Below are positions 1 to 64,000 of a stretch of 64,000 bases of DNA, piece by piece (position 1 is the first letter of the stretch; the number at the start of each line of letters is the position of its first letter). Origin of the DNA: Sarcomyxa edulis (Eukaryota > Basidiomycota > Agaricomycetes > Agaricales > Mycenaceae). The notes below the pieces were generated by a model, which had not been told where the DNA came from, did not search any database, and saw only the letters and a list, made by a program, of their open reading frames with translations. The stretch is from contig QUOL01000005.1 of assembly GCA_009761415.1 (NCBI GenBank), positions 310,001-374,000 on the forward strand, in the 5' to 3' direction. The translations under genes were made by a program, and so were the position numbers.

Positions 1-7
1 TGCGAGT

Positions 8-262
8 ATGTTATGTAGAAAACCAAGAAAGGAATATGAAAGTGTATTTGTTGCTTGTACAAGTAGTACTTATGTAGGCGCCATGACTTTTATGGTAACT
101 ACGTATATAACCTTATACACGTTAGAGTTTGCAAGCTTCTTTTCTCTTATTTTGGGCGTGGGGTGGGCCACCCATGATCTGTGCTGGCTGGACTACCCAA
201 CAGCAGTCAAGGAAGTTCGAAACCTTGCCGAGGGCCGAGACGATTCCATCGGGATTATTTAA
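8..262 (+). CDS. Short unrecognised ORF at left edge
   Basis: An 84-codon ORF opens with ATG close to the window edge and ends with TAA. It holds a hydrophobic middle (about residues 25-52) that could be one membrane segment. I recognise no family. It may be the tail of a gene that starts outside the window or a chance ORF. Confidence 0.15.
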   Translation: MLCRKPRKEYESVFVACTSSTYVGAMTFMVTTYITLYTLEFASFFSLILGVGWATHDLCWLDYPTAVKEVRNLAEGRDDSIGII

Positions 263-357
263 AATGGATTATATCGATAAGTGACCTACCCCCCAGAGCT
301 TGCTCCCTCCCACTACTTTTGACCTTTGCCATGCTCATATAGTCCGCCCTCTGGACC

Positions 358-1773
358 ATGACATACAAGGCTCCCCGAGTTCGCGCCAGCGAAGCCATCG
401 ATCTCATCCTCGATCTCCCTACAGAGACCCTGGAACAGATCCTCGAATACCTTGGAACGGATGAACTCTACTCCGTCGCATTACTATGCAGGAGACTCCA
501 TTACCTCGCCCTCCCAATGTATCTAACCCGGTGCGGCGTCACCCTATCTTCAACCGCCTTAGAGCTCGACGACGATACCGTCCAAGCCATCCCCGGCCTC
601 CGCATAGCGGGGTTCCTGCACTCGGTGAAACGACTGTCCTACAGGTTCGGACGTCGTGGGCCCGATACCTGGATAAAGATCGAAGGGCTCATCCGTCTCG
701 TATCCAAGCTCAGCAGCGTCGAGATCGTGCAACTCGAATTCGCGGAGGTCCACGATACATGGGCCTCTGACCCCAAGGAACGCAACGAAAAGGTGGAATC
801 GGGCGCTTCGGCGGTGGAAAGACTCTTGGATTTGCTTTTGAACAAGTCTTGTGAGGATCTGACCATTGATGATAGGTCGTTCCTCGTTTTCTGTCTTCCC
901 GGGTCTACACCCAATCGGAATCTTAGAATCAGCCCGCATACACCGTTTCCGAAACCCAATCTTTTGAAATCGTTCAAGATACACGGGTGTATGTTGCGGA
1001 ACCCGCGGTTACGCGATTGGTCTATTAACACCCTTAACTCGTCTCTCGTCTCCACACTATTCATCGAAAACTTGGAACCTCCCGAGTTATGGATCGCTTT
1101 CGTGCCTCACGTCAATCTACCCAATCTAACAGAACTAAGCATCGGCGTCGTCATATACACCCAACCTGAATTCCTCCACTTCCTATACCGCCATCCCCGC
1201 ATCGCAACACTAACCATCACTGACGCCTCAAGCGAGCAACTCCGTCCCCTACCGCGTCTCTTCCCCAACTTCCTCCTCCCAGACCTGACAAGCCTAACCG
1301 CCCCCCTCGCATGTATCGCTCAATTCCTCCGCATCGCCGATGTCCTACCCAGTCTCCGCCATGTCACCGTCTCCGTCTCAGGTGACATTGAAGGCTTCGG
1401 ACGCGTCCCACCCACCGTCGCACACCGTCTTAAATCCGTCAATCTCTCCCTCGTACTCGCAGCTACGTACACGTGGAGACCAGACGGGCTCCCGCGGATG
1501 GGTGATATTTCCGTTTTGAGGTATATCAAAAGTATGGAGGTGCTCCTTCCTCCGTCCTTGGAGATCGGTATCTCCGGGCTTCTTATTAGGTTGAGGGAGT
1601 TGAGGACGTTGGAGTATCTTATCTTCTCGCATAGGCCGAGCGAAATTGAGGAGGAGGAGTTTGAGCCGTTTATGCAGTCTATCTGCGCGGCGTGTCCGGC
1701 GTTGAAGATGATTGATGTAGGAGGGGATGTGTATGAATGTGTGGGCAGTGGGGTTATGCCTTCTCTGAGATAA
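358..1773 (+). CDS. F-box protein with LRR-like C-terminal region
   Basis: A single-exon gene of 471 aa. Residues about 16-60 fit an F-box: a run of leucines and acidic residues beginning LILDLPTETLEQILEYL, then LLCRRLHYLALPMYL. F-box proteins bind Skp1 and bring substrates to SCF ubiquitin ligases; the rest of this protein would be the substrate-reading part. That part has repeated hydrophobic strand/helix segments with N-L-T-x-L spacing, like the irregular leucine-rich repeats of basidiomycete F-box proteins. The family is very large in agaricomycetes and mostly of unknown substrate. A degraded relative lies at 19405-20895. The start is the first ATG, and no introns are needed. Confidence 0.8.
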   Translation: MTYKAPRVRASEAIDLILDLPTETLEQILEYLGTDELYSVALLCRRLHYLALPMYLTRCGVTLSSTALELDDDTVQAIPGLRIAGFLHSVKRLSYRFGRRGPDTWIKIEGLIRLVSKLSSVEIVQLEFAEVHDTWASDPKERNEKVESGASAVERLLDLLLNKSCEDLTIDDRSFLVFCLPGSTPNRNLRISPHTPFPKPNLLKSFKIHGCMLRNPRLRDWSINTLNSSLVSTLFIENLEPPELWIAFVPHVNLPNLTELSIGVVIYTQPEFLHFLYRHPRIATLTITDASSEQLRPLPRLFPNFLLPDLTSLTAPLACIAQFLRIADVLPSLRHVTVSVSGDIEGFGRVPPTVAHRLKSVNLSLVLAATYTWRPDGLPRMGDISVLRYIKSMEVLLPPSLEIGISGLLIRLRELRTLEYLIFSHRPSEIEEEEFEPFMQSICAACPALKMIDVGGDVYECVGSGVMPSLR

Positions 1774-2621
1774 TATGGAATTTTTTTTTACACAAATACA
1801 ATTTTTTGTTTACACGGGTGCGTCATTTCTTGCTTCTACATCGCCTTCCTCCCTCTTTGCTGACATGTCTATGTCTGGGTAGATTTTTTTTCACAGTTCT
1901 ATACGCTTTATTCATCATTCATCTTTCCAATTTACAGGCCCTGCCCACCATCCACACTCTCGGCGCGCTTTCACTATTATTATGTATCCCACCGCTCTTT
2001 AGAACTCGCCCTTCTTTCTTTTCTTCTCTTTGCATCCGGTTCATGCGCAACGCGCAAATCCAAGGTGAGTTATTCCTTAGTGGTCGTGTAAAGGCAACAA
2101 AAGCTGACGCGGATTTTATACGCATCTGACAGCTGCGATTGTGCCATGTACCACACGAGGTTGGTTATGGGTGTATGAATCGTACAAAATTGGACGACGT
2201 TTTTGTCTCTCGTTGTACATCCATTTTCTTTGCTTGCTCCAAATCCATGCACTATAGAAATAACACCGATACTGCAAGACAAGACAAGACAAGACAAGAC
2301 AAGAAAAAAAACTCTGCATCGCAAGCATGTGTGACTTTCTTTCGCCCCCACTAAAACCAGCGTATATTTGGAAATTACAGCTATAGCGCTAGCTATAGAT
2401 CATCATCATAGCAAGAAGACAAGCGCTCTTTTCGATGGGAACGATTCTGCAGTTCCTGGATTGCCTTTCGGCAAAATCCGGTCAAAGATTGAATACATCA
2501 CCCTCAAGGTTTCCCTGAATTCAATTTCAAGTCCATCTTTCCCTCCCAAGTATCTAGTGATCTTATCCTCAAAGCTGGCGGCCCCTTCAAGCTTCGCTAT
2601 AGCGTCTAGTCTCCGTATTTC
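1774..2621. other. Intergenic stretch with a pentanucleotide repeat
   Basis: No gene is supported here. It begins with the AT-rich 3' flank of the F-box gene and ends with the 5' flank of the membrane protein gene. The only clear structure is the CAAGA repeat near 2275. Short ORFs on both strands show no family signal. Confidence 0.5.
2275..2304 (+). repeat. (CAAGA)6 microsatellite
   Basis: Six perfect tandem copies of CAAGA followed by an A-run; a simple sequence repeat in an intergenic region. Confidence 0.9.
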
Positions 2622-5032
2622 ATGAGCAACGGGTCTCCTACCGCATACCTCTTGTGGGCTATACTAGCATGCACAGTGAGTACGAACCTTGAAGCGCAGC
2701 TGTTTGTTTACAGCCCTACAATTTGTGGGCGCTTGCGAGTCGTATACTCACATTTGTTTGTTCCCTCTAGTTTCTCGGATTTCTTATCCTCCATATCTGG
2801 AGCTATGACCGGTTCAAGTGTCTTAGATGGGGCTCAGGACGGCAGCCAGGTGCTTTCAAGAGGGTCATGACGTATGGTTATCATTGTCTCTGGTCCCTCG
2901 TCCCATATAATTGATTTCGATGGGCGGTCCATTATTTTGTTTTAGGTATTCATACATCATATCTGTTCCCCTGCTTGCAGTCTTCGGGGTGTCGATGTCT
3001 GCAGTCAAGTATAAAGAAGGTCCGCAATCCGTCTTCCCTATCTCTGACTATTGTTCGACCAATGTTGTTGCTAATCGTCTAGGTTATATCGCGTTGGATG
3101 GAATGAGTTTCGTCCATGCCTTTCTCGTTTGCATTGCTATTTACTGAGCGAGTTTCGCTGCTCTTAGTTCTCCCTCGACCGTTCGCCCTGTGGGACCCGA
3201 AGAACATGCACTGGATCCTCCCTCTCTATTTCGTGTTAAGCATCGCCTGGGGACTTGAGCTGTACGTGTCATCTTTGGATCAGTACCTGCTGACCACCGA
3301 CTGAACAGCATTCCAGGGTCACTCATCTTGAAGGTCAGAAGAGAGCTATCTTCTACGCATCAATCACGGGACCTTTTCACTCACTCGTTTTTTCCCATTC
3401 ATCAGAGTTGACCTTCTGGCTTTTCATGTTACACCAGGGACCAAGCAAACGCGAATGGTTCCATAGCTGGGAGTTTCGTACTTGGTATATGGGTTGGTTG
3501 TCCTCCTCTTTACGTGTTCGCGAAATGATTGAGCCGTGTCGTGTCGTTTGTAGGGAGTATTGTAGCCATCCTCGGGCTACCCATGACAACTCTTATTTCG
3601 CGAAGGAACTTGGAGACTGTCTGTTATCATTTTTCTTATCTCTCCGTTGATTCAATTTCAAACCACCTCTCTAGTGTGAAGCTTGGATTTTTCTTGTAGG
3701 TTCCTCCGCATCGATGTCCACCAACATCATATTTCTATATGTGCTCTTCCGGTTCCCTGGATTCATCCGTCACGTCAAATCAGAAGGCGCAGATCCTGAC
3801 GTCGTCGTTCGACTGGCGACTTTCTTCAATCTGAACGTGAGGCGGCTTTGATTAGCATCTTTCAAATTGATCTTTGATCGTCGTTCTGTACAGGTCATTC
3901 GCGTAGTGTTCCGTTTCCTGTTCACGGTGCCGTTGTTCATTATCGCTATGGACGGTATCCGAGGCCCGCACAAGATCATCATGAACTTGTAAGTAGCTGG
4001 TGACAAGTGCGTTCTTTGACTGATGCAGCTTCTTCTCATCCTCATCTTAGATTCAATTCAGGTAGCTATACTGAATCTCCCTGAACCTTTATCCTATATT
4101 GACAAACCTCAGATTTTTTGCTCATGATAGGCGGCATAGGATGCTTCATCTCTTCCGCAATCACGCTACTCGTAAGAGACTGATTGAAAACTATTGTGCC
4201 ACTCTGACATTTTGTCTCTTTTGGTCTCAAAGATATTTTTCCCGCGGTCAATTACCCGTGAATCAGGCTATAAACCCAAGGATTCAGCCCCGCCAATGTC
4301 TCTAAAATCTCCAGTTGCCACTTCTCCTCGCAGCGAATACCACATGGAAACCTCTCCGAAATCACCTGTCACTCAGAGCGACATCCCGCTTGCTGGGACG
4401 ACGCTCAACGTGTTCCGATATCCTAGGCCCGAGCAGACGGGTAGTGAGTACGACGATCGATTATCAGGAGACGAAGGAGAGATCATCCCCGAGTATGAGT
4501 CAGAAGACTTCAAGATGCCGACGAGGCATCCTGTGGCAAGCCCAAAGTCTGGCTGTCGATCAGAAGATACCGTATGGGAGAGGCAAGAGCAGGACGGTAC
4601 TGATTCAGCTGTGTTTGCTGAGTCGCAGTATGCCGTACACCAGCGGCCTTTACGGATGACTACGAATGGGGGATCGGTATCGGCATCGCTTGAGGGCGGT
4701 GGTGGTTCAACCTTGCATCCCTACGTGAGTATCTTATTCCCCTCGAGAAGTATCCTTGTCGCTGAATGTTATTGTCGTCTCAAGGTCATGCATTTTACCT
4801 CGCCGATTGGTGATTAATTTCCCTCTGCTCGACTTGATATATATTGGCGGTCGACTCATTCATCCTTTCATTTTAGATCTCTTTGACGACGACGACATTC
4901 CCCGGGCCCTTTAACGACAACTACCACAGTCTCATGCTTCATTCATATTCACCGTTGCTTGCCCCAACTCTGCCAAATTATTGCTTTGCTGTTTCCATAT
5001 TCCCTACTCTATACCTTGGCTCACGGCCATAA
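2622..5032 (+). CDS. Multipass (about 7 TM) membrane protein with disordered cytosolic tail
   Basis: A spliced gene. Exon 1 (MSNGSPTAYLLWAILACT) ends at a GTGAGT donor. Later exons give hydrophobic segments such as FLGFLILHIW, ISVPLLAVFGVSMSAV, ILPLYFVLSIAWGLEL, a segment ending NIIFLYVLFRFPGF, VVFRFLFTVPLFIIAM and GGIGCFISSAITLLIFF, about seven spans. A long Ser/Pro/Glu-rich tail follows (4290-4725). The last exon, from about 4877, reads ISLTTTTFPGPF and stops at TAA 5030-5032. The layout of about seven helices followed by a polar tail resembles fungal receptor-like or channel-like proteins, but I cannot name the family or a ligand. Exon joins around 3105-3165 are uncertain. Confidence 0.65.
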
Positions 5033-5416
5033 CGACACAGGCTCCCACGATTTCACTTCTGTTCTTCATCTTTCAAAAAGGAATCTACGTAGTCTTATTT
5101 CGCATCCGTCTATCGGTCGGTCTCTGATCTTGTACATCATTTTATGAAGTCGTATGTCTGATGAACTGACATTTCACGACATTGGGATATATCATTTGGT
5201 AGAACTGTATACCGGGCTTGTGTATGTACTCTTAATTTTACATTTTCCTGCAATTATCCATAGACGCATTCCATACTACTACCCACTCTCCATGTACTTG
5301 CATATACCAAAATTCCAGATTCGCAACGGTTATATGAACATCGAGCTCTCACCGATGGGAAGAAATTGACTTTGTGGGGATAACTTTATACCGAGAACCC
5401 AGTTCGACATCAAGAC
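5033..5416. other. Intergenic, 3' flank
   Basis: AT-rich sequence downstream of the membrane protein gene. I see no gene, repeat or RNA. Confidence 0.5.
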
Positions 5417-6068
5417 TCAAGTCAACTGTCTAACGTCGGTCCAAGGATACGTTGATTTCCCAGCAAACAACTTGAAAACATGATAGATGCCTGTCCCGTC
5501 ACGGTCGTCTGGGAAAGCAGCAGGTATATGTGAGTGGCTAACGCCTACGACCGCCGCCCGCAGTCCGTTATCGATAGTATCAGGATTCAGGATGACAGGA
5601 TCCGGAGACGAGACAATTCTGCGGCGTCCGAGCCATGTGGGATAAAACCGTCGCCCGTCGGACGAAGTCGTATTGCTTTGAAAAACGAGAATTTCCACTC
5701 GGTACCGTCGGGCCATATGTACGATTCTGAAAGGCACAGGTGGTCTTCGTATGCATGGCATCGATATATCAGGAGGAATCCTTGAAATTCGGACGCTATA
5801 ATATCAGGTCCCGCTTTCCAAATAATGAAATACATCTGGGGTTCTAGCCTGCGCTGTCGCATGGATGATGGTATCCATTCTGATTCCGTTTTGATTCCGT
5901 TTGTATAATTTGGACGGTTCTGCCAAACAACAGTATCGATCCGTCATTTGACGCGTATGCACTTGGATAGCAATGGACAGGTCGGGGATTGGAGGCATCG
6001 GCAATGCATAGACTGTATCGAAACAGAAAGGCACTACCATTGATACCATACAACTCCACCATATTCAT
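5417..6068 (-). pseudogene. Possible remnant of an unrecognised gene, open in alternating frames
   Basis: Minus-strand frames give protein-like stretches that do not stay in one frame: one with ...LLFGRTVQIIQTE (about 6068-5890), one with HLCLSESYIWPDGTEWKFSFFKA (5862-5587, partly shown) and one ending in GTGIYHVFKLFAGKS (to 5417). Plausible introns could join some of them, but I could not build a full model. The pattern vaguely recalls C-terminal regions of basidiomycete F-box proteins. It could be a decayed gene, a short intron-rich gene or noise. Confidence 0.2.
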
Positions 6069-7938
6069 CGAGTTTTCCTCGAGTCGCCACTGGCATCTTT
6101 ACCGTCCACATTGATCCTCGCATACTCGAACTCAAACCTACCACTCGTCCTCAGCCGGTCGATCAACACGTCCCCAAGACCGCTCATAGGCGTCAGAATA
6201 CCCCCGCGCTGCCCAAGTGGCGGTAGTTTGTCGAACTCGAGGAGGAGTGAGAGGGCAGATTCAGATATCATGACTGAGTCCAGAAGAAAACATTAGTCTG
6301 ATGTTCCCGAACCGAAGAGTAACTTGGGGGGGCACGTACTAGCTGATAGGAGATATCCGGGATCCCCACGGCCTCGAAGAACACTCTTCACGTGTATCTG
6401 AGGCGTGGTGGTAGTTGCCACAGACGAGGATACGTTCGTCGCTACTATGAATCCCTTCTCCATTTGTCTACGGACCAGTGGAAATGGAAAGTCAGTGCAA
6501 TCATCAGGTAAAGGGGAGGGAGGAAAACAGAACGCAACTCGTCTGTAGGTCCCGAACCCGGTTGTGTAACCATTTTCTTCAGGAGCCAGCGCACCTGCAA
6601 TATCCATCACTCACTCTTCAGCCACCACACCAACCAAACTGTATGAAAAAAACCCGACTTCACTTACAGGTGAAAACGACGCCACCACCAACGCGACCAA
6701 CGCAAACCCAAGTCCATACGCCACAGCGTGAACCACACTCGGCATGACCAAAAACTCATCGAACTTAAACTGCGGTCCATACCTCAACCCCTCTATCCCG
6801 CGTACCAGCGCTTCTCGCTCAGCGACACTGATACCCGGATCGACTTGGTTAGCGAGTCGTGCGGATTCTTGTTCGAGGAGACCCCATGTTCTTTGGACGA
6901 TGGGACGGTTGTAGGGGAGCATGAAGTAGTAGGTGCCTTTGAGGTGGGAGTAGGGGAGGGTGTAGAGAAGTTTGGTGCTTGGGCTGGGCTTTCCTTGGAC
7001 TAAGAGATTTCAGAGAAAAAAAGAGGTTGAGTCACCGTCTACGGTCGATGAACATGCACATAACCGCGCACCTGGGCTGAGTACATAATCCTTCTTGGCA
7101 GCTTCCCTCTTAGCCTTCGGTACCTCCTCAATAGACGAGAAAACCGTCGCCAACGTCCCACCCGACGCGCCTCCTCTGACTTTAAAAGCCGTAGTGGAAG
7201 TGTCGATGAGAGCGTCCGGTGATACCTCCTTGAGGGCTTTGTTGGATAGGTATACGGCGATATCTGATGGCATTGAGTCGAGTCCGCAGGATGGGATTAT
7301 AGTTGCTCCGTTCCGGAGGGCGAAGTAGTGGAATCTGGGTAGGGTAGAGTTTCAAGTATTAGTGTTGATTTAGAGTGTAGAATAGATAAGATTTCGGAAG
7401 GACGTACTCATTGATGATATCCTTAACCCACGCCGGCTCTCCAGTAAGATCAACGTAGTGGACGCCGTGTCGCGCACATGCTCTACAAAACATTCAATCA
7501 CATCCCCGTCAGTTAACATCAATTCACCATTCCCCATCGATTCACAATCAATTCAAAAGCACAAACCTAACAACAGCCGTCCCCCATCTCCAATACGGCC
7601 CAACAGTATTAATAACCACTCTCGCTCGAGTATCCTTCAAAGCAGTCTCAACCGTCTCGGGTTTCGTCACATCCACCACGACCAATGGGATACTTGCATC
7701 TAGAGATAATTCCGCGACCAGTTCTTCTAGTTTAGCTTGCGAACGAGCGGCGATTGCGAATTTGAATTGGGAGCGTTGGGGGTGAGCGTAGAGGTATCGC
7801 GTTATTAGGTGTCCCGTAAATCCTGCCAGTGCCACGATGGATGATATTAGTCTGCCAAGATGTGATGTGTCTTGGATGGAAATAAAACAAACCAGTGGCT
7901 CCGAGGATTAGGATATCCGAAGAAGGTGATCTACTCAT
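6065..7938 (-). CDS. Saccharopine dehydrogenase-like oxidoreductase (trans-acting enoyl reductase type)
   Basis: A spliced gene starting at ATG 7938. The N-terminus reads SSDILILGATG then FTGHLITRYLYAH, a Rossmann fold with a GATGFTG nucleotide-binding loop. Then come AARSQAKLEEL, VVVDVTKPETVETAL, VVINTVGPYWRWGTAVV and RACARHGVHYVDLTGEPAWV, the conserved core of this family. A middle exon gives IPSCGLDSMPSDIAVYL. A hydrophobic stretch (VVHAVAYGLGFALVALVVASF, near 6700) suggests membrane or lipid-droplet association, known for members of this family. The C-terminal exon ends at 6065. These enzymes are predicted NAD(P)H reductases acting on lipid or polyketide substrates; the substrate here is unknown. 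About seven exons, and the length is normal for the family. Confidence 0.85.
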
Positions 7939-8259
7939 GTCCTCCGGGAAGTGTTGAGAGATAGAAATAAGCAGAGAGGAAGAGAAATATGAAGGAAAGG
8001 ACTTTGGACTTTGCCGGTCATATTATCGATGCACTGGCAGGATTGCCAAGTCTCTCACGCGGACTAGCGGACTCGCGTGCTATTTACGTTCACCCGGATC
8101 ACAAGAAGGACGCAGAGCAAAGAACTCGGGATCTCAGAAGAGCATGATAATCAGATCATTGCTTGCTGGATCGACGTGGTGTTACATGAAAGAAAATTAC
8201 AAGGATAGGAAAGCAAACGATAACAATTGCACGCAAACTCTGACTCTGCAAGGAGTGAC
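7939..8259. other. Intergenic: 5' flank of the reductase and 3' flank of the RS protein
   Basis: Holds the upstream region of the reductase gene and the downstream region of the next minus-strand gene. No other feature seen. Confidence 0.5.
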
Positions 8260-9421
8260 TCAACCATCGAACATAGTCCCATCCATTCTGACCCCCATAT
8301 TATGCTTCACATCCATGCCTAACAGCTTCATTTTACCGGCCTGTATCGGTAAACGTCTTTCAGTATTCGTATTCGAAGGGAGGATGTCAGAGTTGAGATG
8401 GATGGAACGCACCTCAATTCGTTCATGTTGAACCTTTCTCAAAGCCATTAACTGGTCTTTATTCAGATAACTGTCATGTTCGACGACCTTCTTCTTATGC
8501 GCTCCTTGATGATCCTTCATATCCGCCATGGGGTCGTAAGAGTCGTCCGGGGGAGGCACGAATTCACCTTGACGAAGTGCGGACATGCGTCGTTCGTACG
8601 AAGCCATGTCGTAGTACTTCACGTCGGGAAGAGTTGCTGTCAAAGCGAGATCAGACGATGGGTGCAAGTAACGAGAGATTGGGACAAACCGGTATTGAAG
8701 TCCTCGATGAACCTCAGAAATTCTTTCCGATTTTGGTCTTTGGATATGGTTTCTGGGTTGATTTTTCGTTCTTCGATTAACCAGGCGTAAAATTCGGGTC
8801 CTTTCGTGAATAAACTACAGCCGTGTGTCAGTTGTACACGATTATAAGCACGGACTCAATGGAAGCGCAGGCTCACTCGGACTCCGTGAGGATCCCATAT
8901 TTCCCCCACTGTGGAACTGCCGTACTTGAAGCGTGCTTTTTCTGAGAAAAACGACGACCTCGAGCTCAGCCACGAAGAAAGACAATGTGGCATGTATAGA
9001 TACACACCTTCTTTTCCTTCTTCTCCTTCTTCCGCTCCTTTCTCTCCCGACTTCTGCTACTACGCTTACTATGTTTGTCTTTCTTCCGTTTGTGATGCCT
9101 ATGGTCCGGAGACGCAGACCTAGACGATCCCGCACCGCTAGAAACCGAGCGTGACCTCGTCCTCCCTCTTTTTCGTTTGTCTTTTTCATCCTTGTCCTTG
9201 TCCCGTGAAATAGAACGTCGTCTTTTTGGACTACGAGACCGGGAATGTCGTGAACGATGTGAAGGCCGCGAAGGTGACTGAGATCGTGAAGAACGACGAG
9301 CACGACGGTCTCGGTCGTCGGTTGGTCGTTGATTCCTCACGGAGTCATATCGTCCTTCCCGCGAGCGACTTCGAGATCGACCTCTGCGGTTGTTATCACG
9401 TCCATCTCGAGAACCAGCCAT
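8260..9421 (-). CDS. RS-rich nuclear protein, probably linked to mRNA processing
   Basis: A spliced gene from ATG 9421 to TGA 8260-8262. The first exon is an arginine/serine dipeptide-rich tail (SRSRSRE, RSSRSQSPSRPSHRSRHSRS) followed by a Lys/Glu block, typical of splicing-associated nuclear proteins. Later exons encode a folded-looking core: VPQWGKYGILTESDLF, GPEFYAWLIEERKINPETIS, NRKEFLRFIEDFNTATLPD, KYYDMASYERRM. The end is LLGMDVKHNMGVRMDGTMFDG. The core looks like a protein family conserved across eukaryotes in which an RS region precedes a KYG-x-I domain, but I do not recall a reliable name. A role in splicing is inference from the RS region alone. Intron boundaries (GTGTGT, GTGAGC, GTGCGT donors) keep the frame throughout. 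Confidence 0.75.
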
Positions 9422-10345
9422 GGCGAGCAGAACTTCGAGCTCTACCTAAGTTAGTAGCCAGCAGCGAATGTGATAGTTATCTTCAAGAGGATGTGCAATA
9501 CAAATCTTGAACCAAGCTAAACTAGTAGGCGACCCGGCTCTGAGATCTGATTCGGCAGTTCGTTGATTTCTTTCCTTTGGTTCCAAGATGCATATGCCAA
9601 TTGCAGGCAATTTGCAGCTTTTATTTTCTCTGACATTCGTCTGGAACTCACGAGGAGTTGAATGTGTTCGTAATGTTGAAATGCTGTTCATTGGGGCACC
9701 GGTACCTGGGATTCAGCAGAAGAACAGAAAAGAAAAAGGTCAATCTTCTCGCTTTCACAGGATATCTGAGGCTATTTCAGAAAAGGAACTCACTTGGACT
9801 TGACAGATTGTAACTGTGCGGTGCACTCTCCCTGCCTTTTCCGTCATTAGTGCCTTGGCCGGCGCATTGTAATGTATGTACTTGCTTGAAGTCACATTTT
9901 ACCTCCATCACCTTCTCGTTTATATGAGGTTTTCGCTTCTCTTATCTTGCAGTAAATGGTCTTTCGGCCCCATACCTAACACCCTGATCGTCACGGTGTC
10001 GCAATCTAGGGCTGCTTGTCCGTACGCCCAATCTCCGTCTGGACATTGCCACCACCTGCAGAAACCACAAGCAGACGTAAGTCTCTCCACAAGGGTATCT
10101 AGCAATGTGCAACCTAACTGGAACTTTCAAAGGCGTTTACGCGGCGGTGTCGACACTCCTAACTTCCAGGACGCCGACAGTAACAGTAAGTACCGTTCTA
10201 TCTATCGCATCTCATTCTCATGTGAACGAAAGCTAAAAACGAAACGATGAAGCATATGCATATGTGCGTATTTTATTCTATGTGCGCTAAGAACGCCGCG
10301 CGTCCATTTGACCGTTCATATACCATATAATTGATACAGGTAACA

Positions 10346-10402
10346 GAACCCCAAAAAGCCTTACCTACCCTTTCCTAGGAGCCTAGGTATTTCTTTGGGG
10401 TC
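10346..10402. repeat. Imperfect inverted repeat (hairpin)
   Basis: ACCCCAAA at the left and CTTTGGGG at the right bracket a core with two CCTAGG palindromes two bases apart. It could fold into a short stem-loop or be the footprint of a small foldback element. No function can be assigned. Confidence 0.35.
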
Positions 10403-10671
10403 CTCGCGTCCAGTATTGAATAACTAGAATGCAACGAGCCGGATCTTAACGTGTGGGAGCGTTTCTTCCCCAAAGGTCTCGTTTACAGATCGTCAAGATC
10501 TCAAGGTGCTTTACAACTACGACGTATGTATACTTTGAATTTTCTACTTCTTTCAAATCCCTCCTCTACTCTACTCTAATATTCTTTTTTTTTCAGGTAC
10601 GCGGTTTCGCGAACACGAGGTTACTGCATGCAAACATAGCTCCAGATTCAGTATATATTCCCGTCACGGCA

Positions 10672-10953
10672 TAACTTTCGTATCCTACACGCTGGCGGAC
10701 TCCGGAGAAAGAGGCGTCTTTGCTAACGGCATACGCACGAAGCTCGTCGAATCCTTCCTATTAGGCCAAAGCGCCGCTAGCTTCCCTCCGAGTCGCTGGC
10801 CATTCCCGGTGATCTCTCATCTCCCATCTATGCCAGTCACGGTGTTTCATCGGTTCAATCCTGTCTTTGATATATATCATCTCTCTGATGCCGCCGACAT
10901 GGACACGGACATGAGCGTTCAATCTGTCCATGTCACTCAACATCCCATACCCA
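10672..10953 (+). repeat. Tandem duplication, unit A (about 280 bp)
   Basis: This unit begins TAACTTTCGTATCCTACACG and ends CATCCCATACCCA. It recurs directly downstream (10954-11230) with small indels and substitutions. Shared landmarks in both units: CACGCTGGCGGACTCCGGAGA, the CCAAAGCGCCGCT stretch, GGCCATTCCCGGTGATCTC, GATATATATCATCTCTCTGA and ATGAGCGTTCAATCTGTCCA (the last inside a longer variable GAC-ATG repeat). Confidence 0.85.
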
Positions 10954-11230
10954 TAATTTCGTATCCTGCACGCTGGCGGACTCCGGAGAGGCGTCTAAGT
11001 AACGGCATACGCAGCACGAGCACGAAGCTCTCCCTTTCTAGGCCAAAGCGCCGCTTGCTTCCCTCCGAGTCGTTGGCCATTCCCGGTGATCTCCCATCTT
11101 TGTTTCACCGGTCCAATCCGGTCTTGGATATATATCATCTCTCTGACTCTGATGCCGCTGACATGGACATGGACATGAGCGTTAGCGTTCAATCTGTCCA
11201 TGTCACTCTACTCCACATCCCATACCCATA
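10954..11230 (+). repeat. Tandem duplication, unit B
   Basis: The second copy of the unit at 10672-10953, joined to it without a spacer. It differs by indels in multiples of three and others, for example GACTCTGATGCC in place of GATGCC. A plus-strand ORF (10809-11231) runs through both units, but the indels do not clearly preserve coding, so protein-coding use is uncertain. Confidence 0.85.
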
Positions 11231-12232
11231 GATAGGCCTTATCATTCCGTGGAGCTAGAAAAAGGGTACTTACACTAGACAGGTGACCTCCAGTCCCCTA
11301 CCGTCCTATCTACTATCTACTACTATTGGATATTGATCACAACATAGACCCCTACCACACCACGCGAAGATCCTCGCCATGTTCGAAAGAGAACTTGACT
11401 CACCATCAATGAATGTGCGTTAGTTACTCCACGCGAGCCTAACTAAAGTAATTGTGAGCCAGAGCCATATGAAACGGCTGGATTTGGATATGAGCCGTTG
11501 TGTGTGTGCCAGTCCTGTCCTTCTCGCCAAGTAAGTTTGTATTTCGCTTTCGCTTTTCGGTCTGGGGTAATGGTAATGGAAGGAAGATCGGCTCCCCCAC
11601 AAGCCCGCGGCTGTACGCGTTGATATACTCAAGAAACGCCAGTGAGTCACGGTGGAAGTGGCAAGTGGCTCAGAGAAGCCTGAGGAAGGAAGGATGATCG
11701 GGGGCGAAGTAACGAGGAAGCCGTGGCCCGTGGGTTCAACAGCTGATGTGGTGTGGTGTTTTGGATATTGTAGATGGGCGCGCACTGCGGTAAAACATAT
11801 ATTTGGCCTTCGAAGTAACTTGGAGATTTCACTGTAAGCACACGCCAAATCTAAAATAAAGCGAAAACCAACTCTCAAAAAACTTCCACATCCAGGCTCG
11901 TATTTCATTGTTCAACGACTCCAACACTCGAAGCTAATAACGATAACGTTAGACTTGCGTTACCCCGGTCATTTTCTGTTCTGTGGCACCGTAGTGGGCG
12001 TCTATGGATCTTCTGTCACTGTCAGATTATGGAACTTGCCGATCTTTGTTGACCCGAATTGAATTTCGCGGAGTTTGAACTAAATGTCTTGCAAGGTTCC
12101 CGCTATCAACTTGTCGGCCGCGTTGGATCCATTCTACATACAGTACTATTAGTACATGCGAACCTACTTAAACCCCCGCTGATTTAGGCATAGGCACTCT
12201 TTTGTCTTGTCTTTCCACCCCCTTGAACCACC

Positions 12233-14901
12233 ATGGCCATGGCAGAATTTGAACATCCTGATCCGTCGTTTGGCCCGCCTCTGTCTGAGGAGCTTCGCCA
12301 GGGGCTCAGAGCCTCTATTAGAGGTCCGATTTATTTTCGGGGGGACCCAAGGTATGTATCTCTCCGGCTCCGTTCCTGGATGTCGCTGAAGAAATATCCA
12401 ATATCGAAACATCAATATTGCAGTTTCGGAGACTATTCAACCGTGTTCAACGGGAACGTCTTCACTCTAGCCAAAGCCGTCGCATGTCCCCTAAACGCGG
12501 AAGATGTTAGCAAGTAAGTACTCCACTCCTCCTCCATATCTTCTATGCAATTTACAGGATCTCAACAACGCAACGTCGCTCAGACTTATTCTATTCTGCA
12601 CCGAGCACTCCTTGACTCCTTCCGTGAAATCAGGAGGCTACGGTACCGCAGGCTGGGCTATCGGTGGCGATGTTATCATCGATATGAGCAAGATTGTAGA
12701 TATCGATATCGAGGCACCTCGAGATGACGGGTCGTTTACGAGCTTGCGAGATATGCCTTCTTTTAACAGCAAGGGTAAAGGCAAGCTCGGTGCCCCTGTC
12801 GTCCTGCCCCCTACTTCTGGCACGAAACGACGTCGAGAGGATGGACACGAATTGCGTGCTTACGACGCGGCATCTCATACAGTGGGTAGCTTCCTTCGTG
12901 GTCCTCCCCTCCCATTTGAACCGGGAGGACGTGCTCAACCCGCCAATCGTCGTCGTCTGAACCCGGAGGCGCTCGGACAAATATCACGACAAGTATCTGA
13001 TTCGTCAGCGTCAGATAGCGGGAATTCATCTTCTTCAGCTCCAAGTGAGATGTCCGTGTCGACGGTCGCCACAAGCCCGTCTCCTGCAGAGGCTAGGGGT
13101 TCTCTCTCTCTTCCTTTCACGTCTCCTGCGCCGGATCCATTCGGATACATGACCGCAAACGCAAATGACACCAAATTCGCGTCGCTCCCACTCCCTCCAA
13201 GCGCAATGCAATCTGCCTTCCCCCCTCGCTCGATGTTCGGAGCTTTCGCCGGGGGCTCGAGCAGCACCGTCTATGGAAATCCGAGTATGTACGCTGCGCC
13301 ACATAATATACTCACACACACACACGTAGAACCTGTTCATCCGTTTGCGTTCGTGACCTTTGGGGCTGGTAAACGACAGAAAGAGATTGATATCTTCACC
13401 GCGGAGAATCCGTTGCAAGCTACTTCTGTCACGGGAGCTTCTAGCACTATACCCTACCATGTTCCATTGTGAGTTCATACTTCGTCATACCTCATAGATG
13501 CTCATATATATCGACATAGTGCGGCGCATCCTGTTGGGTCTACGATCATGTTGCTCGGAGGGTTCGGATTTTTAGGTCGCTTACACGGTCTCAGCATCGA
13601 CAACCTCGTCGAAGTAGAAATGGTACTGGCTGATGGTCGTATCGTGATCGTCAATGAAAATGAGCATCCAGGTAAGATTATCAAAAGTTGATTATGCATG
13701 CCTACACAAAACTCATTCGTATCGTTACAGATCTATGGTGGGCCCTCCGAGGAGCCGGTGCTGCACTTGGTGTTGCGGTCCGATACAAAGCTCGAGCGTT
13801 TCCCGTGCCTGTCGTATTCGCAGGAAACATCATCTAGCAAGTCATGTGTATTTTTATCGCTTACATCTATCTGATGGTTCACTAGCCGATTCCACCGCGC
13901 CACAGCCCCATCTCTCATCAGACATTTCCGCGACTGCGTCAAGAGGGCGCCTCGTGAACTCTACGCGAACGTGTTACTTACGGCTGGACCTGCAGGCCAA
14001 GATTCACTCGTTGTTATACAGATGTGCTACATTGGATCCAAGGAAAAAGGTCAGGAATTTCTGGCGGCTATTTCCTCTTGGGACGGCGAAAAATGCCTTC
14101 TCAATGAGGTCGACGAGAAGAGCTTTCTCCACCAGCAGGATAGTGTTGCCCAGGTCTTGCGAGCCAAAGGTAAGTCGAATCTCTGCTCTCTAGTTATGTC
14201 TCAGGTCTGATATAATCATTATCAGCTGGAAGACAATGGTTCATCCGTTCAGCTCTGATTACTTCTCTCCCGGATGACATTATTAACGCCACTGTTACCC
14301 AATTTGCGGATACTCCAATTGGCTGCAGTGAGTCACTAGTCGATCCAACTAGTGTCCTGTTGATCTCACCAATACAATCCGACAGCATGGCTGTTTGAAT
14401 TAGCAGGAGGAGCTATCGCCGACTTCGAAGATACTTGCCTTCCGAAATCTCAACGTGAAGCTTCCTTCACCATCGCGGCTCTTCATCAATGGGATATGGG
14501 CATCGATGACCCCCGTTGCATAGAATCTGCTGAAGAGGTACGAATATCTTCGACATCCAAGTTCATCTTCCATATTGATCTATGACGCCACAGTGGATTG
14601 CGGACACTCTCAAGCCTGTCCAAACCGGAGGACCTTACCCGAGTGTATGTATACCGCCTGAACTCTCATCCTTCTCTTGCTAATGCGGATGTACTATTCT
14701 CAGTTCATTGGACGCCACGAGCCTGCAGACCGTACGTCTGCATGTTTTGGGAACAATTGGGAGCGTTTGTGCGAGATCAAGCGGATGTACGATCCGACAA
14801 ACGTGTTTAGAAATTCGTTCTGGCCTTTGAATGCTGAGGGGGGATCTGTTGATCCGCGTACCCACGAGCCTCCTACTCCGGAGGACGCGAACCGTTCATA
14901 A
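12233..14901 (+). CDS. BBE-type FAD-linked oxidoreductase with low-complexity insertion
   Basis: A spliced gene; start ATG 12233 or 12239. The FAD-binding PCMH fold is visible as YSTVFNGNVF..AKAVACPLNAEDV, TPSVKSGGYGTAGWAIGGD and, after an insertion, GSTIMLLGGFGFLGRLHGLS..NLVEVEMVLADGR and DLWWALRGAGAALGVAVRYKA. The C-terminal berberine-bridge region reads CFGNNWERLCEIKRMYDPTNVF. These enzymes oxidise sugars, alkaloids or terpenoids with bound flavin. Two oddities: the His that normally links covalently to FAD in the (K/R)SGGH motif is Tyr here, and about 200 residues rich in Ser, Pro and Ala (roughly 12760-13370) split the FAD domain. The product has about 650 aa, longer than the usual 450-550. 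I see no clear secretion signal at the N-terminus. The substrate is unknown. Confidence 0.85.
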
Positions 14902-15416
14902 AGTCGCATATCACCCTGATCGCAGGTATCTAGATATGCATGATCTGGTATGCGGGCTTGATAACGTGAGCCGGGCTCTGGACGTTGTTCAATCGTACGC
15001 ATGCTTGCTATATATTGCTCCATTTTTGAATGTATAGAAGAAGAATTATTGCAATTGCTTTCCGGATATCATGCGAGTTTATGCTAGTAGTAAGGAATGA
15101 GGATGAAGGCAAGAAAAAATGTGTGTACGAGAACCTTGTGCGACAATATGAGCATGTATACAACAACTTGGGAGCTTCCGAGTTAGTCCGTTCCGCGATG
15201 AGTGATGAGTGTAGTACAACAACAGCACGATAGAAAACAAATGGAGCCAAAAAAAGAACGGGTGCGATTATGGTGGGATACATCTAGGATGTAGAAGCAA
15301 GTGAGACAAAAGGAAAGAAGACTGGGGGTGAGAGTGGGAGTGAGACAGAGCACACAAAGACCAAAAGAAAGAGAAACGATCTGGGTCCGAGTCCGAGTCC
15401 CCGATCATCTGAATGA
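14902..15416. other. Intergenic between two convergent genes
   Basis: The 3' flanks of the FAD oxidase (plus) and the RhoGEF (minus). It is purine-rich from 15290 to 15400. Nothing else seen. Confidence 0.5.
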
Positions 15417-18400
15417 TCATCGGGCATTTGGTACGTCCAATGGTATAAGGAAGCTCGCTAGAGCCCAACCCACATTCCTGTTAGAATCTCTCACCAGCAG
15501 TAAGCAGTCCTCGCCGTCGTCTACTTGCAGTGGTAACTTGGGATGTACGTTCGGGTGGCCAGCTTCACGCAGTACTTCCAATTTATCCCCGACCTCCAAC
15601 GTGAAGAATGGAAAACTGTAGTATGAGACAGGTCCAGGTGGACGGCAGGTGTGAATGACTTCACAACGGTATTTCACGCGTGCATCTGCCCAACTCGTCC
15701 GCTGGGCGTTTGAATATAAGGGTACCGGGGGAATAGGAGAGGGGGGTGGTGCGTCGGAATAACTGGGTGACGGTGGGACTGAAAGACTACCGTTACCGGA
15801 TGACGGGGACCTCCGTCGTTGCAGAGTGCCTGCGAATTTCTTTCTGATACTAGCTTTTCGGCCCACCCTGTCCTTGTCATCATAGACCGTCCCGTCATAT
15901 GTACCTCCTAGCATGCGCGCCGAGCTCGACGACATCATCGAAGAAGGAGCCGTCGATGGGCCTGCTCCAGGTGGTAACGGCATACTTTTAGTTCGGGGGA
16001 CAGTTTTGTATGTCACTCCAGCTGTGTTTGGAGAAATCGGTATAGCTGACACCGAGACGTAGTCTCCAAATTCGTCCAGATGCCTTTGGCTACTCGATGC
16101 ATTGATCCCGGAGCTTGTCCCTGGCCTTTTCGATGTCGTTTTCCCCGAGGTTCCAGACTTCCCCCCACCAGAGGACTTGCCTGAGAACCTAGATCTCAAG
16201 CTCTCACTGGAGGAATATCGTCTTGGTCTCGGACGGGCAGTAGTAGATACATCGCTAGCTCCACGAAGTCTATTCCTTGAGTAATTTCCAGAGAGGGGGA
16301 GAGGCGATGAGACTTGCAGGCTCATAGTACTATGGCTATGCGAAGGTTCTAGAGCCCCGAGCATGCCCAGGACACCAGATGCAGACGTGGATGGCTTTCT
16401 GGGAAGGGATATATCGATGGTCGATGAAGCTGGAGCAGACCGTGATGACTGCAATACCGACACCTGATAGGACACCGGGGTGACTATATTCAGATCCTTC
16501 ATAAGTCTATCGACCTCTTCCCATCTCATCCACCAGACGTTCATAGTCTCTTGCGCTCCAGCATTCATCTCCCCCTCGACCTTGAGCATATCCCAAAGGT
16601 CTCCCCACTTATCCCTCACGTTCCCCCAGAATTCCGTCTGTATCGCAGCAAGCTGGACCACAGCAGCTCCGAGCCCTTTACGCATCAATTTGATATATGT
16701 TGGTAGTTCTGCACAAAGTTGGCCTCTCAACGCCAGATAATTCGTCGACGCCTCTAACAAGGCCGGAGCCATCTTCCCCGCCGATTTGTCCTTGTGCGAA
16801 ATAGGCATGTTGAGTAGATGATAATGATACGGCTCCTGCTCGTACATCGATGACAGCAGCTTCTCGGGCTCGCCCATCGTGGTCAACAGCTTCGCTACGG
16901 GGTTCAGCAACGTGATCCTGATTTTATTTTCCAATTCCATCGCCAGCGGCATCAACCCGGTGTTCACAACGGCAAGGAAGGCTTCGAATGCCTCGGACTC
17001 GAACCCACCCTCTCCATCGTCGTCTCGCAACGATAACCCTATGACGTTACCAAATGACAAAGCCCAAGCACGGAGGTGAACGACAACCGTGTGCATAGAT
17101 TTCGACCAGTCCACTACGCTCTTGGCCCAGTCCTGAGCATGCTTTTGAATGAGCTTGAGTTCCGCGTGCAACTCCTCGACCTTGGCAACCTCCTCGTTCA
17201 TATCCTTCGCCTTGAGTGTACGGGTTACGCTCTTGACTTTCGTCAGGTTCACAGACGCCGCCAAACCGACATTCAAGGAGCGTTTCTTGAGTGGACTCCC
17301 ATCTTTGCTGGAATTGCCGTTAGAATTTGATCCTCCTCCCGCTCCGTCGGCACTACCAGAGCCCGACTTGGAATTCTTCCGCGAAGCAGCCGTCAAGACC
17401 TCTTTCACCACCTCAACTCTCCTCCTCCCTTCATTGACGCTCCTGGCTACTTCTTCCATCTTCAATTTTGCTAATCTGAGATTATCTTTATCTCCATGTC
17501 CGTCGGGTGTTTCGTCCAGAATCGCTTGTAGCAGGAGGGAGTATTTGAGGAGGCGTTGAACGGGTTTTATAAGGAGTGAGGAGAGATCCCATGCATGGGA
17601 CATAGCGGAGGCATAGGATTGAGTTTGGGCGAGGTACGCGGTGAAAGCGGGGGTCTGAGGTAGGGAGGAGAGATGGTTGAGGGCTGAGGAGTGCCGTGTG
17701 ATGTAGTACTTGTAGGGAGGTTCCAGATCCGGGATCTGTGGATAGCGCATAGATGTGGGTTAGTGTAAGGGGACGAGAGAATGTAGGGGAGATACGCACG
17801 ATCTTGAGAAACAACTCGCCGACTCTGTCTTCACCAACCCCACCGGGTAAGACGTTTCCGAGTGCCTCTTCAAGTTCGTCAGAGAACATGTCGGAGAATC
17901 GGGCTAGTTCTGCAATATTGGAGAAGATGACCTTGGTGTCCTCGAAGGTCATTGGGGGGCCCAGAGTTGAGGTTGATCCAGTAGAAGAATCAGAAGCGGT
18001 GGAGAGAGTGCGCGCAGATGATCCAGATGAGTTTGAGTTTGAGGCTGGGGGTGTCGCAGGTGAAAACGGGATGCTTTGCCCTGAATGGGAAATGTTAGAA
18101 AGTACAAAGAAAGAGGTATGTGAGGCTCAAGAGCGAGACTGCAAGTGATTTCCCCCTGACTACTGCGGAATGTACTCGCGTATGGCTAGTGCCATTTGAC
18201 AGGGTGATCCGTACCTACTCAACTTCGATCTCTACTTCAAAAAGTATATGGACGTGCTTGAGCGCCAATCATGCTCCTGAGCGCGTCCCAGCTCGATCGA
18301 AGTTGGAATATGGGTGTAAGACACCCTGATGCAATGTATCTGACCCCCCGGCATGGAATAGGTACTCACCAAGTGCTAACGGGATATGTACTTCTCGGAT

Positions 18401-18745
18401 GAGTGCCAGATCCGAAGCATAAGCTCTCTCGGACGAAAGCAATTCGTGAAGTGCGTGGTATCGTTTCGTCATGGGAGCTGGTTTAATGGGAGTGTACGGC
18501 AACGAAGAGGACGAAGAAGACATTGTTTTGTGGCTTTTTGAATCATCTGTGGCGAGGCTGACAGTGACAGGAGTCAGAGCGTCGAGCATGGAGCTCAAAG
18601 ACGGGAAACTATTCCGTTTCGAGTCTTGTTGATTTGCAAAACTAGCAGCAGAAGTAGGAGTTCTTGAGATTGGAGTAGGTCGTAATGGAGAACGAGCAGG
18701 AGGAGGTGGAGGAACAGAAGCAGCTGGGATAGAAATGGACGCCAT
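15417..18745 (-). CDS. RhoGEF with DH, BAR-like and SH3 domains (Tuba/DNMBP-like)
   Basis: Three exons: 18745-18370, about 18080-17800, and about 17735-15417. After a Ser/Pro-rich head, the DH (RhoGEF) domain starts at KRYHALHELLSSERAYASDL and carries FSNIAELARFSDMF and the signature WDLSSLLIKPVQRLLKYSLLL. A long helical BAR-like region follows (DMNEEVAKVEELHAELKLI, WAKSVVDWSKSMHTVVVHLR and further helices to about 16500). Then comes a long disordered Ser-rich linker and a C-terminal SH3 domain (FTLEVGDKLEVLREAGH ... VGWALASFLIPLDV). DH-BAR-SH3 proteins activate Rho/Cdc42 GTPases at curved membranes and link them to actin or septation. No PH domain is visible, as expected for the Tuba class. 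About 1000 aa in total. Confidence 0.87.
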
Positions 18746-19404
18746 TGCGCATACCGCACTGTGGAAACGAGGCGTCTTCTTGGGCTAGATCTTCCCCCCG
18801 ATGTCCCGTAAAAAATCCGTTAAAATTGGAGCTATTCGAAGTGATTCCGGTTGGTATTCCTAGGATATTTGAGTCGTTAGATTGAGGCAGTAAATGTCGA
18901 AGAATGGTGAGTTTGCTGGCGGTTATCATCCGCTGCCAGCACTGGTGAATGCAAGACGTCGGACGATCATCGATCATATTTAGCACCCGAATTCTACAGC
19001 CTCGATGGGGAACGGGTCCTTTTTTATTTTCAGCTCTTTTCCTTCAACTGCATGGTGCAATTATCAATAGTAAGTTTGCATGCTCTTTCTAGCGATAAGG
19101 ATGTTCTGATCATGATCAGGCTGCAAAACCAACGTGACAGCTGTATACCGAGATTGCTACCCCGCCTTGTGCATCATTTATTTCGATAAGCGCACCGGTA
19201 CCGTGAGCACTGTTCTTATAATTATCTCGGAGGCGGAGCTACTAATTGATAGTCGGAACAGTATGTAGAGCAGTCTGAACTGGCCATTTAAATAAAGTTA
19301 CAACGTCGTGGCTGGACATCTGATCTATCTCGAGCTCGAGCAACTCGCATCCTGGGGGCTTTGACTATCATGCATGCATAGCTACCGAGGTCGTCGTGGC
19401 ATCC
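18746..19404. other. Divergent upstream region
   Basis: Lies between the RhoGEF (minus) and the F-box relict (plus). No gene or clear repeat; likely holds the RhoGEF promoter and 5' UTR. Confidence 0.5.
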
Positions 19405-20895
19405 ATGGGCAACCTCCCTACCGAGCTCATCGAGCAGATTCTACAAGATGTCGATACCAAAGACTTGTACAACCTGGGTTTGCTATCCCGACGTCTCTTG
19501 CCATGTATTTGCCATGTATCTCTGTCGCCAAGGTGCCCCCGATCCGTACAATTTATACAAGGGCGCACTGCACATCTCGGATCCTAACCTCGCGGATACA
19601 GTCCCAGCACTTTCATCGCCATATTCCTGTGATACATCAAACGTGTTTCATGCAGCTTTCGATGGTGTTGTAACGATGGCACAAAGGCCTTACGAATGCT
19701 CCTATTCCTGTTATCTAACCCATGTCTCACCTGCATCGAGGAAGTCGAACTTGAATGTCAACTAAGCAATATCGTCCCCGGCGACGTTTTGGATGTCGAC
19801 AGGGCCGCTGTCTTGCAGGATAGAATCATGAATGTTCTTTTGGTCAAGTCATGCACGACTCTGCGTATCCTAGATACTTCATTCCTCACATATTTTCGAC
19901 CGGAGCAGGATTCCATTCTAGTGCGCGCACGTATATCAATATCCCGATTGTTTACTCGTCCAGAGCCCACACCTCAACCGCTATTGCTCCCGTCGAAGCT
20001 AAAATTCTTTGAGCTCTACGGATACATGGTCCACCACCCTCGATTGGCGGAATGGATTGTCAGCACCATCAACTCATCTCTCATTACAACCCTCCACCTC
20101 GACCATCTGGGGTCCCACGAATTAGCTTCCATGCTTATCTCTTTCCCAGCACTCACCGACCTCACCATCGAGGTATCAGCATGCACATCGCAGTAATCAT
20201 TCGAATTCAGTCGCCGAGGCCCCAATATCAATACATTACACATCCCCGACGGTAATGCTGCTTCATACTCGACATCGTTCTCTTACGATTGTAACGCCAA
20301 CGAATCCACTCACGCAACTCACCAAAGTCGCAGCCTCTTCCCATGCATTGCTGCATTTCTCAAATACTCCAACGAGTTACCAGACCTTCAAAATGTCGCA
20401 TTCTTCGTCGCTGAACCGTTCTACCCTATACCCATATTTTCATCATTATCCCCTCCAAACGCCATAGGGTCCTGTTCCGCACTTCTTTTGATGAAATAGC
20501 ATCTCCAATCCTTTGCTAAAACAGGCAGAATGTGTCGCCCTTATTCCTCGGACTTTCAGCGCGTGTCGTTCTGTCTCAAGTATACCAGAGGAGGACAGAT
20601 TTCCCTCGGCTGCTGGAAGAGTGCTGGGGTGATGGCCACAAGATCGAAACTTGGATCTCCCTTGCCTCATATCCGTCCAATGTATCTTGGTTCTCTTGCC
20701 CGTTCCCTTGTTTTGTTTTGTACACTCACAAGGTCCATATTGACATCGCCACACTCTCGTTACATATTAGATTCCAGTTCAAGGTCCTGTCCTCCGTCGA
20801 GCAATACACAATTTCAGAACTCCTTGCACTCCAACGCTACCTGTCTCCATCCTCTGCAAGTATGGCTGACGAGAAGCTGCGGTGTCAAAGTTGAT
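19405..20895 (+). pseudogene. Frameshifted F-box gene relict, related to the gene at 358-1773
   Basis: It starts well: MGNLPTELIEQILQDVDTKD then LYNLGLLSRRLL, an F-box. Homology then jumps to another frame near 19500 (FAMYLCRQGAPDPY, matching ALPMYLTRCGV of the first gene), again before 19700 (LLFLLSNPCLTCIEEVELEC ... LKFFELYGYMVHHPRLAEWI, matching LLKSFKIHGCMLRNPRLRDW), and again after a stop at 20194-20196 (NINTLHIPDG ... LPDLQNVAFFVAEPF). A last piece ends near 20894 (VLSSVEQYTISELLALQRYL, matching the leucine-rich end of the first gene). At least three frame changes without good splice sites suggest a dead copy. Some breaks could be unrecognised introns. Confidence 0.65.
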
Positions 20896-21512
20896 GGAGG
20901 GAGAGTTGTCCTTTCCAGACAGCATAATCGGAAGAGTTCGATAAAGCGTTCGGGAGGTAAACGTCAAGCGGGGGGAATGGTTCTCTTGATGGTCTCTTGA
21001 CGAAAAAAATGTTATCCACGATGGATCACGAGTTGTTCGTCGACTTGAGGCATGATGCGGGATTTCAAGCCCTGGGTACTAGGCGGTCTTGACGACTAAG
21101 TAGCTTTCAAGATAAGTACCGCGACGTTCAACGGTGCTGCAACAATCCTTGACTCATGGGCGTCAAGTTGCTGGGATAATTATACATGCAGACTCCGAGT
21201 CGTCGGAATCAAGGCACAGCTGCTGTGACAGCATTAATTTTGAGCAAAGCCACTGGCACAGTGGCAGTGGCACGATGGCAGGTCGAATGATCAGGTGACC
21301 GTGGTAGTTTGGTTGGCAGGGCTCAGGCAAACACGCGTACGGCAAACTCCGTCGGCGACGTGGCGGCCTTGAGCTTCGATTTGGAAATTTAGACTTTACA
21401 TGCTAAGTTACATGTGCCGCTGAATCTCCGTTTCTCCAAAGTTTTAGGGTACATCCTCCCAGAATATTCAGGAGAAACACTGACTGCTCACCCCAGTTCA
21501 AACTCATCAGGA
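20896..21512. other. Intergenic, upstream of the Ca2+ ATPase
   Basis: No gene seen. It includes a short run with repeated GGCA/TGGCA words (about 21240-21285). It likely contains the promoter of the downstream P-type ATPase. Confidence 0.45.
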
Positions 21513-25497
<3,985 letters not shown>

Positions 25498-26510
25498 CAA
25501 TGTAATATATTCACCTACATATCTTATTGGATTTTTCTCTCTTCGTGATCTACTCTAGCGAGTAAGTTACAGGATAATGTACACTTTCGACGCGCTGTTC
25601 ATAGAAATTTCAAGCAGAGGTCTTTGATTATTGTACACGATAGCGTCCTTCCTGCGCTGAAATTGGCAAACGGTCGACCATCTCTCATCATGTTCAGTCA
25701 GAGTCCCTCAGTAGTCACGCGTTACAGGCGAATCAATAGGAGAAAACACGTGCCACTAGTCACGCCGTGACGCCTAGACTTTCTCTTTTCTTTCTCTTTT
25801 CTCAAATTGCTCAATCTTCTGAGTTCTCTTCGCATTTCCTTGTTCTTCGAGAACTAAGAGGTTTCCTCTGTAAGCTTCGAGCCTCCTCTCTTCGAGATCA
25901 TCTCTTGCTGTGCTTCGCAATGACACCCGCTGGATCGATAATCTGCCTATGCGTCGTCCGATCTCTGTAAACTCAGCAGTCCTGTTTCATCGACTGAATT
26001 TGTCGCGCACAAAGACTCTAGATCAGCTCTTTGTGGGCTTCATAACTATTCTATCGACATTGTGATTCAGTAGCTCAGGTTGACAGGCCAATCTATGTAT
26101 TCCGAGTACTTTATTTTGCATCAGACTGGGATCACGTCAGTAGGCTGCATGCCTTGTTGTCCGTGGGTTTCTGCTTGATCTGGACTAGAAGCTGCCTTCT
26201 GAACAGGATCCAATCTCATCGAATTATCCAGAAGATCTTCAAAGTCCTACGTTCCTATTATTTTCTTTGGACCCCCGACCCGATTCATCCACTTCTTCGA
26301 TCGTGTTGTTTCGTGATCCCCGTTCTTGCTGAAATCTTCATTGCAGCAAGTCTTCTTTCCATATCCCCCATTCTCTCAAACCGTCATGTTAATTCTTCGG
26401 CTGTATCAAACGTTGGACCACTGTCACGTGGCACATGCGTCACAACTCCAACTTGAGCGCTTGAGCTTCTTGACTGCTTCCCCGCGACGACTGCCAATAT
26501 AACCGCCTCC
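25498..26510. other. Intergenic, about 1 kb
   Basis: The 3' flank of the Ca2+ ATPase and 5' flank of the carrier gene. It is pyrimidine-rich in places (25770-25900). No supported gene or RNA. Confidence 0.5.
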
Positions 26511-27896
26511 ATGACTAGCACTCTCCCGCCTCTGGTTCAAGCATTCTCCGGAGCGATTGGTAGTGCGACCGCAAACGCTCTGACGTACCCCTTGGATCTC
26601 GTTACTACTCGTCTCCAACTTCAACCTTCCACCTCGCGCCATCCTCGCCACGGTCTCTCAGCCGCTTTTCATATTATCCAACATATAACCAAGAAATACG
26701 GAATAACTACTCTCTATGATGGCGTCTGGACCGATACGGGAGCAACGCTATTGTCCAAGTGCGTTGATCCTATACCACTTGTGTTCGCGCACCAAGGGGC
26801 CCCTCTGACTTCACGGCAGTTTCTTCTACTTTTATATATATACTTTCCTTCGTACTCTTTCGACCCGTCGCCAGCTTCTCGCTCTTCGTCCGTCGCGTGA
26901 GGCTGGAAAGACACTCCCATTGGTCCCGCATAAACCAAACGTACTCGAAGAGCTGGTCCTAGGCTTTATTGCAGGAGTGGCATCGCGCGCTATATCCACT
27001 CCTCTGAACATCATCACTCTCAGACTGCAGCAAGGGGAGAGCGAAGACGATGACGATGGCGAATTTGTTGACCGCAGCCAGACCGCGCAAGATGACGGGA
27101 AATCTGCAAGTCCCGGTCGGAAGGAGCCCAGGAAAATACGCATTGGTATACGAGCAGTAATACGTCATATTTACGACGAACAAGGACTAGGTGGCTTCTG
27201 GAGAGGTACATTTGTGTTCTACAATCACAATCTTCTACTCACGAGCCACTGCGGCTTCCAGGTTTCAAATTAACTACGTTCCTGTCTCTAAACCCTTCCA
27301 TCACACTCGCGCTCTTTCAATTATTCAGAAGAATACTTGCGTTCAAAACACGTCTTTCACTCTCTAGAAACGAAGGGCTGAGACTCGCTGACCTCCGTCC
27401 CGACACGACGGCCACACCTCCGAATGCAAAACCAAGCGAAGCATTTCTCGGTGCTGCCGTCTCCAATTCGATAGGTAAGTCTGTACATACACATCTTCCT
27501 CATTCAAGAGCTCAAACCTGTATTATTGACCGCTAGCATCAACCTTGCTATACCCTCTGATCCTGGCCAAGACTCGACTCCAAGCATCTCCAGCCGGAAC
27601 ATCCTTATGGAATGCTCTGTATATCAACCAGAGCACCGGGAAAGCTCGTGCAAATCAGATGAATACATCAGGATTGTATCAAGGTTTATCGATGCAGATT
27701 CTTAAAGGCTTTCTGAGTCAGGGCGTCACGTTCTTGGTCAAGGGCAGGTAAGCGTTGTCAATGTCATGTCGTGTTTTCCACATTGAAAGCCACCTGGTCC
27801 TTACCGTTGTTTCTCAGGATTGAACAGATGATTGTGGAGATATACCTAGAGAGGATGGCTCGGAGGAGACTAATGAACATAAATCCTATTGCATAA
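26511..27896 (+). CDS. Peroxisomal adenine nucleotide carrier, Ant1/PMP34-like (mitochondrial carrier family)
   Basis: Starts MTSTLPPLVQAFSGAIGSAT and shows the three carrier repeats: YPLDLVTTRLQ, TPLNIITLRLQ and YPLILAKTRLQ. Only the first keeps the acidic residue of the Px(D/E)xx(K/R) signature; the others have Asn and Ile. Loss of acidic residues in later repeats fits the peroxisomal Ant1/PMP47 branch, which exchanges cytosolic ATP for AMP to support fatty acid activation. Repeat halves GLGGFWRG and GLYQGLSMQILKGFLSQGVTF are also visible. An acidic stretch (ESEDDDDGE) lies in the loop after repeat two. The last exon restores the reading frame and ends RRRLMNINPIA, TAA at 27894-27896. About six exons. 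The substrate is inferred from family resemblance only. Confidence 0.8.
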
Positions 27897-27901
27897 CTTG
27901 G

Positions 27902-27938
<37 letters not shown>
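27902..27938 (+). repeat. (TAC)n microsatellite
   Basis: About twelve tandem TAC units, only six bases after the carrier stop codon; a simple repeat probably inside the 3' UTR. Confidence 0.92.
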
Positions 27939-27939
<1 letters not shown>

Positions 27940-28025
27940 GTTGTCAGATTACACGTAGTCAGATACATCCAATGTACAGACCCCAATGTAATACAACATC
28001 AACGAGAACAAAGAACGAACATCCA

Positions 28026-29497
28026 CTACAAGTACATACTCAGTCTCCCATCGGCATGCCAGGTCTTGAGACCTCTGATCAAGAGCGCCCTGTGTCCTGC
28101 CGGGATCGTATCCTCGGCGACGTTCTTGAAGAAACTAACGAGATCTTCTTCCTTCCACCCTGCAATCGCGAACAATTCATCCTTCCTTCCCAGCCCTTGG
28201 CTTTTAAGTGTCTCGTGCCATTGTGAGAGATTGAATTCGAGCTTGGAGAGGAAATACTGGACAGGTGCGTAGGGGTCTTCTTCGACTTCCGGCACCGGCT
28301 TGGGTGGGGTAAGGAATGATTAGTTGGTAAGGTTCTGACCTGAAGACGGTTGTACACATACCTCTTTTTCTATCTCTTTTGGAGGGTCAATTGGGTTCAA
28401 AGGTGTCACTTTCCGTCTGATACTCTCGGGTTGTTGCGGCGGATTGGCATGTGCCGGTCGCTGAGGTCCTGGAACACGCGTATTTTGTGATGAGAAGGAG
28501 GCGGACGCTGCGGACAGTCCTGATATCTGTCTTCTAGGTACTTTGGGAGGTGGAATGACGCGTTCGAATTGTTTTTTGTAGGTGCCTTTGTGGTTATGAG
28601 GTAGATCAGCAACGTTAGACTATCGTTTCACATAGATGTACTAGCTCACTGGACGTAAATGGGCTGAGAGCCGAGCTTGCTTTGAAGCTCAGCCTTCCTG
28701 TACCATGACTGACTCGTGGGGTTTCCACTCGCTGGCGTTTGACCTGAGACAAATTATATCTCGATCGTGAGATAAAAGAAGGGTTCACGAGTGGCTTGTC
28801 TTACTGCAGGTTTGTCTTCGAGGCAAATAATCTCGTCTGAGTCTGAGCCATGACCGTGTTCAGCTTGGAGAGGTACCACTGCAACGCCTCGAGTCTGAAC
28901 GGATTTTCAGTAAGACATGAGCCATCGACGTTGATAGGCGTCATATGCTTACCTTCCTTGGTTGCCTTGTGCCCTCCGTCTGTCACGCGCGCTTATGATA
29001 AGGAAGAACAGAAAGCAGAAACACCAAAAGACGACTTACTACAAGCTCAGGCACTGGACGTGGGGGCCACTTGGCCTGGAACTCTTCATCAACAAAGGTG
29101 TAATCCATCCCTACTTCGTCGGGGTTCGCGTACAAATTTTTGATCGCGCCGTTCACAGTACCCTTCGTGGGCTTTCCGTCTTTCTCTTTCGATCCGGTGT
29201 CGTCACCCGCGTCCAGATCGTTCTGTTGTATATAATCGCCGAGTAAGATCGCTACAACAGTGTCTACAGGATGATACGCGTGGAGGATACGGCATTTCGC
29301 GCGTTGACTTCGAGATAATAGCAATCTAATCAAGAATGAGTGGGAAGTGTGATGACGAGCACGTATGTTGCTTACTTTCCATGGCCCCATGAACGATCTG
29401 GTCCTCTCGAACTTGCTAGACCGGGCCTCAAAACCCTCAAGCTAGGTGGTCCTCCAGGATCAGTGAGAGGCTGATGAATGGAGCCTGATGGTTTCAT
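28026..29497 (-). CDS. Unrecognised spliced gene, probably nuclear
   Basis: Starts MKPSGSIHQPLTDPGGPPS at ATG 29497. Exon 2 gives LLLSRSQRAKCRILHAYHP and AILLGDYIQQNDLDAGD, and ends KWPPRPVPELV. Small exons follow (GVAVVPLQAEHGHGSDSDEI, VKRQRVETPRVSHGTGRLSF), then a longer Pro/Ser-rich exon (FERVIPPPKVPRRQISG). The final exon, VPEVEEDPYAPVQYFLSKLE ... WKEEDLVSFFKNVAED, looks like a small helical domain. KRQRVETPR resembles a basic nuclear localisation signal. Splice sites keep one frame through about seven exons, so it looks like a real gene, but I recognise no family and assign no function. Confidence 0.6.
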
Positions 29498-30239
29498 TCT
29501 AGCTTGAGCTCAATGGGTGAGGGAAGGAAAAGGGAGAGAGAGAGTCTGGTTTAAATAACCAATAAACAATCGGAGTTGCTGAGCTCGGCCAAATGAGGAC
29601 GCCGATCACGCCTGTCGCGTTTATATTTGGCACATTGATAGTGGCACTTCGAAATTCGAAGCGTTTGAGAAGAGGCCCATCTCAGGGCGTCCAGGACCAG
29701 GAAGAGTCTAACAAGACCTGAAACCTCTTCTGAAGAACGCATCATACAAGATCATACCTTGCGGATAGTAACCCTTTTCGAGTTTCAAGTCTTGAACTCA
29801 TAGCGGTCCTAGATCTAGCACTTTGGACTCCGCGCTGGCAATGCCCAACAGAATACTTCATAAGCATATTGACCCCTCGATATCCTCGCGTGGAAACGGG
29901 GGCTTTTCGGTCAAAATCACTAATATCAAAAATACAAACAGACCTCACTCACGAACGCTGGTGGCGCCCATATGGCGCCCACAGGTCTCCAGGACAATCA
30001 TATTATATCGGGATTGAAATCTAGAATTATGGATGGACTTCTTCGGACTTAGTAGTTTGCAAAGCCATTCAGTGATAGGACGTTGATCCCCGTTTAGCAC
30101 CCTTGAATCCTGGGAGAGATGCTTCACCGCCGATTCTAGCTTCAGGTCTTGCTGACAATGTTTCGTGTGGTACTATATCATCAGCCTAGGGACAATTCCT
30201 TGAGAACTTATAAGTGGAACAATTTATTGGGATACCAAT
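29498..30239. other. Intergenic
   Basis: Upstream of the unrecognised gene and downstream of terpene synthase copy 1. Only short unsupported ORFs. Confidence 0.5.
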
Positions 30240-31332
30240 CTATAGCTTCAACTCGTCCATTCTGTACCGATCGAGACTAACGTGGAATCCAACGTATCCA
30301 TGGCTGAAGCGTAGGTATGCTTCATGAGCGTCTTTGGACAAAATTTGCAGGCACCTTTTGTGAGCATCGACGACATCGTTCGAAAGGGAAGCGAGGGCCT
30401 GAATTTTGGTAGTGCCTCTAATAGCAGCGATCAACGAGACGTAGTTGACGCTGTCGCCGACGAGTTCTTCTTTATAGAAAGAAAACACGTCGCTGGGTGA
30501 ATCATAGTCAGCGTAAGTGTCTCCGTCACTTCATCCCAAATTTAGGACAACTTACTTTCCCTGATTGAGTATCACCCTGATATCTGGCAATGCTTGAACA
30601 TATGACTGCAGAGGAAGATCGGGAGGGAACACAAAGAGCGCGTATGCCTCAGATGATCCAGACATGAGGCGAGAAAACGTTGGGTAGTTCACAGCTTCTG
30701 TTGAGATCTAGAGACTATTGATGAGCTTCCTTCGAAGAAACTATGGAAGGACAGAGACACACCTTCATGCCCCGAGTGTCGTGTTCGAGCAGCAGACCAT
30801 TAACATAGTTCAAGGTCGATGTGGTGATGAGGTTGGCGACGAAAGGATTATAAAGGGTGGGGAGTTCCGTCAGGAGCATTTTAGTGAACGCATCCTGAAC
30901 GCCGTCGCCATGAGGCTGATTCTGCATGAAGCGTTGATTGAAGTTACGGACAACCTCAACGTCGTGCTCATAGAAGTCATCCATGTACACCAACGCCGCT
31001 GTGTACAAAGTTATGAACACCCGTATACGTTCGTCCTGGATATGAGCATATGCGGTGATACTCATCGCGCTACATCCCACGATGAATGGCCGGAGAGAGC
31101 CTTTTCCGGTCAAAGGATAACCTCTCTCTATTGCGGCTTGGAAGCATAGCTCCACAAACTCGGGGTCAACAGTAGGTGGAGGGTAGGGCATGTCGCAGCG
31201 CGTTAACAGAGAGTGTATGATCGTGCGGACAGATAGAGTCTACAACACATGAATTAGTACTTGGTGAACTAGGCTCGGAGATAGACTCACCATGTCGTCC
31301 AGGCCCGACGGTAGGGATGTCGAATGTTCCAT
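30240..31332 (-). CDS. TRI5-type sesquiterpene synthase, copy 1
   Basis: Four exons: 31332-31291, 31239-30763, 30707-30556, 30492-30240; 307 aa. It belongs to the trichodiene synthase (TRI5) family of class I terpene cyclases, which cyclise farnesyl diphosphate with three Mg2+. The Asp-rich motif reads YMDDFYEHD (Asp near residues 101-102). The NSE/DTE motif reads NDVFSFYKEEL, with its Asn codon split over the third intron. The C-terminal DRYR pair that senses diphosphate is present. All known catalytic motifs are therefore intact. The protein is shorter than Fusarium trichodiene synthase (about 370 aa) and the product cannot be predicted. Exon lengths are identical to copy 2 at 48781. Its neighbours are not tailoring enzymes. 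Confidence 0.9.
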
Positions 31333-33596
31333 ATGATCTATCGAGCAGAGGGTGTCAATGCAGAGAGGCCTGGGGAAAATGTCAGAGGTGAGACGAGTTT
31401 ATAAAGTCTTTCTGATACCCTTGTGAAGGCTGTCTGACTTGTGAGTGGACCGGTGCCAATCTTCCTGCCAAAAAAAAGACATGGATGACGAACATAACAC
31501 CCTTCAAGGAAGGCTCATCTCGCATAGTTCATGTGCCCCCGCGGTCGACTTCGTCGAGGATCTATAAAAACACAGCACGCTGGACGAGCGGCAGAGACGA
31601 CGCCTCTCGTCCGAGGAAATTAAGAATAAAGAGCAGCCCAATAGGTAGCCCGCCTGTGACTGAACCGTATCAATGTGCATATCTCTGGTGACAGAAGGTG
31701 ATCGATTGCTTTGAATCGCCGGAAAGTGCACGAAGATATACGAATTATCGCATTGGAGGATAAGACACCGTACGGAAACTCAAATCGCTTACCGTTTATG
31801 CACATACATACGAGCCACGTAATTCGGAAGGCCCCGCGATGGTACCGTTCTGTTTTTACAATGCACCGAGGGTTCCAGATTGCCAAAATTAGGCATTCTT
31901 CATCGGCATACGCATACGCCCAACTCTTGACGTTTCAGGAAGAAGAGAATAACAGTTCTGAGACGAGATAACAGCCACCGGAGACTAGCCAAGCTGCCGT
32001 CCAAGAGAAGCACCTCTTCACGGCGATCTACACTCGATTCATATCGGTGTAGTGCGGTGGATGATCTTTGAAAATGAGGAACACGAAGCATTGTCGAGGG
32101 CTGTGAGGTGGGTACGTTCAGTTTACGGGTAGTTACAGCAGAGGCCAGAACACAGCAGTTCAAAACCGTGTAGCACGTCGTACGAAAGGATGTGGCCAGA
32201 GGTGGCCAGAGGTGGGCATCGGCTGTACGGTGACTAAACAGTAAGAAGAGATATCAAGACGTCAAATTCCCCAAGATAGCATGGGATTTTCGCACCGTGG
32301 CGTAATTTCTGGAGTCATTGTTACTCGAAGACTGTTTTTGGGGACGAATTCAGGACGAAGGCGATCTCACCGCACTCGGAAAACAGCGGTGGAAGATGTT
32401 GAGTGGCATACTGCTACTTCCTATTGCAAAGAGGGGGTCAGCGAGATTCACGGGCATGTCATTACGGTAGAGACGACCACGAACGGACCTCCGTGAGGTG
32501 TTCATTTCGAGGCTTACTATCGGTGGACAGTCGCTTCCGATCGTACGCCGCGTTCCAGACTCCAGAACGTCCTTCACAAGCAATAATAAGCACGAGAGTC
32601 GACAGGTTCTTCCCAGTTGCTAGTGATTCCTGAACTTTGCTTGAGAGAGATTGGTCGGAAGAAACAATTTCGAAAGAAAAGTTCCGTCCACCGTGACCAT
32701 GATCGATTGATCGATCAGGCTTCGGAGGTCATGCAAGGTCACAAACGAACTGAGTCAAAGCGTTGAAGAAATAAGGGTGATATAGTAGTGGTATTACTCC
32801 GTTCGTGCTATTTGACAATACACAAGTACGTATGTACGCGAACAAGAACACAGAGTAGGATGAGAGAGGGAGAGGGAGAGAGATCAGATCAGAAATAAGC
32901 AGAAAGAGATAGCAGCAGTGTCGTTCGTAGGGTAGTAAGATTGCAGCGGAGACAATTTGACCAAGAGTATCAGCGATGGGTGTAGGCAGCACTAGAATTA
33001 GCAAGCACATTCGTAGGGAAGGGGTGGGGATGATCTGAGGACACGGTGCAGATAATATATAAGTAAGCGGAAGACGAGGGGGGGCATAATTAACTGACTA
33101 GTGAGTGGACGGTGGATGAAACCCACCACAGTGAAGGAACACGAAAGAAGACGCAAACGAAATAGAAAAGAAAGGAGACGAATAGAATGGAATAAAGAAG
33201 AAGAAAAGTTAATAGATCGCGGAGACAGCAGAAAAGCCGGGTTTGTTAGAGAAGCGATAACCAATGAAGCCCAAAGATAGTCCCACACCCATACATCCGA
33301 ATTTCAGCCGATTAAAGTGCGCAAGAAAACGGCGGAGAATGAACAGACACAGAAAGGGAGGGGAAATCCTGACCACTACACTTCTTCATCCACTTTTTTT
33401 TTTGCTTCGGGTATTCTTGTATCGCTTTTGATTGAGAGGAGTCGAGTTCGAGAGAGAAGAGATTAGCCATACATTATTATGCACACGAACGAGAGACAGT
33501 GGTGCGGGGGGTATCATGAGAGCATTGCACAGATCCAGGTGGACGTTCATTCGTTGGCGGTTGATGGTATAGTATGATCTTTCGGCGTCGAAAGAA
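31333..33596. other. Intergenic, 2.2 kb, gene-poor
   Basis: Holds the upstream region of terpene synthase 1 and, from about 32700, the probable 3' UTR and flank of the RNA-binding protein. Purine-rich tracts occur from 32860 to 33240. A 10-bp direct repeat (GGTGGCCAGA, twice) lies at about 32195-32213. No gene is supported. Confidence 0.5.
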
Positions 33597-36087
33597 TCAA
33601 GCGGTAGTGGTAGCCGCAGGAGCAGGTGCAGTCGGAGCGACGACATCGACATCGACATGCATATCTTGACCTTCCAAAGCAGGGACTGCGACGCCAGTCT
33701 CAGCAGCCGTGGCCTCTCCAAGTTCCTCTCCATCCTCCCCACCCAAAAAGACAGCATCCGACTCCATCTCTCCATCATCTCCGTCGCCTCCAACGGCGCT
33801 GCGAGGCTCAGCTGAGTTCGGTCCGTTCCCACTTGCAGAGCGTCTGCTATTGCCCGAGGCACCCTGAGGACCTGACCGGGGCGGGTTGGCACAGCGATCC
33901 TTCCCGTGCGCAATGCGCAAGCTCGCATACTCAGGCTTGTTCTTGACACCCTCGATAGCTTTGATCGCGTTGGAGATGTTCGTGAAATTGACGAATGCGC
34001 AGTTCCTACGTAAAAAAAAAATTAGATGAAACCCCCATGGCAACTGTATGAAACACAACTTACTTCTCCTTCAAGAAGTTGACGAGCTCGATATCTCCAA
34101 ACTCGCCAAAGTCTCTTTTGAATTTATCCTCCGTGAAGGTCTCGAAATCCTCGATGTTGCCAACGTACACATTCCTTGTTGCACCGGAGTGAACAGCGAG
34201 TGCCAAGGTAGGCGGTAACGGGCCAGAGTTCTTCCCCCAGCCTATTTTGAGACGACGGTTGTTCATCGTGAGTCCCTGGTACGAAGCTACCTGGAAGAAA
34301 GTAAACGCAGCAGCTGGGTCTACGAACGTCACGAACTGGGAAAAGACACAATAGAAAAGAAAAAAAAGAATTGAGAATGAGCGATAGACACTTGACTTTC
34401 ACAACGAGCGAAGAAAAAACGCACAGCAATATGCTTATCTTGCATGTAACGGATGCTCTGTAAGACCCCACCTCTGATCGCATTGCACAGATCCTCAGTG
34501 GACGTCTCTGGGTGGATGTTACCTAGATAAACCGTCCTGTTCAACCCTTGAGGGCCAGCCATGCTCTGCAAAGCATCTGCAGGCGAGAACAGACCCGAGC
34601 TGGGGTACGGGCTGTACGGAGAGAACGGTCCACCAGATTGCCCTCCAGGAGAGAGGGTAGCAGACTGCGCGACGAGAGACTGAGCAGCGGCTGCCTGTGC
34701 TGCCTGTGCTGCTGCCTGCTGGGACTTCGGGATGTACGCGCAACGATCTTTACCGTAGTTGACGCGTTTTCCGGCCCAGTTGGGTTCAGTGGGTAACGTG
34801 TTGACGACCTGTTGGCGCGATAATACACTGAGGGCGTGTAGAAGATAGACGGTCGAGGTATACTCACCTTGGTTGCGATAGAGATGCTGAGGAAATGCAC
34901 GAAACCGATGTTCTTATCTCTGACGATCTTGACCTGATCAATCAACCCAAAGCGACTCAAATCATCCCTCAACTGCTCCTCTGTCATGTTCTCCTCGAGA
35001 CCACCTAAATAAACGTTCCTACTAGCATTGCTCTGGCTGATGGCCAACGCCACCTGAGCCGGAACGGGGGAAGGTTTACCCCAACCGATCTTGAGCTCCT
35101 GCCCATGGAGTGCGAGCTTCTTGATGGTGGCGTCGGCGTGGAACGCAGCAGCTGTAGCACCATCTAAGAAAGATAAGAAGACGCAAGATTTTTCAGGGAG
35201 GACACGGATGGACTCGAGAGGTCCGAAATGGACGAGGTTGAGGAGCTCGTCAACGGAGGCTGTAGCGGGCAGGTTACCAACGTAGACGGTACGTCCGGTA
35301 GCGTTGGACGACGCTGATAAAGCTGCAGTTAGAGCTGCAGGGGAGTAAGACGATTGAGCAACAGGAATGTTGAGGTTCAAGGATGGCAGACGTTGCTGGT
35401 TGAAGTTCTGCGGTTGAAACTGAAAGGTCAGCGACGGCGACAGCTCGAGTCTAGAATGGACACACCTGGGCAAAGTTGGCCATTTGACCATTGTATGGGA
35501 ACCCTCCAAGCATGTTCATACCTGGGATACCCATGCCCAACATGTTGTAAGCTCCGAAGTTCGCGTAAGCATTTCCATTAGGGCTTCCCTGTTGTTGTTG
35601 TTGTTGCTGCTGGACCTGCTGCTGGACCTGCTGTTGCTGTTGCTGAACCTGCTGTTGTTGTTGCTGCTGGAGGAATGCTGCAGCAGTGTTGGGGCTGAGT
35701 TGCTGGGGCATGACACCACCGCTCGACTGGGTATTGATACTCAGGGAGGGAGTAGAGTAGAGAGGGCTGCCGCTGAAGCCGTTAGATGACGGAGAACCAT
35801 TGAAGGAAGATTGAGATTGAGGGCCATAGCCGTAGTTCGCGAAAACGTCACGAGGGGAGGCGGTACTGGGTGAACTGCCAGTTGGGAAGGAGGAATTCGG
35901 GGACCATCTTGCTTTCTTTGCATCGGGACCGCCAACGGGATCCATAGAGCGCTAGAATATAGGGAAAAACGGGGACTGGTGAGATGACTATGCAGTGTGA
36001 AATTTGAAATGTTGGCACCTTCATCATGTCGATATCAAACACGTAGGGTGGATATTGAGTTGCGAAGGCTGTCTGTGAGTCGTCCAT
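33597..36087 (-). CDS. Four-RRM RNA-binding protein, Nrd1/Msa2-like
   Basis: Starts [20 protein letters not shown] at 36087. A Ser-rich N-terminus with a long poly-Gln tract (about 35690-35590) precedes four RNA recognition motifs, whose RNP2 cores read [27 protein letters not shown] and [13 protein letters not shown]1-like cores include [22 protein letters not shown] and [18 protein letters not shown] and KDRCANPP follow RRM2 and RRM4. This four-RRM order matches fission yeast Nrd1 (Msa2), which binds mRNA, represses sexual differentiation and stabilises cytokinesis transcripts. The C-terminus is Ala/Thr-rich and disordered. The target role here is inferred from architecture. Confidence 0.88.
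35580..35690 (-). repeat. CAG/CTG-rich poly-glutamine coding repeat
   Basis: Imperfect CAA/CAG repeats inside the Nrd1-like gene encode Gln runs broken by Val. Such runs are length-variable and often promote RNA-protein condensates. Confidence 0.8.
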
Positions 36088-36497
36088 GGCAAGAAATAGA
36101 TAGAAAATGAACGCAAGAGGATAAGAATATGAGGAAAAAAGCAAAAAAGATGGAGTTAGAAGGTAGTGAACGTAGGGGAGGTAGGATGCCTCTCTTTGTG
36201 GGCGCAAAAGAGTGTGGGTTGAGTTGGAGGGAAAAAAGGACACGCACAAAAACAAAAGAGAGGTAAGTGGGGCGACTATTCGACTTGTAAAAAAAAAATA
36301 TCAAGCCAACGCTGCGAAAGAACAAAATCGCAAACTTGAAGAACAAGATGCCAACTAGAAATTTCAGACATCACCGCAGGATTTCCCACACGCACGGGCC
36401 ACCGCCAAGACGGCGAGCTCGACTAATTATTACGACGACTAGAACTACTAGGGTACAGGCTAGTCGGACGTCGACTCTAGCTCTCTAATAAGCTCCG
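36088..36497. other. Intergenic, 5' flank of the RNA-binding protein
   Basis: Contains A-rich plus-strand tracts (36125-36300), that is, pyrimidine-rich sequence upstream of the minus-strand gene, common in fungal promoters and 5' leaders. No gene. Confidence 0.5.
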
Positions 36498-39055
36498 TCA
36501 ATCCCAAATCTTCTTCGATCTACCAGGAATAATCAGTATCCTCATGGTCTCCGGGTAACCGCAACGCACCTGTTGTTTTAACAACACATCCTCTCGTCCT
36601 GCCGACGATCTAAACATCCCATCAATCTCTTCTAGGGATGCATTCGCCGTCTCGGGGACGAAATACGTGGCCCAGAAATACGCCAGAAAACATGCGGTCG
36701 AGAACACCATAAAAGTACCCCTGCAGCAGCAGCGTTAGTGCAAGCACCAAGGAAGTGCAATAGTGGACGTACGCAGGGGATATATCCATTAGAGAAGGCG
36801 TCACCAGGCCAATCAAAACTATGTCAGAGCGTCAGCATGTCGTATGTGATGTCGGGACAACACAAACAGTTATTCATCCAATTTGACGCCGTAGAAAGCG
36901 CTACACCTTTACTCCTGATCGATAATGGAAAGACTTCGCTAGGAAGTATCCAGGCGACGGGCCCAAAGGATACTCCGTATGCCGCTGTAAAGATGTACAT
37001 GCAACTGTCACTCTCCGTCAGCGCCAGTCAGAAGAAATGTCCTGGAGAGCGACTCACGCAATCGAGCCCCAGACAGCCACTGCACCTGACGCCGAAGATG
37101 CCCCAGACCCAGATAATCGTATCTGTAAACTCGGGAGTTATAAACGACAAGCATGCCGATGAACAGATGGACGAACTATCATCGCTATGACTAGATGCGA
37201 GGCTGCCATCACAGCGCCTCCGCCTGCCGAAGAGTAGGTCAAATGCCAATCATATCCCAAAGAGTAAGAGGGACCATACTTCGAAGTAGCAGTCTTCTCC
37301 CTTCGCGACGTCGTTAGTATAGACGTCTAGCACAAGTGAAACGAAGACTGACCTAGACGGTCGATATACAATATGGCAGGGAAAACAGCCAGCAACTGCA
37401 CGACCCCAATGCCTCCTGAAACAAGTAGTATCACCTTGTCCCCTCGCATGCCGATACTCTGTACTAGTATTGGGCCAAAGTACAGGAAAGCATTGATACC
37501 ACTCCATTCTAAACATTCATTCGTGGTCAATACCACATTCGGAGTGTGAGCGTAGAACATACGTTGGAAAACCATCATCAGCACACCGATCATAGTCCGG
37601 TCTCTGTACTTGTATCGAAACAATTTACCCCAAGCTTTCAGTTCACTTCCAAAGCCGTTCTTCGTGCTATCAGCTCCAGCCGACCGCTGGACAAGTGTCG
37701 TCTCGACACGCATCTCAAGCATTTCGATCTATACACCCATATAAGTTTAATTGCTTTGAGCGCAGTCGTAGCAGCTAACCTGAAGCAAAGGATCAGAATC
37801 AGCTTCGTCGGGCGCCCTCAGCCTCAATCTCGCGAGGCTTCTAAGAGCTTCTTCATAACGGCCTTGCAAGACCAGGTGACGAGGAGAAGGTGGAAGGAAT
37901 ATACACCCTATTCCTAGAATGACTCCTGGAATGATTTGGATTCCAAGTGGGATACGCCATGAAACAGAGCTGTGTACTGATCAATCATAAGAAGCCTTCG
38001 AGAGACGAGAGACTCGTACGGGAAACTCACTTGAACGAGTGAAAAACCCAGTCCAGAATCCGAATACGACACCAAGGACGATGGAAAATTGTTCCAGAGA
38101 CATAAGCGAGCCCCGTACTTCTGGTGGACTGATTTCAGCCATATAAAGCGGCGACAGCATACTGAAAGAAATAAGAGTGAGTCACAGGGAAACCTAAGTG
38201 AAGGTTGAGATGAAAGGCACCTTAAAGCGCCAACACCGACACCACCTATAGCTCGCCCAACGAAGAGATGCGTGAGGGATTGAGCTCCACACTGGAATCC
38301 CGACCCGATGCAGAATATTACTGATGCCTTTGGTTTCAATATCTGGATACCATGCATATTATTTTTCGCACTCACTACACGCTAAACATATCGAATACCT
38401 TCGCGAGAATCGATCCGCTAATATGCCCGCAGACAATGCACCGAACAGCGCGCCAAGTTCCAACACAGCAGCTGCATCACCATGTCAGAAACCTCATTGT
38501 ACGTGTATCATGTATCGTAGCAGTGAAACGAACTCAACAATCCTTTCTGCAGAGCCGTAAGAGGCCATCTCTGCAGAAAATCGGACATGACTAAGACATT
38601 GGCGATGACTCCTTGGTCGTAGCCGAAAGTAAGACCTGAGATACACCGATTACTTCAGGATTCAGTAGGTATACGTAGAAGAGAAGCTCACCTCCAATGG
38701 ATGCGAAGACAGCACACAGGAGTGCATAGTAATTGTGAACCAGGCCTGCTAACCCTTTCGGTCCGTACGTGTAGTTATACGTGTGGCCATCTGCACTGAC
38801 TGTGAAGGACCCAAGATGTGATGTATGCTTCGTGAAGCCTTGTTTGGAGCCTGAGCTTGGAGAAGGAGGAAGGAGCGGTTGTTCCTGTGAATCCGTGCCA
38901 GAGTCACGTCGAATCGGAGTATGCTCAGACTCGTGTACGGCTTCTGTGGATTCTGAGAGTGCTACGTAGCCATCGCCACGATTTGTCTACATGGATAGTG
39001 GTTTGATCACTTGTGTCATCGCTGTGGCTCAGAAGAAAGCCTAGGGACGCACCAT
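36498..39055 (-). CDS. MFS sugar transporter
   Basis: An intron-rich minus-strand gene. The model starts with a first exon consisting only of ATG (39055-39053), a GTGCGT donor, then TNRGDGYVALSESTEAVHES. The N-terminal tail is polar. Sugar-porter signatures follow: IGGLTFGYDQGVIANVLVM, WSGINAFLYFGPILVQSIGM, LAVFPAILYIDRLG, SEVFPLSIRSKGVALSTASN and YFVPETANASLEEID near the C-terminus. It is a 12-helix plasma-membrane symporter or facilitator of the hexose/inositol family; the sugar is unknown. Some of the small exons between 37250 and 38650 could not be placed with certainty. All diagnostic motifs are present in order, so it looks functional. Confidence 0.83.
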
Positions 39056-39782
39056 GGGGTAGGTATTAATTAACGAAAATTAAAATGAATTGGTAGATGC
39101 ACTATGATGCCTGAGGATTGTTCAACTTCTCCTAAAGTCAGTACTTTCGCCCGACGAACTTGAAAGATGCAGTAGGAAGATACACGCAAACCCGAGGCAA
39201 ACTATTGTTATGACGGAGGAGAAATGAGCCAAAAGTGCGGAACTGCGAGCTTGGGCCGCAGTCTCTTCCTCATCGACTCCCATACGGTAGCGCTCAAGTT
39301 TCTGGAGACACGGAATTCCCATTCAAAAATACGGCCAAACTCGACGAAAAGGACTTGGAAGACTTCAAGGAATCATCCTTGGATTTTCTAGAACTCTCAC
39401 TGGCTGTACGAGTTTATACTCGCGTTCCTCGAACTGTCGCCAATTTTAGCACCTTGCAACTTCAGGCGAAGCCCCTCGGACTCGCTATCCAGATAGCTTC
39501 GCAGGTTGAGTGCTGAGCCTTCATAACGATTCCATCCCAAATGGTAATTCGAGAACAACGACCCCCCTTGAGCTTGGGTCCTAATCGTTTGTTGTTTTCT
39601 CTCTTCTGATGGCCAGTGCTGGAATTCTATGTCTGTAAGCACAGCAATATAATCTATTTGTCTCCTTCTCCGATAACATGCGCGACCGAAAAGCAGAAGG
39701 ATTTCGCAGAAACACTAGTCACTCTCCACGAACATCTGTGGTCCACGCAATTTTTCAATAATTGCCTCCCTCCAAATACCCT
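39056..39782. other. Intergenic, shared upstream region
   Basis: Separates the MFS transporter (minus) and a disordered-protein gene (plus). A 93-codon plus-strand ORF at 39235-39516 (not checked for an ATG start) has no family features. Confidence 0.45.
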
Positions 39783-41143
39783 ATGCCACCACCCTCTCAT
39801 CGCACCCTCGAAGTGCACGATATGATCCAGCCTACGATGTCATCCGGCGTTACTCGCGCTGAGAACCACATATGGTGTCCTGAGTCTATATCTGTCAACG
39901 ACAAAACCGACCTTTTTACTGGTACGTTCAGCGCATATCACAATTATGGACATCCTGCAACGAGAGTCTACGGAGACTCTCTTGGTAACCCTGGCTCCAA
40001 CGAATACCTTACTCGACGATCCCAAACCTGCTCAGCTTCAACGCAGGCTGAGAGATCTGAAGTACAAGGTCCCGAAAGTAGTCACTCCGATGTTCCCATC
40101 CAGCCTTTGCGGGATTACTCTCAGGCTGGCACTCTAGTGAGTCCCGTGGACAATCCCATACTTGGAGCAACGCGTAGACGAGACGAAAGAGCGAGTAATC
40201 ATGGTTTCCCCGATTCTCGCATGGACACGTCTATACGTGCACAGACACCGCAGACGCCTACAAATCAGACCCCTTGGCCAAGATCTCCACTTTACGCAAA
40301 GCTCTTTGGAGACGAACCCCTTGACGAGTCTCCAGACTCAGGCTCTGATACGGACAGCCTTCGCCATTTCGACTCTGACTCTGCCTGGCCTGACAAAAGC
40401 CCTACCTACCACTCATCCCACAATCTCACGCGTGAGGTACCACCTGCTCGGAATCATACTCCCAACCGTCGCGCTCCACTGGAACGAGACTACCCAAACG
40501 ACATGCAGTCTCAGTATGGCTCAGGACAAGCTACTGAGGATGGCTTCTCTGGTTCTTCTGATCAAATCCCGATTCAAAGTATGGCCAGACAGTACAGAAC
40601 ATCAATATCGAGCTTTCCTCCGTTAATAGCCCAGAGGAACGCGTACGCATCCTTCCGTCCCATGTATTTCCAGCATGATGTGCGTGTCTATAGGTATATC
40701 TACTCTTCAGAAATGCTAAGTACGAATCATTGTTCCCAAAGGTCGACAGCACATGGAGGATATGTGGTTATGCGTCAAACCCAGAGATCTCCGACGTGTT
40801 GTATCGCCATCCGCCCCTTATTCACATCCTCACCAACTCTTCCGACACATCCTTATCCTCCGAGTCTGCCTCCACCCATTCCCGTGGACGGCGCTCTGTA
40901 CGATCTGAAAATGGCCATCCAGTAACACCATTTGATTGCATCCCTTCGAATGCTACTGTCGCATCGTCGATTGGCCCCAAATGGTATCACCGTTTGGTAA
41001 AATGGCTGAGGAAGGGAAGGACTTTTTGCCCTAGAGCTCGACGATTATTTGTCCCGAAGTTGAACGATTTGAGTGATCCGAGTCGACCGCTAGGAATGTT
41101 GGTAGAAACAGAAGTCTTACTTGAAGTCTTACTTGATCAATAA
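39783..41143 (+). CDS. Disordered protein of unknown function, paralogue A1
   Basis: Two exons, 39783-40679 and 40742-41143, joined in phase 0 through a GTGCGT donor; 432 aa. Starts MPPPSHRTLEVHDM. It is rich in Ser, Pro, Arg and Asp and almost without hydrophobic clusters, so mostly disordered. A short basic amphipathic segment near the C-terminus, KWYHRLVKWLRKG, resembles the end of the next gene. Shared N-terminal words (YPMPxP just upstream of and at the start; ENHIWCP against ENYTWRP; GTFSAYHNYG against GSFSSYYGGG) show the two are tandem paralogues. The other in-frame reading of exon 2 ends early at 40925 and lacks that shared C-terminal segment. No known domain; function unknown. Confidence 0.55.
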
Positions 41144-41683
41144 AGTGGGGCGATTGTACGCTGATCTCATGTACCCTGAATAATGTTCTTGTCCAATACT
41201 TCAGAAGAGAAAAACCGTACGCATTGCGGTTGAGACTCGAAATAATGAATATGCTATCGATGGGGGGTAGCTGGAATATGCATACGACCGTGAGTGGGGA
41301 GAAGGTTCGTGGTAACACGTGATACACACGTGGTCATGTATAATCGGAGTGTGGCAGTGTGGCCTAGTATTCAGCCGCATCTGGCCAGTTGTCTTTCTCT
41401 TTCGCAATTGTACCGCCAGACAGACCATGGTCCAAGGTATAATCAAGCCTTGCCATTTTGCTTTCACAGATTTAGAACAATAGAATGCTAGGACCGTCGG
41501 AACCCCTCAAGAATATCTTCTTCTTGTTTTGTCGTTCAAGGCTTCACTTTTGTTCTGTCCTCGGGTCGTCTCCAGGTTGCCTAGCAATATGCTCCCTTTG
41601 TCTAGTTTCCTCATAATCCTTCTGCGAGACTTCCTAGGAGATCAAGACACTCAAAGAAACGACGTATTCAGGACATCTCAAGC
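41144..41683. other. Intergenic between tandem paralogues A1 and A2
   Basis: No gene or repeat is evident; it contains the presumed promoter of the second paralogue. Confidence 0.5.
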
Positions 41684-43123
41684 ATGTACAACTTTCAGAC
41701 TCGCGCTTCTTCGTTCCAAGGACCACACCATATAGGAATAGATCCCTCTGGATATCCTATGCCATCTCCGCTTCGTCATATTGCCTCAGATATTCTTCCT
41801 CACTCCCAGCGTGCGGCGGGTTCCCCGGACTCTCATTTTCAACCGAATACGAAAGGAGATGCTCGACGTCTCGGAAGACCTTCCAATAAACCCGAAAACT
41901 ACACATGGCGTCCAAACTTTCCAGGTCATCCTGATGACGGACGAATTATCTCCATAAACATGTTGAATGGTTCGTTCAGCTCATACTACGGTGGTGGGTA
42001 CACTCCGGCTGGAGTAGCCTACGACGACCCTCGTGGCTGGGATGAGAATCATCGCCGCGCTCGTTCGCATCATGCAGTTGTGCCAGACGATGTCTTGCGC
42101 CGTGATTCTGCGCTTTCCAGAAATCCGATCGTCCTTATCCCTCAAGAGAGGGTCAGCCCCCCTGGTGCAGTGTACGGCACTCAATCAGATCGTGACTCCG
42201 GAGCTAGAGAGATACCGGGCCGTACTGTTTCTACATCACCTGTATCGATACATCAGGCTGAGGTGCACGTACCGGACGCTGGTGTCTCGATGCCTCCTCA
42301 AACCTATGCACACAATACAAACCTGCGGCCCCAAGTCCCGTATGCTTTCCACGTCCCGACTCCCCTCTCACAACAAGAAGTACCTCACGACTTAGACTCT
42401 AAAGGTGTAGGCTCTACAAGGCTCATTCCTGATGCACCACTCACCGAGAGTCCATTACCGATGCTACACCACGAAATGCTGGCATCGGGGGTCTCTCCAC
42501 CAGGTCCATCAACTCTTCGTCATCGACTTCATGACATACTCGAAACAAACGAGTCTAGGGAAAACAACGACAATGATGATCATGCTACGTCAAGACTCGA
42601 ACGAGTGCATGCTCCGTCGCTAGACCGCCCTAGGCCACGGCGCAGTGAAGCAAATGTATATCCCGACAATAGGAACGAAGAAGTTCCTCAGGGATCTTTC
42701 GTACTGTCCACTGACTCTTCCGGCTCTGTTCTCCCTCAACATTCGCATGATCTCAGAGACCCACACACGCATTACCGTGATCCAAACGCACCGAACCGCA
42801 ACCGAGGGCCTGGACCATCTACTCGGTACAACCAAGATGCTGCCTCGAACCGACATGGAACTCGTGTACCTATTGTAAGTGAATTCTCAACATATCGGCG
42901 CACTCTGACAGCCTAACGTTCTATTCAGTACGGTGACACTCCCAACGCACCAGTACTTCCTGGTTATGACCTCTGCCCGATGCCTCTCCCTGGTCATAAA
43001 CCAAGAGGTTATCATCCTTCATATCGTCGTTCGCCGCATCCTCAGCACTTCGCTACTTCGACACCATCCAAAGCTCGTGGGCGTTTCAATCTGGCAAATT
43101 GGCTGAGGAGAGTCTGCGACTGA
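41684..43123 (+). CDS. Disordered protein of unknown function, paralogue A2
   Basis: Two exons, 41684-42874 and 42929-43123 (phase 0, GTAAGT donor); 461 aa. Starts MYNFQTRASSFQGPHH. Like A1 it is Ser/Pro/Arg/His-rich with few hydrophobic clusters. Its tail, RFNLANWLRRVCD, corresponds to the basic tryptophan segment of A1. Exon-intron layout is the same as A1 (long exon, one short intron, short last exon). No known domain. The conserved short ends within a diverged disordered body suggest binding motifs that are under selection. Possible secreted or nuclear roles cannot be told apart; I see no signal peptide. Confidence 0.6.
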
Positions 43124-43391
43124 GTTGCAAGTAAAGAGTGGATCATAATTTTTATTTGACCTACTTGCGCGTGTTCTATCCTCCCTTTCACATTACGATC
43201 CTACGACTCTACGATGCTGTTTATTACGATCCGAAATGAATTTTTGTACATGTACGCCTGATCGTGTGAAAGTTTTACATAACAACACATTTCCACGTCG
43301 CGTCAGCGTCGACGGGCAGGCTCACCACAACATTCAAGCCCGCCGTCCACGACCCGCAGTCCACGAATTACTTTTCTTGTAATTCTTAGCC

Positions 43392-44450
43392 ATGAATCTT
43401 TTCCGGTTACTAGGTATGTCACATCAAGGTTCCTGCCATCTCATTCTCGCTCACTTTTTACCCTGTCAAGGTGACTTGGCGCATTTGGCGTCCATATTCA
43501 TTTTGTTGCACAAGATTCAGACAACACGCTCATGTCGAGGTGCGTTCTCCAGCCTTCTATCTTTCGGATTATGGCTCAAACCGCACGCTTCACCTATACT
43601 AGGCATATCATTCAAAACGCAAGCACTTTACGCTGGAATTTTCGCAGCACGCTACCTTGATCTCTTTTGGCGTTGGGTTTCTCTTTACAACACGGTCATG
43701 AAAGTTTTCTTCATTGGTAGCAGCTGCTATATTCTTTACCTCATGAAATTCCGGTTCCGGTGAGTGCTTATTATCATTTCGGTCTCCCTGTGTTCAACGT
43801 TGCACATCCGTAGCCCAACCCAGGACCCTTCCATCGACACTTTCCGTATCGAATACCTGCTCGGCCCTTGCTTCTTGTTCTCCCTCCTCTTCAACTACCA
43901 TTTCACTCCATCAGAGATTGTCTGGTCCTTCTCCATCTTCCTGGAATCAGTTGCCATCCTCCCTCAACTTTTCATGCTCCAACGCACTGGCGAAGCCGAA
44001 ACTATAACAACGCATTACCTCGCGGCATTAGGCGTATACAGAGCTTTATATATACCTAATTGGATCTACAGGTGACAACCTTTCGTCCCCGTGTCTTCGT
44101 CGCAGTCTAACTTCCACCCTCTCAGATATTTCACAGAGGGCGTCATTGACCCCATCGCAGTAATAGCAGGGATAGTGCAGACTGGCCTTTATATCGACTT
44201 TTTCTACGTTTATGTGACAAAGTGAGTACTCTTGTTGGTTGAATCCTCTTGTTTTGGAGGCGTTCCATCGCCTCCTCAGTTTTGTGGTCGTCGCCATGCC
44301 TCCTCGAGATAATGCTTCGCGTTCTTTCTTTCCTATCTTTTCTCGTCCCTGTGATTTCGTATACAGAATCCATCGCTGACGACGATTTCTCCTCGTGCTT
44401 TCTTTCCAAAGAGTACTACAGGGCCAGAAATTCGAGCTTCCAGCATAATT
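43392..44450 (+). CDS. erd2: ER lumen protein-retaining receptor (HDEL/KDEL receptor)
   Basis: A spliced gene. Exons read [120 protein letters not shown] and [18 protein letters not shown], ending GQKFELPA. This is the complete seven-helix ERD2 family, which captures escaped ER residents with a C-terminal HDEL/KDEL signal in the Golgi and returns them by COPI vesicles. The final acceptor is placed at about 44413 so that the conserved VTKVLxGxKxxLPA end is restored. The normal family length of about 210 aa is kept. It is a housekeeping gene between lineage-specific ones. Confidence 0.93.
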
Positions 44451-45566
44451 GGAGAATGGAGCGGAGTTGAATATGTATCGCCATGGCTTGGTCCTAGCTT
44501 GGACAAACGAAACAGATATACAGATACGTATAGGGCCTGGTTATGTCTTCGTATTTTGTTTGTCTTTCTTGTCCTGCAAAATCATCAAAAGCTATATAGA
44601 TCGCGATACTGTCGACGGCAAAACAAGGAGGGAACCAGATGTCTGAGCCGGAAGAGGCCTCGGGTATTCAGTTGACCAGCGAAGTTGTTCGCAAATATGA
44701 TCGACGCATGATCAAATACAAACAACGCGCGACCACGAGACTCTGCAAAGGACGCGCTCGGAGACTCTGCAAAGGACGCGCTCGGACTTGCTCCAACACG
44801 TTTCTGCCACTTGTCCCTTGCTGCTCAAGCACTCTGACACTACTATTTGACCTCAACTCCAGGCCACCCACATTTCCTTCCAGTTTTGACACCGCCGATA
44901 TGAAACATTATACTTCCAGTCTTCCACGCGCACAAAAGGCCGGGGCTAACTCGACTGTACTGACTGACTATCTCTTTGCTTGTGTCGTGTCACTTTGCAT
45001 ATACAATGAGTCTGCGTATGTTTTATCGGAGTCTGAAATGAATGTGTCACGGTCATCTGGCTGGTATGGCCCACTTTTCTAATCGCTGTGCCACTCCCAA
45101 GTTCTGTACAATGCATCGTCAACACATTTAGAGGTAAGTCAAACAAGCTCTCCAGATCATCGGCGCTCTATGCGACACGACGCCTCTCAAGATGATCGTC
45201 TTACCTGAGATATGTGCCGAGGTTGTAGCTCAAACTCGGTCGGAGTGGAAGACATTGAAAGAGCCCCTTCGAAGAAAAAATCATGAATACGTCCTGAAAG
45301 CTGAGGGATACGGTGGCAGCCGCTGATTAAAGAGTGTGGTGACGAAATTTCAAATTTCCAAGAGAAAGCTCGAACAAAGAAGTTACAATTCAGGAAAACA
45401 TAAACACATTGAAGAGACGCGACCCGTCTCTGCTCTCCGAACATTCACCATACTTGTTGCTCTCCAAACAACAATTATTCAGTGCCACACACACTAAAGT
45501 CCATCCAGACATATCGTTTTCCATTTCGTCCCATCCTCGTGTCTCCTTCCTGATATTGGCTTGAAG
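44451..45566. other. Intergenic with a 24-bp tandem repeat
   Basis: No convincing gene. A 147-codon plus ORF (44639-45082) crosses the 24-bp repeat and lacks family features. Confidence 0.45.
44737..44784 (+). repeat. Two perfect 24-bp tandem units
   Basis: The unit GAGACTCTGCAAAGGACGCG plus CTCG occurs twice head to tail without a mismatch. This points to recent slippage or unequal exchange. In the plus ORF it would encode an eight-residue repeat, but that ORF is doubtful. Confidence 0.9.
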
Positions 45567-46604
45567 ATGCCCGCGTGTGCCACTCCAGACTTATTTGCCT
45601 CCGAAACGTTCAATGACTTCGCTCCAAGAGAGCATTGCAATAGTCCTGTCGAACAAATGAGATCGGACACTTATCCCAACATCGTTCTACGCGTAGACGA
45701 GGTTAGTAATCTGCATCACTGTTGAACACGAACATACCCGCTTGACATTTACGCGCCTGTCGTACAGAGCCTCGACGCGACACCCAACAATAATATGTGG
45801 GCTGCGCGGCCCTCATTCCACAGCAAGGTCTTGAATGCCCAGTGGCCATCCACAGTGTGGACCCCCCAGCCCACAGAGCTCCAAGAGGGACTCGCCATCA
45901 TCTTCCCAGATACAACCCGAACTCCCACAATGGGTGACTCTCAACACAAAGAAGGACTCATGGCATATCCACTAAGCTCGCAACCCGACGAAGGTTTCAC
46001 CAATCACTCGGGGCTTGCGAGATCAGGGATTATCTATGAAAATCCCTTTGTATCGAGGCCTCAAGAGATATATTCGCAGACACCGAAACTTCGTGGTGTC
46101 TCTTCGCCAGACTGGGGATGCAATGAACCTATCACCGGGCCTGCTACACATGAAAATCAGTCGGAAAGATCCCATCGTGACGAGGAGCAGAGTCGAAGAT
46201 CAGCACCAGAGAACTGCACGTTCTCAAGTCCTATGGGGGCGTCAGAGCTCCCAGAGCCCCAGCTACGTAATCTATGGGAGGCTCTATACGAGATCAAGAG
46301 GATCGCAGCGGCGACGGCACGTCGTGATATCGAGGACCAGCGCACTCATCTCGGAGAAACATTCGACAATGGTACGGTACCTTGGGTAGGCTTCTACGAC
46401 TGGCGTCTCTCGTCTGAAGCGTTTCATGAACGCGAAATAACGATCCAGCTTGTCAGCGAGTTGTATGATGCGTTAGTCACTGGGACTGGGATGTACACAC
46501 CACAATTCGTCGTGCCATACTGTCCTGTTCAACTAGTCCCGCCTACCCCAAATCAACGACTATTGCTCAGCATAGTGCTCACTGGAGAGGGTGGTAGATT
46601 CTGA
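45567..46604 (+). CDS. Protein of unknown function, paralogue B1
   Basis: Two exons, 45567-45701 and 45768-46604 (phase 0, GTTAGT donor); 323 aa. Starts MPACATPDLFASETFNDFAP. The middle is disordered. A helical segment (PEPQLRNLWEALYEIKRIAA) and a folded-looking part (VPWVGFYDWRLSSEAFHERE) come before the end, PTPNQRLLLSIVLTGEGGRF. The gene at 51242 shares the intron position and phase, the N-terminal ATPxxxA pattern, SLDATPN against DLDAALK after the intron, and the PNxRLLL tail. No known domain; function unknown. Confidence 0.6.
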
Positions 46605-48780
46605 GGGTGATGATGGTGGATAAGTCCGAGTCGGATTGGTTTCGTGACCGGCCGTCAAGCTCATTCGGACTTCGAATTTCTCTTTTCTTTCATCACGAAT
46701 TCACGATCTTGGCCTCTCTTCTTCTCGTTCGTTCAACTTGAATCATATTTTCCCTACTGTGCTCTGCTTTACGGATAGATCAACGCATATCCTTCTTGTA
46801 CAATTGTTAGTACTGTCAGCTTTCTTCCCGCACCTATTCTCCATCATTCAACTAGTTAACAGCTAGATTATTTGACATCTACCTAGATAGATATCAGACG
46901 GAATAGATGAACATACTGTTCCTTTTCTCATGCGAGAGCTCCTCTAGTTTCAGTTCTCCCATACAGTCGTCAAAGCTATCGCCGGAGTCAAGAGTCGTGG
47001 TCAGGTCGTGGTTTGTGGTCTCAGAACCTCCGCTCAAGTCCCGCATACAAAAACACAGGAGCTGAGCCAGTACTAGTATGGACTGACCTCATTTTTATGA
47101 TCACTAGCAGTTACCCGTGACTACGTCACGGCAAGCAGAATTGCGAGAAAAGTAGTATCAAGTGAATGGTTATATTTTATATGCAGCTCGTCATCGCGTC
47201 ATCCCGGAGCATGCGATGTACGTATAGCACATTGTGAGGATCGTAAACAAAGTAAATTGAGCGTGGGCAGAGCCCCCGCCCAGCCCGTGCCCCAATGAAT
47301 GTCCAAGATTACCAATGATCCTCGCCTGTGAAGGCAAGAGCACTGTTGTGCTGATATATGTTCTCTCTAACTTCAATATCCCGGTCCATATCTTCCAATT
47401 GGTACCAGGAGACACGTCAAAAGTGGAAAACGGAGTTGTCCATGGTCACTTTCCGAATGCCGGTGTTTTTCTCGACAAATCGGCAGCATCTTCTGTTATC
47501 CAATGCCACAGTGCGTTGAGTTTTCCCGTGGGCCATTACAATCGACATGAACTCACGTACGCGCATAAATCCGTTTGTTTTGTCGCGTTCTGTCGGGTCT
47601 AGGTAAGTAGTCATTACGGTCGAGGCTTTCTTGATTTTCTCGGCGGTGCGGTTGGCAATTCGGGGTAAGAGGCTAGTGATGCTTGGAGTCTGTGCAGCGA
47701 GATCCCGTGTGCACTGAGGGGTTGATGAGGTGCCTGTCAGAGATGTAGGTCAGATACCTCAATGTAAGCTAGTAGACTCATGATAGTCCGAACGAAATGC
47801 TCTTGCGCGCGTGCACATTCCCGTGTCTGTACTCTGTGACCAAGTTTCCGGCCTATCTAGCCCATTCGCGTACCCTACGAAGCCGGTTGAACATATATGT
47901 TTGCCTAGAGGACATGTAGCGATTAGTGTGATACTCGGTGAGGAAGTTAACTTACCATAGGTCCTCGAAGATGCTCGGGTGGAATTATGTCGATATATCC
48001 GCCGCATCGCTTATAGCTACCTCAACGCGAACCTAGTAACGCTGGAGCGAGTCGAAGAGATCTGTGAGGTCGTTATTAGCGTTATCGGTTCTAAAAACAC
48101 CGTGAGTTAGCGCTAGGAGAACCTATCTAGTTAAGTTACTCTTGCAACATAGCGAGCAATATCATGATATACATACTCTTGTTCTAGTTTACGGGGAGTT
48201 CACGTTCACAGTTGAGAGAGAGTGTGTGTGTGGAAATAAACAGTTAAGATTGCTATAATTGATGCTGCAAGACCCAAGAAAGAGATCTACAGAGAGAGTG
48301 TGTGTGTGTCGGATGAGAGCGGATGAGCGAAGATGAACGATGAGCGAGAGTGTGATCGTCAGCCAATCAGAACGACTTTTTGTCTCGGGCGTTTCGGGCA
48401 CATTTGAGCGTGCGAAAAGCAACTGTGTTTTATAGTATAGATTTCCCAGGTCGATGTCTATCGATTTTGGTCTGTAGACGCCGGACGGAACTATGCCATC
48501 GCAGGAACATCGATTTACTGCGCCATACCGCGTGGGCGCCCTGTTTTCTCTAGCCCCGACGATTCGAGTCTTCTTGAGTTTTTCAGGTTGGGTCGCTCGT
48601 GTTTCTTGTCCTTTTTTCTTCTTCTTCTAGCTCAATGGAGTCGTCCGCTGAACTTTTGAGACGCGCTGTGGACAGCTCGACGTGATGTCGGCACAGTTCG
48701 GTAAGCAGTCGTTATAAGTTCGTTCAGTCTCTGAGTCCTTCTCTAAAGTCTCTTGACAGTTTTCATTCTCAACAGATCCC
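46605..48780. other. Intergenic, 2.2 kb
   Basis: I found no supported gene. A GC-rich patch (47262-47295) and two copies of a GAGAGAGTGTGTGTGTG tract (about 48216-48232 and 48292-48310) are the only structures. It contains the promoter of terpene synthase 2. Confidence 0.45.
48216..48310. repeat. Pair of GAGAGAG(TG)n tracts
   Basis: GAGAGAGTGTGTGTGTG occurs twice with about 60 bases between them. Simple-sequence origin is likely. Confidence 0.75.
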
Positions 48781-49889
48781 ATGACGGTCCCACCTACTTC
48801 AGGACTCTGCTCGAACGACGTGGCAAGTCCAGAGTCTGACAATTGATTGCCTCACAAACTCATTCGATAATCACAGACTCCAGTCATTCGCCACGCCATA
48901 CAATCTTTCCTATCACGTTGCCGCATTCCATACCCTCCACCTGCCGTCGATCCCAAATTTGTGGAGATCTGTTTCGAAGCTGCCCTAGAGAGGGGCTTTC
49001 CACTTGTTGGGAAGGGCTCTCTCCGCCCGTTCATTCTAAAATGCAGCGTGATGAGCATCACCGCATACGCCCATATTCCAGACGAACGTATACGAATATT
49101 CATCACGTTGTACACCGCCGCTCTGGTCTATATGGATGACTTCTTCGAGCACGACGTCGAAGTCGTGCGTAACTTCAACCACCGCTTCTTGCAGAATCAG
49201 CCCCACGGTGATGGCGTTCAAGACGCTTTCGCTAGAATGCTCTTGATAGAACTCCCCACCCTTTACAACTGTCTCTTCTCCAACCTCATCACTACCTCAA
49301 CGTTGGATTACATCAATAGTCTATCTCTCGAACACGACACTCGGGGTATGAAGGTGGAATTCTCTGCTTTTTTGACCTCGTGTTTCGGAACAAGAAAAAC
49401 TCATCCGTAATTCTCCTCAGTTGTCGTCAGAAGCAGCAAATTACCCAGCGTTTTGCCGCAATATGTCTGGGGTATCACAGGCATACGCGCTCTTCGTCTT
49501 TCCACCCGATTTGCCTGTGCACTCCTACATACAGGCGTTACCAGATATCATAGGATTCGTCAATTATGTCAAGTGAGTTCTATGAAACCAGTGGGTTTAC
49601 AAAGCATCTCAACTAATTCTTGTTCCCGTCGATCAGCGACATACTTTCCCTCTATAAAGAGGAGCTCGTCGGCGACAGCGTTAACTATATATCATTGGTA
49701 GCTGTCATTCGAGACATCTCCAAAGTCAAGGCCCTGGTCGATCTCTGCGACGATGTTGTCGACGGCCACACGCGGTGCCTTCAGATTCTATCCGAAGACG
49801 CTTACGACGCATATTTGAGCTTCAGTCATGGATACGTCGAATTCCATGCTAGTCACGATCGATATAGGTTGAAGGAGCTTGAGTTGTAA
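48781..49889 (+). CDS. TRI5-type sesquiterpene synthase, copy 2
   Basis: Four exons: 48781-48822, 48877-49353, 49421-49572, 49637-49889; 307 aa, the same exon lengths as copy 1. Trichodiene-synthase family: Asp-rich motif YMDDFFEHD near residue 101, NSE motif NDILSLYKEEL with the Asn codon split across intron 3, and DRYRLKELEL at the end. The first intron is best read as GC-AG (GTG then GCAAGT); a GT donor four bases on would break the phase-0 join. Expected reaction: ionisation and cyclisation of farnesyl diphosphate. All catalytic motifs are intact. It is flanked by the B1 and B2 paralogues and followed by a terpene synthase relict. Confidence 0.9.
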
Positions 49890-50530
49890 TTCTGTTCGCA
49901 TATCTATAGAAGCTCTTCGACTTCATACCTCACCGCCGAGTAGAACAAAAACGGAATGCTAATTCTACTTCTTTCCCTATGCACGGTCTGTTTTTTTTGC
50001 GATGCCACTCAATTAGAACGGTGATTTCTTCTCGAATTTCATTGAAGCCACAGATATTGACCCGATGATTGCCTCTCTATCTCAGGTATGTGATAAACGC
50101 CCATCTGAAACGGCATCGGAGATCCTACCTGGGTAACACCTACTCAAGATTTTCACGGCAATAGGTGGTCCCAGAGCGGTGCCAACCCCGGCAAATCAAA
50201 CATGCTGCGGTCTCTAAGTCTCCTCGGAGAGGTGTTTTCTTCATTCGCCTACCTTTCTTTTCTTGGCTTGACAGGATGTACAGAAGGCGTATATACAATC
50301 TAGGGTTCTTTTTCAATTCTGAGAAGCGCTCTACCTTTCAACGGGATGTCGTATCACTTACGAGTAAGTCCATATTATGCAACATTCTCCTACGCTTTCT
50401 CTCAAAGTCGTGATGCACTTCAACTCCTCAGAGGGCTGTACAATAGGTGCAGTCTATCTAGGCACACGCTTAGATGATATGGCAAGCCCTCCCCACATTC
50501 TGATGTCCCATTTAAGCATGGGTACCCAAT
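49890..50530. other. Intergenic
   Basis: The 3' flank of terpene synthase 2. No gene seen. Confidence 0.5.
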
Positions 50531-50830
50531 AGTCCTGTTCCGGTCTCTGTCCTCCGCGACGTCCTCATTGCGTTGCCACATTTCAGACCCTCTGCAGGTT
50601 GTTGACCCTGATTTCGCGGACATACGATTTGGGGCTGCCTTCAAGAAGGTTCACGCTCACCGCTAAAAGCTCTTTAGTTTCTTGAAAATTGATAGCAGCT
50701 GATGTTGGCGACGCTCACGAGTGCGCGCTGCGGATCTTAACCCCCTCTTATCACACACGGCGCAGGACATATTGAGTTCAGGCGATTTTAAATATGGTCT
50801 GCCGCATGAATATAGAGTTGTATCTCGTTT
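50531..50830 (+). pseudogene. Internally deleted terpene synthase (TRI5-type) relict
   Basis: One frame reads LRCHISDPLQVVDPDFADIR followed by FGAA and stops at 50664-50666. It aligns with SRCRIPYPPPAVDPKFVEIC and FEAA of copy 2 (R, C, I, P, V-D-P, F, I, F, A-A kept). About 35 bases on, another frame reads AADVGDAHECALRILTPS, aligning with NNVADAHQRALRILSPS near the C-terminus of copy 3, then AQDILSSGDFKY, which resembles ALDAYARFSSGYVEF. The whole centre, including both metal motifs, is missing. It is a dead fourth copy. Confidence 0.7.
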
Positions 50831-51241
50831 CCGAGTCTTGGGTTTGATGACTCCCGACTTGAATGGATCATTTGGTGTCTACGCCGTGTTACTGGAGGTG
50901 TCAAGAGCGTCCTACGTGTGTGGCTTTCGTGATATTCTCTATCTGCTTCCATCTTGGTTATTCTGCTTTTTTCTGCCCAAGACGTGGGACAGAAATGTCA
51001 TATCTTCATCTAAGAGATGGTCGCAACCCTCATGCTAAAAAAAATCTGGGAGGATTGTGGACACGTTACTGGTCACAAAGATGATATTTCCAATTTAGGA
51101 AAACGTGAAAGACAAACGGAAACAAATCAACGCGTCTTTGCCTCCCCTGAACTAAACATATTCTTGACTCGCACATTCAGAACAACACTCCCAAACGAAT
51201 AGCTTTCAGAATCTCTCACTCCATCCTCTTCTATCTCGACA
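50831..51241. other. Intergenic
   Basis: The 5' flank of paralogue B2; only unsupported short ORFs. Confidence 0.45.
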
Positions 51242-52356
51242 ATGTCTGAATATGCCACCCCAAATTTTTTGGCCCTCGGCGAACCGTTCGCCATCCAGTC
51301 CACTCAAGGAGAGGACGGCAATTTCTCGTTCGAGCCACCGAAAGCATCCACGGATACAATCAAGAAACTATACATAGACAAGGTTAGTTATCATCATGCC
51401 ATCGAGCTTGAACATACCATTCAGATCTCTACGCATTCCGCATTACATAGGACCTCGATGCGGCTCTCAAGATCCCCCTGTGCACCCCGTGCATGCCATC
51501 CCACCTCTCTCCCAATGTCTCAACGACAACGACGTACCAAGCTTCCACATGGACTACCACGTATACAGAGCTTCGCGAGAGCAGTTTCGGCGCGTCCGAC
51601 ACCCAATGCCACAACACCAAAGTGATAAGTGCAGTGAACGCAGATCGTGGATCCCAAGGACATCGTGGATTCCCGGACTCGCAGGAACGAGAGTGTCCTG
51701 TAGACCATCGCGTTCTTGCCGAGACGGGGAATTCGCCAATAATCCTGAGATCAAGACCTCGTAGCACGGATGTTCAGGATGTTCCATTGTGGCCATCGAG
51801 GCTCCGGAGCGCGTCTCTACTGAATTTGAAAGAATCCTCGTGTGGGCCCGTGACGCCAGACTACGAATTGCAGGGATCGACCTATGGTGACGAGTATTCG
51901 GGATGTAGGACTGGGGACCCGGACCTGCACGATTCAGACATGGAGAACGATGAGAATGTTGCACCTGCTACAGAATTCGTCGTTGGTCAACTGAGGCGCA
52001 CCGAAGGAATCTTGTACCACCAAAAAGAGAACCCGGGTCGACGTATACCACTCAGCGTGCTGTACGAGTCGACCGTGACAGAGCGCCAGGCGATGCAGAC
52101 CCTCGAAAAGCCCAGAGGAATGGATCGTCTGCGGAAGAAGGCACCAAGACCGTTAGATATAGCTTTGATTAGCTACAAGAAGACTGACGTGCAGACGGTC
52201 ATCAAAGGGAACAATACAAACGATTCTCCGAGTCGATCAGACGATCCAGTGCATCGATTCAACCGTTCACCAATCTTTCACTGTCCTCCTCACCTCGAAC
52301 CAAAATCTCCGAATCGGCGGCTCTTGCTTGACATGTTGCTCGGGAGGAATAAATAG
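51242..52356 (+). CDS. Protein of unknown function, paralogue B2
   Basis: Two exons, 51242-51382 and 51451-52356 (phase 0, GTTAGT donor); 348 aa. Starts MSEYATPNFLALGEPFAIQS. Exon 2 opens DLDAALKIPLCTPCMPSHLS and is mostly disordered, with a charged segment (EFVVGQLRRTEGILYHQKEN) and Lys/Arg-rich RLRKKAPRPLDIALISYKK. It ends KSPNRRLLLDMLLGRNK, matching the PTPNQRLLLSIVL end of B1. The shared intron position, start and end make B1 and B2 paralogues. They flank terpene synthase 2 on both sides. Function unknown; the basic patches could bind nucleic acid, but that is speculation. Confidence 0.6.
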
Positions 52357-52542
52357 GCATGGTAGACGTACTCTGTCAGCCCGTATGGTAGTAATAAAAG
52401 TTACTGATCACGTTACTTTCGCCTTCTTTCTTCCATCTCGATCCCCAGATTCTCAATTCTTCTTTCATGTCTTATCGTCGACTCACAGTTGTACATACGA
52501 CACACACGCGTAGATTCTGAAGGCACTGACTTCTCTTGAAGA

Positions 52543-52605
52543 ATGGTGAACGCACTCCGCATTACTCGAAGAGCATACAGTACTCAAAGACTCGGAGTCT
52601 CCGAC
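52543..52605 (+). other. Short coding-like start cut by a transposon (possible mitochondrial presequence)
   Basis: ATG opens MVNALRITRRAYSTQRLGVS, which looks like a fungal mitochondrial targeting sequence (Arg-rich with RRAYST), directly at the outer transposon edge. Sequence after the element (58008 on) includes a reading frame MTASTSQKPVIKGEGQAYPW, but I could not join the two with good splice sites. It may be a disrupted small gene or a coincidence. Confidence 0.25.
52598..52605. repeat. Target site duplication of outer element (left)
   Basis: TCTCCGAC here recurs exactly at 58000-58007 on the other side of the element. Confidence 0.85.
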
Positions 52606-52724
52606 AGGCCCCGGGAAGCTCCACCAAGGGCTTGTCCGGCCAAACCTCCCAGATCAGGCCTCAAAAAGGCAAACTTTCGGGCTCAAATATGCAAAGTCGG
52701 ACAACCATGTATCGCAGTCACACC

Positions 52725-52732
52725 CTGTGGCC
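52725..52732. repeat. Target site duplication of hAT element (left)
   Basis: CTGTGGCC here is repeated exactly at 57693-57700. Confidence 0.95.
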
Positions 52733-53320
52733 TAGTGTTGCCACGGCTTGGCTCAAAGCCGCTAGCCGTCGAAGCCGAGCCGAAAATTAGCTAAGCCAAG
52801 TTGGCCACATGGCTACGACTTCGAGCAGCTCGGCTTCATCGGCTTGCGGCTTTTGCCGGCTGGCTCTCGGCTTGGCCGTGGCTCTGTCCCGATTTGGGTC
52901 AGAAATTTTGCAGAACCACGACTTTCCTCGTTCTCATGCTCATCGTCGTTCGTCGAGCTATCAATTGCTGTCTAGGATGACTCAAGCTCATCTACTCTCT
53001 ACGCATCCACCTATACTCCATATGTCAGCCTTGTGGAACCCCATAACCCAGATATGAGCAGATCTCTGAGTGTCACCAAGTACAGACACTCGAGATTCTG
53101 CGACATGATTCCTTGGGACAAATTCGAGGTGTGTTCCACCAAATTTTACCCCACTGTTGTATATAGAATCTGTTTCGTTTGACATCTCTCTCAGAGCTTT
53201 GTGAGCAGGGAGCCTATCAATCACATATATCTTTCTTGTATCTATCGAAACACATCCCGAATCGCGCATACGTGAGTACTTAGATCTTTATTACTTCAAC
53301 GTATATCGTTGACAGCCTCT

Positions 53321-53821
53321 ATGGCTGCAGTTGCAATGCATTCCAGACTGCCGTACCCCAAAATTGCGACGCACATTGTCAGTGTGACCCTGTTGACGAA
53401 GTTCCGTCTAGACATCTCGTCGCACATAGTAGACGGGCTAAAATCTGTTGCGACATTTGGAACGGGCTCTGGTGGAACGTCGGACTTCATGTCAGTCCCA
53501 TTTTTGCCCTGCTCTCTTTTACGAACTGATCACCATTCGACTTCAGGACTGTGCTCCTATGTTCCCGAAACCCATGGTTTCCGGAACTATTGGACGGCGG
53601 ATGCTGCGCTTCGACAGATCTCGATCTTCAGTCACATTTACAAGGACCACGTAGCCTTCCCTGCAATTCCTCCGGTTGCTCTACGTATCGGACACCGATT
53701 GGACGGGCCTCTTGAATATCTACCACTAAAGTTATACCACACAGGTACTCGACCGAACCATGATAATATAATATACATGTTTCTCGAGTCAAGAAGGCTT
53801 GTTCCTCAGTGTTTCATTTGA
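53321..53821 (+). CDS. Unrecognised ORF in the 5' part of the hAT element
   Basis: A 166-codon ORF inside the transposon, upstream of the transposase. It contains SGLCSYVPETHGFRNYWTAD and IYKDHVAFPAIPPVALRIGH, but a plausible intron (GTCAGT near 53490, CAG near 53547) would change the frame. I see no known domain. It could be a captured host fragment, a second transposon gene or noise. Confidence 0.25.
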   Translation: MAAVAMHSRLPYPKIATHIVSVTLLTKFRLDISSHIVDGLKSVATFGTGSGGTSDFMSVPFLPCSLLRTDHHSTSGLCSYVPETHGFRNYWTADAALRQISIFSHIYKDHVAFPAIPPVALRIGHRLDGPLEYLPLKLYHTGTRPNHDNIIYMFLESRRLVPQCFI

Positions 53822-54076
53822 CAAGCAGGTTTGGCTCTTATTTGCTCAACTATGAGGACCGAAAGACCTTCCAGGTCACTTGTTATCACCCGGCGCCCAG
53901 AAGAATCAAACACATGTAGTCTGTGGTTGCGATATGTGCAATATGTGAAGTACTAGTGTGGTGGTATGTTCCTGTTTCAGATTGTTCGAAGGGTAAGGTG
54001 TTTCGCTAACCGTTATCTTTAGCTATAAGGTCACCAAGGAATTGGGTATGTACTTCACTGTCTCCGCACCTTCCCT

Positions 54077-57000
54077 ATGCCTCCCCGACGCTCTGCTAGA
54101 GACAAGTCCACGGTGCTCCCAAACGGAGCCTTAGAAACGGTGTTCCCAATTGGCGGTACGTCGATTGACATTCATTTGACACCACAAATTCAATTCTTGA
54201 CTTGTTCTTAGCACCGAATACACAGTTACCTGCTCCTGCCCCACCCCGAAAACGTGCAACGCGCAAGAAACAATCTGCCGCTACTGCTGAACCGCTGGTA
54301 GCGTCGGGTCTTCCAGTCACTCAGGCTATCACCGAAAGTCCTCGGTCTCGTCGTCGACAGCATCAGCCCGAGCCCTCCACCCCTCAATCTGAAGCACTAC
54401 CAGCACCTTCGAGCTCAAGCAACTCGGATCTCGTGCCAGGTATGTCAACTTTAGATCAGTTCGCTAAGTTGCTCCCTCGAACACTTATTGCCTCATGCTT
54501 TAGAACGTGGCAACTCAAATCCTTTACCGCAGACTGTTGAGGATGTCTTCCAGGCATCTCCATCTCTAGCCGGTGTTCTGCCCCACCAGCGACAAGAGAC
54601 CGGTTTTAATATATCGGGTGAATTCTTCGATTTTGCACCCATAGGTTTTACCGATTCGGACGTGTCTGGATCTTCTCGTCCACCTAGTCCTGGTCTCTCT
54701 GACAGAGCTCGAGGATCTCCCAGGCACGGGCGTCATAGTCGTCAATCACGTTCTTCGCGAGCAAAGTCCGGACCAGTCGGCAACAAGAAGAGTCATCTGG
54801 CCAGCGATATTTGGTCGTTCTTCAACGAGAAGGACAACAGACGGTGTTGTGTCTTATGCCAGTATGTAAACACTCATATGCCCTTTTTGTTTGCTCATCA
54901 TATCTTCTAGACATCAGCATGCAGCACATCCGCTTACAAAGGTGGCCGATTTCAGCTTCACCACCGGCACTGACCCCTTGCGGAAGCATCTCATCGACCA
55001 TCATGTTGACACTTGGATCGCAGCTTGTGACAAGCTCGAAATAAAGATCACAGCTAAATCCGCTCAGCGCGCCGTCGCCGATTATCGACGACGGCAAGGT
55101 CAGTCGTCCGAGAGCAACCCAGACGCAGAAGCCAAGAATGGCTCACCCCCATTCTCGCAAGAAGCTTTCGTCAATGCTATTGTCGAGTTCATTGTTGCGG
55201 ATGACCAGGTACATTGTTCTGTCTGACTCGAGCTCTGGGTTCTCTAACTATGATTATAACAGTCTCTCAATGTCATCGAGTGCCCTCAACTACGTGCAAT
55301 CTTTCTCATGCTCAGGGAAGAGCTCAAGGACACCGACATCCCGCATCGCACCACAATCCGTAATCGGATTATGGAAATCTGGGACGAACACCTCGATCAA
55401 CTACAAGATGAGATGCAGGTATGCTCTTCCCGCCGTCGTCTATTTTCTTGATTTTAATCGTTGGAGTTAGTCATCGTTAGGGAAGATTTCCCTGACCATG
55501 GACATGTGGACAGACCCAAATCTCTCGCCGTTCATGGCAGTCACTGCTCACTGGATCGAAGGGTTGACCATTCAGACTGCGAATGGTCCTCAACATGTTC
55601 TTCAACTTCGAGCGGACCTCATTGGCTTCCACCGTGTTCCTGGTCATCATAACGGAGAGCACCTAGCTCACGCGTTTCTGCATGTCATTGATCGTTTGAA
55701 TATTGCGAACATGGTCAGTTCTTTTTGTAGTACCATGATCAGCAATCTAATGTCACCCTAGATTGGGTGGATCACTCTGGACAACGCATCCAATAATGAC
55801 ACGTTCATGTTATACTTGGAGATCCTCCTCCAAAGACGGCATATTCCGTTTTCTCGGATCAAACGACGAATTCGGTGCGTGTCCCCATTCTGATTGTTGA
55901 CAAGATCTGATAATATTGGCAGATGTTTTCCGCATGTTGTTAACCTAGCATGTAAAGCTGTCCTTGGTGCTGTGACAGACTTGAAGCATGCAGCATCAGA
56001 TGCCGCTGATTTTGTCCCTGTGGTAGGTGCAGCTCCGCAAACGTTCATGGACGCCATCGATAGAGATCCGATCGCCACTGTAAGAACTTTAGTTCGAGTT
56101 GTGAGTATTTTTTCCAACTCCTCTGTCAAGGCTACAACTTATGTCCGTACTATATGATTCTCTAAGATACGTGCATCATCTATTCGACGCCAATATTTTT
56201 CGGCCATTCTTAAGGCCTTGGAAGGGAAAGACCTCCAGTTGCTTCGTGACGTTGACACAAGATGGTCTTCAACACTTCTTATGATCGAACGAGCTGTCCT
56301 TTTACGTGAGGTGCGTGTACAATTTTTGGCTTTCTCACTATCAAACCAGGACTCAAGGCCTGCATACAAGGCCATCACGCAGTTTCTTAGCAGCAACGAG
56401 TTCGAAGATCTCCGCAAATACCAACTCGGAACGACAGAATGGGAAGCACTCGAAGCTTTTCAGAAGATCCTTGAGGTAGAGCCCTTTTTCCGCAATTTTT
56501 CGGTGAACTTACAATCTTCGCAGGTTCCCCATGCATTCCAGCAAAGATTATCAGCCGAAAAAACTCCCACCTTGTGTGATGCTATCCCGTCTTTCGAAGC
56601 AATGATTCGGGTTTGGAGGAGACAGCAAGCTGAGCATCCGGAGACCTCACATATCATTCAGAAAGGTCTCGACAAGTTATGCGAGTATCGCGAACGGATG
56701 GATCTCGTTCCTGCCTATGTTTTAGCAATGGGTAAAGTGATGATACCTTTCGCAACCTTCTGTGCTGACCTTTCTTCATCCGTGTATAGCAGTGAACCCA
56801 TCTATCAAGTTACGATGGTATACAGAATTTGCACCCGAGAAAGCCCGTGAGGCGAAGGAATTGTTCATCCGCGAGGTCAGTGTGATGATGTCGACTCGAA
56901 ATTAGAGCTAACCTTCCTTATGTTAGCTACGCTCATATCGTGTTGCAACAATGGCTACACCTGCCCGTCAACCACGTAATCGCGCTGCCTGTGACTGGGC

Positions 57001-57518
57001 AGATGAGCTTCTCGGATTCCACACAGCTGCGCAGCCATTACTACCCCAGCAAAGCATCGAGGCGGAGGTAGAAGCATATCTACTTGATTCTCAAGTTGGG
57101 ACAAGCAGTGTAACCTTCTGGCAGGTCAGTCGTTCCTCTGCTACTAATATATCTCACGACTTTCGCTGACTTTGGGTGTCATCGTTGGCAGGAGAATCAG
57201 GTCCGGTATCCGACTGTCTTTGCCCTCTCCATGGATGTCCTCCCAATTCAGGGTTCGGCAGTCCCATGTGAACGAGTTTTCTCATCCAGCAAAGAAACGA
57301 CGTCTGCACGGCGGAATCATATCAGTGCGGAGCTCATGGAAGCCCTTCAGATGCTGAAGTTCAGCATCAGAAAGGGTCGAGGCCTTGACTTTACTCTGGG
57401 GACAGCTAAAACAGCTGAGCTCGAGGTCTTGGAAGGTGTTGAAGCTAATCAGCAGGCTATTCCGGAGGATATGGCTGCGTTCATAGATAGTCTGCTCGCT
57501 GTGAGGGACCGCAAATAG
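54077..57518 (+). CDS. hAT transposase with BED zinc finger and hAT dimerisation domain
   Basis: Starts MPPRRSARDKSTVLPNGALE; about eleven exons. The N-terminus is basic and disordered. A BED-type zinc finger is formed by SDIWSFFNEKDNRRCCVLC and DPLRKHLIDHH (C-x2-C ... H-x4-H). The RNase H-like core shows the first Asp in SLTMDMWTDPN, the second in IGWITLDNASNND, and the RCFPHVVNLACKA (C-x2-H) signature. A helical insertion follows (AITQFLSSNEFEDLRKYQLG and on). The C-terminal dimerisation domain reads GSAVPCERVFSSSKETTSAR. It cuts and pastes the surrounding element. I found no stop or frameshift when joining exons with normal splice sites, so it may be active. Confidence 0.88.
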
Positions 57519-57692
57519 ATTATATCTTTTTTATCGTCCTAATCCGGTCAAGCCGGCGGCTAGCCATGAACTGAGCAACTGGCTCCATTAGCCAGCCGTC
57601 ATTTCACGGCTTGGCTCGGCTTCTCAGCCATAAATTCATTAAGCTGCCCTAAGCTGAGCCGAGCCGAGCTAAGCTAAGCCGTGGCAACACTA

Positions 57693-57700
57693 CTGTGGCC
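57693..57700. repeat. Target site duplication of hAT element (right)
   Basis: CTGTGGCC, identical to 52725-52732. Confidence 0.95.
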
Positions 57701-57999
57701 CCGCCAAGAGCGTGACCTTTCTCGGCGAATATACTTTTTCGTCCAGTTTTCGCTCATTTCAGCTTCTCTTCTCGGCGGTCAGCACAATTCCTCCCGGAAA
57801 CGAGAATGGTAGCAAATTTGACCTTAGTTCTCCTACATTAGGCCAGGTGAGAGACCTTTGGCCCTGGAATATGCTAAATCGGACAGAGGTTAACAAGATT
57901 TGGCCTCAAATATGCAAACTCCGGACAAGGAAAATGCAAAATCTTGCCCTCAAATATGCTAAAATCCGGACAAGCCCTTGGTGGAGATTCCCGGGGCCT

Positions 58000-58007
58000 T
58001 CTCCGAC
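58000..58007. repeat. Target site duplication of outer element (right)
   Basis: TCTCCGAC, identical to 52598-52605. Confidence 0.85.
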
Positions 58008-59068
58008 AGACAATCAGATCGAGAGTTTTTTTTGACTTAGAAACTGCCATGACGGCTTCCACTTCTCAAAAACCTGTCATTAAAGGCGAAGGCCAAGCAT
58101 ATCCTTGGACTCCTGAGGACCCACTGTCACCACCGATAGGTGCACAACTTGGCACGAATCCAGGAAGTAGACCGTCAACCGCGCTCATTACTACGATTCA
58201 TAGCGCCCACCTGACATGAATCGCTGCTCGTACAACGCTACTCCATACAGAAGCCATTTCTCATTAGTAGGTCTATCCAATGTCATATCTGATTTCCGCT
58301 GTCAATCTACTAGGCACCCGTCCTTTTTTTTCCCGGTTGAACGATCTCGTAACCACAAAATATACCTGAAACCTCTCTGAGAGAGAAAGAGTGACTGGTC
58401 ACTGACCACAAACCCTTGTCAGACTCAGGTACCCGTCAAGGCGTTGTGGTATAACCATCACCACATTCTTTGACGGGATTCAGTAACGAATTTTCTTTCG
58501 GATTACCGCAAAACGATGTTGTTGCCGATAAGTGAGTAATCTCCAAGGCCGGGCTTTGTTTTTTTCCTCTTGTTCACCTTCAGTAGAGCATAGTCAAGCA
58601 AATTTTTCGACCTCAACTGGATAGTCAGGAGATCGTGGTCCATTATCCTCTCTTCGTTATTGACGGTTCTCTCTGAGCAACAATACACTTTCCTCTTCAG
58701 GATATGCACAACCGTCAAGCGTCAAAGGCAATCCGCGCGGGAACGTTGCTATTCACGGTATACAATCGGGTCCGATGCAGTGGATCCGTCGAATTCTACA
58801 GTGCATCGCCGGCACTCTTCATATCCTGGGTCTCCTCGGTTGACACGGAGCGCCGGTATATCCTTCTCTATATGTGTTTTGGGCCTAAGGTCTAGCCCCG
58901 ACTGCACATGCACTTTGTAATGCACCCCTCGAAGAAATCATACCTCATGTTTGTGTATCGGCATCTTATCATGCCTTATGAGCAGTCAAGCAGGTCCTAT
59001 AAAGCCTACTTGGCTCTTACACTTTCTTCAGAAGCATCTGCAGGTTCCCCCTCTACTGAGTAAACCAC
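58008..59068. other. Intergenic, right flank of the nested transposon
   Basis: A short frame beginning MTASTSQKPVIKGEGQAYPW (about 58050-58219) may belong to the interrupted gene at 52543. A near-palindrome AGTGACTGGTCACT lies near 58390. Nothing else supported. Confidence 0.4.
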
Positions 59069-60190
59069 ATGGCACATACCACACGTTCTACAGACTTGCG
59101 ATTAGACGACACGGCAAGTGTTCACTGATCACTGAACACATACTGCGGAGGTTGACACCATTATTACAGGCTCTCTCTATTCGCCATGCCATCCAAGCCT
59201 TCTTATCGCGTTGTGGTCTTCCGTATCATTCACCTGCTTCTGATCCCAAATTTTTGGAGGCATGCTTCCAAGCCGCTATCGAGAAGGGCTTCCCTCTTAC
59301 TGGAAAAGGCTCCCTTCGTCCGTTCATCGTGACGTGCAATACTATGGGCAGTACCGCATACGCGCACCTCGCCGACGAACGGGTTCGGATCTTCATCACT
59401 CTGTATACCACGTCCATGCTCTACATGGAGCATAACTTCGAGAACAATGTCGAAGGGTCCCAAGTTCATCACTTCATCCAGCGCTTTTTGACAAATCAAC
59501 CTCAAGGGGATGCCGTTCAAGACGCGTTTTCCAAGATGCTTTTGGTCGAGATGCCGACCCTCTACAGCCCCTTTGCCTCGAATCTCATTATTTCATCGAC
59601 GATCAATTTCATCAACGCTCTATTGCTTGAACGCCACACGAAAGGCATGCAGGTACCCAGATTCTATTTACAGTCCAGAGCAAATAACTCAAATGTCTTG
59701 CTTCTCAATTCTAGATCTCTTCCGAAGCAGTCAATTACCCAACCTTCTCTCGCATTATGTCTGGGGCGGCTGAGGCGTTCGCACTCTTCATCTTCCCCTC
59801 CGATCTGCCGTTGCAGTCCTACATCCAAGCATTACCAGATATCGTGGTGTTTCTTAATCATGGAAAGTAGGTCCTTCCAGTTTCCGAGAAACTCTACCGA
59901 CAATTCTCAACCTTAATTTTCTCCTCGTCAGCGATATCTTTTCTTTCTATAAAGAAGAGCTGGGCGGTGACGACGTCAACTATGTATCGTTGGTCGCTGC
60001 TCTTCACAAGATCTCCAAGATCGAAGCTCTTATCCTCGTTTCAAACAACGTTGCAGATGCTCACCAGCGGGCTTTGCGGATTTTGTCGCCCTCGGAAGGC
60101 GCGCTTGACGCATATGCACGCTTCAGTAGTGGATATGTTGAGTTCCATGCGAGTTCCGATAGGTACAAGTTGGAGGAGTTGGACTTATAG
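59069..60190 (+). CDS. TRI5-type terpene synthase, copy 3, with altered Asp-rich motif
   Basis: Four exons: 59069-59113, 59170-59652, 59715-59866, 59932-60190; 312 aa. Overall a close relative of copies 1 and 2, with the same intron positions. The NSE motif is intact (NDIFSFYKEEL, Asn split across intron 3) and the C-terminus keeps DRYKLEELDL. However, the Asp-rich motif reads YMEHNFENN instead of YMDDFxEHD: both leading aspartates are replaced by Glu and His. The first intron is GC-AG (ACG then GCAAGT), as in copy 2. No frameshift is present, so the gene is not obviously dead; it may be inactive, use fewer metal ligands or have a changed role. Confidence 0.87.
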
Positions 60191-60805
60191 CTTTTTGCAT
60201 TGGTCTAGCGTTAATTTAGAGGTTTTGTGGTTTACATAGAAATCGGTCGTGGGCGGGGTAGTATCGAGTATCGGTCTTCCTAACTTCTTTAACTAAATAT
60301 GGGTACATGTATGGAGTACTTCTCGAATTGCAATGCATAGACAAAGCAGATAAGCCACTCGTAGCTGAAAGTTGATTTGGGTCCATGCCAGTGGCTCCAT
60401 CCAACGAAGACCCATTTGAGTAATTCTCACAGTCACTCTACTGTATCCTAGTCCTCGGAGTTCAGAATACAAGTCAAATGCTTCATTTTTTATGCTCTCC
60501 CTATATGCGATGTAATCCCTCGAACCAAACGAAGAATGCTTTCGAAGCAGGGTGAACTCGAAGCACGACCTAGCACGACGCGTCTGATCATGCATAATGC
60601 ATCTAGTCTCCCTCAGCCAGACTCGGTATGTAATCGTGGTTTAGATGCTGACCTCTCTAGATGAGCCTAGTGCACTCCTGAGCCGGGGGCCCGTGCTATA
60701 AAGCGCGACGCGTCTGACCACGTGCACGGAAAGTTTCCCCGGGCCCATAACTCTTCCTTGACTCTTCCTCCTCCCCACCCGAAACACACCATCAAATCAA
60801 ATCCC
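60191..60805. other. Intergenic, upstream of the lipase
   Basis: The 3' flank of terpene synthase 3 and promoter of the hydrolase. GCGCGACGCGTCTGACCACG (60701-60720) partly repeats GCACGACGCGTCTGATCATG (about 60574-60593). Confidence 0.45.
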
Positions 60806-62104
60806 ATGTCTGAATCTGACTATACCGAAACATGGATATCAGGCCCCCAATCCACACAATTCTATACCCGGACATACCCATCACCATCCCCCAAAGCCAT
60901 CCTCGTCTTCATCCACGGTTTCGCAGAACATGTAGGCCGTTATACGCACATCCACCCACGATTTGCTCAGAATGGGATCACCCTATTTACTTACGATCAG
61001 CGTGGGTTTGGGAAGACTGCGTTGGATGAGGAGCATAAGAGTAAGAGCAGCGCGTATGGGAAAACTAATGGGAAGGACCAGCTTGAGGATATTGAGTGGG
61101 CTGTGAATCACGTTAAGAAAGAGTATTCTGGATTACCGGTGTTTCTTATGGGACACTCTATGGTATGTTGGCTCAACCGTTCAATTAAATTTGTATGTGA
61201 TGTAACGGCTTGCATCTACATCATAGGGCGGCGCATCAGTCCTGACGTTCGCGACGACCTCGGGACCACCCCCTGCTCAATCCACTGTCGACTTTCTATC
61301 TGGGATAATCGCAGGGAGCCCTCTAATCCAACAAACGAAACCAGCATCAAAGTTGCTGCGTTGGGTCGGAGGGAAAGTCAGTCTGGTAGCTCCATACCAA
61401 CTCATACCTGCAGCTGTCAATCCCGATGTGAGTCGCATGCCGTGTGTATTCACCGTCATGTATAGGGATCTCACGAAAGCAAGCACTGTAGGACCTCTCT
61501 CATGATCCCGCCGCTAATGAAGCGTACAAACAAGATCCTCTCATCAAAGAATACGGTTCCCTGCGCGGTGTCCGGGATATGCTTGAGAGCGTTCGTGATC
61601 CATGCTACTCTGTACATACCCTGACTGACGGTTCTTATCAGGGAGATCAATTGCTTAAGACACACTATAAATCCTGGCCCAAGAGCCTTCCCGTGCGTGG
61701 CCATTTCCCTTCCGCAGTACATGTTGCTTAGCACTCACCTTCGTATATAGGTATTGTTCGTGCATGGTACAGAAGATAAAGTGCGTACCCATCTAGCTTT
61801 CTCCTCTCGCTATCCTTCTAATATCGCTCCTTAGGTAACGTCCGCGAAGGCGACTGAAGAATTCTATGATAAAATCCCCGCCGAAGATAAAAAGTTGACT
61901 CTATTCCCAGTCAGTAACAATTACCTCCCCCATCTTTCTCATCACTACTAAGAGCTTGGGATGTTCATACATTAGGGTGGCTTTCACGAACTACCACAAG
62001 AGCCAGACGGCGTCAAAGAGAAGGTTACGGACGAGTGCATCGCATTTATACATGCTCATCTCAAAAGCTCGCCAGAACCTGAGCCAGTCAGTTCGAAGAT
62101 GTGA
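60806..62104 (+). CDS. Alpha/beta hydrolase, monoacylglycerol lipase-like
   Basis: Starts MSESDYTETWISGPQSTQFY. The strand-loop VFIHGFAEHVGRYTHIHPRF and TLFTYDQRGFGK are typical of monoglyceride lipases. The nucleophile Ser sits in GHSMGG, split by an intron after GHSM; the acid Asp is in VLFVHGTEDKVT and the His in GGFHELPQEPDG. The complete catalytic triad is thus present. Exons are short in the C-terminal half (YGSLRGVRDML, GDQLLKTHYKSWPKSL). The end is EPVSSKM, TGA at 62102-62104. It would release glycerol and fatty acid from monoacylglycerols, probably at lipid droplets or membranes. It converges on the clathrin light chain gene with only about 110 bases between the stops. Confidence 0.88.
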
Positions 62105-62212
62105 ATGGACATTATACCCCAACCCCCGTTCTCCCTGTGATCCATAGAACAACCTATAATCGATTGCGAAGCATATGTAACTTTTAGAAAAGGTATATGA
62201 AGAAGTGGGCAT

Positions 62213-63297
62213 CTAATAACCAGCAGCTCCAGGCGCCGCATCACCCTCCCTCTTCAACCTTAACAGTACCTCCTTGAAGCGAGTCAGATCAGTCGTACCA
62301 GCTCCAGTCCGTGCAATCGTTTTGCTCTGGGAGTTCTCCAATTCGATGAGGTCGCAGATTCGCTCCCAGGTAGTCCCTGAGGAGAGCTTGGAAGTAAGAC
62401 CAGCGACGTAGTCGGCTTCTTGTTCTCTGTAAACGGATTGATTTAAGACATCAGTTGCCGGTTGAGTGGGGAGGATAGGTGTATTATGCACGCACTTGTT
62501 CTCTCTAACGTTCTTCTCCTTCTTAGCCAAGTAGTCTTCGTAGAACTCGTCGATGGACTGTTCAGCCTTTGAGATTGTTTCCTGACGTCTGGCTTTGGAA
62601 GCTTCGTCGCGGGCTTTGATCTCTTCTGCTTGTCTTTCGCGCCAGTCTCTGAAGAGAGCATCGAGAAATAAGTACTATACAGCCGTGTGGTTTGAGAAAC
62701 GCGTACCGGATGACTTGTGGTTCGTCTTCTTCGAGTGGTTGGTTCAGGATGGGAGTAGATGAAAAGGCAGAAGGTTGTGGGCGTGGAGCAAAGGGAGTGG
62801 TCGTTCCGAATGAAGGTAGTTGAGGGGGAGGTAGTGATTGCTAGTGATGATAGACTGTTAGTTACGTGTTCGAATGCCTTGATGCGGTGCTAGATAGAGT
62901 CCCGCGTGACCACCGCAGCAAGAAACACGCTAGCTCTGAGGCATAGTGAGCCTTCTCAAACACAAATCAAGAGAGCTCTACGATGCGAATTCCGCGTACT
63001 ACACGAACATTGCCGTATACGAACAGAAGCACAGATGCTCACCTGTCCAACGTCAATATCTGGAAACTCATTTTCAAATTTCTCGATATCATCATCGCCA
63101 GTGACCTTGACTGGTTCCCTGGGTGGGCTGTCGAAGCCGTCGAACGAGAACCCTGTGTTGTCTGTGACGAGGGGAGGTGCTGCTTGAGAGCTAGCAGGAA
63201 TGGGGACGTCTCCGTCGAGTGATATGTCGGGGAAAGCTGAAGCGGCAGCGTCGAAGTCGATGTCGTCTGTAGCTCCGGATGATAGAAAGTCGCTCAT
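62213..63297 (-). CDS. clc1: Clathrin light chain
   Basis: Starts MSDFLSSGATDDIDFDAAAS. An acidic N-terminal part (GDDDIEKFENEFPDIDVGQ) holds the conserved FENEFPD segment that matches the light chain consensus. A Pro-rich part follows, then the heavy-chain-binding helix: RDWRERQAEEIKARDEASKA, RRQETISKAEQSIDEFYEDY. The C-terminal exon has TTWERICDLIELENSQSKTI and TTDLTRFKEVLLRLKREG, the conserved fungal end. It regulates clathrin coat assembly at the Golgi and plasma membrane. Exons join in frame. A more upstream in-frame start (63336) is possible, but the MSDFLSSG start fits the family. Confidence 0.92.
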
Positions 63298-63429
63298 GGC
63301 TGCACTCAGAGTCAAGTGGTGGTCGACTTGGTGCAAGCGTGGTAGTCACGGTAAGTAGGCAGTCACAGGGTGGTCACAGCAACAGCCTGCAATTCAAACA
63401 CCGCCAAATCACGAACATCGCTTCCTGAC

Positions 63430-64000
63430 ATGTTTAGGTTGCACCGTCACCGTGAATCGCGTAGAAAATATGTGTTTGCTCAGTAAGTGGCAGACTCAAA
63501 CCATGACTCGATTTCTGATTTATATTCGTAGCTTCATGGTTGGAAATACCTACGTGAGCATCGACATCCAGGCTGATATGTTGAAGAACATGTTATAAAC
63601 GCGTCTTTTGATATAAATGAAAAGCCCTACTCTATCGACGACTGGATAGAAGATATCAAGCTCGCTGGGGCTCATGACATGTGTGTATACGTACCTATAT
63701 CTCTGTCTTGACTTATCTGATCTTGATTTCTAGCGATGGATTCGTGCTCAATGTTGGACGCGAAACTTGGCAGTATGATCAAGTGTCCAAATGCTTCGAA
63801 GCCGCAACGAATATTGCTGCAGATACGAAGACAGATCTACCTTTCAGATTTTCTCTGAGCTTCGATATGAGGTGAGTCGATAATTTCTCATACAAGCACA
63901 CTGATGTCTATCAACTCTCCCCGCTTCAGCTCTATCCCTTCGAAAGATGTCAAGGATGTTCAACTCTTGCAAAACTACATCCAGACATTCGGCCGTCATC
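63430..64000 (+). CDS. GH71 alpha-1,3-glucanase (mutanase), 5' part, cut by window edge
   Basis: Spliced start: MFRLHRHRESRRKYVFAHFM then VGNTYPYSIDDWIEDIKLAG and AHDIDGFVLNVGRETWQYDQ. These match the start of family GH71 (VFAHFMVGN-Y, W-x-DI-LA-A-GIDGFALN). Later exons read AATNIAADTKTDLPFRFSLS and KDVQLLQNYIQTFGRH, running off the window. Such enzymes hydrolyse alpha-1,3-glucan of fungal cell or spore walls. The protein begins almost directly with the catalytic fold and a basic RHRESRRK leader; there is no signal peptide, as in fission yeast Agn2, which acts inside the ascus. Another start further upstream with an intron cannot be excluded. Confidence 0.82.

What the first reader, a model, noticed from the sequence alone, without database searches (positions are those of the whole stretch)
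30240..60190. Dispersed TRI5-type terpene synthase family: three genes and one relict within 30 kb
Copies at 30240 (minus), 48781 and 59069 (plus) share four exons with the same intron positions and phases, and a dead copy lies at 50531. They are not arranged as one tandem array and are not next to P450s or other tailoring enzymes. This looks like ongoing local expansion with decay, interleaved with transposons and orphan gene pairs, rather than a standard biosynthetic cluster.
Basis: partly seen in the sequence, partly recalled or inferred. Interest (0 to 1): 0.75.

Follow-up and report, generated by a model that had tools for sequence, protein, structure and literature searches.

The report
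Old TRI5-type terpene synthase gene family
This mushroom-type fungal genome carries a small, old family of five terpene-making enzyme genes, three of them near each other; this is an ordinary kind of gene family, except that one branch has kept a changed metal-binding site that may alter what it makes.

Summary
Three intact four-exon TRI5 genes lie at 31332-30240 (-; A), 48781-49889 (+; B) and 59069-60190 (+; C), intron phases 0, 0, 2. A short, internally deleted relict lies at 50571-50748. No P450 turned up in the window (scan not exhaustive).

'Ongoing local expansion' is not supported. Two more copies lie on other contigs: D (C37) and E (C14). The five form one clade, (D,((A,B),(C,E))), so C's nearest relative is E, off this contig. 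Synonymous divergence is high (dS 0.87 for C-E, 1.5 for A-B). D sits among P450, FAD-monooxygenase-like, acyltransferase and GST genes, so the family is not free of clusters. A 5.4-kb hAT insertion makes up most of the B-C gap.

They resemble the D100E change made in trichodiene synthase.

The family and deviant first motifs are in print, as is a clade IV pair with a truncated neighbour. New members of a known kind.

The parts
30240..31332 (-). Copy A: intact 4-exon TRI5-type terpene synthase, 307 aa; Asp-rich motif DDFYE, NSE motif NDVFSFYKE, DRYR
   Evidence: Gene model and introns; Pfam TRI5 67.5 bits; motif
48781..49889 (+). Copy B: intact 4-exon TRI5-type terpene synthase, 307 aa; DDFFE, NDILSLYKE; intron 1 is GC-AG. 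The 5' end is uncertain (see Noticed in passing)
   Evidence: Pfam TRI5 61.4 bits; motif
50571..50748 (+). Relict of a TRI5 gene: two collinear pieces (start of exon 2 at 50571-50648; part of exon 4 at 50689-50748), middle missing, frames differ
   Evidence: tblastn pieces; pair criterion met here and in 0 of 40 shuffles
52606..57999 (+). hAT element, 5,394 bp, 34-nt terminal inverted repeats (97%), 8-bp target-site duplication (52598-52605 = 58000-58007), between relict and C
   Evidence: Pfam Dimer_Tnp_hAT in 57114-57515; TIRs; TSD
59069..60190 (+). Copy C: intact 4-exon TRI5-family gene, 312 aa, with EHNFE at the place of the Asp-rich motif and a 2-residue insert just after it; NSE motif NDIFSFYKE and DRYK kept; intron 1 GC-AG
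   Evidence: Pfam TRI5 50.9 bits; motif table
59428..59442 (+). Codons of E102-H103-N104-F105-E106 in copy C, at the place of D(D/E/N)xx(D/E)
   Evidence: Codons; the aligned columns hold DD in a protein named trichodiene synthase (P0057) and in longiborneol synthase CLM1

Best explanation
A small, old, lineage-specific family of class I sesquiterpene cyclases of the trichodiene-synthase type (TRI5, PF06330; 'clade 4' or 'TDTS' in the literature), with five intact genes and one stub found in this genome. A and B (and D) have both metal motifs and most likely ionise farnesyl diphosphate with Mg2+ and cyclise it through a bisabolyl-type cation (inferred from the family). C and its off-contig sister E have Glu-His in place of the two conserved motif aspartates but keep the NSE motif, the DRY residues near the C-terminus and purifying selection. 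I think they still ionise a prenyl diphosphate, through a carboxylate at the first motif position plus the NSE site, with lower turnover and a looser product range. Shown: gene structure, clade, motif change, constraint, genomic setting. Inferred: activity, substrate, products. The confidence given is for the family reading; for C and E still being active I give about 0.55.
For: Gene models (D and E). Pfam TRI5 over cut-off in 5 of 5. Nearest solved structures are longiborneol synthase CLM1 (E 1.4e-29), SydA and trichodiene synthase. Tree: the five form one clade 100/100, with (A,B) 100/92 and (C,E) 100/99. No intact copy beyond these five was found in the genome. NSE motif NDxxSxYKE in 5 of 5. 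The first two motif letters are DD in 56 of 64 aligned rows and EH only in C and E; of the other six, two are ED, two DE, one DN, and one (CQ) is a broken row, P0007. dN/dS C-E 0.14 (bootstrap 0.09-0.20), as low as the canonical pair A-B at 0.125 (0.07-0.18); C and E share the change, so by parsimony this constraint acted after it. Literature: the D100E mutant of F. sporotrichioides trichodiene synthase gives bisabolenes (11% and 11%) with other sesquiterpenes (PMC9835599, passage). Termitomyces TTC15-T153, whose first metal motif differs from DDXXD/E, is active on GPP and FPP and gives bisabolenes (PMC8751386, section 9).
Against: No enzyme was assayed and no transcript seen. In the TDTS survey only 10 of 23 selected enzymes with complete motifs were active in Aspergillus oryzae (PMC11122449, passages), so an intact gene does not guarantee activity. 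The second motif residue is His in C/E, which the published D100E does not cover. C and E have the lowest TRI5 scores of the five. dS values near or above 1 are close to saturation and NG86 is crude; YN00 failed for 8 of 10 pairs.
Confidence: 0.72

Rival explanations
1. Ongoing local expansion with decay: recent tandem duplicates being born and lost in this 30 kb.
For: Three copies and a stub lie within 30 kb. B, relict and C are on one strand, B to relict 682 bp, B to C 3.8 kb less the hAT element. A and B are sisters.
Against: NG86 dS 1.5-2.1 among the window copies. A protein 91% identical to A over 52% of its length exists in another source and joins A before B does. C's sister is on another contig. 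Homology between copies ends near the gene borders, with only about 50 bp upstream shared by C and E.
Confidence: 0.12
2. C and E are catalytically dead: the loss of both conserved aspartates abolished diphosphate ionisation and the proteins are kept for another role (for example as partner or regulator of the active paralogues).
For: EH at an almost invariant DD (2 of 64 rows). The Pfam TRI5 scores of C and E are the lowest of the five (50.9 and 50.2 bits). Neither C nor E has (D/N)DXX(D/E) or DDXXXE in its N-terminal half, so a published pipeline would discard them (filter in PMC10210940 section 12).
Against: NSE and DRY are kept, and C-E shows no loosening of selection against A-B. A first-position Glu is tolerated in D100E trichodiene synthase, and a deviant first motif in TTC15-T153. 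Glu at position 1 also occurs in two other family members, P0014 and P0026, with Asp kept at position 2.
Confidence: 0.3
3. The window copies feed a split pathway: A, B or C make hydrocarbons that are finished by the tailoring genes next to D on contig C37 or by P450s elsewhere.
For: D lies within about 20 kb of two P450 loci, an FAD-monooxygenase-like gene, a PF02458/PF22664 acyltransferase and a GST; no tailoring gene was seen in the window; the copies are one clade.
Against: No expression or metabolite data. Volatile hydrocarbons need no tailoring; CubG1 and CubG2 of Psilocybe are active synthases encoded side by side (PMC13096983, passages).
Confidence: 0.15

Closest known systems
Psilocybe cubensis clade IV synthases CubG1/CubG2 with pseudogene cubG3 (PMC13096983, passages seen)
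   Same: Clade IV sesquiterpene synthase paralogues encoded side by side in a mushroom genome, with an internally truncated synthase pseudogene beside them; eight clade IV synthases in that genome
   Different: CubG1 and CubG2 are near-identical (young); the window copies are 61-70% identical. Their Pfam domain was not seen: the paper's tree groups them with Tps1A/Tps2A, which PMC10608071 (section 14) assigns to the UbiA domain, so they may not be PF06330. No sequence comparison was made.
Trichodiene synthase-like sesquiterpene synthases, TDTS (PF06330; PMC11122449, outline and passages seen)
   Same: Same Pfam domain and NSE motif; 305 of 517 TDTSs in that survey are from Basidiomycetes
   Different: The survey tested only genes in complete clusters with complete DDXXD; no cluster was seen around the window copies, and C/E lack the motif
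Trichodiene synthase D100E (described in PMC9835599 and PMC7354511, passages)
   Same: Glu at the first position of the Asp-rich motif, as in C and E
   Different: A laboratory mutant of an ascomycete enzyme with the second Asp kept; C/E also have His at the second position and a 2-residue insert. The profile of E, C and D matches trichodiene synthase chains only over positions 147-310 (E 1e-10 at best).
Termitomyces TTC15-T153 (PMC8751386, sections 7 and 9 read)
   Same: Clade IV mushroom cyclase whose first metal motif departs from DDXXD/E while NSE is kept; active
   Different: Its motif letters were not in the text that I saw, so it is not known whether it is EHxxE
Longiborneol synthase CLM1 (PDB 8h4p)
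   Same: Best solved relative of the profile of E, C and D: E 1.4e-29 over positions 44-310
   Different: It has DD at the motif

Membership tests
TRI5 / TDTS (PF06330) terpene synthases | Pfam TRI5 domain over the curated cut-off (25.2 bits) | tested here: met
   67.5, 61.4, 50.9, 62.7, 50.2 bits for A, B, C, D, E
TRI5 / TDTS (PF06330) terpene synthases | NSE motif NDxxSxxxE | tested here: met
   5 of 5 own proteins
TRI5 / TDTS (PF06330) terpene synthases (copies A, B, D) | Asp-rich motif D(D/E/N)xx(D/E) | tested here: met
   DDFYE, DDFFE, DDVFE
TRI5 / TDTS with canonical metal motif (copies C and E) | Asp-rich motif D(D/E/N)xx(D/E) | tested here: not met
   C EHNFE, E EHTFE; no (D/N)DXX(D/E) or DDXXXE in the N-terminal half of either. 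C and E are family members by descent, not members with the canonical site
TRI5 / TDTS (PF06330) terpene synthases | Length 250-500 aa and no complete PF19086 domain | tested here: met
   307-336 aa; PF19086 absent or under its cut-off of 23.7 bits in 5 of 5
TRI5 / TDTS (PF06330) terpene synthases | Cyclisation of FPP/NPP | not testable with these tools
   Needs enzyme assay
Terpenoid biosynthetic gene cluster (window copies) | P450 or other tailoring enzymes beside the synthase | tested here: not met
   No PF00067 match listed in C36:310001-374000; nearest listed on C36 at 276185-276571, about 33 kb left of the window (92 of 338 candidates scored); 20 of 187 ORFs scanned with Pfam show none
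Terpenoid biosynthetic gene cluster (copy D, contig C37) | P450 or other tailoring enzymes beside the synthase | tested here: met
   P450 at two loci, FAD_binding_3 in two ORFs, PF02458/PF22664 and GST_N within about 15 kb upstream; PhzC-PhzF within 20 kb (10 of the 28 ORFs listed); co-regulation not tested
Tandem array | Neighbouring copies in one orientation | tested here: inconclusive
   Met for B-relict-C (same strand, hAT inserted between), not for A (17.4 kb away, other strand)

The most novel reading that the evidence does not exclude
C and E are a naturally evolved class I terpene cyclase lineage that works with a Glu-His first metal site in place of Asp-Asp, kept under selection since before the two genes separated: a natural, viable counterpart of the D100E experiment with a shifted product range.
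Probability: 0.45. Interest if true: 0.55.

Novelty: new member of a known kind. Interest (0 to 1): 0.32.

Why it matters
As a gene family it is ordinary: TRI5-type synthases are common in Basidiomycota (1154 clade 4 sequences for 233 genomes in PMC10210940, table 4 passage), and a clade IV pair with a truncated neighbour is in print for Psilocybe. Two points are of use. The EHxFE pair gives a natural test of how far the first metal motif of terpene cyclases can be changed; the motif criteria of two published surveys would leave such genes out. The contrast between D inside a cluster-like locus and its relatives, around which no tailoring gene was seen, lets one ask whether the other copies feed the same pathway.

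Tried and rejected
Relict as a chance match: rejected, because the three best tblastn hits outside the genes fall in one 180-bp stretch and the collinear-pair criterion met here was met in 0 of 40 shuffles. Its closest paralogue could not be told (the N-terminal piece scores best with B, the C-terminal piece with E). Retroposition: rejected, all five genes keep the three introns. Segmental duplication with flanks: rejected at blastn sensitivity for 40 kb each of C14 and C37 against 104 kb of C36; only the genes match, for C/E plus about 50 bp upstream. C as a fresh pseudogene: rejected, the frame is open and dN/dS with E is 0.14. A transposon as carrier of the synthase genes: no support, the hAT element ends at 57999, 1,069 bp short of C's start codon. 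YN00 estimates failed for 8 of 10 pairs (math error), so NG86 was used. On print novelty: in seven searches of the open-access library and the passages read I saw no report of an EHxxE TRI5 enzyme; none of the searches was for those letters, most subscription papers are not held, and supplements could not be read.
Full report
Observation. The three genes are there and are correctly placed. A runs 31332-30240 on the minus strand, B 48781-49889 and C 59069-60190 on the plus strand. Each has four exons and three introns of 51-67 nt at corresponding places in phases 0, 0 and 2. All pass Pfam's TRI5 cut-off. Pairwise protein identities are A-B 70%, A-C 63%, B-C 61% of aligned residues. The relict is real but small. 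With the genes masked, the three best tblastn hits of the window all fall in 50571-50748 on one strand. Two pieces are in gene order (start of exon 2, then part of exon 4), with about 200 residues between them missing and a change of frame. The collinear-pair criterion is met here and in 0 of 40 shuffles of the masked window. The best shuffle score was 30.8 bits against 32.0 for the best hit here, and with default settings the pieces reach only E 0.041 and 0.005, so the pair rather than either piece carries the case.

The rest of the family. The window lies in C36:310001-374000 of a 35.6-Mb, 40-contig genome. Searches with PF06330 and with two proteins found two further intact genes and no others: D at C37:451865-453039 (336 aa) and E at C14:98245-97133 (312 aa), with the same intron phases (the relict itself was below these searches' reach, so other stubs may have been missed). 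In a tree of 54 rows the five are one clade with 100/100 support, arranged (D,((A,B),(C,E))). Ten of the 64 rows were left out of it: P0001, P0007, P0023, P0044, P0051, P0052, P0053, P0055, P0056, P0059, all short or broken. The tree warns of long branches, but not among the five. E on another contig is C's sister. In a second tree of 13 rows on the first half of the proteins, an unnamed 200-residue protein (P0001, 91% identical to A over 52% of A) joins A with 97/95, before B. The species was not identified. Named relatives are mostly from fungi that I know as Agaricomycetes (Gautieria, Infundibulicybe, Punctularia, Plicaturopsis and others), with three from Ascomycota (Byssothecium, a Xylariaceae, Trichoderma) (classes recalled).

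Age. NG86 dS is 0.87 (bootstrap 0.65-1.16) for C-E and 1.5 (1.07-2.56) for A-B; for the other pairs it is 1.6 to 4.0 or unusable. With the close relative of A in another source, this speaks for old duplicates, not ongoing expansion. The hAT element between relict and C looks younger (inference): 52606-57999, 34-nt inverted ends 97% alike, an exact 8-bp target-site duplication, a hAT dimerisation domain. Its inner 4.2 kb has only partial matches elsewhere in the genome (68% and 82%, both on C4). Less the element, B and C would be 3.8 kb apart on one strand, with the relict 682 bp behind B. So B-relict-C looks like a worn tandem row, and A, 17.4 kb away, is turned round.

Setting. Of 187 ORFs of 90 aa or more in the window I scanned 20, chosen by eye, against Pfam. 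Ten gave matches: F-box, RhoGEF, P-type ATPase (two ORFs), mitochondrial carrier, RRM, a sugar-transporter hit under its cut-off, hAT dimerisation, alpha/beta hydrolase and clathrin light chain; ten gave nothing. The genome scan for P450s lists none in the window; the nearest listed on C36 is at 276185-276571, but it scored only 92 of 338 candidates. D is different. Of the 28 ORFs listed for C37:432001-472000 I scanned 10, and 8 matched: P450 at two loci (436910-438494 and 449530-449943), FAD_binding_3 in two ORFs (a monooxygenase-like gene), an acyltransferase of PF02458 with the PF22664 'trichothecene 3-O-acetyltransferase-like' N-terminal domain, a GST and a PhzF-like protein. Around E, 10 of 28 listed ORFs gave no tailoring enzyme, and one search lists no P450 on C14. 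The Pfam names describe resemblance; nothing here shows a trichothecene pathway.

The metal site. In trichodiene synthase the Asp-rich motif that begins at D100 coordinates MgA and MgC and the NSE motif chelates MgB; D100E and D101E are listed among mutations that changed the kinetics (PMC7354511, passages). A, B and D have DDxxE. C and E have EHNFE and EHTFE, share a two-residue insert behind it, and differ from A/B/D at 15 fixed sites in all, two of them these aspartates. Neither has (D/N)DXX(D/E) or DDXXXE elsewhere in its N-terminal half. In 64 aligned rows (5 own, 59 found) the first two letters are DD in 56, EH in C and E only, ED in P0014 and P0026, DE in P0025 and P0028, DN in P0029, and CQ in P0007, a broken row. 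The fifth position varies widely (Q in 18, E in 14 of 64), so the first two letters are the fixed part in this set. NSE is kept in all five own proteins. dN/dS between C and E is 0.14 (0.09-0.20), like A-B at 0.125 (0.07-0.18). Since C and E share the change, the constraint measured between them acted after it, unless it arose twice.

How it probably works. A and B should ionise farnesyl diphosphate and cyclise it through a bisabolyl-type cation, as clade 4 enzymes are taken to do (1,6- or 1,7-cyclisation of NPP, PMC10210940 section 12; bisabolyl cation, PMC13096983 passage). For C and E the nearest experiments are D100E trichodiene synthase, which gives bisabolenes with other products (PMC9835599, passage), and Termitomyces TTC15-T153, with a deviant first motif, active on GPP and FPP (PMC8751386, section 9). 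I therefore expect C/E to be slow, broad-product cyclases (about 0.55); a dead enzyme kept for another role remains possible.

Known or new. The family is known: 517 TDTSs in PMC11122449 (305 from Basidiomycetes), of which 23 with complete clusters and motifs were tested and 10 were active; 1154 clade 4 sequences for 233 basidiomycete genomes in PMC10210940. Five per genome is unremarkable beside that. Psilocybe cubensis has eight clade IV synthases, two of them side by side with an internally truncated pseudogene (PMC13096983, passages), though their Pfam domain was not seen and they group with Tps1A/Tps2A, which PMC10608071 (section 14) assigns to the UbiA domain. What I found no report of, within the limits of seven searches, is an EHxxE TRI5 lineage; such genes fail the motif criteria of PMC10210940 and PMC11122449.

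Noticed in passing
C37:432340-453039 of the same genome (L006-L008): Copy D lies in a cluster-like locus with two P450 loci, an FAD-monooxygenase-like gene, a PF02458/PF22664 acyltransferase, a GST and a PhzF-like gene.
   Followed up: partly
52606-57999: 5.4-kb hAT element with 34-nt TIRs and an 8-bp TSD; its left end also matches C34:2188609-2188733 (98% over 125 nt) with an inverted 34-nt piece at C34:2189002-2189035, perhaps a small non-autonomous relative.
   Followed up: partly
47091-47496: A stretch with pieces that recur on C12, C23, C40 and C3; on C12 and C23 a 36-nt piece lies about 0.8 kb from other matching pieces, like a small transposable element.
   Followed up: no
48823-48828 and 59114-59119; E on C14: Intron 1 starts with GC (GCAAGT) in B, C and E but with GT in A and D; on the tree this needs a GC gain with a reversal in A, or two gains.
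   Followed up: no
48685-48785: An ATG at 48685 followed by GTAAG and AG sites could be an extra 5' exon in frame with B; the 5' end of B is therefore uncertain (read by eye; ATG position).
   Followed up: no
P0007 (unnamed source, 3.1-kb contig): A related protein prediction whose similarity to the family stops before the Asp-rich motif, perhaps a decayed copy in a related fungus.
   Followed up: no
C12:326163-409759 of the same genome: PF19086 terpene synthases: 26 exon-level hits in about 13 places by my grouping, four of them within 84 kb on C12.
   Followed up: no
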